From: Loxodes magnus
Lineage: Eukaryota; Ciliophora; Karyorelictea; Loxodida; Loxodidae
Direction of reading: 5' to 3'
Length of the DNA stretch: 64,000 nucleotides
Assembly: GCA_946699065.1 (NCBI GenBank)
Contig: CAMPDV010000253.1
Location: forward strand, 1-64,000
The notes under the pieces were generated by a model. The model saw nothing but the letters and a program-made list of their open reading frames with translations, made no database searches and was not told the DNA's origin. Positions 1-64,000 of this stretch are shown here, one piece after another (position 1 is the stretch's first letter; each line of letters opens with the position of its first letter). The position numbers and the translations under genes are program-made.

Positions 1-385
1 AATTCTAATTTTGTTTATCATTACTTACTCTAACTCAAAATGTTTTGCATTTTAGATTTTTTCTGATTAAACTACTAACTATTTTTTTCTTAAAGTTGCT
101 GGTATGATAAAAACTCAAAATTTGCGACTTAAACTAGGTATTTAAAAACTGATAATAAAATAAAAAGTATATTTCTGCTATATTTATATAAAGCTAATCA
201 GAGTTATGGTACTTTTTATAACTTTATTTTTATATTATGTTCTCATTGAAATTCTTTCTCTCTTATTATCCCTAATTTTATAATATAAAGTTTTAAAAAC
301 TAAAACTAGTTAATAAGATTAAAACTTAGGTAATAATGTACTACATCTTCATAATTCTAATAGAATAAGCATAAATCATTATTTT

Positions 386-1216
386 ATGCAAATACTACCT
401 ATAAAAATAAGGCAAATTGGAAAAATAAATTATACATTTAGAGAAATTTATTAGAGAAAGATAGTTTAATATAAAAGATTTGCAAAGCAAATTAGGCTTA
501 AGAAATATTTAATTGCTATAAAAGATATTTGCAATCTAAATTAATTTAATATATATTAGCCTAAACATCTAATAAATCTAATTTTTTAGTATAATAATCA
601 ACTTTCTTCAAGTTATTTTACTCAAGGATTAAGTAAAATTTTGCATAATGATGATATTTCATTCTTTATATATGAAATGCATATAATTGATATATATCAA
701 CTCTTTTTCTACTTAAAAATTTATAAATATAATGGCTTATTTGCCTCTTTAAAAAACTCAACCAAAAAAACTATTTTTTACTATAAATTTCCTAATCTCC
801 ATTTAGAGCATATATCTATTACCGAATCAATATATGAGTAAAGAAGTAATCATACCTAAATAAGCAATTAATATAAAATAATGTTAATACATAGTTTCCT
901 TATATATTAGTATTCTTTAATTAGATATATAAATTTTCATACTCTAGCATAAGATTTTTTGAGTCTTTTGGTCTTAATTTCTTCTTATTTAATCCTAATT
1001 ATTACATTTACAAGAGAATATAACTCCTCCAATTTTTAAAGGAATTAGAGATATATGTTAGTATAAATAAAAAAGGAATATAATCTTAAATAAATAATAA
1101 AATATACCAAAGAATAATTTAAAATACTAATATATATTTAAATAAATACATATAAATTAGTAAATTAAATTTAAATATAATAAGAATATTAAAAGATTTA
1201 ATTATATATTTTATGA
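386..1216 (+). CDS. candidate small hypothetical protein (reassigned code)
   Basis: If TAA and TAG are read as Gln, an ATG at 386 opens a frame of 276 codons with no TGA until 1214-1216, which would be the stop. The product is Lys/Ile/Tyr/Asn-rich, with a hydrophobic stretch around residues 175-200 that could be one membrane span. No family is recognised. It would be convergent with the giant beta-helix gene, whose stop is at 1345, leaving about 130 bases between the two 3' ends, which is a plausible arrangement. The weakness is that TGA is rare in this AT-rich DNA, so an open frame of this length is not significant on its own, and a neighbouring frame looks almost as protein-like. Confidence 0.3.
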
Positions 1217-1344
1217 AAATTTGAATATATTTTTATAGCAAGTCACTAATTTTTTTAAATAAGCAATGATATATTTATTTATTTACGTTATAAACATTTT
1301 TTTGTTTTAAGTATTAATTTAAGTTGTAAGTTAGTATATTAAAT

Positions 1345-4300
1345 TCAATATCTGTAATGACTCTTTCTTTCCTATTTCTTTTCCTCTTCTAAATAGAAAT
1401 TCTGAGTTGACTCATTTAGTTCATTTGATTCATTAAATATAAGTTCAGACATACTTGGTTCTAAATTTGTGTTTTACTAATTTTCTTAACTACTATTTAA
1501 AAACTCATTTGGCTTTTTTTTAAGTTAGACAGCTTCAGAAATCAGATTAGTTTGAGATTTATTTTTATGAAGAGTGAACTAATACTATTTTTGTTATTTA
1601 TTATGAAATTATTTATAATTCTCATATTTTTTTATAAAATTTGGTTAAAAATAACTAGGATCATTATCATTTGCTGCCTCATTTTCTAAGTCTTCTATTA
1701 TTATTTCTTTAACTTGCTGGTGACTAGCATTATATCGTTTAGATTTTAACTTTTAACATTTTACTTTAACAGTTTTTAAAGGTTTTTATTAGATTTAATT
1801 GTTACACTAATTGCTTCTAGATAAATTCTTAAAATCTCTATATTTTTTAACAAATTACTTAACTCTTTATTGTCAATACTTTAGATATGTTTATCTAAAG
1901 TTCAAAGCTATCTATTAATAAAGTTCTATCAAGCTACTGTCATGTAAAAGTAACCATTCCATTTCCTTTAGGCATTAAACAATCTAGTTTTATTTAAATA
2001 AACTACCTAACTTTTTACTGTGTTTGTTTTATTACTCTAAGTCATAATATTGAATCTAGTCATAGTTACTATTCTATTTTTTTCTGTTCATTAATAAAAA
2101 GTTTTAATTTTCTAGTTGCTCCTATCGTTTATTCTCTACAGTGTCTCATCTATTAACTATATCATTTAATTAAACTCTATTTTTTAGCCATGCTAAGTAA
2201 AAATATCATTTGAGTTATTCAAGCTAAATCTTTTAACCAAACTCTATTATAATCTAACGAAGCCAGTTTAAGATAAAGTAACCATTTATGGCAACTAAAA
2301 GCAAGAATATTATAACATCAATAATTGGATATTTCTAACCAGATTCAAAATATATTCCACAGTATAAAATAAATGTTGAAATAAGCAAATAATTTAGTTC
2401 TAGACTATTTAGTTCCTTTTTAGCAAAAGGTTTATACTTTATTTGAAGCATAATACATACTATCAAGACTAGAATTAAGCACCAAAACTAAAATATTATA
2501 GTAGAATTTTATAGGAAAATGAATATCAAGGAAATCAAAAATTTTTCATACATCTTAACGAACTCTCAGTAATAGAATTTTTCTTTATAGCCTATAGTTA
2601 AGAATCCATACATAGATTTAATTTAGACTGATTTAATAATCTTTCCATTTCTGTATAGATATAAGAATACAATGAAGGGAATTAGTACTCCGTATATTAA
2701 AAATCCTGGCAATGCAAAACAAATAATGAATTGAAGATGTTTTCCCTTCCAGCACTCAATGTCAGTATATGCATTCAAAACATAATAATCGTTAGATATT
2801 TCCTTACAGCTGAAAGCACTAAAAACAGTCAGTATTAGATTAGTGTTAACCTAAAAATATAAAACACTCATTGCAGTAACAAATACAGACTTACTAAACA
2901 ACTTTCTAGCGAGTAACGAATAGAGCAATAGAAGCACAACGCAAGAAATTAGTATTATTAAAGGTAACGCTAATGTATCTATTACTTTATAATAATATCT
3001 TCTATCCCCTTCATAGTAGACGCAATCAAATCTATAAATAGTAGAAGTAGTAGCTATAATTTATCCATTAACTTAAAACAATTCTTTTATTGCATCTGGT
3101 CAGTTGAATTTAAAGTTTTAAATTAATACTGAAAATTGCATATAGTTGGTAAGTAGTTTGAAATAGACTCCTATATTTGATTCTTTCTATTTAGCTGATT
3201 TTAGTGTATAACTAACTAGATATATAGTATACACTATTAATATAGCAAATATGAAAGCAGCTATTATTAAACTCTATTTTTTACTTAAGCATTTTTAGCA
3301 TTTATTATTCCCATCTTTTGTTCAGTCTTACTCACAAACATCACATAAGATTCCTTTATATCCTTTTGCACAGTTTCCTGATCATTAAATATCTTGATAA
3401 TACTCATATCTTTATGTTTATTCTGTGACTTTTAAGTATTTTTCTACTTAAATTTAACTTAATTAAGTTCCCAAGCAAGAAATTTTATTAGGGCATTAGA
3501 GAATACTTTCTGAAGTGAAGTTTTCTCTTCAGTATCCTTGAATAGGTAATACTAGATCACTTCCATAACACTTTGCTCCCTTCATACATTCTTTACACGA
3601 TTTATCACTTTAACCTAAGGAATATTATCCCTATAAACAATTTTAACATCATATTCCATCAACTAAGATCTAACCACGTAAGCATCCTGAGATGTTCATA
3701 TTAATTTAAATTATATTTTAGGAACTTTAACTCACAAGCATATTTCCATCTTCAATAGCATCAGTTTGCAGATTTAATTTGATTGAGCTTCCTGGTTTAA
3801 CTTTAATTATAATGCCTTTAATATAAAAAATTCCAGATTCTGCTTATATTCTAGTTTTGCCAGCAAGTTCTGCATTATCATTATTCTTTTCAGCAGGATA
3901 GACAGAGACAACTGAACTATTATCAGTTTTTACTACTTATCCAAAATTATCTGTAATTAATATAGTTTATTCAGGGATTTCGAAACCTGGTAATTAATTT
4001 TTTAATTCTCTTTCTCTTTGCGAATCATTCCCGATACAATAGCCCAAAATATCCGAGACCGAACTACTTGCTAGCTAAAAAGCAAAGCTGGCAAAATTAT
4101 TACCATAGTAAGCAGAATTATTATAATATAAGGAGCATGATTAAATATCCTATAAATCAGGAATAAAAGTAGGAATAGCTCCTTGTAAAGAAATAGCACC
4201 TCCTTCTCCATATTAATTAGTTATTTTATTACTTATGAACTAATTGCATTCAAGAGTGTAATTACAACTTCATTACTTTTCGCAAATCAGCCTTAAAGCT

Positions 4301-7300
4301 CCTCCTTTAGAATGTAACTCTTCTCCTTGAACTTAATTTTTTAAAAATAAGTTGTTTTAGAATGTAATATTAGCATTTTAAGCATATCCTACACCTCCAT
4401 GCTGGGATGCACTGCATTTTTCGAACTAATTGTTATAAAAAAAATAGTTTTTCTATGTTTTATCATTAATGATAACAAAGCAAGATCCAATTTTTGCTTT
4501 TTATATTGAGCATCTGCAATTCTACATGTTCAGCTAGGAATTTAAAGAATAAATTGCACTTCCATAATTTTTGTCACTTTCACCATGAATGAATTAAGTG
4601 TTACTCAAATTAATCTAGCCATTATCATTAAATATAGCTGTATTTATATAACCACTAAGAAGACAATTTTACATAATCATTCAAGATTGCTCTTTCATGA
4701 AAATAATAGTTCCATAATCAGTAGAACTAACGTTATAAAATTAGATATTTTACAAGGTTAAGTTAGATTAAAAAGCTTGTATAAGTCCTTAATTAGAGTT
4801 CATATCTGAAAATTAAGATTCAGTTAAAGTTAAATTTGATTTAGTTAAATGAAATGCGCTTCCTATATCTCCGCTGGCATTATAAAATTAAGAGTTACTT
4901 ATTGTTATTTAAGCATAAAAATCGCTCATAATAAACGTTCCTGTTTGTGCTTTTTGACTTTTAAAAGTTGATTTGTCAATGTAAACTATTGAATCTCATA
5001 TCATGAATCCTGAAGTTTATTCCTAAACTTGATTTTAATAGAACTAAACGTCCTAGAGTTTTAGTTAGCTTTTATAAATGAAAATAATAGAGTTTTACCC
5101 TTAGTTATTACTAAGGGTAGTGTTTCTAATCTAGGAAAAATGTTCACTTTATGACGTTCATAAACCAATAATACTCATTGAGAAAGCTGTATTATTGTAT
5201 ATTATAGATTAGTCTAAATTAAAGGATGAACTCTATATATTTAAGAAAGCACTTTCCTTAGCTAAGTTATTAATAAACTATGAGTTTTAAGCAATTAAAT
5301 TACTTCCTAACTATAGATACCCTACTCCTCCACTATTTACTGCTTAATTAAGAGTGCAAAATACATAATTTAAATATAAATAAGTCTACTGGATATAGAA
5401 AACTGCTCCATATTTTGCTATATTATTACTAACTTTTGACTTATATATTTAAATACTAGAATTGTAAGCATCTAGCAACCCTCCAGCGTTAACTCTGTTT
5501 GCATAACATTATATTGTTTAAAATTATGCTTAAACTGACGATAGAGAAAGTAAAGTTCCTTATTTAGCTGAATTATTATAAAAGGTGCTATTAATGATTA
5601 AGAAGAAATCCTAGTTTGCTTCAATTAAACTTCCAATATTATTTTAGAAAATACAATCGATTATTGAATAGGTAGATTATTCAGAATATAATGCTACTCC
5701 TTTTGATCCTATGTTCTTTTCGAACATTGTTTGATAAATAAAAGAATTTGAGTACTTTTAAAAAACAGTAAATCCCTTTCCAATAAGGTTTTAGATAATA
5801 GTGCAATTTAGTAAAGAGAAGTTAAAGTTAAAGACTTCTACTAAAGCTCCATTACTTATAATGTTTTATTTAATAATAGTTTTTATTATTTCTACTTTAG
5901 TATTTTTAGTCTCTATGATTCCATAATTTGCTACATTTTTGTGAAAGTCATTTCCTTTAATAATTAACGAGTTCGCTGTTAGAGAATATATGACAGAAAA
6001 AGCTTTATTTTTCAAAAACTAGCAATCTTGTAAATATATTAATCTAGAATTGCTTGTTTCTACAGAACTTCCACTTAAAGAAGTATTATTTTAGAAGCTT
6101 ACATCTATAAAATCTCCATCTGATTGAATTAAAAGCATAATTGAACCTTAAAATGCCAGGTTATTATCTACTTAAGCTTATGTTATATTTAGATAAGATT
6201 ATAGTAAATACATTACCGCTGCATTAGTAGCATTATTGCTAATTAGTTGAATTGAAGCTATCGAAATGTTAGTATTTTAAGCGAATATAAATCCTCCATA
6301 AGCTCAAGCTAAGTTTTCAATAATGAGGCTATTTTGAATCTAAGCACTTGATTAGTCTAAATATAAGTAAGCTCCATAATAAGCTTTATTTATCTTAGCT
6401 GTTAGATTTTTTACAACAAATTAACTTTTCTCTGAGTAGATAGCTCCTCCCTAAATTTTAGCCAAGTTATAAAAACTTTGAATATTTTAAATTTAAAATG
6501 TAGATTTATAACTGTAAATAAAAGCTCCTTTAACTGCTGAGTTGTTATGAGCTCATACATTTATAATTTCAGCTTATAGTAAATTAAAAAAAATAATTCC
6601 ATTTTAGGATGCAATGTTTTGTTACAAATCAATGTCTTGCAATGATAACTATATTTATGAAAAATATCCCACACTTCCTTAATCTGCTTAATTGTACTCA
6701 AAATCACAATTATTTATTTCAAAAATCTTAGAATCTCTAGTTTAAATGAAAAACACTCCTCCTTTTAGAAAAGCTTCATTTTCAGAAAAATGACTATCTT
6801 CTAATCGAGTAAAATTAGATTACTATAAACATGCGAAACCTCCATTATCTGATTTAGCTTTATTTTTTGAAGCTTCTAAATTTTGAATTTATTCTATTTA
6901 TGAATATAATAAGTGCAAAGCTCCGCCATTATATAATTCAGCTATATTTTCAAAAAATTTGCAATTTTAGAATATTTTAATGCTAGTATGCAAAGTATTT
7001 AAAACTCCACCGTACTTTAAAGCATAATTTTTAATAAAAATGCTATTTTCAATTAGATAGACTTATGATATTTCTATATGAACACTTCCACCTGAATCAA
7101 GAGCTATGTTTTAATCAAATAAATTTGAAAACATTGTTTCAATTTTACTTTCTATAATAAAGAAAACTCCTCCTTTCATTTCTGCCTTGTTTGATATAAA
7201 TTAATTATCATCAATCGCTGATATAGTTGATTTTTACAAAAAGCAAAACCCTCCATTTTATGCTAAATTATTAATAGCAGTTATATTTCTAATCTATTCC

Positions 7301-9240
7301 AAATTCGATTCTTTTAAAAATATACCTCCACCTGACTAATCTTATGCTTTATTATCCATAAAAATGTTGTTAGTGATTGAAATAACGTTAAGATTGTCTG
7401 CATATATAGCTCCCCCACTAGAAGCATAATTCTGACTAAATAAATTATTTTCTATTTAATCTGTATAAACCAATTAAAAATAAATACTTCCTCCTTAGTT
7501 AGAAACTCAATTTTAATAGAAAATATTATTAGAAATAACCTTTATCTCGCTAAATTAAAAGAGTAAACTCCCTCCAAACTTGAATGCATAATTATTTTGA
7601 AATAAACAGTTAAGCATTTAGAAGATGTTACTTCCTACAATAATTAGAGCTCCTCCACTTTCAGTAACTCAGTTTTCTATAAATGAGGTATTTATAATCT
7701 AATAAATGTAACCTGTTTAAAAGTAAATAGTACCATATAAAGCCTTATTCTAATAGAAATAACTATTCTCCATAGAAATTATTTAGCTTTCAATAAAAAG
7801 GCAAGCGCTTCCCTAAATATTAGCAAAGTTTTAAAGGAATTAGATATTCTACATATAGTCTATTGTTAAGTTATAGGAATATAAGAATCCTCCACAATAT
7901 GCCTCATTTTTATCTATTAATATATTTTAAAATTAATTTATTCTTGCATTCAAAGCATACAAAGCTCCTCCATTTTATGCCTTATTGCTGATAAAGGAGC
8001 AGTCTTGAATTTATCAAATATTGCTTTATTAAATATAAATAGATCCTCCCATAGAACTTACTCAATTTTTAATGAATGAGCTATTTTATATAGTTTGTAC
8101 GGTAGAATCTCATAAATATATAATTCCCCCATCGATAAAAGCGTAATTTTACTAAAATAAGGAGTTTTATATTTAAATAACTTCACTCTTAAAAATAAAC
8201 AAAACGCCTCCATTATAGGCTAAATTGTCAGAAAAAAGGCATTCATCTATACTTAACTTTGAATAATTAGAATAAATAATTCCATCTCTTTAGTAATTAA
8301 GATTTCAAATAAACTAACTTTTAATTAGCTCTAAAGATGACATATTTAAAAATAATAAAGTAAAATCATTAACTCAATTTTACTAAAATAAAGTTTTATA
8401 TACTTGCAAATTGGAACTATATAAGCCAAATTAGTTGTATGCTAAATTTCCTTTAAATAAGGAATTATTCACTACAATATTACTTTAAATACTATAGATA
8501 AATCCTTCTTTATTTCACTCAAAGTTGAAATAATTTATTTTAATATTTGAATCAGTAGAGGTTAAGAAGGCTCCTTTTTCAAAAACTTCACATTAGGTTA
8601 TATTCACATTATTTAAAGCTAAATTAGAGTTTTGAATTGAGATATATTCTTATAACTTAAATCTAAGTGATGTTATAATTAAGTTTGTCAGCGTTAAACT
8701 TGAGCTAATAGCAATTATAAATTTATTGTTTCTATAAGATAAGCAATTTGTAAACAAGCAAAATCAATAATCACCCTCAATTATAACGTTCTATAGTTCC
8801 ATAATGTCACTTTATAGACTAAAAAATTTAAAAGGGTCTGCAACAAAAATTGTAGAAACTGAACTACTTAAGCACATTATTTCAACACCTGGATTATTTT
8901 AGCAGTCAAATGATTCTATCTTAAAAGTTTTAGAACCATTTCAGGGTTAGTTTTGTCTTATAATTTCGCATTCTTCTTCTGGAGAGGAATTCTGGGAACA
9001 TTTAAGATAATGATAATGAGGAGAAATTATAACTTTGAAATGATAAGATAATAGCAGATTTTGAAATGCATCAACTAAATTAACATATGGATAATAAATA
9101 CTGCCATTCTCAACATAATCTCCTAATAAATCTTTTATATAAGGTGATGTAACATATCTAACATCTTCATCAGTTTTGGAAAGAAAAAAAAGAAGGAATA
9201 ATATATTTGCGAGAAGAGAGTTCGGAAGAGTCATTCTCAT
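1345..9240 (-). CDS. giant beta-helix repeat multi-pass membrane protein, copy 1
   Basis: From ATG at 9240 to TGA at 1345-1347 is exactly 2,632 codons in one frame when TAA/TAG are Gln and internal TGA is Trp; no intron is needed. The start is followed by a hydrophobic signal-peptide-like stretch (residues 4-20). Most of the ectodomain (about residues 100-1850) is a run of coils of roughly 24 residues, each with an Asn-x-Ala/Val turn then a Gly-Gly-Ala/Ser/Gly-Ile-Tyr-like signature, as in polymorphic outer-membrane-protein or pectate-lyase-like right-handed beta-helices. Near residue 1950 is a Cys-rich module (GYKGILCDVC, then CQKC), then about 7-8 hydrophobic helices (about 1985-2330) with a YYWEF motif near residue 2227, whose Trp is TGA. 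A charged cytoplasmic tail of about 300 residues ends in a Glu/Lys-rich stretch. This layout is known among ciliate surface membrane proteins; ligand and function are unknown. Its paralogue lies at 52704-60662. Confidence 0.88.
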
Positions 9241-9292
9241 TTTAATTATAATAAATAAATAAATAAAGCTTAAATATATAGAGATTCATTAC

Positions 9293-9763
9293 TTAACGTA
9301 TTTTTACTAAAATTAACTGATAAAAACTTGTTTTATTTATTTTTAGGAATCTCTTGGAATTTTTTTGGATTTTGACTGGTTGTTTTAATTTATTTAAGTT
9401 AGCTCTCTTTAATTATACTTACATAACGAAGGTAATTTAATATTTATAGGAATGAAATTTGTGAGGTAAGTAATTAGTACTTCGCTTATAAGCTTGTAAA
9501 ATATTATTGTTAAAGGCATAATCATCTAGTAATTCTTTAGAAGGTAATCTTTTTTCCTAAATATAAAAAATGTAAAGCCTTACTTTTTTTGTTATAAGCT
9601 TGAAAATTATTTTTTGCAATTGTTTTGGAAATTTTTTCTTAGCTCTTTTATCTTTAAAAAATTCCTTTCCTACGAAAAATGCTAAATAATAAATACCTTG
9701 ATCCCAATTAAAGCATTTTTATTTACTAAATTCTTTTAACTGAAATTATAAAGCTCATTTCAT
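9293..9763 (-). CDS. small basic protein upstream of beta-helix gene, copy 1
   Basis: A minus-strand frame starting at an in-frame ATG (9763) gives about 156 residues, very rich in Lys, Phe, Ile and Gln. It contains the block FFVGKEFFKDKRAKKKF followed by a Lys-Leu-rich helix-like stretch. The same type of protein is encoded in the matching position upstream of the second giant gene (60725-61276), where FIKGKKLIKKGR aligns with this block and LIPH with LPH further on. The shared position and alignable frame are the main evidence that it is a real gene. The aligned end (Lys-Ile-Arg then stop) is TGA in copy 2 but TAA here. If TAA is Gln here, the frame would run on into the start of the beta-helix gene. 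No known family is recognised, and the frame is open further 5' without a better start. Confidence 0.5.
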
Positions 9764-12700
9764 TTTCTCTGCTCTTTTATATGAGATTTGTTAATTTTTT
9801 CATTTTATCCTTTTATTAAAAAAATAAAATTCTAAGCGACTTTAGATTTATAACTAGAAACATAAAAATGATGAAGAAATTCTTAAAAATCCTAAATGCG
9901 ACTAAAGAAAAAAATTTTTAATTTAGTTCCTAAAATTTATTTTCTCTTTTTTATAATCTTGATTGAACTTATAATAAATGTAGCCAATATTTATTTCAGA
10001 ACTTTTAAAAATTTAATAGCCATTAAACTTAATTCATAGAGAGCCTTCGTTAATTAGCAAAAATATCAATGCATCAATTTTAATTTAAATGAGTATTGTT
10101 ATTAAAAATGATTATTTCTAACTAATAGTAGCTTAATTTTAAACTTGCATGAATTACTAAATTAGATGAATTATTAATTTAATTTTGTCTAGAGAAATAT
10201 GATTACGATTTTCTTTAGCCTGTCTAAATAAAATAAATCTAAATTAGACAATTATGATTGCTATGTTTTTTAGTTAATTTGCTTTAGTTATTTCCTTTAA
10301 CCAGAGAGAATATTTTAAATCTTTAGTGCTTTCATTAAATTTTAGAAAGTGAATAAATACTTAAAATTATTGCAATTTTATAACTTAAAACTTTATGCTT
10401 TTCCTTATAACTTTTAATTAATAATTTATACATGCTTAAGCTTTTTAAAGTTACTTAATGATCAAACTGAAAAAATGAGGAAAGCATTATTATAGAAATA
10501 TACAAGGAAATTGATTTCGGTATTAATAATTAAAGCTTATACTTTAATATTTTCCTTTTAAAAAAATTGTTAGCCTTTTTTATTTTAATGTGAGTCAGTT
10601 AAAAAGGAAAAGCCAAGAGTGGATAAAAATAATTGAACTGTGATGCAAATTTAAATCTAATAAGTTTTTGATTTTATCTATTGTTAGCAAGCAGTTTTTT
10701 CTTTAAAGATAGATTATAAATCAAAGCTCTAAAAAGAAAATAATCAGAATAGAGTTTTTATAAACAGGAAAATGCTTAATTTTTAGCAAGTTAACCTTTT
10801 AATTTAATTTTTAATATACATTTCCTGAACTTCTTAACTAGAAAATTCTGAAAAATTTACAGTTGTGATTTGCCAAAGACATTTAAATATGTTTTTATCT
10901 TCTATAATTTTAGTATAAAAATAAAATATAGCTAAAGTTTAGATCTTTTAAATTTTCTCATTAAATTAATTGAAAAGCAAGTATACTTAAACAAGCATTG
11001 ATTACCAACAACTAGCAATCTAAATAAGACTTTTTCTCTAGAAGCAATAAATATTAAATAGAAATAAATTTATTTTAACCTAAGTCAACAACTCTCCTTT
11101 TGAAAAATTTTATTATTAAATCAATATATTAATACACTTCTGGAAATTAGTTGACATTTGGTAATTTTTAAAAGCTAATTATACCATGCAATCTCTATCA
11201 TTTAAATTAATTAAATGAAATATATATCTATTAAATTTTGTAAAACAAATAACTACTAGCAATCTTAAGACCTTTAAGATGCTATTAGATGAACTTAAAT
11301 TAGTAAATCTCATAGCATAATAAAAAATTATTAGTATACTTCTATATTTTACAAAAAGATTGGTATTTTATAATAATTTCGCTAAGAAATATTAACTATT
11401 TTCTTAAAATTCTAAATTGAGAAAGCTTAATTTTAAAATGATTCATTATATATTTATTTCCTTATAATTAAGAAAGAAGATCAAGTTTTAAATTAATAAA
11501 TCTTTAGATTTTATATTTTATCGAAATTTATTAATAAACATTGATTCTAAATTTTAACTTTATATAAAGGCTAAGCATTTTAGTTTAAATAGCAATTATA
11601 AAAGAATCTATTTTTGTTTTATCTCATTTCTTCAAATTTAATATCAAGTTATTAAAATTTATTAATATGACTTAGCATAGATGAAATATTTAAGAAAGAG
11701 ATCATATTGATATTCTACCTAAGATCTTTAAATTAGCAATATTGAAAAATCATCTATAGAAATAAAAAATATTATGATTATTAATATTTTATAGTTATCA
11801 AAGTTTTAGAATAGATAAAAAAGAATAATATCAAAATAAAATCTCTTCATTTTTATATTTAAGATTTGATTAAATACTCTTCTTAAAAAAATAAAAACTA
11901 GAATAATTAGAATCGATTCAGCATCTAAATCAAGATATGATAGAAGATTAGTTTCTTTCTTTAATTTTCTAATATTTTTAATTATTCTTCTTATGTTTAT
12001 TTTCTTTAATACAATTTATACATTTTGGTAGCTATTATTCTAAATTTAGTTTGAGCTCAAATTTAGATTAATTAATCTTTAATTATTAATTTAATAATCT
12101 AAGCTGGTAAACGAAATATTTTCTATTAAAGTAAGTTATTATTATATCGTTTATCTCTTAGAGAATTCATAATTAGAATAAATTCTCTTTTGAGGTTGTA
12201 ATAAATCTACTATATACAATAATAAACGGATGGAATAGTACGCATATAGAATACTTTAAAATAAATACTTATTTGAATTAATTTATAAAAATCTATATCA
12301 AATCTTAAAAAAGCCTTAGCTAAGGCTTCATTTAGTTTAGTTAGTAAATGCAATTATTTTAGAATGAGTTCTTATAATCTACTACAAATGGGGTATTATA
12401 TCTTAAATTTTACCTACCATTGATCTTTAAGCGATAATACTTATATTTGCATTATGCATTCTCAAATTTCTTAATTTAGTTCATTGAAAGCGAGTTTGAT
12501 GATAGATAATAAAGTATTCTCTTAAAAGGTTAAATTAAATGTAAATTTTTATCTATATCAGATGATTATTTTTTGGAACTAAAGTTATTAGCTTAAATAT
12601 TATGCAATTGATTTAAATGAAATAAATTTACAATGAATAAAATTAATAAAAGAAATAAATGAGGGATGAACGATTGAAAAAGTAAGATTCTAATTTAATT

Positions 12701-15700
12701 TCATTCTATTCTAAAATTTTCTTTAAAAGCATTAGTGCTAATAAAAGTTAATTTGGATATAAAGTTAAAGATAAAATATTTAAAAAAAAAGAGAAAATAA
12801 ATAAAAATTAATGTTTCTAATATTAAACAAATAAAAAATAAAATTATTCTTTTCTTCCTTAAAACTTTTTAGAATTTTTTTAAATAATAATCTATATAGC
12901 ATCAATTTATTTTTCTTTATTTATATAAATATTTATCTATCTGTTTTATAATTGAAATTATCTTTAGTATATCTATTGCTTAAAGATATTTTTAATTTCA
13001 TTAAGCTATTCTATTTGTTATATCCTTAAACTTTTTTATTTTTTATATGGAGATTTGCTATTAATAAAAATAAACTAAAATTAAAGTTTATTTTGAGATG
13101 CTTTTGTGTTTGTAAATTTTTTAATTTAAGATAGTCTTTAAAGGAAAAGCTCATATAAAAGATATATAAAATAGATTATATAAATTCAAATAATAATTGG
13201 AAGAAATGAAGGTATAAAATTATTAAATTGAAAATATTGCTAAGAGCTTTTAGAATCATCATCATTAATTAAGCAAGCTTTTTATTACTAGCTTCTGGAT
13301 ATAAAGTTAATTAAAAATAAATCTTAAATATTTGAAGATTAAAGTGAGAAAAAGCTAAATTAAAAAAGTTTAAATCTAATTGAGTGCATTTGAAAATTAT
13401 TTTGTTGTATATTAAAAGTAGAAAAATTATTAATTGAAATTCAATTTTATTGCTTCTTTTAAATATAAAAAGTTTCTATTATTTAAATAAATAACAAGTT
13501 TTTAATTTGATTAAATTTTATTAATATGATTAAGAATTATTATGATTTAAATTAATTAAGTAAATTATATAAAATATCAATTAAATATAATTAAAAAAAC
13601 TTATAATATTAATATATTCTTTATATTATAAATTTTTATTTTTTTAAATAATAATGCTTAGTGTCTTTTAATTATTTTTATTTTATTTTATTTAAAGCAT
13701 AATATAACAATTATTGTTTTAGTTTAAGCACTATATTTATAAAAAAGCTATTTTATTATATAAAGTATTTTAAAATATAAATTTAAATAACTACTTTAAT
13801 TTGTTACTATTAAGATTATTTTATTTTTTCTAAATTTTCCTTTAATAAAAGCAGCTTTATAAATTGTAATTTCACTTTTTGTGCCTTATTTTAGCATAAT
13901 TTCTCATAAAATGTTTTTTAATGTGAGCTTTTTATATATATTAACTCTGATTAGGATTGCTTTATATTTCATAAATTAATTTATTGATTTTTAATTATTT
14001 TATTTATTCTGAATTATATTAAAATATTTAAATTAAGGAATATTAAGTCTTTTAAATTTAATAATATCTTTAAAAAAATTTATTTTTAAATTTGAGTATG
14101 GATTTTTAAAGCTTAAAACCCTAAATTAAAGCCTTATAAATAAATTTATAAATATTATTATATAACAAAATAAACAAAGAAAAAATCATTAAAAACTCAA
14201 AAAGATTAAAATTAATAGCTTTAATATTAAATTCTTTTTGAAAATTTTTAAGCTTAAAGTTGACGGGAAAAGTCTGTCTAAGTAATTTGTATTTAATAGA
14301 ATTTAAATACTATTTATAGTTAATCTGAATTATTTAATTCTTAAAAATAATAAAAAATGCGCATGATAAATATATTAAGTAACTTTTATTAAATTTCAAA
14401 TGAAAAGATATTAAAAAAATTAATTTTTTTAAGATAGCATATAATTTATATAAATCGCACATTTTATTTTTATAATTTAACTTTATTTAAATTCATAGAC
14501 TTTATTATATTAATATAAAAGTTTTTATTTTTAAGATATTAATTTTATTTATACTTGTATAATATTTTAAATAATGAACATAGATGTTTTCATTTAAATC
14601 ATATTAAAAGTTAGAAATTATTATTTTAAAATTTATTTAATATAATTATTTACCAGATTTTTATAATCCGAAAATTTTAAGATTTCTATATCTTAAATTA
14701 AAAGTTCCTTAAAATTATTATGGTTTCTCATTGTTCTTTTTATTAATATAAAAAAAATAAATAAAAAACTTGTTTAAAATATGAGATATTAGAAAAGTTA
14801 CTTTAGAATTTTTATTTATCTTCTAAATTTTTAAGTAGATTATTTTAAATCTATAAAGATAAGAAAAAATTATCGTTTTAAAAAACGCTAATTAATTATA
14901 AATTATAAATTATAAAAATTTTATAATTTACTAAAATTTAATCAATTTTTTTTATTTCTTTTATAGTCTCTATCTCTCCTTTTTTATCTTTTACATTTTT
15001 CTATCTATTGATCTTAATTAGTATGTTATAAAATTTTATATAATCAATAAAAATTATAAATTTTTCTTTAACACTTTTTTAATTTTTGTTTTAATAATTT
15101 TAAATTAGAAATAAAATTTATAAATTTTGAATAATTAATTTATAAATAAATCCATTAAAGCAGTTATTTCTTTATTAAACTATATTTTAAATTATTTGTC
15201 TAAAATCATCTTTTAATATTAATTTATTATTTTTATTTTAGATAAAATATAAAAAATAATAGAATTTATTCTATATTAATTTTCTATAAAAGTACCATCA
15301 ATTAATAAAAGCTATTTTTATTAATTTTTTTTCTAGTGAAAAATTATTATTTACGATGTTTTTTAATTTTTTAATTAATCTACATAATATTATAATTAAG
15401 CATTTAAATTTAATAAATTTAAAATTCATGTTAGTTAAGATATTTTTGTCAAAAAACTTGTGAACAATTTAAAAATATGGGATAAAAAAGAATAATCTAA
15501 ATTTTTATTTCATAAATAATTAAACTTAAAAAATTTATTTATGATGCTTTCTAATTTTATTTTGTTATTTATAGAGGTAAATAATGAGATTGCTTTAATA
15601 AACTCTTATATGTAGTTGATGATGTTAATAAATCATTAAAAGAAATAAATAATAATTTATTTGAAAAGCAGTTGAAAATTTTGTTAAATTTAAAATAAAT

Positions 15701-18700
15701 ATTATATAAATATTTATACCATTTTTACTGTATGCTTTTATAAATTTTACATTCTCTAAAATTTAATTTTTCTTAAAAATTAAAAAATCATATAATATTT
15801 AAGATTAAAATTTAATTTTTTTTAATTAAATCATAAAATTTGTTTATAGCAAGATTTTTTTATTAAAAAATAATATAAAATTCGAGTTTAAATTATATAT
15901 AATTAAATTTAAATAGGCCTATCATTAGCTAAAAGAATATCACACCTTTATTTATTTTATAAATATTTTAAAATGTTAAAAAAAAATTTCTTATGAAAAT
16001 ACGTTTGAATAATTTAAGCTATATAAATTAAAATTTTTAATGAAAATTGATAAATAATTTCAGATTGGAAAAAAATATAGCTAACCTTCTTGAGTGAAAT
16101 TATTAAAGTTTATAATAATATATATCTATTTAGAAAGAATTATGATTGAAATAAAATAAAAATGTAAAAAATTTATTTTTAGTTTAATATTTTATAATAT
16201 CAAGATAAAATTGAATTTAACTATGAATAATTGATTTATAAATAAATTTTTTTCTTCAACAATAAAAATAAAAAATTATCAAATTATACAAAATATAATA
16301 AAAATATCTAATTTGTTTCCTGAAAGAGCATAATAGAAGTTAGAATTATAAATCGATAAAAGTTAATTCAATAAAGATAGAAAGATTATTGAAAAAAATA
16401 AAGAAGAAAAAATAAAAAAGAATGTCAATTAGGAAGGGATAAAAACTTTGATTATATTAAATAAAGATATTTTAATTTTCTATAAGCCTAGGAATATAAT
16501 AACTTAAAATTTTAATTCTATCTTTCTACTTAATTAAATTTGATGCTTAATTTATATCTGATTTTATTCTTGCTGAAAAATTTATATAAACTTTATTTAC
16601 ATCATTTATTCGCTTAACTTCAAAAAAATAGCTTCTAATCGTATTAGAATTAAAAATTGCAAAGGAATTAATTTTTTTAATTTTTATTAAGCTGCTTTTC
16701 AACATTTTTATATAAATTTCTTCTTAAGTTTCTTTATTAAAAATCTCTTTTTATATATTTTTCTCATTAATTTGAAAATTTAAATTATCTATATATAAAT
16801 CTCGCTTTTTTAAAAAGTAAAAGCTGTTTTCCGTATTAAAAAATCTCAAAGTTCTTATGCAAATAGATAGAAGAAAAGTGGTTTAATTTAACTTACTAAA
16901 GTGATTATACTATGCAAGTTCTTAAAATCTATTTCTTTAACTAATAATTTAATAATGTTTCTTGAGTTTTATTTTTATAATTTTAATTAATTTAGAATAT
17001 GTTTAACTTAGAAAATTCTTAAATTTTTATTTTGGTTTAAATCATTAATGAATAATTTTCTTTTAATCTCATTTTTAAGATATTTACATTTTCTAAATTT
17101 TTCTAAATTAAATAATTATTAATTTTCCTAAATTATTTATTCTTTTTTATTTAAAAAAAATGAAATTTATTAATTACAAAATAATAAAGATTATATGATA
17201 AAATTATACCAACAAATATTTATAATTTATTAATAACTTTTCATTTTTAATAAAATCCTTTAACATTTAATTATATTAACTCTTAAATTTATAATTTTTA
17301 AATTAAGCTTTCTAAAATTTAGAAGTCTTTTTATTCTTTTATTTAATTTTTAATTTTTAATAGTTCTTATTACTTTATACCTTCAAATATTTTATTTTTA
17401 CAATAAAAATCCTTTTTAATCTAGGTAAATGTAAATTTAAAAGCATTTATTTAATGTTGATTAAGCTATATTTTTTTAGCATATAATATAATCTAAATTT
17501 ATTTTTATCTATTAATATAATTTAAAAATAAAATTATTTTTGCTTTAAGATCTTTATTTAAAGCTTGTATTTTTTAAGAATATTTCATTCATATATTAAT
17601 TTTTCTTTAAAAATGATAATAATTTTTGCTTACACTTATAAAATTCAAAAATTATTAAATTTTAGATTTTTAAAGTTCTTTTATATTTATTTTAGATATA
17701 AAGAGAATATATAGCAAAAGTTATCTATTTTTAATTTTATTAATATAAATTTATCATAAGAATATAATATAAAAAATACAATGATAGAAAGTCAAGAAAG
17801 ATAAAGTGAACTAATATTTAAATTTAATATTGCTATTAATAAAAATATTCTACTTAATCAATTTTTAATATAAGCATTCTTTATTTTTTTAATTAATTAT
17901 TTTATGATGCTTCAGTTCTATTTCGCAAAATATGAAATCTTTAAATTAGAAAAAAATAATTTTTAAATTTATTAATAATTTTAAATAAGGTTCCAAATTA
18001 AGAAAGTGAAAGATAATTATTTAATATAAATTAAATTTTAAACATAAATTGAAATATCTATAAAGTTTATATAAATCTACTATCAAATACGAATAAGATA
18101 GAAAATATGTTTTAAAGGCTTTTATAAACAAATTATTATTATTTTATGAAATAAAAATTGTTTAAAGAATCAATTAAAATTTTTAAAATTGTCTCCAAAT
18201 TTAAATCTCTGAAATTAAAAAAATAAGTATCTACTAATAAAGTTCATATTTATATTTAAATACATAAGGAATTAAATATAAAGTGAGCTTTCCGCACCAA
18301 AATATCTAAGAATCAATCTTTTTCTAGTTTCAAGAATAAATATCCAATATTTAATTTATAAAGAATTTCATCATATACATATGCTAAACTGATTTATTAA
18401 ATTATTAGAAGATATTATGAAAAAAATAAAAGAGAAAACATTATAAAATATAGAATTAAACGAATAATTATTAAAGCCGATAATTTAAAAAATTTATCAG
18501 ACTTTAAAAATATAAAATAGATATAAAATTAATTTGACTAAATTAAAATAAGGAATAAAGTATCTATTATAGCACAGTTAAATTTAATTAAGACAGTTTG
18601 CTACATTATAGTTCTTTTTTTTATTATAATTTTTTTATAAGAAATAATTAAAAATAAATAAAATCCTTTGTGATTTAAATATACAACAAATTAATGAAAA

Positions 18701-20496
18701 ATTATAAAGGCTTAAAATTATTTGATAATTAAATAGATTTTATTTAAGAAATTTTATTTTATTTTATTTTAAATTTTTTAAATATAATAAGATGGCTTTT
18801 AACCTAAAATAAATTCGTAGATTAAAAAATATATGGAATTAAATTTTATTTGATTTGCGATTTTTATCTTAAATTAATTCAATGAAAGGAAAATTATTAT
18901 CCCAGCAAAAAATTTCTGATTGAGTTAAAGATTTTTTAATTTAACTTTTTCTTAAACTTCATTTTAATAATCCTTATAGTTGGCTTTATTTCTGCATTTA
19001 TGAAAGTTAAAATTTAATTTTTATTTCTCATATTTATTTAAAATCTTTATTTAATAAAAATTTTCTCTTAAATATCTTTTACTTTTATAATGCTTATTCT
19101 TTTTTATTAAACAAAAATATTAATAAAAATCCCTTTTATTAAATTTTTCAATATATAGATATACATACTTAAAAAAAGGAATTTTTAAATTAAAATTTAT
19201 TTATCATGTTTTATTTTTATTTTTTGCGCTTAAGTTAGTAAAAATAGATGCTTTTTTATTTTAAAATTATATGATTAAATAAATTTATTTATTTATTTAT
19301 GATCTACCTAGTAATAAAGTATTGAAGAATCTAAATCTCTTGTAATTTAGATTTTGAATAAAGGAAATAAACTGAATATGAAACAAGTTTCAAATTAAAT
19401 CGAAGGAAATAAAAATATTTCAAAATTTATCTTATAAATTGCATTTATATTGTCAATTGAGCTATTTAGAAAATATTATCCTATACAGTTTTAACTGAAA
19501 TTTTAATTTGCTTATTTTTTAACTTCAAACTTTCTTTTTGCTCTGATTTTAAAAATCAATCTTCAATAAAAGATTAGGAGTGGTAATTTAATTAAATCAA
19601 ATAGAATTAGGGATCTAATTAAATCTATTAGGCTTAAAGTTAAATATTTGAATATTAAGGGAAATTAATATATGCTTTAGTTTTTTGGGTATTACTCTCA
19701 GTTTTATTAAGATAAAAAGCAAGCAGCTAATTAGAATATTAAAAAAATTTATTGCAGTCCATCAAATAAAGGCTGTAGATATTCTTTTATGAAAGTGCTT
19801 TTTCTAAATTTTAAATAAATTTCGAAATGATAAAAAATGAAATATATCTATAAATCAAAGATTTAAAACAGTATGACATTTTGAAAAATTTCAATTATTT
19901 AAGAATTTTGTATATATAAAAAGATAATTCGAAATCATTAAATTTTTAATATTCACTTAATACTTATTTTGCTTATTTAGCAAATAAAGTTATGTTGAAT
20001 CCTCTACTAAATTTTATAAAAAATAAATAAAATAATGATAAATCTTAATTTTATAATCACTCAAGACAGCAAAACAAATTATTTTTATAATAAAAGTATT
20101 AAAATATCAAACTTTTTTAAATGATTAAATAAAAGATTAATAATAATTACTTAGAATGATATTTATTTATAATATTTATTTATTCTAATATCTAAGATTT
20201 TTATTAATTAAGATTTGAAGAATTAAAGGCTCATTCAATTTATTTTATGAGTTGCTTAAAGATTTTTTTAACTTTGTCTTTATTAAATTAAAATTTTAAT
20301 TTATACATTTAATATTAGAAAAGATTTATTTAATTTAGAGAAATTTATGCTCTAAATATATCACATTTATTTATTAAAGAGAAAACAATTCAAATTTATA
20401 GTAAATTAATAAATTGAGATCAATAAATTATAATAAATCATTGTATTAGTTTATTTTAGAGAGATTTATATTTTGCAGTCTATATTAGCAGTTTTT
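9764..20496. other. AT-rich gene-poor stretch
   Basis: I find no recognisable protein domain, RNA gene or long repeat here. The first few hundred bases may hold a 5' extension of the small basic gene, whose frame stays open. From about 12 kb the sequence is almost entirely A and T with short poly-A/T and (AATT/TTTA)-like runs. Open frames in the reassigned code occur but are of the length expected by chance. Confidence 0.6.
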
Positions 20497-21171
20497 TTTA
20501 TTTTTAATGATAAAACAATTAACTTATGCTTTTTCAATGCTTTAACTTAGATTCCTTACTTTTTATTTCAACTCTTTTCTAGTTTAAATTTCAGTAATTA
20601 GTTCCCTTATCTACATATTTAATCTTTTTTATATAAATCAAATGGAAAAATAATCTGATAAAGCAAATTATTGTAATCGTAAATACACTAAAGTCGAATG
20701 GACTAAGCAAGAAGATGATCTCATCGAAAACTTGATAGTAAGCAAGTTCAGTAAAAAGATAAACTGATGCGAAATTGCTAGATAACTTAATACACTCTAT
20801 CATAACTATGAAGTTAGAATAGGAAGATAATGCTAGAAGAGATGAATAAAAGTACTAGTACCTCTCAAATCTCTTGCATGAACAGGTTCAGACGATAAGT
20901 AGTTACTGTAGATTTGGTAAAAATATAAATACTTTTCTGATAAGTTATATTTAGATTGTGGAAAAAACTTTCCTCAATACAGTCAAGGATAAATATAAGT
21001 GAAGTTAAGAGAATTATTGAAAGAAACTAAAAAAGAAGAGAGTGTTAGAGAAGAGAAAGAGTAGGGATTAAGAAAGATGAGAAAGGTAAATGATATGAGT
21101 AATTTGTGTTTATGCTTAAGCAAAGTATGACTTAAACTTTAAACTTTACAATTTTTTATTTCTTTAAATTT
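20497..21171 (+). repeat. left arm of Myb-bearing large inverted repeat
   Basis: These 675 bases recur as the reverse complement at 26649-27323, also 675 bases, with very few differences. Similarity starts abruptly near 20497 (a run ending in ...TTTTTAATGATAAAAC) and ends near 21171 (...TTTCTTTAAATTT). Each arm contains one complete Myb gene pointing inwards. I see no obvious target-site duplication. Confidence 0.9.
20642..21130 (+). CDS. two-repeat Myb/SANT DNA-binding protein, left copy
   Basis: ATG at 20642 to TGA at 21128-21130 gives 162 residues with TAA/TAG as Gln and internal TGA as Trp. Residues about 15-70 form a first Myb repeat: VEWTKQEDDLIE, then INWCEIARQL, then GRQCQKRW. A second repeat begins LAWTGSDDKQLLQIWQKY. 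The QC-x-x-RW and W-T-x-x-(D/E)D signatures are diagnostic of R2R3-type Myb domains, which bind DNA in the nucleus through the third helix of each repeat. Three of the Trp residues, including that of QKRW and that opening repeat 2, are TGA, which strongly supports TGA as Trp. The C-terminal part is a Lys/Glu-rich tail. It has a near-identical inverted twin at 26690-27178. It could be a host transcription factor caught in the palindrome or the DNA-binding protein of a mobile element; the sequence does not decide. Confidence 0.88.
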
Positions 21172-24100
21172 AATAAAATATTTGTAAATTTTCAGAAGAT
21201 TTTTGTCATAAATAATTTCAAAAGGCAGATTGAAAAATTTAAATATGATTTTGATTTCTTTATTAAAATTGATTTCTATATGGATATAAAAAATTTAAAT
21301 TTATTGATTTGCTTTTGTAATAAATTTACAGCATTAATCTGAAGTGCTAAACATTTAGTATCTTATTATTTTTATTTGTAAACCTATTAAAATTTTGTAT
21401 TTGGTAAATTGCAATGATATCAATAAAAATACAATAAATACATTTTAATATAAGACTTAACTTATAATAGTTAAAGCACTATTAAGAGATAAAATATTAG
21501 TCAATTATTAAGTTAAAAATAAAAATATATTCAACACAAAAATTATTAATAAGCATATAATAGCAAATAAATTTAGATGTATAGATGAAAATGAGATTAC
21601 TTTAATTAAATTTTAAAATCGTTTTTGCATTTAAGATATTTTCTACATAACTTGATCTGTAAAAATGTTCTTTAATTATGATTAAGTCTAAATTCAAATA
21701 AGTTAAATCAGTTTATGATATTTTTTCAATAAAAAAATTACTAAATTATCAGATTTATTATATATCAAGAATCTATTTGGAAATAAAAACTGATAGCTTA
21801 ATTTTTAAATATAGAAGGATTTATTTTTAATAAAAATAATTATATAAATGCTTTATGCTTTTATTTAGTCTCATAAACTTATATTAATTTTTATTATTTT
21901 ACCAAGTTAGCTTTAAGCTCTATTTAAATTTATTTATTTTCTTTTTATTTATTTATATGATTCTAATTTATAAGATATTGTTTAAAGAAATATAATTATT
22001 TCTTCTTAATATTTAGATTTTAAGGTTATACATTTATCAAAAATTTTATTTTATATGAAATTTTGTTCAATTTTTTCTTAATTTTTTTCTTAAAATTTTA
22101 GTAAATTTATTGACATAATTTGCAAATTACTTAAATCAAATTTTGTTAAATTAAATAGTTAAATTTCTGGATTAAATGAAAAATAATACATAAAATTTTT
22201 ATTTTTGCTTTTTTTTTCTTAAATCTTTAAAATTCGTTCATAAATTTTTGATAGTTCAATTATTACAATTTTATAATCAAGTCTTTAATATTTTATCTTC
22301 AAATATCTTAAAGAAATACATTAGAACAAAAAAATTCTATTTAAATAATTTATAAAAAATTAAATTTTCCAAACGATTATTTCTTAAATGAAGAAGCAGA
22401 TAAAAAGCAAACAATTTTTTATATAATTTTTTCTATTCTCTATTTGATATTCTAAAAAGTGTAAAATGAATAAATAATCAGTATAATGCTAAATAAAATA
22501 TATTAAGTTTCTTATATTTTAAATTTTCAGGTTTCTCAAAACCTAATTTGAATTTTATTTTATCATTCTCACTTATAACTTTTTTTTTATTATGCTTACG
22601 AATAACTAATTAATAGAAAGAATATTTCTTTATTCAATTTTTTTAATTATCTATTAACTAAGGTAAAGGTTGAAACTAAGAATAAACATTTCCAACATAT
22701 TAAAATTCCAAGCATTTGCAAATATATTTTGCATCTAAAGCTTAATTTATAAATCTTTCTTTTAAGAACTAAAAAGTATTAAATTAAATTTTTTTAACAT
22801 AAATTTATAATTTTAGATTTATTTAAATAAATAATTATTTGTGAAGCTAAAGCAAATTCTAAAAAATAAAAAAGTTTTAGTTAGTCAGTTGGAATGGTTA
22901 CCTTTAAAATATTTATTCTATTTATTTATTTAATTTCTCATATATTAAAAACAGCTATTATTAAAAAAAGAAGAAATAGTTATTTTAGAGTGTATTAATT
23001 AAAATTTATACTTTTATTTATAAAATTTAAACCTTTTTTCCAATAAATTAACTTCTCATTTAAAATATTCCTTGAAAAGCTCTTAAATTTTTTTATTAAG
23101 TTACTATCTTTTAAAATATTTAAATAGAGTGTAATTTAAAAAAATAGTAAAAAATATTTTATAATCATTACTTATAGAAATGTTCATAATTAGATTTGCT
23201 TTTAAACATTTTGATGAAAATTAATATTAGCTTTATTTCATATTTTCCACCTATTAACTAAACTAAGAAAAGTAAAAGAAATGCATAATAATTTTATTTG
23301 AAGTTGAAGATGATTTTATTTTAGTATTTTAAATCATTAAAGAAATAATAAAAATTTTATTTTCTATAAAAAATGAATTTCACTATATAAAATATTTAAG
23401 TCTTAAGCTTTATAAAATTTTCTTTTTATTACTAGCATTAAAAAATTTATATAAAAGTTCTTGCTTAAAACAATTAAAATGAATGATTTTATCCTGCTTA
23501 AAGAAATGTATTTCTAATTTCAAAGTATTTTGCAATGATTTAAATATAAAATGAAAATGTAAAGCTCTTTTTATTAAAACAATTATAAAAAGCTTTTTAT
23601 TCTGTCTATTTTATTTAATATGCAGTTTAAAAATATAATCAACTTAATTATATAATATCTTAATATGAATTTTTTAATATATAAAGAGTGTCTTAATATA
23701 AATTTAAAAGACTTAAATACTGAAGTTTTATTCTCTATCATGAATATCTTATAATAACTTAAATATTAAAGGACTTCTCATACTAACATGTTTAATTTAT
23801 TAACATTTTTCATAATTCCCAGACTTTCATAATCTCTATTTTCATATCTAAATATATTTAATTTAATAGCAGATTTAAAGTACTATTTCTATTTATAGAT
23901 ATTAAGAAATTCTAATATCTTCTAAATTATAAAACTTTTTCATATTTTAAGAGGATAAAATTTTCATATTATATAATGAAAAACTTAAATTAAAATGCTA
24001 TTCATTTATAAGTGATAATATACTTTTTAATCTAAAATTTAAAGCAATGCTCTATTTCATATAAATAAAAGCAGAGAAATAACTTTCATAGAATTTTAAT

Positions 24101-26648
24101 TTCATGAAATCAATTGTAAATTTTTCTCTAGAAGATAGTTTAAAAAATGGGATAAAAACTAATTATATCTTATAGACTTTCTTATTTTTTTATTCTGGAT
24201 TTAATTATTTAAGTATAGATAAATTAAATACTTAGATAAAAAGTTGTAAATATAGCATAATCATGTATGAAAATTATTAAAATAAAGATATATAATAATT
24301 TTTTATTATTAATCTGGTTTTAAAAATAACTAAAAAGTGGAGGAAAGAAGAAATTATTAATGTTTGCTGAAATTAAATAAATAAAGATGAAAGTTAATAA
24401 AAGTTTATATGGTAAATTAAAAATAAATAGTTGTTATATTCTATAAATCAAATATCAAATATAATTTTTTTTATAAGCCTAAAAGTTAGAATAAAATATA
24501 AAATTGAAAATAATTATTTTATTCAAAAAATTTAATTAGGAAATTGTTAGATTTAAGAATAATAAAATTTAAAATTGGATTTTAAAGATAAAATAAATAG
24601 AGATATGATACTTTAAATTCCTTTAATTAAAATTATTTAAACTAACACTATCAAACAAAAAATTGTAAAATGTAATTAAAAAAGAAAGTTGCTTTACAAC
24701 TAAACTTTACATTAAATAAAATTAGAAATAAAGAGAAATAAATTTTTTTTACTTTTACTCGAAAGAAAGAGTAAATAAAAAGTATAACTAAAGATATTTA
24801 TGAACTATATTTATTTAATATTTTTAAAAATTAAATTTTCAATTTAATAAAAACTTTATATTCATTTTTAAAAATAGAACTTGATAGTAATATTAATTCT
24901 CAATTAAATTAAATAAATATAAAGTTTTAGAATTTTTAAAGAGGTTTGTCAAAATTTGGTAATCTCTAAATTTTAAAGAAAAATTTGATAAAAAATTTAA
25001 TTAAAGTCAAGCATAATTAAAATTATTTTATTAATTTGCTAAAGTTTTCAAATGAAATTTCCATCTCTCTAATTTTTTGCAAATTAGATAATAATTTTTT
25101 TTATCAAGCTAAATATGCATTTTTATTTCAAACAGGTATTAATAAATATTGCTTATTTTTTGTGTAAATCTATTTATTAAACCAAAGATTTCAGATTTCA
25201 AATTATATAGTTACATTTCCAACTTTTCTATATCTACTATAATCGAAATAAAAACTAGCATTCAGCAATAGAATAAGAACAATTTGCTTTATATATAATT
25301 AACATATTGTAATGCTTATCTTAAATTTTAAATTTGATAATAATCATTCAAAAAATAAAATTTTTGCTTTTATTATGATTTATAGATATCTAAATGCAAA
25401 TCCTAAATAACTAGTTAGCATAGAAACTGAATATAGACAGAATTAATTAAAGATATATTTGCAATAAAATCACTTTTTATTATATTTTTTATTAACTCTA
25501 AAATAATTAAAATTAAATAAATTAAATTATAATAATAGTTTAATTGCGAGATAAAGTATTCCATTTCATAAATTTCTAATTTTTTATAACTTAATTTTTT
25601 CAAAATATTTATTTTAATTTATATAATCAAAATTTATTTTATATGGATAAAGGAAAACTTTAGATATTTATAATTTTTTTATTTTATTTTATTTAAAAAT
25701 TAAATCTAAACAAAAAAATTAAAATTCGCAAAATAAATAAATAAAATAATTAAATTTATTTATTTAAATTTGTTAAATCATTTATTTTTATAAAATGGAT
25801 TTTAAAGTTAATAAAAAACAATTTTTATTTCATAATTATCTATGTCTCAATGAAATTTAAAAATGTTGTGCTATAATTTATTTTCATCAAAGGAAAGAAA
25901 AAAATTTATATAATCATTTAGATTGAGATTTAATTACAACTGTATTAAAAAAAAATTTATACAAATAAATAAATAATTTTTTTTCTCAAAATAAGAATCT
26001 AACTAAATATATTAAAATTCTTTAATTGATAGTTAAAGATAAATATTTAAAGCTTATTAAAGGTTTATCTTGAAGTATTAAAATCTTTACAGCGGAAAAC
26101 AATTTTTGAAATTGATAATCAAATCATAAAAAAACTTTAAAAATATTTTAAAATCTTGGGTTTGTCTTTTTATAAATAAAAAAATCAACTTAAAATATTT
26201 AAGAGCAAAGAGATTCTTAAAAAATGGTTCAGCAGTTTATCAATGTATTATTATATTTAATCCATTGAAAGAAAAAAAGTTAATTGTATCTAAAACCTCA
26301 TTAAGATAAAAATAGGAACAAAGTGAACGTGAAAAGATTTATTCTATTTTTGCTCTCTGTAAATTCATTTTTATATGAAAATCATCAGATAAAAATTTAA
26401 TAATGCTTTATTTAAAATTAAATTTTCAGATATTTAATAAAGAAATAAAAATAATTTATTTATTTATTTTACTAAAATAAATTTGAAAATTTTTCTAAAA
26501 AATTCTTAAATCATATAGAACAAATTTTTTTAAAGTTGATGACTTTCAAAATTAAGTTTAAATAATCTCAGAAACATATCAACTTCTCAAGTTCCTTTTT
26601 ACCTCAGCAAAATATTAGAATTATCAATAATATTAAAATAATATAGAA
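21172..26648. other. AT-rich spacer between the Myb inverted-repeat arms
   Basis: About 5.5 kb of extremely AT-rich DNA separates the two arms. I recognise no coding domain, RNA gene or tandem array in it. If the whole 20497-27323 segment is a mobile element, its interior lacks a visible transposase or integrase. It may therefore be a non-autonomous element or simply a palindromic duplication. Confidence 0.55.
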
Positions 26649-27323
26649 AAATTTAAAGAAATTAAAAATTGTAAAGTTTAAAGTTTAAGTCATACTTTGC
26701 TTAAGCATAAACACAAATTACTCATATCATTTACCTTTCTCATCTTTCTTAATCCCTACTCTTTCTCTTCTCTAACACTCTCTTCTTTTTTAGTTTCTTT
26801 CAATAATTCTCTTAACTTCACTTATATTTATCCTTGACTGTATTGAGGAAAGTTTTTTCCACAATCTAAATATAACTTATCAGAAAAGTATTTATATTTT
26901 TACCAAATCTACAGTAACTACTTATCGTCTGAACCTGTTCATGCAAGAGATTTGAGAGGTACTAGTACTTTTATTCATCTCTTCTAGCATTATCTTCCTA
27001 TTCTAACTTCATAGTTATGATAGAGTGTATTAAGTTATCTAGCAATTTCGCATCAGTTTATCTTTTTACTGAACTTGCTTACTATCAAGTTTTCGATGAG
27101 ATCATCTTCTTGCTTAGTCCATTCGACTTTAGTGTATTTACGATTACAATGATTTGCTTTATCAGATTATTTTTCCATTTGATTTATATAAAAAAGAATA
27201 AATATGTAGATAAGGGAACTAATTACTGAAATTTAAACTAGAAAAGAGTTGAAATAAAAAGTAAGGAATCTAAGTTAAAGCATTGTAAAAGCATAAGTTA
27301 ATTGTTTTATCATTAAAAATAAA
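26649..27323 (-). repeat. right arm of Myb-bearing large inverted repeat
   Basis: This is the reverse complement of 20497-21171, of equal length (675 bases) and nearly identical sequence. That implies a recent duplication or ongoing gene conversion between the arms. Flanking sequence diverges immediately outside both arms. Confidence 0.9.
26690..27178 (-). CDS. two-repeat Myb/SANT DNA-binding protein, right copy
   Basis: ATG at 27178 to TGA at 26690-26692, 489 bases, the same length as the left copy. The translation matches the left copy through both Myb repeats; the one clear change I see is Tyr to His at residue 10, before the first repeat. The same three TGA codons at Myb tryptophans are kept. 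Both copies appear intact, and they face each other across the AT-rich spacer. Either both are functional or arm-to-arm conversion keeps them alike. Confidence 0.86.
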
Positions 27324-30242
27324 GGAATTATTTTTTAAAGGATTAATAGAGATCATTATATGAAATCAAGATATACATTTTAAATAGTGCTTCTGCATGA
27401 ATAATTGATTATATTTCAAATTTATTTGTAATGAAATATCACTTATTAAGGATTTCAACCTTAGCATTATTTTAAAGCTAGAGAAAATAAGTTAAAAAGC
27501 TATAAAATTTAACTGCAACTATATTAAAAAAAAGACGTTAGTGCATTTGAATAAAGATAAAGATTAATTAGGATAAATTATGTGAAAATAGGTTTCAAGA
27601 GCCTTACTTTCAATTTTTGTTTAAAAGTATTTCTATATAAATTAAATAAATAATAAAATTTCTAATATATATTTGTGGTAATGTAATTATATTAATAATC
27701 ATTCTCATATGAAAAATATAAATTCATTATACAAATAAATAAATGAATTTCTATAAAATTAAGGTTTATATTATGTTTTAAGAGACATTAAATTATTAAT
27801 CCAAATATCGTATAAATAAGCTTAAGCAAACGCTTTTAATACTAAATAATTTGCTTAAAATAGAAAGGGAAGGTAATTAATATTTTAGACATAGGTATAA
27901 ACCAATATTATTTTGAAAATTCTAAATAATAAGCGCAATCAAATAATAATTATCAATTTTTCCTTTTGACAAATTTACAATTCATGTAGTTAATTTGAAT
28001 TTTTAAGTTATTTGATTTTATTTAAAGGCTTATCTTTAGAAATCCTAGAAATAAACTAATAAAATATTTACATTTTTATCAATAATTTATTTTTATTACA
28101 CTTTAAAAATACAATGTATTTAATTTAAGAATTATTATGTAGTTATATGAATAAATTTAATTATTCTTTAGTTACTTATTTTTATAAAATTAAAGCATAA
28201 ATTTTATTTATCAGACCTCTAAAGGTAATAACTAATAATTCATCAACTTTTATTTTTTAATTATTTTCGTTTATTTTGTAATCCTTCAAAAACGATATAA
28301 AGTGAAGCAATATTTAAAATCTAAATTTAAAGTCAAAAAATTGTGAAATTTTCATTCAATATAAAGTTTTAAAATTTATAATTCATATAATTAAATTTTA
28401 AAGAAAAAATTTTCTTTAATTACAAATAAAGAAACTAAAATAATAAAAATTAGAATAATTAAAAATTTTAATAATTATCAAATTATAAAAACTAATGAAT
28501 AACTACATTTAATATATTAATAAAAAAGCAAATTTATTATTATTGACTCTATTATTAAAAATATATAATAGTTATCTTATAATCTATTTAACTATTTTGT
28601 AAATTTTTATTAATATAATAATTAGTATATTAATTATTTTAAGATTTAAGTTGTCTATTTTTTTATAAATTTAAAAGATAATTTCAGATTTATAAAATTC
28701 TCAAATTATCAAAGTGAAATCAAAAAGATAGGATACGCTTTTTTATCCAGCATAATAAGTATAAAAGATGAAGAATATAGAAATAGTTCTAAGACTTAAA
28801 AGTTATTTTACCTTTTAGGAATGATTTTTAACTGTATGCTTCTAATTTATAAATAATAAAAGGAAAGTTAGCCTTTTAATATAATTATATATTTTGTATT
28901 TTATAACATTTGTCAGCAAAAATAAAAATCATATTTCAGTCAAATTTATATTCAATTTCCTATATTTCTTTTTCATTTATTTATTATATTAATTTTATTT
29001 ATGAAAAATAACTTGAATAAATTTAATTAATATATGTTTATTTCTATTAAGTACGCTAATTAAGATTTATTCATGGATTTTAGTTTGCTTCGATAAAAAA
29101 TTTAATGAATTTTTATTTATTAACTTTAGATTTTTGAGAGGAAATTTTTTTGCTATATTTTCTCTTCTTTTTTAGCTACCTAAACTTCATAAAACATTTT
29201 AGAATGATCCTAAGAATAAAAATAAATATATATTTGGATGTACCTTCTAAGAATATTTTAAAGCAAATAAATCCATTCCAAATTTTTAATTTTAATTTAC
29301 TCTTATATTTTAGATCGATGATTGGTAATTTTTAAAGAAAATAAACCACTTTAATATTTTAATTTTTATCTATTTTTTAATAATATTTCATCAAAGCAGT
29401 GCTTAAATAAAAATTAACTTAATTTCAATTTTAATTAAAAATATTCTTTAAACTAGGATTTTAAAAATATTTTATCTAAAAGATAAATTTTTAATTTAAG
29501 AGCCAAAAGTTTTATTGCTTATCTTTTAAAATTATCTGAATTTTTTAATATTTTTTATAAATTTTAAGTGAGCTTCTTGGGCTCTTCGATTATTAATTTT
29601 GATCGGTAAATTTCCGTTTTTGAAAAAAGAGAAAAAATAAAAATCTTTAAAGATATTTCAGATCAATTATTTATTAGTAAAGCAACAAATTTAGATCTTA
29701 GAGTTTTTATAGCTGATCTTAAGTTTTGATATTAAACATCTTTATTTACAAATAGCTGAATAACTTTAATTTGGTAAAATAAAATTAGTAAATGAATTAA
29801 TGAAATCTAAGCTTAATGATTATACTTATTATAAAAATTTTACCAGAAAAGTAAACCTTATAGAGACAATTACAATATAGTAATCATATTTGAAGTTTAT
29901 ATAGATTTTATAAAATTTAGAAAGCTAAGATAAATCATTCTTTGCAAAAAGTTAATAGAAATACTAAATAAAATGAAGCTAACTAGCTGAAATTTATTTA
30001 TCTTTGAAAATAAAAAATAATAGAGCATATAAAAGAAATAAAGAAGATTGCTTTACTGCAAGATTTAAAATATTTTTAAAGAAAACTAAAAATTTATTTT
30101 ACAACAAAATTTAAATAAAAAAAAATAGCTACAATATTTATAAGGCAAAACAAATTCTTCACTTTTATAGTTTTCAAATTAAATTTAGCAATAATTATAC
30201 TTTAAAATCTAAAAAGCTCTAGAATTAATTATAATAGATATA
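27324..30242. other. AT-rich stretch without recognised gene
   Basis: Mostly A and T. There is a short frame at 29150-29335 (+) with no TGA, but its composition is that of the background and I do not accept it as a gene. A slightly less AT-rich patch near 29570-29620 has no recognisable feature. Confidence 0.5.
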
Positions 30243-30273
30243 TAAGTTCCAATATTTGAAATATTGGAACTTA
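30243..30273. repeat. 31-base perfect palindrome (15-base arms, 1-base centre)
   Basis: The arms TAAGTTCCAATATTT and AAATATTGGAACTTA are exact reverse complements around a single central base. In DNA it could extrude a cruciform, and in RNA it would be a strong hairpin. A second short palindrome, ATTACGTAAT, follows at once. Confidence 0.85.
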
Positions 30274-30717
30274 ATTACGTAATTGTATAATTACTTGAAT
30301 GCAATATGCAAATTATTTTTGATAGATATTTATTTTTTCAAACACTCAATTTGCTATTATTCAAATTCATCTTGTAAAGATACTTGAAAAAATTAATTTG
30401 AAGAATTTAATAGTCTTTTCTCCAAAAGTAACTAATGATTTGAAAATTCATAAAATTAATTTCTATAGTTATGAAAATTAAATATTCTTTCGAATTCGTC
30501 GAAATCTTAGTCACATATACAAGTTATATACTTGATTAGATATCAATATGAAATAAATTGAACTCATATTAGCAATTATAAGAGCGGATTCTCAGCTTAT
30601 TGATGGAAATATCTCCTAAATAAGGTTTTTATTCAATTTAGTGTATTATATTTGAGGAAACACACTTTAATGATTTTATTCTTTATCTATTATTCTTTTT
30701 GCAGTAGGCAAAAATGA

Positions 30718-31386
30718 GTTCCTTAAGAAACTTTCGTAAAGGAATTTGCTTTTTATTTTATAAGTAAGTTGTTTATTAAACTCTTGAAAATTATGAGTTT
30801 TTAACTTCAATTTGATATAAATGCTCTTACTAAATATCTCTAATCTGGTAAATTGTATAAGGAACATTTTGATGATAAAAATTCAATATCAGAGCTTGGA
30901 TTTTCTAAATGACTTCGTTTATATTTAATTAAAGACAAACACATGAGTTTTATTACTATAATGTGAACAAGGAAATTAGTCTAAGCATTAAAACATGATT
31001 CATTAAATGTATATTGAGAATATTTAAAGACCATTCTTGATATTAGTCTTTAAAAATAAATCATTTTATTAATAATTCCTTTAATCTCAGATAAAATAGC
31101 TTAAAGTGTAACATCATCACCATCTTCTACTTCAAGTAAAATAGAAAAGCTCTAGAATTTAGATAAAAATAAAAAATTAATTAATATTGATATTAACTTA
31201 AAAAAATGATATATCATATTCAATTAAAGAGAATAGAGAAGGGCAATTATTTAAATAAAAATGCATAATATATTTAACTTTAATAAATTATTATAATCCT
31301 ATTTTATATAATTTTTTTAAAGAAAATGCATATAAAATTTGATGTAAAAACTTATTTATTAAAAATAAAAAAGCGAAATAATTACA
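30718..31386 (+). other. candidate coding segment upstream of and in frame with ORF1
   Basis: The frame of the zinc-knuckle ORF at 31387 stays open upstream through this segment if TGA is Trp. From about 30718 to 31180 it reads as plausible protein, with segments such as LYKEHFDDKNSISELGF and SPSSTSSKIEKL. It may be the true N-terminal part of that retroelement ORF, or a separate host ORF into which the element inserted. No start codon or domain is recognised, and the last 200 bases look like background. Confidence 0.3.
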
Positions 31387-32238
31387 ATGAGTGAAAGTGA
31401 GAAATCTGATTGATATGACGAATATTAACCACTTGAAAATCCAGAATTAAAAAAACTTCCGACACAAACTCAAATAGAAATATTATCTAAGTCATTAAAA
31501 GAGTTTATGTTTAAAAATAGATACCTTACTGATAAAGTAGAAAAATTAGAAAAACTAATAACGTCTTTACTTGAGAAACAATATTAATCATCATAAGAAA
31601 TAGAAAACAAACTGGAACAAAGAATTCTTTAAATTTAATAATAAATTCAGGTTACGCCATTTTCGATTTAACAGAATTAATCAGATCCTATGGAAATAGA
31701 AAATGAAGCCTTAAATTAAAATAAACAGTAAACGTTTATTTAAAATAAGTAGTAAATTTAAATTAAATAAGTGTTACAGGAATAATAGTTTAAAAGAAGA
31801 ATAAAATGCTACGTGTGCAATAAATAACACCAATGAAAATACTATTACTAACTTAGCGAAATTTAAAGAAAGAATTAATAAGATATTTTTAGAAAACTAT
31901 TTAGGATATATCCAACATAAAGTGGAAAAGTTTATAGAAAAATTTTTTTAAAATTCAAATATTAATCCTTGGATAAATAATTAGGAACGCTAAGTGCAAG
32001 ACCAAAACTATTCCGAATATTAAAGGATGGTGCATAATGAAGTGCTATACCGCCTAACTAAGCCTAGTAGGAATTCAAGACAAACTAATAGAGACAAGCT
32101 GATAGAATAGGTCAGATGGCTGACTACTAAGGCTTTAACAAAGCTTTTTAACTTTAACTTTTTTAAAGAATTAAAAATTAACTATTTAAAGCAGCTTAAA
32201 ATTATAAGCATTACTTATAAATTAATTAAAACATATGA
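31387..32238 (+). CDS. LINE ORF1-like protein with degenerate zinc knuckle, copy A
   Basis: ATG at 31387 to TGA at 32236-32238 gives 283 residues. The N-terminal half is acidic, then coiled-coil-like (VEKLEKLITSLLEK), then a Gln-rich linker. Next comes a Cys/His motif (KCYVCNKQHQWKYYY) corresponding to the intact CX2CX4HX4C knuckle of the ORF1 at 49931, but with one residue lost and the last Cys replaced by Tyr. Downstream, RKLFRIYPTQSGKVYRKIF aligns with RQLNKLWITPTGIYKQKLF of that copy. Retroelement ORF1/Gag proteins use such knuckles to bind the element RNA. TGA codons read as Trp at DWYDE and AQWSAI. The knuckle is probably non-functional, so this is likely an ageing copy. Confidence 0.6.
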
Positions 32239-35149
32239 AAATTATTTTAAAATTAAATGACTTATCTGGTATTCCTTTTCTTGTAATTTTAAGGTTTATT
32301 ATTTATTTAAATTTGGGATTATCAAAAGTGAACTACTGATTTTTCAATTTATATTAAATTAAAATTTTTATCTTCAGTTGTAATACAATCAAATAAATAG
32401 CTTTTATTCTTAAATCTAGTTTTATATTTAAAAATTATTTATTTTATTTTATCTCTCTTTTTTAGCAATCAAATATTATTTTTAAAATTTTACATTTATT
32501 ATTTATAATATTTGAAATAATATACTCAAAGCATTTAAGTTTCTTAGAAATTCCTATTTTAAACGAAAAGACTATTGAATAAAAAGAAATTGTCTTTGAA
32601 GAAAAAATAGATGCTTCATATAAAAATGATTATATCTTTAAGTATGAAAGGTTATAATAATCTTATATGGAATCTTTATTTTAAGAAATTTCTGATATCA
32701 TTCTACTACAAATTCAAGTTAAAACAAATAAGAAAATATATATAAAAGTTTATTTATATATCATAATAAATAAAAATAGGATAATAATAATTAAATGTAT
32801 TCTAATTTTATTTAAATTTTCTAATTTCTTTAATTGTGCAAAATTTAATTTGCTAGCACGATAATTTATTTTTTAAATCAAAGTATCTAATTAAAGTAAA
32901 GTTTGATATTTTGATTTTTTAGCCTTTTTTTAAATTTCTTATGAATAAAAGTTTCATTTGATTGCTCATACAAATCAAGTTTAAATTTAAATTTTTTAAT
33001 TTTTTCTATTAATATATAGCCATTGTTTATTTAACTATATTTGCATTTATATGAATAAAACTTAGTTATAATAAACAAGCAATTATTTTATTTTCCTCTT
33101 TTAAGATTTAGATGAAACAATAAAAATCCAAATGTATATAATGAAAATATTCTAATTCATATCAAAAACAATTTTATCTATTTATTATAAATAATTACTT
33201 AGTTATTTATTTTAATCACATTATTGCCTCTTTTAAAAAATATTAAAGTAATGTTAACTCATCTTAAAAATGGATATTTCCCTAATATTTAAAATATTTA
33301 TTTGAAAATTTTTACCATTTCTTCCACTTAATTACTTAACTAGAACTTATACTTAAAATCTTAAAGTTAAACCTTCTATTTATCTTAAATAATTATCTAT
33401 TAAGTTTATCATTTGTGATTTAATTTTTTTATAATTAAATTTAGATTGAAAAAGTTAAAATTTATGATTTATTAAAATTTGATTTAATTTCTGAAATTTG
33501 TAGAAAACTTTGTCAATTAAGATTTCGTAAAACTAATAAATTAGAATTAATATGAGTTGCTTCGTTAAGCAACTGTATGGTTATATAAATTTGCGAACAA
33601 ATTTTTTTTGTGTTCCATCTTAATCCTTTTATATCAAGATTTGCCTCACTGATATTTTCTAATGAGAGCTAGAAGAAAAAATATTAAATCTGAAACGAGA
33701 TAAAAAGGATATTACCATTATTCTTTTATTTAATCTACTTTATTTTCATTTATTTAGTATTTTTCTTATTTCTATGAACATATTATTTTATCGGATTTTA
33801 TCTTTTAATATTTTATTGTTTTTTAATAATTTTGGAATTTAGCATTTGGATACTTATAAAAATAAGAATAAGGTAATTTATAAAGCTTTTGATATAATTC
33901 TAACTTTTATAATTTATTATATTTGTTGGCTTTTTTCTTAAATTTATTTATTCTTTAATGTTTGTATATTTAGTTCTGAATATGAATATGCTAAATCATC
34001 TGGAAATATATCTCTGAGAGAAACTTCTAAAATTGAAAAAACAAATTCTGGAAGATTTAACTTTATAATTTGGTTCCACTTTAGCTTTTCTCTCAACTAA
34101 TATAGTTAATTTATCTCTTAAAAATCAATAAAACTTCTTGATTTATAATAATAAACTAAATAAAAAAATAAAACAATTTTTTATAAGGATAAATAAAGAA
34201 ACTCTCTCAGATTTACACTTTTTAATTATTATAAATGCACTCAGAAAGTCATCTCATCTATAATTTTTTACGTTGTAGTGATTATTTTTCTTTGAATTTA
34301 GTTATTTTTTCTTTTTTATTACTTCTTATAAAAAACGTTAAAGTAATTAAATTTGTGAATTTAAGATAATTTTATTTTTTATTTGAGATCAAATAGCTTT
34401 AATTAAATTTGATGCATTTTAAGGATAAACTGAATCAGATATATGCTTTAGTTTAAGTAGTAATAATATTGGTATTGGAATTTTCTTAGCATGTAAAACT
34501 ATGATATGATATAAATAGTTTTTATTTGAAAGATTTAATATGGTATATTATATTAAACGCCGTAGCTCTCATTTGCAAGTAATTAATATGGTATACATTT
34601 CTAATTTGATAATGAACGTACTAAAGATTTCGAATAAAAATACTGCTACTAGAAGATGAAAATTGCAATCAAGTGAATATCGTTTATACTGAGACCAAAG
34701 TAATTGCCATTACTCAAACTCTTTCTCTAGATCTATAGCTGTTCTAATATGTAGAAAATCATTTTTTAAGTCGGCTTCTATTCGATTCCAAGGATTAGTT
34801 CTTAGGTTAGGCTACTCCAGTCGTCATTTGTAGTAAATTTTTTTACACTGAATTCTTCCTTCTGGTATTTTTTATTTTATTGTAGGTATTTCTTTTTAGG
34901 TTGTAGAAAGATTTTAGTGTTTGTCTGCCCATCAGGAGTGAGAGCATAAATGGATTGTTTTTATCTTTGTTGGTTTACTTCTCCACTTTTGATAGCATAA
35001 ATCCTTTGGCAAGTTTCTCCATTTTTATACAGTTAAAAATTAAGTTCCTAATATGACTTTAAATCTTCCAATAAGGAAGTTTTTCAAATAAATTTTTGTA
35101 GTGATATTATATAATAATCCAATATAATTTATATCATTAATAGAAAAAA
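32239..35149. other. region between ORF1 copy A and the LINE ORF2
   Basis: No gene is confirmed. A plus-strand frame from ATG 32235 stays almost TGA-free to about 33450; part of it (about 32540-32720) looks protein-like, but its Phe/Ile/Leu content is that of background. At 34400-34900 the DNA is less AT-rich, and the minus strand has a protein-like open frame (for example FGLSINDIHLIAIF near 34680). This may be a relic gene or the 5' region of the LINE. The end of the segment just before 35150 may be the LINE 5' untranslated region. Confidence 0.35.
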
Positions 35150-38100
35150 ATGGACGAAATATAGAATTCACAAGTTTTTAATAGTGACTCTTCTTTAATT
35201 AATTTCAAAGAAGCTGCAAATTCATAGGAAAAGCATAGGCAGGTGCATTAAAATCTTCAAACGAAAGATTTGGAGTAACTACAAATTAAATAAGTAAACC
35301 TAATAATGAATTTATTAAGATAACTACTTAAAAATTGTAGTCAAAAACCGGAAAACAAATTCATACGCGTCCCATTAAAACTACTTAGGAACTCTCTTCA
35401 ACGTGGATATTAATTGTAGCGTATTATGAAAGTGAAATAAACCTATAAATAGATGAACAGATTAACCGCTTAAAATAATACCGCGAAAGATACGAAACGA
35501 TTACCTAAGAAATCTTTCCAAAGATAAGATATTATCTTAGATAGTTATACTTCTAAAGATATACCTTCAAATCCTAATTAAAATTCAAATAAAGATATCT
35601 TTTTATGGTAGTCAAAAATAACATAAACTTAAGATTAATTTTTGAATAATACTAATTAACAATTCTATTAAATTTCAAATAACGAAATTAGTCAGAAATA
35701 AAATAATATTACTAATCCTGATAATTCAAAGAATCATTATTTACCTGATCTTCAGAGCAAACAACCTTAAAATTAAACTGCTGATTTAAGAAATGTAATA
35801 TAAAATCAAATAATTAATTAGTCTAATGAGAACTTATTTACCTTAGAAATAAAAGAACTTAAACATAATATATAAAGACTTATAGATAAGAACCAATAAT
35901 TAAATGAAATGCTAATTAATATAAAAGCAAAATATGAACGAGATATTGAAACATTGATAAGTAACTAAGAAATATCCAAAATATATTATAAAACTTATAT
36001 AAATAAAATTTATTAGAAATATAAACTATTATAAATCAATTTTTAGTCAATCAAATCTGATATATAGCAATATCACAAAAAAATGCTATCGGAATGGCTA
36101 GTTCATAAAATTACTTAAACAAACTTCTCCACTTATTACAGTAACTAAATAGTTTAAACAGATGAAATAATTAGTATATTCCAAGAAATTTAGATATAAT
36201 AGAAAAACTATGAGAATTAAGTCAATTCAATAGATGAAATATAATCTAATTAAGAGATTCAAATTGAAACCAATGCTAATTAAAGCTTTACTTAAGCTTA
36301 AATGATAGGAGCAAATAATTAACTATGCCAAAACTTTAATAAAATTATAAATTTTACTTAAATTGAAATAGATAACTTTCTAAATAAAACTTAGCAAGGA
36401 TATCAATAGACTATATTAGAATAGAACTAATATTTACTTCAACAAATTACCTAATAAAAAATAATAACCGAAATTTAACTCCAAGAGTTATATTCTTAAT
36501 ATTAAAAATTATAAAACTAAAATAAGTAATTTATAGATTAAGAATAGAAAGCTTAAATGGAAATTTTAACTTTTAAAATCGAATTAGATAAGTAAAGATA
36601 ATAAAACTATGAAATAAATATAGCTTTTCAAAATTAAATTCTATTAAAAAATAAGGAAATTCAAATGTATAAAGAATTATTTTAGAATTAAATCTAACAT
36701 ACAAAGGAATTTAGTAATTAATAGTAATTTTAGAAGAAGTAATTTGTAGATGCATAAACTTAGACATTATATGGAAATATTTAAACAAAAGATAGTATTA
36801 TCTAAACAGATAATATAAATAAATAATAAACAGCTTTTTTGTGTCAAAAATTTACTCAAAAAAATATAATCAAGCAAGACAAGTTAATGTAAACTTAAAA
36901 TAATTAATAGGAAGCATCAACTAATACTATTATAACATAACATAATAACTAATACTGTCAAGTTAAATTGCCAGATGAAGATTTTGTTTTACTATAGCAT
37001 TAATATCACTAACTCAACTTAAAATTCATTTAAAGTACCCAAAAAATGTAGGCACTTGAGATAAAAATAGAAGAGTTTTAAAAACTTAATTAAATTTGAA
37101 AACAGATATATTTAATTATTCTACTAAAAGATGAAAAAAACTAAACAGATTCGATCGATGCTATTTATCAGAATTAAACCTTACCTTCCAATATTAATCT
37201 TAATATTCTTAAAAGGAAACATGAAGAAGAAGATAAAACAATTCCGCCAGCAAAATGTATGAGTAAACATAATAATAAAAAAGAGTGCGATTAAATAATA
37301 TGTTATTTCAATCTGACTAGTCTATAACTTTAAAAGTTTATTAAATCTGAAACTTGAAGACGTCCATAGTACGAAATGTAAAGCATATAGGGTAGATATG
37401 TCACAGTTACTTAAGATTTAGAATAATGTACATGTGATAGTGTGAAAAGTAAAATTGATATAGATAGAAAGCTACTTAAAAAATATACGACGTAAGTAAT
37501 ATATATTTTGATAAAATATTTTCATTAACATCCTGAGTATGGAAAAAGATTAGTACATATTTAGATTAACCAATAAGGATAGAAAAGCATTTGCATTTAC
37601 GAAAGTGGTCTACCTGCAGGATCGGAAAAAATTAGAAAGGACCAATAAATTTAAAAAATAAAGATAAGACATATAAATATTAATGGAATAGCGAGCAAGT
37701 GCTTGAATATTGAAGAATTTATCAGAGATAACAGTATAGATATTTTATCAATAAACGAAACCTGATAAAAAGATGACTTTCCACCAATATTGATAAATGG
37801 ATTTAAAACATATTTTAAGAACTCAGCAAAAGGAGAAGGTGCATGCTTAATTGTAGGAGAAAGAATTTAATAGTACAGAAATACATATATAAGTTGAAAA
37901 AGAAATAAATAGATTCATAGCAATTAAACTGGATAATATTTTAATCACGTCTTGTTACATGCCTGATAGTGGAAAAAGTTAAGATGTAAAGATTTAGCTT
38001 ATGAACAACTAAATACATTGCTGAATTTATGTAGTGATAATCCACATATACTAATGGGAGATTACAATGCTCTTTTATAAGGTTTCGGTGATAATCCTGA

Positions 38101-41054
38101 AAATGCTTATGATAATACTATTAGGCTATAAGAATTCTTACTATAAAACGATCTTGAGATAGTGAACAATAGCAAAATTAATACATGTATTCACAAAGGA
38201 ACATGAAAAACATATTATAATGATTATATCATTATAAACAACCATTTGAACGTTAATTAGTTTGCAAATTTCAATTCTCATAATAATAGTTTATTTTCTG
38301 ATCATATTCCAATCACTGTCGACTTTATCAATAATTCTATAGTATATTGGGAAAAGATAACTCAGAGAAAATATAAAATAAATAGGTTATAAGATGCAAT
38401 AGATAGGCAAAAATATTAAGAATCTTTCCTACAAACTTATCTAGAATTCTTTTAAATAGATTAAGATAATCTTGAAGATTAATATGAATGCATCAAAATT
38501 AATATTTAAGACAATGCTGATCAAACATTAGGTTCGTTTATTCCAGACTCAAATTATAACAAACTTCCTCGAACTCTCACAAAGAAATATATAGAGGCAA
38601 AAAGAGCTAACTCAGAATATAAGGAAGCTCACATAAAATTTTGAAGAATAAACTAGCAAGTAACTAATCTTCATGAGGAAGCAAAATGATTTTGGAAAGA
38701 CTTCAAGTATAATCTATGAAAATTAAAAAAAAAACAAAGCAAAAAAGAAGTTTCTACTTCTTAATGGAGATTCTAAGGAAATTTTTTCACAACCTAAGAA
38801 AATTCTAAATCCTTTGAAGAGAAATACTATGAACTTTAATTAAGAAATCAAAAATAAATTCATTGAATATTGGGAAAATTGTGTTTTCAACAAGCATTCT
38901 AATCTAACTCAAGAATAAATAAATCTTAGTAATTAAAAAATAGATAAAATATACGATAATATTTAAGAAATTAAAGATTATCCACTCTCATATTTGTAAG
39001 GATTTGATCTTTTTACCATAAAAGAAATATAAAAAATTATAAAAGAAATTCCGAATGGAAAAGCAGCTGGTCCAGATGAAATAAAAGGCGAACTTCTGAA
39101 ATATGGTGGATAATATTTATTAATAATTCTTCATTCTTTTCTGAATAATATGCTAAGACTTGGAAGAATCCCTTAGGAATTAAATATATCGGTGATAATT
39201 CCAATATTTAAAAAAGGAAATAAAGATGATTGGAAAAACTGACTACCTATTTCTCTTATTAATACTATTCTAAAACTATATGATAAAGCTTTAACAAAAA
39301 GACTATACAATCTGATTTATTAGAGAAATTTGATTCACCCTTCATAAATGGGATTTATGAAAAACAGATAAACAATTTAATAAATTTGAATAATATAACA
39401 AATAATTGATAACTATCGGAAATGTGCTAAAGGTAAGACTAAATTGATAGCAACACTGATAGACGTTGAAAAAATGTTTGACTCAATAGAAAGAAGACTC
39501 TTGTTTGATTAACTTAAGAGAGTTAAACTACCTCTTGGAATAATAATAGCATTAGAATCGTTTTATAAAAACCTAAATTCTTCATTTATCATAGATGGAA
39601 AGAGCACCAGAACTTTATAATTCAACAATGGAGTTATGTAAGGAAGTTCTCATGGACCAGTTTTAGCATTATTGTATTATGACATAGTAATTAGATATCT
39701 GGAAAGTAAAAGTAACTAATTGGGATTTAAATGCCAGGATTCAAGTATTAGCTTCGCTTGTAGAGGATGGGCAGATTATTTTATTCTTCTTTCCAAATCT
39801 GCAAAGTATATGTAGAATTTAATAAATGAAGCAAATAAAGTTTTTGCATGAACACATTTAAAGATCAATGTTACCAAATCTGAATGCATCTAATTTCTAA
39901 AGAAGAATCAGAAATAATAAATTTTAAATTTATGATTAGGAAATTAACCAATTGCTTAAAAAGAACAAGTAACATATTTAGGAGTTATTCTACATCAGAA
40001 GAAGAACTTAAATCCTCATTGCAAAGAAGTTGCATTCAAATATATAGCTGCAATGAAGAAAGCCGTTTTTTAACTGATGAGATATAAGAATGTAGCTCCT
40101 TGACATTTTAAAACTTTATGTAGACTTTTTACATTAACTAAAGCAGAATATGGAGGAGACTTAGTACCATGAAGTATTCAAAAAGGAGTAACTGGAGTTC
40201 TGAACAGAATAGAATCAAGCATGAGATTAATTTCAAGAAAAGCTTTTTAAGTAGCAACTTCAACATTTAATGAATCATGTTATATAGACCTGAATTGATT
40301 ACCCTTTAAGCACATTATGGCTATAAAATTCTTCAGATTCTACCATAAAATTAAATAAGAAAGTATTGATTTTCCAAAATCAACAATAGGCTCTCTTTTC
40401 ATTAATATATGGAAAAAAGGATTTCAATACTACGATTAAATGTAGCAATTATCAGACCTTTATAATATCGATCTGCAGAATTAATAGAGTAATACCAATC
40501 TTAAAACTTTTACTTAACATATAAGAGAAAAAATACAACAATATTTCTACAAAGTAGCTACTAAAAAATTTATAAGAATGAAAACAGCTAAAGTATATAC
40601 TGAATAATTTGGTAATCTTTAACAATTTCCACAAATTATTTATACTAAATTAAATAAATAGTATAGACGAGAAATTATCAGTATATATAAACTTAGAACC
40701 TAAACTTATAATTTCCGTAAGGATCTTTAAGATCGTCATTACCCCATTGATAATCCCTATTGTATGTGTGGAGAGTATGAAACTTTCGAGCATATCTTTA
40801 AATGTGTGTACTAATCTAACATAATGAAGTGATTATCGGAAAAGATCAAAAATTATGACTTAAGGTGCCTTATACTATACGATCAAGAATATCTAAACTC
40901 ATTTTCAAGGTCTAAATTGGAGTATTTAGACTTATAGATCAAAATATTTCATAAAAAGCTAATGACAAGGAGACTTGAGATTCTAGAAATGGAGAAAGCA
41001 AAAAAGGAAGAAGCTAAAGATGAATAGAAAGAAGAACTAATTAAAGAAAAATGA
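35150..41054 (+). pseudogene. LINE ORF2: endonuclease-reverse transcriptase, frameshifted, altered active site
   Basis: ATG at 35150 opens a frame beginning with about 700 very Gln/Asn-rich, coiled-coil-like residues. An APE-type endonuclease starts near 37650 (HININGIASK, INETW near 37755, GDYNALL near 38060, SDHIPI near 38300). The reverse transcriptase follows: NGKAAGPDEIKGELL near 39057, NWLPISLINT near 39237, GVMQGSSHGPVLA near 39630. A C-terminal CMCGEYETFEHIFKC zinc motif lies near 40755. TGA is Trp at INETW, GTWK, NWLPISL and FAWTHLKIN, and TGA 41052-41054 is the probable stop. The copy looks dead. Frame changes occur near 37892 and 37990 (which cancel out) and in an A-run near 38740, and the catalytic Ala-Asp-Asp is Ala-Asp-Tyr (39771-39779). 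Assembly error in homopolymers could explain the frameshift at 38740. Confidence 0.82.
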
Positions 41055-41098
41055 TAAGATGTAAGCAAGATTAAAAAACTATTTAAAAACAATTACTA

Positions 41099-41140
41099 AC
41101 GTCTATAATTGAAAGAAGCGGTTCTTGCAATTAAAGACGT
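41099..41140 (+). other. LINE 3'-end stem-loop, copy 1
   Basis: The arms ACGTCTATAATTG and CAATTAAAGACGT pair at 12 of 13 positions around a 16-base loop, just before the element's 3' end. Non-LTR reverse transcriptases commonly recognise a 3'-end RNA structure to prime. The inverted copy keeps a similar structure at 46096-46137. Confidence 0.65.
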
Positions 41141-41154
41141 CAAAAAACTCTTTT

Positions 41155-42978
41155 AGTTTAAATTTATTTATTTATATCATCATATTATATTCATTCATAC
41201 TAATTAAATTTCATGTTAAAGGCTAGTAAAGACAACAGGAATTTTAGATGGAAAATATATCATTAATTTAAACTTTAAATTACTTATAACTATAGGAAAT
41301 TTTAAGAATAAATGTATGGTTTAAGAGAGATAGTTTAAGAGTCCATCAAATTGAAATAATAGCTGTAAATTTTTTAAAGCTTAGTAATAGTTGAAGATAA
41401 AGTTTATCATTCTTAAAATAATATTGCCTAGCAATTAGTTTATAGTGCAATTAAAATATTTGATTCTCGATTCCAAATTAGATATTTTTAGATTATTAGC
41501 TATTGTAAGATAAAAGACAAGAGTAATAGAAATAGCAACTATATTAAATAAGAAAATATTCTTCAATTACAAAGAATAAATTTGCTTAGATATAAAATTA
41601 AATGCATTAATTTAAGCAATCATTTCTTAAATACTTATTGAATCTGTCCTAAAAATTGGAGATTAATAATTTATTTTAATTTCCTTAATCTATGCTTAAC
41701 CTATTAAAGTCAAATCCTTTATTTTTGTTTTCTAAGAGAATTTTAAGTTTTTTATATTTTGATTTATAATTTTAGTAATAGAATGTTTCCTAGAAATAGT
41801 CACGGAGTATTGAAGTTCATATAAGTTCTCTATTTTATTTTATTTTATTTTATTTTGGCCATAAAGTTTAACTTAAAAGCATTTTCTAGATAAAAAATTA
41901 TATGAGGAAAAGTTTAATAAATGGGATTATATAAGTATAATGACTTTTAACTACTTAATCAAATTTTAAATTTAAACCATTCTTTAACCTCTTTTAACAA
42001 AAATCTGATATGAAAATCTCTTCAAAAACAGCTAGTTTTAAGTTTTATACATTTATTCTTAAATATATCACTAAGAGTATAAATACAAAAAACTTATATA
42101 TTAGTAAATTGTAATACTTCTTAATAGCCTTAATTTATTTATAATATCCTGGCTATCTTAAACTTAGATAAATACAATTAATAATTAGATTAAAACTTAT
42201 TTGCTTATTTTAACTCTAATTTAATTATAAGAAAATAACGATAACTAGTATCTTTGGAGAAGTAATCTATACTTGTCATTAAGTTAGCTTGTTTTATTTT
42301 TATTATTAATTAAAATTTATTTAGATTAAGTGCTATTCTTCATAAGTTAACATGGGGATGATATATTTATTGAAATTTATAGATAAAATTAAATCTGATC
42401 TGCATATATTAAAATATATATATCACTTCTAATTTTTAGATTTATATATAATAAATCTCATGCAGCTATATAAAATCCATTCTAGATATTAATTAGTTAC
42501 AATAAGAAAAACGTAATAAGTAGATACAAATAGCTATAGGCTTTTCTTTTCAATTTTATCCATCAAAAAGTTAATATTCTATTATCTTTTCTTATTCATT
42601 CTTAAGAAAATAGCAATATAGAACAATTCTAATACTTAAAATGCTTTTCTTGTAGAATAATTCATCAAATATATTAATTTAAAGTTTTGAATTATTATTC
42701 ATTTTTTAAGAAATTTTTAACTAGATGTTAATCTTTAAATCCCATAATGAAAAGAAAAAATAGGAATAAGAAAGCTTTAAAGATTAGAGATTATAGATTA
42801 TTTTATGATTTCAGAAAATTAAGTCTAATATAGTAATGCAATACATCTATATATAGTAGTTTTATAGCCATTTTATAAATTTAAGTATTATTTATCATTG
42901 TTATGATAGAATATGTGAAAGTTATTATAATAATGTATTTTTCAAGTATTAATTCTTCTTGTTATATCATTAAAAAAA
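41155..42978. other. AT-rich interval between LINE 3' end and tRNA gene
   Basis: No supported gene. It contains a short (TTTTA)n microsatellite of about five units at 41831-41855. The sequence is otherwise background-like. Confidence 0.5.
42972..42978 (-). terminator. RNA polymerase III T-run terminator of the tRNA gene
   Basis: Seven T residues on the minus strand directly follow the discriminator base of the tRNA, as expected for Pol III termination. Confidence 0.75.
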
Positions 42979-43050
42979 TGTTCTTACTGAGATCCGAACT
43001 CAGATCATTGGATTTAGAGTCCAAGGTGCTCGCCTTTACACCATAAGAGC
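42979..43050 (-). tRNA. tRNA-Gln with anticodon CUA (reads UAG)
   Basis: The minus strand folds as a 72-base cloverleaf. The D stem is GTGT/GCAC with the GG of the D loop. The anticodon stem is TTGGA/TCCAA with loop CTCTAAA, giving anticodon CUA. The T arm is CTGAG-TTCGGAT-CTCAG, and the acceptor is GCTCTTA against TAAGAAC with one C.A mismatch at position 2-71. A T run follows. The D arm and anticodon loop resemble the ciliate glutamine suppressor tRNAs, and the tRNA fits use of TAG as Gln in the genes here. The identity as Gln rather than another amino acid is inferred from the genetic code and resemblance to that tRNA family. The acceptor mismatch could mean a mildly degenerate copy. Confidence 0.85.
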
Positions 43051-44331
43051 TTTATTTATAACAATATAAACCAAGATATAAATAAATCTTATCTTTAAAT
43101 AATTTAACATTTAACTAAAATATTTTTCAAAGTTTAACTAGTATTTTAACTTCTAAACCTACAATTTTATAAGAGATAAAGGATAAAGGATAAATTATAT
43201 AAGTACTTGTTTTCCTGAAGTTATTTAATCTTAGCTAAATAATTGCATTATGAATATTTTTTAATTATTTCTTAATTTCTATAATTGTTAATTTTTTTTA
43301 TTTTGATATTTATTTCCTTTAGAAATTGGGTTTTTTAACTCTTATTAAAATTTTAATTTAATTATTATTTATCTTTCCCTTTGTTTGAATAATAAAATTA
43401 TATAATTAGTATTAAATCTGGTGGAAGGTTACTTTATGAAATTATTTATTACTTTTATCTTTTTCTCTAGCATTTTTAATTCAAAAATTATAAAGTATTT
43501 AGTATTATTTTTCTTTATGAAGAATTATCATTTATAAGCAGCTAGATACTTTTTAAGGGTAAGTAGTTTAAAATTAAGTTCCTTATTAAAATTTTAAGGC
43601 CTAAATCTTGGTTTTAAATGATAATTGTTATATTTTTCATAGTTTTATTTTTATATTAAGCATAATGAGACTTGTTTATATTTATTTTATTGCTAATTTT
43701 TATTTAAATATCTTCCCTTAAGTTTTCCTTATATTTCCTTTATTTCATCTAGAACTCCAAAGAAATTTATTCACTAATCCCTCTCTATCTCAAAAGGAAA
43801 GCAAGTCATATAATATTTTTTCTATGGAATTTCTTTCTAATTCTTTATAAAATTTTCTTTCTTTTTATTAAAAAATGAATTTCTCACTAACTTGTCTTGC
43901 ATCACGTATTAAAGTGATTGTCAGAATTATTAAAATTTTAAAGTTCATTATTAATTAGAAAATAATAACTAGAGTTTAAAATAGTTGCTTATAAAAGCAT
44001 ATAGATTAAAAAATAAGCATTATGAAGATGTTTTAGTAACTTTAATCCAGTTTTAAATAGTAATTACTTATTAAAGTTTTCAATATTATAATTCATTTAT
44101 TATTTTATAATTATATTATGATAATGCATCATATGTAGATAGGCAAAGAATATTTCTGCTTAGCTTCACTTGATAATTATTTGTTTAGAATATATTTAAA
44201 TCAAACATTTGACCTGAAAATTAGATTATTATATATAAACAAATTTAAATTTCTTACAAAAAGTTTTTTCTAAACAGGATCCATCCCAATCAAATAAGGA
44301 TTAACAAAACATTTTCTAAGAACTCAAAGTT
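43051..44331. other. AT-rich interval upstream of the Cys-containing ORF
   Basis: No supported gene. The frame of the ORF at 44332 remains open for some tens of codons upstream and is protein-like from about 44275, so the true start may lie slightly 5' of 44332. Confidence 0.45.
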
Positions 44332-45225
44332 ATGAAAATGGACAATTTAAAACTTTTAAGAAATGTATAAGAGCCTGAAGGATAAATTGCATACCTAATG
44401 TCTAACACATAAATACTAAAAAATGAAAATTTTTAACCATCAATCTGAGAATTGAACAAACAGAATCCAAACTCAATCAATTAGCGGAATTGACTTAAAG
44501 CTTATTTTATTTTAGCTTTATACCCAATAAACTTTATAATCTTAAGAAAAAATTGATACATAAACTTCTATTGCTGTTCAAATTATTTTAGAAAAAAAGA
44601 ATGCTACCAAACACTAACTAATTTAAAAAATGAGCTTTGTACTTGCATAAATTAATTCTAAAAATTTAGCAACAAATGGCTCCATGGATTTGGAACCGAA
44701 ATCTTCAGACAGCAAAAAATTCCGATAGTAAAGAATAGAAAGTAATGCTGGTATTGCAGGAAAACGATCACGCTTTAAGATATTGCTGAAAATTCTAATA
44801 AAAATAAAAACTTGAAAGCTTTAAGTTATGAAAATCCATAAGTAATCTATACTGCACTCCAGAAGGTTTATTATACGAAAAAAGATGTTCATGCGAAATG
44901 AAATCTTGAAGGAATCGCATTTTCTCAATAAAGAAGAAATTTGAATATGTTTGGAATCGTACTTGATTGAAGCAAGATACCTTTAATTGAAAAGGGTGTA
45001 CGGAATACTGCAAGATATGTATTCTAAGACGAAGATTGGAAATGGAATAATATTTAAGACATCTTTAAACTTGATAAAGGTGATGCCAAGTTAATAAATT
45101 ATGTTATGTTATAAGATTTAAATGAAGGAGATATTGTTTATAAAGCGTTAGTAAAATAAAATAAGAGCTTAGTTTGCTTTATTAAAAAACCAAAAATTAA
45201 AAATGATTCAATCTAATTATTCTGA
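44332..45225 (+). CDS. unrecognised Cys-containing protein (candidate)
   Basis: ATG at 44332 to TGA at 45223-45225 encodes 297 residues with TAA/TAG as Gln and five internal TGA as Trp. The region is less AT-rich than its surroundings, and its last 130 residues look clearly protein-like: GIAFSQQRRNLNMFGIVLDW, then VRNTARYVFQDEDWKWNN and LQDLNEGDIVYKALV. Cys pairs (YCC near residue 85, CTC near 115, CWYC near residue 140) might bind zinc, but no known finger spacing is matched. No family is recognised. It sits between two LINE copies, so it could be a host gene or part of another element. In-frame codons continue upstream of the ATG, so the start is uncertain. Confidence 0.45.
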
Positions 45226-46081
45226 ATAATGATAATAATTGAATATTCGAAAGAGAGAATAAACTTATTATGTATAATATAGATACGAATAATTTTAATG
45301 GTTAAATAGATTACTGTTTTAGAAAGTTAAAGCAAAATTATTTTTATCTAAATATCAAGTTTTTAAATTATTAATAAAAAATGTAAATATTAAAAACTAA
45401 AAAATATTCAAATTTTAAGTGAAAATTAAAATAAGTTTGAAAGGTCTATCACTTATGATAAGTTAAATAAATTTAAATTAAAAAATTAAGAAAATACATA
45501 TAAAATTAAAAAAAACATTTACTGAAATAGTTTTCTTATGAAAAATTAAAATTTCATCAAGCTCAAAATTTATAAGATTAAACATAAATTCATTTATAGT
45601 TTAAAACTCGAGAACTCAAAATAAAATTAAATAGAGATAAAAGCATTTAAAATTGTTACATTTATAAAAAAGTTGAATTTAAGCAAAACTCTCTATAAAA
45701 AAATTTTAGATTTTAATATGATGCTGATCTACCAGAGTAAGCAAGATAATTCATTCTAAATTTTTTATTCCTTTCTAAATTCTCTAATTTTATTAATTTT
45801 TTCTGAGTTACGTACATTTAAAAAATTCATTTTGATCAATAGATTTGAAATCAATAAAAGTATGTAAAGTAAGATTTAAATTTAAAATCTAACTTTCAGA
45901 TAAAAAGTTTATGTAATTTATACTCTTAAAAATATTTTCCTTTCAAAGTTTAACATGATTATCATTTTTTTAAGGGTTAAATAATAAACTATTAAGTAAT
46001 TGATTCACCTACATAGTTTTAATTTTAAATAAAAATCGAAGAATAAAAAGCATCTAAGTTAAATTTAATTAAATTTATAGA

Positions 46082-47115
46082 AAAAGAGTTTTTTGACGTC
46101 TTCAATTACAAGAATTGCTTCCTTCAATTATAGATGTTATTAGATTTTTTTTTAAATTGTCTTGATCTCATCATTTTTCTTTAATTACTCCTTCTTTCTA
46201 CTCATCTTTAGCTTTTTCCTTTTTTGCTTTTTCCATTTTTAGAAAATCAAGTTTCTTGTCGTTGGTTTCTTGTGAAATAATTTGATTTATAAATCTAATA
46301 TTCCAATTTTAACCTTGAAAATGAGTTTATATATTCTTGATCATATAGTATGAGACGCCTTAAGTCATAATTCCCGATCTTTTCCGATAGTCGATCCCTT
46401 TATATTAAAATAGTATATACATTTAAAGATATGCTCGAAAGTCTCATACTCTCCACACATACAGTGAAAATTATTAAAAATTACCAAATTGCTTAGTATG
46501 TATTTTAGCTGTCTTCATTCTCATAGATTTTTTAGTAGCTGCATTATAGAAATGTCGTTGCATTTTGTCTTTTATATGCTTATTAAAAATTTTAAGGCTA
46601 ATATTATAGTATTAACTCTGTAGATCGATAATGTTAAGGTCTGATAATTGCTAAACTTAATCATAATATTTAAATCTTTTGTTCAGATATTAATGAAAAG
46701 AGAGTCTGTTGTTGATAATGGAAAATCAATTCTTACTTATTTTATTTTATAATAGAATCTAAAGAATTATATAGCCAAAATATGCTTAAAAAGTAATCAA
46801 TTCAGGTCTTTATAGCATGACTCATTAAATGTTGCTGCTATTACTTAATAAGCTTTTCTTTAAATCAATCTCATGCTTGATTCAATTCTGTTCAGAACTC
46901 AAATTTCTCTTTTTGAATACTTCATGGTACTAAGTCTTCTCTGTATTCTGCTTTGAATAAAGAAAAAGTTAGCTTAAAGTTTTAAAATTTCAAGAAGTTA
47001 CATTTTTATATCTCATCAGTTAAAAGATAGATTTTTATATTGTAGCTATATATTTGAACGCAACTTCTTTGCAATGGAGATTCAAATTCTTCTTATAATG
47101 TAGAATAATCCTTAA
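46082..47115 (-). mobile_element. 5'-truncated, internally deleted LINE copy
   Basis: On the minus strand this matches the 35-41 kb LINE from about its 40000 position to its 3' end, including the CMCGEYE zinc motif and the terminal stem-loop. A stretch of about 150 bases present in the long copy (about 40630-40760) is missing here, just before the zinc motif. The ORF is heavily diverged, and two adjacent TGA codons stand where the long copy has TGA TAA. The copy lies tail-to-tail with the long LINE, 4.9 kb apart. Truncation from the 5' side is the usual outcome of incomplete target-primed reverse transcription. Confidence 0.85.
46096..46137 (-). other. LINE 3'-end stem-loop, copy 2
   Basis: Counterpart of the stem-loop at 41099-41140. 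Its arms have several base changes, and part of the pairing is kept as G.U pairs. This suggests that the fold as well as the sequence has been retained. Confidence 0.5.
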
Positions 47116-47963
47116 GCATCTAAAATTATAAAATTACTAAATATATCTTAAATATCTTAAATGTCTTTTATTAACAATTTTTTTAAGCAACTAAGCAAGT
47201 TATATTTATCAATTTAAGCTTATTTAGGTTTTTAAATACTATCACTTTTTTTTATATTCTATAAGTATTTCTTTTTGTTAGTTAGATTATAAGTTCAATT
47301 TTGTATATCATTTTGAATTTTTCTTACTATTCTTACATATATATTTGAATATCACAGTTCTCATGCAAGCCAAGTGTAAAAGAGATTCTATTTTTGTATC
47401 TCTTCTATTAGTTACTTATATTTTGAATTATATATAAAGATAGGCACTGATTTGCATATAATTACTATAATTTCTTTCTTAGAAAGTTATCAAGATAATA
47501 TTCTCCTTAGATAGTTTAAAATTACATTTATACTTAATTAGTATATTTATGTATTTAGCACTGCTTTAAATATTACTTTACTTTATAATAATGGATTTAT
47601 CTTTATTCTTTAAAGATCTTAATAATCAAAATTAAAGCAAAAAGTAAATGATCTAAATATCTTATAATCAGGAATAGAAAAAGTAGCATTAATGCATTGT
47701 AATTAATAAATGATAAGCTTAATATAGTCTAATAATAAAGATAAAAGTTATAGCATTCTCCATAAATTATAAACTTAAATTACCTATCAAATTATATTAA
47801 TTTTAATATATAGCTATAGAAAATCCTAATTTAGTTATAAATTACAACTGCTAAACTTGCTATTTTATCAAAGTTATAAAAATGTGATATAGAATTAATA
47901 AAAATAGAGCTTATATTTTTTTATGAGCTTCTCTACTACTTTTTAAAAATTCAAAATAGATCT
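47116..47963. other. AT-rich interval without recognised gene
   Basis: Background-like sequence between the truncated LINE and the next candidate gene. No motif or repeat is recognised. Confidence 0.45.
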
Positions 47964-49454
47964 ATGGATAATCAAAAGAATGGCTTTAAGAAGATTATGA
48001 ATTATTTTAATATTCCTCTAACTTTTGAATAATTCTGAATGGATTCAAGATCTTGAAAAGAACACGTCAGAAAAATTTTCCGGACTTGATAGAAGATTGA
48101 AGTCTTATGATTGTTTAATATACATTCGTTACTCATAGTAATCTCTGCTTACTAAGAATTATCAGCAGAATATCCCTGTTAAGTCATTAAAAGGTATTTA
48201 ATGAAATAATTATGGCTAGAAACTAAATGTTCAGAAGCATTAAAAGTTAATAATTAAGCATTAGAATATATCTCAGTTCGTTTTGCAATAGATCCTCAAA
48301 GTTAAAGATAGATAAATTTTCTTTTCAATCTATAAAAGCAAAAAGCCATTACGACTAAGATATCGAATAAATGAATTATAACATTCTTAAAATTATCTAA
48401 TTCAGATAATTTAAATAGAGAGAAAATTATAACATTATAATTATGCCTTTTAGTATCTTTTTAATAAATCCTTTTAACTAATTTTTATTTAGATTTGAAG
48501 ATATAAATAAAGCTATCTAATTTTAAGATTTTTTATAAGTGAGTTTGTTTTATTTAAGAAATAGAAAAATTTCCATTATACTCATATTCAACTGTTGGTT
48601 TATATGAAATTTTAAATTATTACGGCAAGTTTATTAAGAGAGAGTAAAGCAATTTCTAAATATTAATTCCTTTATATTAATTATAAAAATGGATTAGCTT
48701 TATTTCTTTTAAATTAGTATGATTATTGTATCTTCCTTTAGTTATTTAGTCATTATCTTTTGCTATGATATAAAAAAAGATGACATCTTTGAAATAGAAG
48801 ATCTCTCTCAATTAATACCTAAATAATTAAGAATAAAATTCTAATTTAATTGAATAATCAACTTAATAATATAAAGAAAAATAATCTCAGTAATCTTTTG
48901 CATAATCAGTATATTAGAGAATATTAATCTACTAAAAGAACTAAACTATAAAGATATAAAATTCGAAAAATTATAAATAGATATTAGAGAAAATAGGCAA
49001 AGAACTAAACCTTTAATTTCTATCCATAGCAGAAACAATAAATAGCAAAAAATTGCAAAAGGGATATAAACTAGATCAAATTGATAAATAACTTACTTAA
49101 ATTCATTAAATGTTTAATTATAGTTTTCTAAATTACAACATTAAATAAAAACTTGAAGTAAAAGCTATGGATTTTAAAAAGAAATTATTTAAAGAGTCAA
49201 TTATAACAAGGAAGTATGCCTATGGATATTAAGATAAATGATCAATAATAAAGCATAATAAGAAAAAATTTTATTTGCATATTTCAAAAGGTATTTCTAT
49301 AAAAGATGCTGGTAAAGAAACTAAATTTACGAAAATATTAAAAAGTATAATTAAAGATTAAATTTTAAATATGAAAAACTTAGACAGGCATAACATATAG
49401 AAAAACTTTATTGAGCAGTAAATTAAGCAGTTAAATAAAATAATTTATAGATGA
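47964..49454 (+). CDS. candidate membrane-associated hypothetical protein
   Basis: ATG at 47964 to TGA at 49452-49454 gives 496 codons in one frame under the reassigned code. The N-terminal third reads as convincing protein (IEVLWLFNIHSLLIVISAYQ, then VNNQALEYISVRFAIDPQ). A hydrophobic stretch near residues 245-270 (KLVWLLYLPLVIQSLSFAM) could be a membrane span. The C-terminal half is Gln/Lys-rich and helical. No family is recognised. About eight internal TGA codons would be Trp, close to chance frequency, so openness alone is weak support and the judgement rests on composition. Retroelement sequence starts about 35 bases after the stop, so the stop choice is uncertain. Confidence 0.42.
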
Positions 49455-49930
49455 AATAGAATAAGTTGTAAAATGCAAACTGCACACAAGGGTGATGGAT
49501 TAATGAAGTCCTAACCTTTCCTTTAGTTCAAGAGAGGAGATTTTCAAGATTATTGAATGAAAAGGCCAAGTTTTGAAAATATTAACTCCTTTAGCGAACT
49601 TTTCTTTTTTGAAATTCTTACTTTCCGAACTTTTCTAATTATCCGTTTTTAAATTGGAAAGGATAAAGCTTGTTATTTTTATTTTAATTCGGGTAAAATG
49701 AATAAATTACATTATTATAGTATAATGAGACTGATTGACATTATCTACAAGAGGGGTGGAAAAATATTTATAAAAGTTCGAAAACATAGAATTATTTGAT
49801 TTTCGTCTTTTGGTGACTGAATAATATATTCTGTGTTCATAAAACTGTCTATAAGTAGGTTCAAATCCTATCACTCGTAATGAAAAATATCGTTTGTTGA
49901 GTTTACAGGCAATTATAAATATTTAAGAAG

Positions 49931-50853
49931 ATGGACGTCGAGCCCTAGTCAGAAAAGTAGGCATTGACGCAGCTTAGACTGCATTATTAGTACTCTCGTA
50001 ATAGATGCTGCCACGGATAAGTATATACGTGCCTTAATTTGATAATACATAAAATGGATTAATCTCTTCGACTCTCAAAAAATTAACTTAGAAACCTAAA
50101 GAGAAAAGCGGCAAAAGAAATTTAGAAAAAATAATAACAATAGGAGGAGTCAAGCTCTTCTTCAGAAGGTAAAGTTATGGTAGGATAAATAGAGATAAGT
50201 TAACCTAAAAACGAAACTAATCAAAAACTTTAAATTTAATTAGACCAAATGTAAAAAGTAATCTCAAATTATGAAGAAACAACTTACAACTTAGGCGAAA
50301 AAATACGGGAACTAATGAGTAATATAGAAGATTAGAACAACGAATTACTAATACTTAGAAGATAACTTATTTGTAGCAAATTAATAACGGAAGAATAACT
50401 CTGAACTTAATCATAATAAAATTTTAAATATGACACAAAAATGGAAATAGAAAAAATACCAATAGAATTAAAAACAGAATTGAATCCAGAAAAAGAAATG
50501 ATTGCTACAAGTTTCATTAAAAGATTAGAAAATATAGAAAATAAATTATCATAAAAAAGAACGAAATAAAGACAATAATACAAACTTTGTTGATGTTGCA
50601 AATCAAATCAACATATTTTAAAAAACTGTTGATAGTGAAAGAAAATAAACGAATAAGAGCAGAAAAGAACATGGAGACAACTCAATAAACTATGAATAAC
50701 TCCAACAGGGATCTACAAATAAAAGCTTTTTGCAAGACCACTTGAACGGTTACAGTGGTAACCTTCCACTTAATAAAAAGGTCGTGGATCATACCCACGT
50801 TAAAAAAGCTGTCCGCAGGAACTGGTTGCAATTCCAGAGAATGCAAAACTCTA
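49931..50853 (+). CDS. LINE ORF1 zinc-knuckle protein, copy B
   Basis: ATG at 49931 opens about 307 codons. The N-terminal portion is Gln/Lys-rich with an acidic serine run (EESSSSE). Residues about 100-160 look like a coiled coil (DQMQKVISNYEETTYNLGEK and on). Near residue 220 is a perfect CX2CX4HX4C zinc knuckle, CWCCKSNQHILKNC; two of the nearby Trp codons are TGA. Gag and ORF1 proteins use such knuckles to bind the retrotransposon RNA. After the knuckle, INEQEQKRTWRQLNKLW and GIYKQKLF align with copy A. The end is set before an (ATT)n run, where sequence matching the LINE ORF2 C-terminal region begins in the same frame, so the native stop has probably been lost by deletion. Confidence 0.68.
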
Positions 50854-51072
50854 CTAACTTTAAGTATATTATTATTATTATTAAAACTTGATGTTTCTCA
50901 AATACATTTATATTAATAGTCTATTCAAACTCTTCTTAAAAATCAATAAGATTGCAGTGGCTTTCATAGGCAATATTAAATTATCAAATAAGACAGAAAA
51001 AGGATTTCAATACCATGATTAAATTAAGTAACTTTCTAGCCTTATGACTATAAAGAATTCCTAAATCAATAG

Positions 51073-51111
51073 AATTTTAAGATTTTTACTTGTTATAATA
51101 ATAACGAAATT
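51073..51111 (+). repeat. direct repeat flanking ORF1 copy C, left
   Basis: About 39 bases with the core TTTTTACTTGTTATAATAAT then AACGAAATT. They match 51975-52010 in the same orientation, apart from a 3-base gap and a few changes. The pair brackets the inverted ORF1 copy C. Confidence 0.6.
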
Positions 51112-51124
51112 AAAATGTTTAACA

Positions 51125-51970
51125 GTGCCAATCTGGACACCGTTTAAAATAAGTTGTTTTATCAGCAACACTTCTCATCATTCTTGACTTTCTAATGAAA
51201 TTATCTTCACTAAGGTCTTCTCAGTTTCTTTGATTTCTTGTTCTTATTATTTCAAAAGGTACTTCACATCATTTTCTTCTGTAAATATCTCCATGCTAGT
51301 TGCAATAGAGCCTCTAGTATTTTTCTTATTATTTACGCCAAAATTTTCTCTTGAAATTCTAAAATTTTTAGCAATTCTTGTACAAATGTCACTTACTCTT
51401 ACAGTAGTAGCATTTCTTCCTTACTTATCTGATTGGTTTTCGATTTATAACCTCTTTTTATTCTATCTCCATCTAATTTGTTTAATTAGTTATGTTTGTG
51501 CTAATATTCTTTTGCTTAATAAACCCCAACTCTTGTTTTTATACGATATTTTCAAGCCTTGCTGTTTCTTATCTATGTTCAGTTTAAATGTTCCAATATG
51601 CTTGGAGTTCCCTTTCTTAACTAATAATTCTAATCTCTAAGTTATCTTATCCAAGCGATAATAAGTTTCTTAGTTCTTAATTTTCCTACTTAAGCACTTT
51701 AATCTCTTCCTAGAGATTGGATATTTCTAATACTAACTGTTAAATATTGATTTCCTTTTTAATTATCTTTGATGGAAGTTCTTTTCCTGTTATTATATTA
51801 GATTCCTTTCTTTTTATTACTTTAGGAGGTGTTTATTATAGTTATTAGATTCTTTATTAGTTTTGTAAGTGAGGAGAAGAAGACTCTTGATACCTTTTTT
51901 ATGCCTGCTTTTTCTCTAGAGCTTTTTTCTCTTCTTTGCTCAAGAAAAAGCCGGGAACAAGATTTGAAGA
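51125..51970 (-). CDS. LINE ORF1 zinc-knuckle protein, copy C (5' end unclear)
   Basis: On the minus strand a frame of about 280 codons is coherent from near 51970. It runs through a Lys/Glu-rich start (SKEEKKALEKKQAQKRYQE), a long leucine-zipper-like coiled coil (EIKVLKQENQELRNLL) and a second helical stretch. Near 51412 is an intact CX2CX4HX4C knuckle, CYYCKSKWHLYKNC, whose Trp is TGA. After the knuckle is a basic region (FIRKSRMMRSV). No ATG is found at the N-terminus, so the copy is 5'-truncated or starts elsewhere. The long plus-strand frame at 51230-51640 is the antisense shadow of this gene. Confidence 0.65.
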
Positions 51971-51974
51971 CTCT

Positions 51975-52010
51975 ATTTTTATAATTTTTACTTGTTATAA
52001 AAACGAAATT
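51975..52010 (+). repeat. direct repeat flanking ORF1 copy C, right
   Basis: Second member of the direct repeat pair with 51073-51111, lying just upstream (in transcription terms) of the inverted ORF1 copy C. Confidence 0.6.
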
Positions 52011-52019
52011 TTATTGAAT

Positions 52020-52440
52020 TTTAAAATAAGGATGGCAAAATAATGAAGTCCTAAGCAACCCTTTAGTTTAGAAGAGAACATATTCAAAATTTAGTGGTTT
52101 TCAGGACCCTTTTCTAAAACTACCAACTAATTTTACCTATATACTAAATTAAAAAGAGTTGAAACATCTGTAATATAACTCAAATAACAGGTAAATTCGA
52201 TTAACCTATTTAAGATACACACGAAATCGATAAATTAATATAAACTAGAAATTATCAATATATAAAAACTCTTTTAAAATCAAAAAATTAGTATAAAGTT
52301 TTAGACTGTTAATTCCTTATTTAATCCCTATTGAAAATGAGGATTATGAAACATTTGAACACATACTAAAATATTTGTTTACTCTAATGTTAGGAAATAT
52401 CTAATGAAAAAATAAGAAGTTATGAAATAAATTTCTTAAA
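52020..52440 (+). mobile_element. decayed LINE relics
   Basis: At 52028-52100 the block found at the start of the 49490 fragment recurs. At about 52215-52400 the plus strand reads as a diverged LINE ORF2 C-terminus: NEDYETFEHILKY corresponds to CGEYETFEHIFKC of the 35-41 kb element, with both visible Cys positions lost. Between here and the giant gene's 3' end at 52704 I see nothing else. Confidence 0.6.
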
Positions 52441-52703
52441 TTTTCTAATTAAGGTTTTAAAATAAATTCCAATTATCCAATTATAGTTTTTAGGGTTAGA
52501 AATTTAAATATTATATTGGATGCCAATATATAGAAGAATGTAATTTTAGGAAATTGAGAAAATTGATTTTTTAAAGCTTAAAAATTGTTTATATCTTTAT
52601 CTAAACCAAAAAATTCAGAAAATAAAAAGAATCGAAAAGTTTTGTTTTATTATTTGCTTTAAATATTTGATAAAGTAATTGAAATTGATTATTAAATTTA
52701 AAA

Positions 52704-55700
52704 TCAATGTTTCATCTTTCTATTATGCTTCCTTTCCTCTTCTAAATATAAATTCTAACTTTATTCACCTAAATCACTTAAGTCATTATATATAAACTCA
52801 GAAACGTGGATTTCTGAATTAGAGTTTTAAAAATATTCCTAGTTAGTATTTTCTAGCTCCCATGCTATTTTTTTAGGCTATAAGGCTCAGTAATTTAGCT
52901 TATTTTAAATTTTATTTTTGAGGTTAAAGAGTTAAGATTAAATTTCTTCTTTATTATATATTTATGTTTTTTCCTCAGACTTCTATATAAAAGTAGATCT
53001 AGAATCTTTTAACTCATTTGATATCTCATTTTATAAGTCTTCTATAATAATTTCCTTATCTTATTCTTGATTTGCATTATATTTATTTACTTATAAAGGA
53101 TAAGTTTCTACTTTAGCAGTTTAAAAAGGTTTACATAAGATCTAATTATCAAAGCGGTTTTTATTAGAGAAACTCTTAAAATATCTATATTTTTTAGTGA
53201 ATAGCTTAACTCTTTATTTTCAATATTTTTGTTAAGTTAATATAAAGTTCATATTTATCTATTAGTAAAGCTCTATCAAACTGCTGTCTAGTAAAAGCGA
53301 TCATTCCAATTCCTTTAGGCACTTTACTGTCTTTGGTTATTGAAGCGAATTATATAACTTTTTAGTGTATTTATTATCTTAGTCTAAGTCATAGTAATCA
53401 TTTTGCTCTTAGTATCCGTTCCTTAATTTTCTATTTATTAATGATATTTTCCTTTTTTCTATTTTCTCTTATTTTATCTTCTCTGCCTCACTCCATTTAG
53501 TTACTATATCATTTAGTTAAACTCTATTTTTAAAGCAGGTTAAGTAAAAATATCATTTGAGTGAATCAAACTAAATATCTTAACCAAACTCTATTATAAT
53601 CTAGATAAGTCAGTTTAATATAAAGTAGCCATTTATAATAACAAGAAGTAGGAATATTATAACATCTATTATAGGATATTTCTAACCAGATTCAAAATAT
53701 ATTCCACAGTATAAGATAAATGTTGAAATAAGCAAATAATTTAGCTCTAAGCTATTTAGTTCCTTTTTCACATAAGGTTTATACTTTATCTGAAGTATAA
53801 TACATACTATCAAAACTAGAATTAGGCACCAAAACTAAAATATTATAGTAGAGTTTTATAAGAAAATGAATATCAAGGAGATCGCAAACTTCTCGTACAT
53901 CTTAACGAATTCTCAGTAATAAAACTGTTCTTTATACCCTAGAGTTAGAAATCCAAACATGCATTTGATAAAGACAGATTTAATAATGCTTCTATTTCTA
54001 TATAAATACATTACTACAACAAAAGGAATTAGAACTCCATAAATTAAAAATCCTGGTAATGCAAAACAAAGAATAAACTAAAGATGTTTTCCCTTTCAGC
54101 ATTCAATATCTGTATATGCATTCAAAACATAATGATCATTTGATATTTCCTTACAGCTAAATGCACTAAAAACAGTAAGTATTAAATTAGTGTTTAACTA
54201 AAAATATGTAACACTCATTATAGTTATAAATACTGATTTATTAATTAACTTTCTGGTAAATAACGAAGTAAGCAGTAGAAACAGAACGCATGTAATTAAA
54301 ATTATTAAAGGTAATCCTAACGTATATGCTACTTTATTATAGTATCTTCTATCTCCTTCATAGTAGATGCAATCAAATCCAAAAATAGCAGAAGTGCTGG
54401 CTATAAATTATCCATTAACTTAAAACAATTGTTTTATTGCATCTGGTCAGTTGAATTTAAAGTTTTATATTAATACCGAAAATTGCATGTAGTTAGTAAG
54501 TATTTTGAAGTAAACTCCTAGATAAGTTTCTTTCTATTAGGCTGATTTTAGTGTATATCAAACTAGATATATAATATACACTATAAATATAGCAAATATG
54601 AAAGCAGCTATTATTAAACTCTATTTTTTACTTAAGCATTTTTAGCATTTGTTATTCCCATCTTTTGTTCAGTCTTACTCGCAAACATCACATAGTATTC
54701 CTTTGTATCCTTTTGCGCAACTACCTTATCATTTAATACCTTTATAATATTCTTATCTTTATGTTTATTCTGTAATTCTTAAGTATTTTTAAACTTATAA
54801 TTAACTTAAATAAATTCCCAAGCAAGATTACTGATTAGGACATTTTAAAATACTTTCTGAAGTAAGATTTTATCTTCAATATCCTTTAACAGGTACTACT
54901 AGATCGCTTCCATAGCACCTAGCTCCCTTCATACATTCTTTACAAGATTTATCGCTTTAATCTAAGGAATATTATCCCTGTAAACAATTTTAGCATCATA
55001 TTCCATCAACTAAGATCTAGCCACGTAAGCAACCTGAGATGTTCATATTTACTTCAATTATATTTTAGGAACTTTAACTCCCAAACACATTTCCATCTTC
55101 AATTGTTTCAGTTTTTAGGTTTATTTTGATTGAACTTCCTGGTTTAGCTTTAGCAGTAATGTTTGCTATATAAAAAACTCCAGATTCTGCTTATATTCTT
55201 GTTTTACCTGCAAGTTCTGCATTATCTTTATTCTCATTTACAGGATAGACAGAAACAACTGAATTATTATCAGTTTTTACTACTTATCCAAAATTATCTG
55301 TAGTGAATATAGTCTATTCAGGGATTTCGAAACCTGGTAGTTAACTTTTTAATTCTCTTTAAGAATCATTCCTATTACAATAACCTAAAACATCTGAACT
55401 ACTTGCAAGCTTAAAAGCAAAGGATGCAAAATTATTTCCATAGTAAGCAGAATTATTCTAGTATAATGAGCAAGATTAATCATCCTATAAATCAGGAATA
55501 AAAGTAGGAATGGCCCCTTACAAAGAAATAGCACCTCCTTCTCCAAATTTATTAGTTATTTTATTACTTATGAACTAATTGTATTCAAATGTGTAATTAC
55601 AACTTCATTACTTTTCACAAGTCAGCCTTAAAGCTCCACCTTTAGAGAGAGACTAGTTTCCCTGAACCTAATTATCTTTAAACAAGTTTTTTTGGAATGT

Positions 55701-58700
55701 AATATTAGCATTTTAAGCATATCCTACTACTCCATGCTAGGATGCCTTACATTTTTCAAACTAGTTGTTATCGAATAAGTAGTAGTTCATTTATGGCTTA
55801 TCGTTAATGATAACAAAGCAAGAGCCAATATTTGCTTTTTACATTGAGCAACTACAATTCTAAATATTAAGCCCTGAATTTAAAGAATAAATTGCACTTC
55901 CAAAATATTTATCGCTTTCACCATAAATGAATTAGGTGTTACTCAAATTAATCTAGCCATTATCATTGAATACAGCTGTATTTATATAACTACTAAGAAG
56001 ACAATTTTGCATAATCATCCAAGATTATTCTTTCATGAAAATAATAGTTCCATAATCAGTTGAATTTATGTTTTAAAATTTAACTTTTTGTATAGTTAAA
56101 CTAGATTTAAGAGCATGAATAAGTCCCTAATTAGAGCTAATATCTGAAAATGTAGATTCAATTAAGGCTAAATTTGATTTAGTTAAATGAAATGCGCCTC
56201 CTTTATCTCCACTAGCATTATAAAATTAGGAGTTACTTATTGTTATTTAAGCTTAAAAATCGCTCATAATAAACGTTCCTGTTTGACCTTTTTGATTCTT
56301 AAAAGTTGACTTGTCAATATTAACTATTGAGTTTCATATCATAAGTCCAGAGGTTTATTCCTAAACTTAATTTTGATAGAATTAAACGTTCTAGAGCTTT
56401 AGTTAGCTTTTATAAATGAAAATAATAGAGTTTTATCCTTAGTTATTACTAAGAATAGTGCTACATATCTAAGATACTTTTTCATTTTAAGATATTCATA
56501 AACCAATAATGCCCATTGAAAGAGCTGTATTATTGTATATAATTGATTAGTCTAAATTAAAGGATGAGCTTTGCACATTTAAGAAAGCACTTTCATGTGC
56601 TGAGTTATTAATAAACTATGATCTTTATGCCTTGAAATTACTTTCTAACATAAGATATCCTACACCTCCACTACTTATTGCTTAATTAAGAGTATAAAAC
56701 ACATAATTGAAGTATAAATAAGTCTATTGGATATAAAAAACTGCTCCATACTTTGCTGTATTATTACCAATTCTTGAATTATATATTTCGATATTTGAAC
56801 TATAAGCATCTAACAAACCTCCAGCATACACTCTGTTTTAATAGCAATTGATGATATAAATTTTAGCATTTACTTACTAGAGTGAAAGTAAAGTTGCTTA
56901 ATCTGCTGAATTATTAAAAAAGTTGCTGTTGATAATAAAAATGAAGTCTTAAGTGGCTTCAATCAAACTTCCTATATTTTTCTAGAACAGACAATCAATT
57001 ATTAAATAGGTCGATTATTCTGACTATATAGCTACTCCTTTAGATTCTATATTCTCTTCAAGCCTTATTTACCAAATTAGAGATTTAGAGTACTTTTAAG
57101 AAACAGCGAAACCTTTTCCAATTTGATTTTAGATAATAGAGCAATTAAGTAAATAGAAGTTAAAGTTAAAGACTTCTATTAAAGCTCCATTACTAATAAG
57201 GTTTTACTTAATATTAGTTTCTATTATTACTACTTAAACATTCTTAGTTTCTATTACTCCATAACTTGCTATATTTTTGTAAAATTAACTTCCTTTAATA
57301 AATAATTAGTTTACTGTCAGAGAGTATAAGATAGAAAAAGCTTCATTATTAAAAAATTCGCAGTTTGCCAGATACATAATTTTAGAACTACTTGATTCTA
57401 CAGAACTGCCACTTTTGGAAGTATTATTTTAGAATATTACGTCTATTAAACTTGCTTCTGTTTGCATAAAAACCATAATTGAACCTTAATCAGCTTAGTT
57501 ATTGAGTAATTAACTTTGAGCTAAAGTTAGATAAGATTATAGTAAATACATAACTGCTGCACTAGTAGCATTATTTCTTTTAATTTCAGTTGAAGTTATT
57601 TAAATGTTAGAATTTTAAGCAAATATAAATCCTCCGTAGAATGAAGCTAAGTTTTCAGTAATAAGACTGTTCTTAATCTAAACATCCGATTGATCTGAAT
57701 ATAGACAAGCTCCATACTATGCTTTATTCATCATAGCTGTTAGAATTTATATTTTAAGTTAACTTTTCTCTGAGTAAATAAATCCTCCCTGGATTGTGGC
57801 CTCGTTTTGAAGGCTCTAAATATTTTTCATTTATACAGCTGAATTATAGCTGTAAATAAAAGTACCTTTAGCTGCTTTGTTGCTATGTACTTGTATATTA
57901 AAGAATTCAGCTCTAAGTAGATTAATAAATATTATCCCATTTTAGGATGCAAGGTTTTATTTCAAGTATACATCCTGTAATTTTAGCTATATTTGTGAAA
58001 AATATCCAGCACTTCCTTAATTCGCGTAATTTGACTCAAATTCACAATTTGCTATAAGAGAATTCTAAGTATCATTAGCTTAGACGAAAAACGCTCCTCC
58101 TTTTAGAAAAGCTGAATTTTCAGTAAAATGGCTATCTTCTAATAGAGTAAAACTAGATTACTACAAGCAAGCAAACCCTCCATTTTCTTTCTTAGCTTCA
58201 TTTTTAAAAGCAGAGCAATTCTTAATTTATTCTATTTATGATTATAAAAAGAACAAGGCTCCACCATTATATAATCAAGCGATATTTCCAATAAATTAGC
58301 AATTTTATAACATTCCAATGTTAGTTAGGAAAACATTTAAAGCTCCTCCATATTAAGAAGCATTATTATTAATGAACATGTTATTTTAAATTAAATCAAC
58401 TTACGAGCTTTCCATATAGACACTTCCCCCTGAGTCTTTAGCTGAGTTATAACTAAATATGTTAGAAGAAATGTTTTTAATATTATTTTAAAGCAAAAAG
58501 AATGCTCCACCTTTCAAAATTGCTTAATTGGACTTGAATTCATTTCCCATTATTTTATTTATAGTTGATTGCATAGAAAAGCAAAATCCTCCATTTTAAT
58601 TTGCATTATTTTCTGTAAAATTTGAGTTAAAAATTTAATTCACGAACGAATCGAGTAGAAATATAGCTCCCCCACTAAAGGCTTAATTATGATAAAATTA

Positions 58701-60662
58701 ATTATTTTCTATTAGTTCAATTTAGGTATTTTGGAGATAAACACTTCCTCCTTAATTTGAGACTCTATTATATTAAAATTTAACATTAGAAATAGTTTTT
58801 ATTTAACTATTATAAGCAGCTAAAGCACCTCCTGAATTAAAAATGCTATTGTTATGAAAACTAGAATCTTGAAGGTAAGTTATTTGTGAATTGTTTAAAT
58901 ACATAAATCCTCCACTTCCTTTCGGAGCTGCATTTTAACTAGCAGTGATGTTAGAAATGAGACTTATATTTGTATAATATATAAATAAAGCTCCACCATT
59001 TTAGTATCTTGATTCGTTATCTATAAAGGAACAGTTAGATATCTAAGTAATGCTACTACTTTTAGCAGAGATAGCTCCTCCATTTTAAAATGCTTAGTTA
59101 TTTGCAATTAAGCTATTTATTATTTAGTTGACAGTGTTTTCTTCAAAGTAGATACTACCCTAATTAGCAATGTTATTCTAAACTTTATTATTTTCAAAGG
59201 AATCTATTGTACTCTAGAAAAAGGCGCAAGCACTTCCATTAAAATCTGCTTTATTTTCTCAAATGAAAGCGTTCTGTAAAATATTAATTTAAGATTATAA
59301 AGAAAACAAGAATCCTCCATTTTAACTTGCATTATTTAAGCTTGCTTTTATATTTGAAATTAAAGTTATATTTGATTTCCAAAAATGCAAAGCACTTCCA
59401 TTAACTCCTGTATTATTAAAGAAAGTGCAGTTTTTTATTTGTTATATACTACTTTCGAAAGCATAAATAGCTCCCCCGTTGAATATAGCTTAATTTTATA
59501 TAAAAGAGTTGTTTTAGCAAATCTGCATTATAGAATTGTCTAAATATATATCTCCACCATTATAGCTAGCTTTATTAGACAATCATATCGAATTCTGTAT
59601 CTTTACATTTTTGCTTTCTTAAACATACAAAACGCCTCCATTTTCTGCTTTATTTAAAGAAAAGATGCATTCATCTATGCTTAACTATGATTAAGCAGAA
59701 TAGATAGTTCCATTTCCAAATTCATTTAGATTTTCAATAAACTAACTATGAAATACTTCTAAGGATGATAAATTTAAGAATATTGCTTATTATACAAAAG
59801 TATTTTACTTTATTATAGAGTTTTATATTTTCAAAGTGGATTAAATTAATACTCATTAAGATAACGATATTTTGTTGTTTAGCACAGAAGAATCAATTAC
59901 AGTTACATTACTTTTGATACTCTAGATCAATCCTCCATAATTATTTTCAAAGGTACAGTTATTCGTAAAAATTTCTGATTAGTTTGCTGTTATGAAATAT
60001 CCATCAAATTCAGCTGAGTTTTAGCTAATGTTCACACTCTTTAAAGTTAAAGTTGAGTTGTGAATTGAGATATATTTTTAAAAGTCAAATGTAAGATTGC
60101 TTAATTATGAGTTTGTAATAGTTAAATTTGAGTTTAAAGCCTTTATAAGCGTTTTTTCAAATTAAAAAATGCAGTCCTCAAAACTACAAAAATCAATATC
60201 AGCTGCAAGTATCACATCCTTAAATTCAGCTGTATCATTTTATAGACCAATAAAAGTATAAGGATCTTGAAAGAAAATTATAGAGGCTAAACTATCTAAG
60301 CACATTACTTAAGTATTTGGATTTTTATTACAGTCATAAGATTCTATTTTGAAAAACAATGAACCATTTCAATCTTTATTTTATCTTAAAACTTCGCAAT
60401 CTTCTCTTAATACTAAATTATTCTAGCAGCTTAAAGGATGCTTATGAGAAGACAATATAATTCTGTATTATTAATTCGGAATTAATTTTATAAATACTGC
60501 TTATAACTTTGTATATGGATAATTTATTGTGCCATCCTCTAAAGTATAACCTACTTTTAATTTTGTATTGGGTGATGTAACATATATAGCAGTCTCAAAA
60601 GACTAGGCTTAAGAAACAAGAATGATCAAAATAGCTGTGAGAAGAAAACTTGGTTGACTCAT
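52704..60662 (-). CDS. giant beta-helix repeat multi-pass membrane protein, copy 2
   Basis: ATG at 60662 to TGA at 52704-52706 is exactly 2,653 codons in one frame. The N-terminus (MSQPSFLLTAILIILVSQAQ) is a good signal peptide. The ectodomain is the same ~24-residue Gly-Gly beta-helix repeat as copy 1. It is followed by the GYKGILCDVC/CQKC module, the multi-helix membrane domain with LPGFLIYG and YYWEF motifs, and a charged tail ending in a Glu/Lys-rich stretch. The copies align along their length. The conserved CWKGKH Trp is TGG in copy 1 but TGA here, and several TGA codons are shared, for example in the FNWPDAIKELF segment. The protein is presumably at the cell or cortical surface. Divergence is greatest in the repeats and least in the membrane domain, as expected for a surface family under diversifying pressure. 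Confidence 0.88.
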
Positions 60663-60724
60663 CAACACTTTTAATTATAATTAATAATAAAATTGACTTT
60701 AAATATGAAAAATTTCATTTAATT

Positions 60725-61276
60725 TCAACGTATTTTTTAATTTTAAATAATACTTGTCGTTTACTTGCTTTTTAAATATGCTTTAAGATTTTATTTAAGT
60801 TATTATCTAATTATGCTTTCCCTTTATCGTTATATAATCCTTATTTATATATTTTTAGGGAATTATTTAATTTAAAAGAAGATTGAAACATGAGGAATTA
60901 ACTTTTTAATATTTCCTTGGACAGCTTCTTTTTATTTTTAGTAAGGTTTAAATTATCAAGTCATACTTTTTTAAAATAAGCTCTACTTTCCCCAGTATGT
61001 ATAGAATAAAAAGCTTTATTTTTTATATGCTTAAAGAAGTTTTTTAAACTAAATTTTCTAGTCTTCCTCGTATCTTCCTTTCTTTATTAATTTCTTACCT
61101 TTGATAAATGAAGGAACATATAATCTGATCTTAGTCTAAGATTTTGTAGTTTGGTGGCTTCTTTTTTTGCAAGATAGATTAGTGTAACTATCTAGCTTTA
61201 TCAGTCTTTTTCATATTGCTTTCTTTAAACTTTTTCTTTATTCCATTATCAAGCAAATTATATTAATTTTGTTCAT
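60725..61276 (-). CDS. small basic protein upstream of beta-helix gene, copy 2
   Basis: ATG at 61276 (a second in-frame ATG at 61246) to TGA at 60725-60727 encodes 183 residues, strongly basic. It has IRLYVPSFIKGKKLIKKGR, then a Lys/Gln-rich helical region with IKKLIPHVSIFF, and ends QNQKIR. It aligns with the protein at 9293-9763 in sequence and in position, 62 bases before the giant gene. Another minus-strand frame, from 61418, is open into the giant gene, but it does not align with the copy 1 locus and I reject it. The function is unknown. The conserved linkage suggests a shared transcript or simply a module duplicated together. Confidence 0.52.
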
Positions 61277-61915
61277 TGCAATTAAAATTCGTAATACTTA
61301 GCTTAAAATAATCAAAGCCAGGAATTTTCTCTTTAAAGCCTAGAGTTAATTAAATATTTTCAAGAACAGTTGAAAAGAGGCATCCTATAACTATTATTGT
61401 TGTTTATAGTGTAAACATAAGCAATTTTTAAACTAATAACTATTTAAAAAATTAATAAAAATATATCTCAAAAAATAGCATCTTTAGACTATTAAAATTA
61501 AAAATAATCAGCTTAACTTTCTACATTATATTTTTAAACAATAGGCTTCTTACATAAAAAATTGATTATAGACTTGTTAGAAAGTTTAGAATTTAGATTT
61601 ATAGTTACTTAATTTTTATTCTAAAGCCAGGCTAATTTATTTTATTAAGGACATGTAAGATATTAATTTAACTCTAGCGATTTTAAGTATATATCTTCAT
61701 AGCTTTTTCTTAATTTTATTTATTAATCATTTAAATAATTTTTATAATTTTCTAGTATTCTCATAATAAAGGAAAGAAATAAACAAAGCTAGCATGTATC
61801 ATATAACTTCAAATAGGATAAGCACTAAATTTAATAATGTTTAGTGGATATAAATTTTCCTATCTATCAAATAAATAAATTTAGTAAACATACTTCTAGA
61901 AATATTCTAAAGAAA
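61277..61915. promoter_or_regulatory. probable divergent intergenic region
   Basis: This AT-rich interval lies between the start of the minus-strand small basic gene and the plus-strand membrane protein candidate, so it should hold their promoters. The frames of both neighbours remain open into it, and I see no specific regulatory motif. Confidence 0.3.
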
Positions 61916-62437
61916 ATGTCTTTAATAGACATAACTCAAGTTAATTTATTTGAGTATCTTAATAATGAAGTTTTATATCTTTCTTTTTATATGAATCTAA
62001 TAAATAAAAAGTATTTTACAAATTTAAATAGAAAAGCTAAGAAATGTAGTTATTGAACTAATAGAAAATTCATAAGAAAGGAATATATTTTTTTATTTTT
62101 AGAGTGCTTGCTCTTTTTTGCTTGATTTGCCATCTCAAGAGTACTTTTAGCAATTCCAATTTTATTTCTAGCTATTATATCGGCAAAATAATTCATAAAA
62201 ATCTTAATCTCACTGCATCTACTAATATTGTCAGATGGAAAATGAGTAGACACTGAAGCTAATCTCTTAGATTAAATTGCAAATAAACTGATTCAATCCA
62301 CCACTAAGGAAAGCAAAAAACTATTAGATAAAATTAGAACTTTTTAGAATTTAATCAATCTTACACGACAGCCTTTACTTTTAATGCTGCTTATATACAA
62401 TCAATCTTTTACTATATATTAAGAAGCAAACTAATGA
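61916..62437 (+). CDS. candidate small multi-pass membrane protein
   Basis: ATG at 61916 to TGA at 62435-62437 gives 173 residues; the frame is open further upstream to 61844 and beyond. Residues about 60-115 are strongly hydrophobic (LECLLFFAWFAISRVLLAIP then ILFLAIISA), probably two membrane helices. A helical Asp/Lys/Leu region follows (LLDQIANKLIQSTTKESKKL). Three internal TGA would be Trp. No family is recognised. It would be convergent with the gene ending at 62626. The opposite strand over 62050-62440 also has a protein-like frame with a possible membrane helix, so the strand is not certain. Confidence 0.42.
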
Positions 62438-62625
62438 ATGCTTTTAGCTTTTTTAAGAAAAGTTATATCTTCTCCATATAAATATATCTAAGTAATTATA
62501 ATGATTTAATAATAAGGGAGATATAGCAAAAATAATTATTTATATCTTGAAGATTATAGAATTGTTATTTATCAATGTAAGCTTAAAAGTAAAATATATA
62601 TCAAAGAATTAAATTATCCTTAATT

Positions 62626-64000
62626 TCATGAAGTATATAACTATTCTATAATCCTTTTTGTAATAAAATGCTTGCTATAAATTTAAAATTATAACAGAGA
62701 GATTTAAAGATTTAATTTTGATTATATAGCAACTTAGACTTATGAAAATTGTATATTGATATTTAATTATTTTAATTAAGCAGCCTATTAAAGTTTATAT
62801 AGTAGATTGTTTTTTTAGGTTAGCTTCATAATCATTATATTTTTCTTAGTAAAATACCTTTAAAATATATCATATATTTAACTAAGAAATTTAGCAAAAA
62901 TTTCGGAATTGACTATATATCTATTTTTTAAATTTAGAGCAACTTATATTTCATCTTAAAAATTTTAAAATTATATAATTTTCTAGACTTTATGCCTCAA
63001 ATTTTTTTCAAGGGCATTGATAAAAAGATAGGCAAAGAGGAAAGTATATCTTTATTTCTTTTCTAAGGATATGATTTTATGTTTTTCTAAATTAAATTAA
63101 ATAAAACTAAAATAGTGATGAGATCAGATAAATTTTATATTTTATGGACTTTTATTAATTTCCTTGCTTGTGTAAAATTTTTCAGGTATAGCAAGATAGT
63201 GCTGCTTCTAATTTAACATTTCCTGATTAACTTTATCCTGAAATCTTGATATACTTAATCTTTTATAATTTATCTATATTTTAAATATTTTCTATTATGC
63301 TATATATAAATCAAGCTTTATTTCATTATCATAGGATTCTAAAAATCAGATGATTATTTTATTTTCTTAAATTCCATCTTAATTATGTAAATTTACTATA
63401 TCTAAAACTGAAGCTAGCTTAATAGCTGACTTCATGGTATTATTAAGCCTGTATAGGTATTTTATTCTATATTTAAGATATTAAGAATCTCTAAGTAAAT
63501 AAGATAACTTTTAATTTTTATAATAGACGCTTATATCCATTTATTTAACTTTATAATCTAAGAATCAACTTCCCTTTACTAAAGAAATATTTGATGTTCT
63601 TATCTAAATCTTATTTCTTATGTATATCTATTCATTTTGAAAAGCTTCTTTAATATAATAAGAAGAATTTATGCGATATCATTAAAAGCTGATATAAGTA
63701 GATGTCTATTAGTGGTATTTTCTAGCAATTTTTCATAAAGTCATAATTATAATTGAATAATCGATATTTTCCGAGTAGTTTAAGCTAACTACCTTATAAA
63801 ATATCTACAATAATTTTATTATATCTCTACTATTAATTAAGTGATTTGTATATGTCAATAGTTATATTAACTCTTAGGTTAAACTAATAGAAATTATAAT
63901 GATTAAGGTACTGTTAAAATCATTAAGTTGCTTTAAAATCTTTCTAGAAATAATCTTAGCTAAATTAAAAAATTCTAGATTATACTTTTTTTAATTTAAA
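62626..64000 (-). CDS. partial hypothetical protein running off the right edge
   Basis: A minus-strand frame enters from the window edge and continues for about 458 codons to TGA at 62626-62628. It is coherent throughout, for example DILQGSQLKLLGKYRLFNYN, SKGSWFLDYKVKQMDISVYY, SAIKLASVLDIVNLHNQDG and FQDKVNQEMLNQKQHYLAIP. It is Lys/Gln/Leu-rich and largely helical, with no obvious membrane span and no recognised domain. Five or six internal TGA would be Trp. The N-terminal part lies outside the window. The evenness of composition and sustained protein-like character make it one of the better-supported unrecognised genes here, although no homologue confirms it. Confidence 0.55.

Follow-up and report, generated by a model that had tools for sequence, protein, structure and literature searches.

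A probable karyorelict-type genetic code, with UGA as tryptophan and most likely also as stop, read from 64 kb of DNA

The window analysed here, a very AT-rich stretch of 64 kb (~22% GC), is very probably nuclear DNA of a ciliate whose genetic code is NCBI code 27 or a close variant of it, and the organism is probably a Loxodes-type karyorelict. A code of this kind is already known from one ciliate group (the karyorelicts), and the pointer to that group in a preliminary description of the window fits published Loxodes features (PMC11441545, in excerpt). In such a code, UAA and UAG would be decoded as Gln by cognate suppressor tRNA-Gln, of which the CUA one appears to be encoded in the window. 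UGA would be read as Trp by default, presumably by a tRNA-Trp, and would here be an ordinary Trp codon. Most likely it would also be the stop, one that eRF1 would recognise only when the end of the transcript is near, so that termination would depend on position. The practical warning is that standard stop codons yield no ORF of at least 150 aa anywhere in the window.

Two giant paralogous genes lie on the minus strand, gene A (1345..9240), with 25 sense TGA codons and a terminal TGA at 1345-1347, the start coordinate 1345 of the preliminary description being that of this codon, and gene B (52704..60662), with 21 sense TGA codons and a terminal TGA at 52704-52706. Each is a single open frame (2,630 codons in A and 2,653 in B, end codon included), and together they contain 46 sense TGA, 281 TAA and 100 TAG codons. 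Gene A consists of a start-like Met (ATG 9240 and ATG 9234 are both in frame), Asn/Gly-rich repeats, a Cys-rich region and a membrane-like part. Gene B probably starts at ATG 60662 rather than near 62628, formerly given as the upper limit, and between these two positions no paralogue conservation or Pfam domain extends it. Pfam finds Beta_helix in gene B (E = 1.2e-34), while in gene A it gives no Beta_helix match, only a weak one to DUF7630.

The frame shared by A and B, with TGA, TAA and TAG inside it, is under purifying selection. Between the paralogues, dN/dS is 0.28 over 1348-5700 (the conserved half of A) and 0.43 overall, and mismatch follows the coding pattern across five 600-column blocks covering A 2433-5429, lowest at second codon positions (0.06-0.08), higher at first (0.09-0.16) and highest at third positions (0.18-0.26). 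Eleven of the 13 gaps within A's coding part are multiples of 3; the remaining two, of 2 and 1 bases, lie 19 bases apart and sum to 3. Removal of the TGAs by introns, which would have undone the proposed reading, is disfavoured, both by the unbroken frame of >2,600 codons and by the finding that TGAs are no more frequent than other codons within possible short GT..AG spans.

That TGA stands for Trp, as first proposed, is supported by the Myb profile and by frame-specific exchange of TGA with TGG between the paralogues. Within the conserved half, 5 of 19 TGA sites in the coding frame (B's terminal TGA included) show such an exchange, whereas the other five frames together show it at 1 of 178 (Fisher p = 2.8e-5). 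Eleven of the 19 are TGA in both genes and none pairs TGA with TAA, an absence that alone is not significant (p = 0.14). Of 22 Trp sites, 17 are conserved, a rate similar to that of Cys (33 of 41). Two motifs of the membrane domain had been said to carry TGG in one paralogue and TGA in the other; this holds for CWKGKH (TGG at 2749..2751 in A, TGA at 54096-54098 in B, both minus strand), but YYWEF has TGA in both (2568 and 53915). TGA makes up 46 of the 57 Trp codons of A and B (81%) and 0.87% of all their codons. Its share of 0.81 is comparable with the A-ending shares of 0.74-0.80 for TAA/TAG, CAA/CAG, AAA/AAG, GAA/GAG and TTA/TTG.

The same reading is best for a Myb gene present in two copies, at 20642..21130 (plus strand, ending in TGA at 21128-21130) and, as an inverted recent duplicate, at 26690..27178 (minus strand). 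With TGA as Trp, Myb_DNA-bind_6 scores 34.2 bits, against 27.9 for Phe, 25.7 for Tyr and at most 17.6 for the others listed (10 residues were tried, Glu being absent from the list at E up to 1). TGA occupies the Trp of QKRW (20843) and of LAWTG (20879), as described before, and also a third Trp position at 20765, and both copies retain all three. Although the two copies are there as claimed, 488 of 489 coding bases are identical, so they count as one gene and a single witness. They are likewise too alike to serve as a test of termination.

Could the genes that carry TGA simply be dead? A plain ciliate code (NCBI 6), with TAA/TAG as Gln and TGA only as stop, would then apply, but we give this next to no credence. 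It draws on the visible decay of a LINE element (below) and on the poor conservation of TGAs in the rapidly evolving 5' half of both giants, where 16 TGA sites include one TGA/TGA pair, no TGA/TGG and three TGA/TAA, and where the residues paired with TGA look un-Trp-like. It is opposed by two frames of >2,600 codons under the selection described above, by the concentration of TGA/TGG exchange in the coding frame and by TGA at three positions of both Myb copies for which the profile prefers Trp. Under code 6 UGA is never sense, and here 46 sense TGAs stand in two selected genes.

The LINE holds both an endonuclease domain (37676..38305, plus strand, frame 2; Exo_endo_phos_2, 35.8 bits) and a reverse transcriptase domain (39219..39992, plus strand, frame 0; RVT_1). 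Its TGA positions are where they had been placed, in INETW (37763) and NWLPISL (39240), but the element is not intact: the two domains are in different frames, and what we take to be the [FY]ADD motif of reverse transcriptases reads WADY. Another member of this LINE family, of which a decayed 3' part remains, lies at 46066..47120 (minus strand) and is frameshifted in several places. As a test of termination the LINE copies were set aside, the stretch after the TGA being too short and carrying an 11-base deletion. TGA (51389..51391, minus strand, frame 52600) also sits, as claimed, within a zinc-knuckle region, in the CCHC-like CYYCKSKWHLYKNC. This frame is probably a LINE ORF1; Pfam gave no match for the minus-strand frames over the knuckle stretch.

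The preliminary description had suggested profile searches, in which the Myb profile did best with TGA as Trp and RVT_1 with TAA as Gln. It had also named homologues as the place where the Trp reading might fail, and paralogues and profiles mostly agree with the proposed code, but the 5' half of the giants, the endonuclease and (for TAA/TAG) the beta-helix do not. For the reverse transcriptase, Trp beats Arg by just 1.0 bit, and neither endonuclease profile scores best with Trp (Arg 29.5 vs Trp 28.1 bits for PF03372; Gly 37.1 vs Trp 35.8 for PF14529).

The reading of TAA as Gln is supported by the reverse transcriptase profile. With TAA and TAG both reassigned, RVT_1 scores 91.3 bits for Gln and 84.3 for Ser, the next of 10 residues tried. 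With TAA alone reassigned, Gln (91.3) stands at least 5.7 bits above each of four alternatives (five residues tried, Ser next at 85.6), in line with what had been claimed. TAG as Gln, the weakest of the three sense assignments, is partly shown. For TAG alone the profile is nearly neutral, barely separating Gln (91.3) from Glu (91.1), and the claim gains instead from exchange of TAA with TAG between A and B and from a tRNA gene whose anticodon, CTA, would pair with UAG (42979..43050, minus strand; Rfam tRNA, 55.5 bits). The body of this tRNA presumably resembles that of eukaryotic tRNA-Gln. Its acceptor stem has one mismatch (the second pair, C-A), and its fold by itself does not stand out (z-score -1.58, with 16 of 200 shuffled sequences folding equally well). 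TAR/CAR exchange is not confined to the coding frame (16/145 there vs 21/168 in another frame).

These data also bear on a Blastocrithidia-type code (NCBI 31), in which UGA is Trp, UAR is Glu and UAA is also a stop, and which we regard as extremely improbable here. The beta-helix profile slightly prefers residues other than Gln for TAA/TAG (Lys 123.0, Glu 122.3, Gln 120.4 bits), which puts Glu 1.9 bits ahead of Gln; an in-frame TAA follows soon after each of the four gene ends discussed below; and UGA makes up 0.72-0.85% of Blastocrithidia codons (PMC12153298, in excerpt), near the 0.87% found here. With TAA/TAG as Glu, RVT_1 drops to 82.8 bits, 8.5 below Gln. The CTA tRNA body, which we take to be Gln-like, also argues against Glu, as do BLOSUM sums over ordinary-codon partners (Gln 76 vs Glu 41 for TAA; 45 vs 16 for TAG), a blunt measure that over the whole gene pair misnames two of five known codons (CAA as Lys, AAA as Asn) and is correct for GAA, TAT and TCA.

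The second half of the original claim, that TGA also terminates genes, is likely, on indirect grounds. GC falls by about half at the terminal TGA of the giants (0.28 to 0.14 in A, 0.26 to 0.12 in B), and runs free of TAA and TGA precede the terminal TGA at four ends (42, 18, 43 and 73 codons; combined p ~0.005-0.008), namely those of A, B, Myb and the LINE ORF2, whose probable terminal TGA lies at 41052..41054 (plus strand) with a TAA directly after it. The final 20 codons of A, B, Myb and LINE contain 0, 1, 0 and 0 TAA (4.3 expected in total; P(1 or fewer) = 0.07), no TGA at all (0.7 expected) and 1, 1, 0 and 1 TAG. This scarcity of UGA and UAA ahead of the stop points the same way as the karyorelict code, in which these two codons but not UAG are depleted over about 20 codons before the stop; it is a hint, from four ends only.

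What speaks for a Condylostoma-like code instead (NCBI 28), with UAA/UAG terminating near transcript ends and the preceding TGA possibly being the last Trp, is the in-frame TAA found 1-4 codons after every one of the four putative terminal TGAs (at codon +2 in A, +2 in B, +4 in Myb and +1 in LINE). Aligned as DNA, moreover, the terminal TGA of A is opposite a TAA of B, and both genes share the next in-frame TAA. UAA as well as UGA is depleted upstream of the L. magnus stop, according to an excerpt of PMC11441545, which would also suit code 28. However, 7.8% of the triplets in the tested non-coding stretches are TAA, so TAAs near the ends will often be there by chance, and with four ends this is not strong evidence for a TAA stop. 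The ends were also picked at TGA beforehand, both in the preliminary description and in this analysis, and TAG is not scarce near them (A, B and LINE each have one among their last 20 codons, and Myb has none). We consider code 28 unlikely. The excerpt of PMC6879139 on tandem stops decided nothing here. That of PMC6935857, which gives UGA as stop and UAR as Gln in karyorelicts and does not name UGA as sense, is not decisive either.

Beyond the named genes, Pfam gave weak matches only and no reliable family; the search left out 12.5-20.4, 21.5-26.4 and 27.5-29.5 kb of both strands, the plus strand at 9.3-12.5 kb, the minus strand at 29.5-31 kb and over most of 36-43 kb, and the strands opposite giants A/B and opposite the Myb copies. 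A coding score from simple codon usage was dropped, its choice of frame being unreliable. Part of gene A (2302-3801) matched nothing related among viral contigs, GTDB genomes or phages, nor did the LINE reverse transcriptase among viral contigs.

In two large selected genes, TGA is the majority Trp codon. That UGA is a normal Trp codon (~80% of Trp) throughout a genome in which it is also a stop strikes us as an evenly balanced proposition, with the following implications: (i) translation could in principle end at almost every Trp site, (ii) the ambiguity load would be far above that suggested by UGA usage in Condylostoma (0.042%) and Parduczia (0.120%; PMC4967479, in excerpt) and (iii) very strong position-dependent control of eRF1 would be required, together with an efficient UGA-reading tRNA-Trp. 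If TGA is also a stop and this usage is genome-wide, the published model, in which translation is the default and the transcript end sets termination, would be at its limit. A code without a dedicated stop codon would be readable from a single 64 kb stretch, an independent confirmation from sequence alone.

Among known systems, table 27 (Parduczia, Loxodes) shares UAA/UAG as Gln, UGA as Trp and most likely also as stop, AT-rich 3' ends and, as a hint from four ends, few UGA and UAA ahead of the stop (PMC11441545, excerpted), but UGA usage in Parduczia is 0.120% (excerpt of PMC4967479), against 0.87% and the majority of Trp codons in the giants. In table 28 (Condylostoma magnum), all three codons are sense with the same amino acids, but UAA/UAG terminate there too and UGA usage is 0.042% (same excerpt). 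Outside ciliates, an Amoebophrya-type alveolate code, with all three codons sense and contextual stops, is very unlikely to be the one at work here: a GC content of ~22%, giant beta-helix genes without introns and LINEs would in our view fit a ciliate better, and Amoebophrya is a dinoflagellate relative, whereas the base composition of the window and the kinds of gene in it suggest a ciliate. The likeness lies in Amoebophrya sp. ex Karlodinium veneficum, where all three stops are translated, likely with the same sense meanings (UAR as Gln, UGA as Trp) and with tRNAs cognate to UAA/UAG (PMC12005148, in excerpt). The Blastocrithidia nonstop code (table 31), finally, also has UGA as Trp at comparable frequency, but there UAR is Glu and UAA a stop (PMC12153298, excerpted), whereas the reverse transcriptase profile favours Gln here, and the top UGA share of conserved Trp codons reported in that excerpt is 48.5%, against 81% in the two genes of this window.

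The window has a GC content of about 22% (7,105 C and 6,691 G in 64 kb) and contains no ORF of at least 150 aa when read with the standard stops. Self-comparison in six frames, with every codon read as sense, revealed three repeated units: the giant paralogues A and B (about 1.3–9.2 and 52.7–60.7 kb) and two inverted pairs, one around 20.5 and 26.6 kb and the other, formed by the 3′ parts of a LINE, around 40–41 and 46–47 kb. As delimited by codon alignment, A (ATG at 9240 or 9234, TGA at 1345–1347) and B (ATG at 60662, TGA at 52704–52706) lie on the minus strand, and both strand and frame are fixed by the mismatches between them, position 2 of the codon being most conserved and position 3 least. 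Among the 13 gaps in the coding part of A, 11 are multiples of three, and the remaining two lie 19 bases apart and sum to three. By eye, both genes show a hydrophobic start, long Asn-/Gly-rich repeats, and Cys-rich and membrane-like parts; Pfam Beta_helix matches B (E = 1.2e-34), and a weak DUF7630 match is the only one listed for A. Together (GC 26–27%, from codon-position values) they hold 46 sense TGA, 11 TGG, 281 TAA, 100 TAG, 64 CAA and 16 CAG codons, and dN/dS between them is 0.28 in the conserved half (A 1348–5700, 1,445 codon pairs), compared with 0.43 when all 2,618 codon pairs are counted.

TGA encodes tryptophan in A, B and the Myb gene, as the preliminary description had proposed. 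At the aligned A/B codons with TGA in at least one paralogue, the coding frame of the conserved half has 19 such sites (11 TGA/TGA, five TGA/TGG, no TGA/TAA and three others, one of which is the terminal TGA of B), whereas the remaining five frames of this DNA have 178, with one TGA/TGG and 25 TGA/TAA. The excess of TGA/TGG is frame-specific (Fisher p = 2.8e-5), and for the absence of TGA/TAA (0/19 vs 25/178) p = 0.14. The divergent 5′ half (A 5701–9234) goes against this reading, since the codons facing TGA at its 16 sites are not Trp-like (one TGA/TGA, no TGA/TGG, three TGA/TAA), which we infer to reflect relaxed constraint in repeats where dN/dS reaches 0.74 (A 7400–9230). An N-TGA-V loop recurs four times in the repeats of A (7507–8376, minus strand; TGA at 8376, 8064, 7671 and 7509), and the facing codons in B are ACT, TAA, TAA and AGC, TGA not being conserved there. 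Nor are the TGAs concentrated in possible introns that might remove them, since GT..AG spans of 15–30 bases hold 9/26 TGAs in A and 7/22 in B (terminal TGAs counted) vs 0.43–0.44 of all codons.

Profile searches gave an uneven picture. TGA occupies three Myb Trp positions, and with 10 residues tried, the Myb_DNA-bind_6 score was 34.2 bits for Trp, 27.9 for Phe, 25.7 for Tyr and at most 17.6 for the other residues listed. For the reverse transcriptase (RVT_1), Trp was best (91.3 bits) but only 1.0 bit above Arg (90.3), and Trp was not the favoured residue in the endonuclease profiles. Less weight is given to the LINE than to the giants and the Myb gene because it is broken, with endonuclease and RT in different frames. 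The frame changes at 38700–38770 (plus strand), and with WADY at the [FY]ADD position of the RT, this copy looks dead. Among solved structures, its RT matches 10 distinct sequences, most of them from LINE-1 ORF2 and R2 proteins. At 51080–52000 (minus strand) lies a probable LINE ORF1, recognised by eye from zinc knuckles, one of which contains a TGA, and from a Gln/Glu-rich part resembling a coiled coil; Pfam found no match in the minus-strand frames there.

The Myb gene sits in a 675-base unit (20497–21171, plus strand; 26649–27323, minus strand) that is a recent inverted duplication, with four differences over its length, one of them within the 489 coding bases. The identity extends 41 bases past the TGA and about 145 bases ahead of the ATG and stops abruptly at both edges, as though the piece copied had been the size of a transcript; the alignment of the two units showed no trace of poly(A). 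Around them, 12001–28000 has a GC content of only 14.7–17.9% over a long stretch, and a crude codon score gives little coding sign except in the two Myb copies.

TAA encodes glutamine and TAG probably does too, the former on firmer profile evidence. In RVT_1, Gln for both codons jointly scored 91.3 bits (nine other residues, at most 84.3); for TAA alone it led four alternatives by at least 5.7 bits, and for TAG alone it led Glu by only 0.2 bits. Cognate to TAG is a tRNA gene with anticodon CTA (42979–43050, minus strand; ARAGORN, Rfam 55.5 bits), labelled tRNA-Pyl by ARAGORN because of that anticodon, whose body and anticodon loop resemble those of a eukaryotic tRNA-Gln; its acceptor stem has one mismatch (C-A at the second pair). 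This gene sits between the two LINE copies, and a short CWYC knuckle-like reading frame nearby (44746–44757, plus strand) may be what is left of another retroelement. In the giants, BLOSUM sums over ordinary-codon partners point to Gln overall for both codons (Lys leads by 2 for TAG in the divergent half), but count for little because the control on the whole pair misnames two of five known codons (CAA as Lys, AAA as Asn). TAR/CAR exchange between A and B showed no coding-frame specificity, and the beta-helix profile, suggested as a check, slightly preferred Lys or Glu to Gln.

That TGA also terminates is likely from sequence features at the gene ends. GC drops at the terminal TGA from 0.28 (last 50 bases) to 0.14 in A and from 0.26 to 0.12 in B. 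Before the terminal TGA, the codons run free of TAA and TGA for 42 codons in A, 18 in B, 43 in Myb and 73 in the LINE, and runs as long occur at fractions of 0.068, 0.302, 0.065 and 0.023 of positions (combined p = 0.008; 0.005 without B). The signal is weaker when the last 20 codons are counted (one TAA vs 4.3 expected, P = 0.07). Against this, an in-frame TAA follows at codon +2 (A, 1339–1347), +2 (B, 52698–52706), +4 (Myb, 21128–21142) and +1 (LINE, 41052–41057), and in the DNA alignment the terminal TGA of A stands opposite a TAA in B, where the terminal TGA comes two codons before that TAA. It is therefore possible that these TAAs are back-up stops or the true ones, TGA remaining the likely terminator.

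The preliminary reading of the code was right, and the code, most probably table 27, is of an already described kind. The available part of one account of Loxodes magnus (PMC11441545) gives code 27, in which UGA is read as sense at a distance from the poly(A) tail; over about 20 codons ahead of the stop, UGA and UAA are depleted there and UAG is not. It also gives a GC content of 33.5% in CDS and 18.6% in 3′-UTRs, an intron length mode of 17 bp, and about 2,700 RVT_1 and 1,200 Exo_endo_phos_2 copies. The window agrees in what the codons mean and in its LINE domains, and its gene ends lean the same way, whereas GC in the giant genes is lower. The literature searched, in its available parts, yielded no UGA share for Loxodes, which is not to claim that none exists. 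Sense TGA makes up 46/5,281 codons (0.87%) in A and B, in contrast to the UGA usage given for C. magnum (0.042%) and Parduczia (0.120%; available part of PMC4967479). In Blastocrithidia, where UAA is the stop, UGA is sense at 0.72–0.85% of codons and its share of conserved Trp codons does not exceed 48.5% (available part of PMC12153298), whereas TGA accounts for 81% of Trp codons here (two genes only), a dominance that is the one quantity worth following up.
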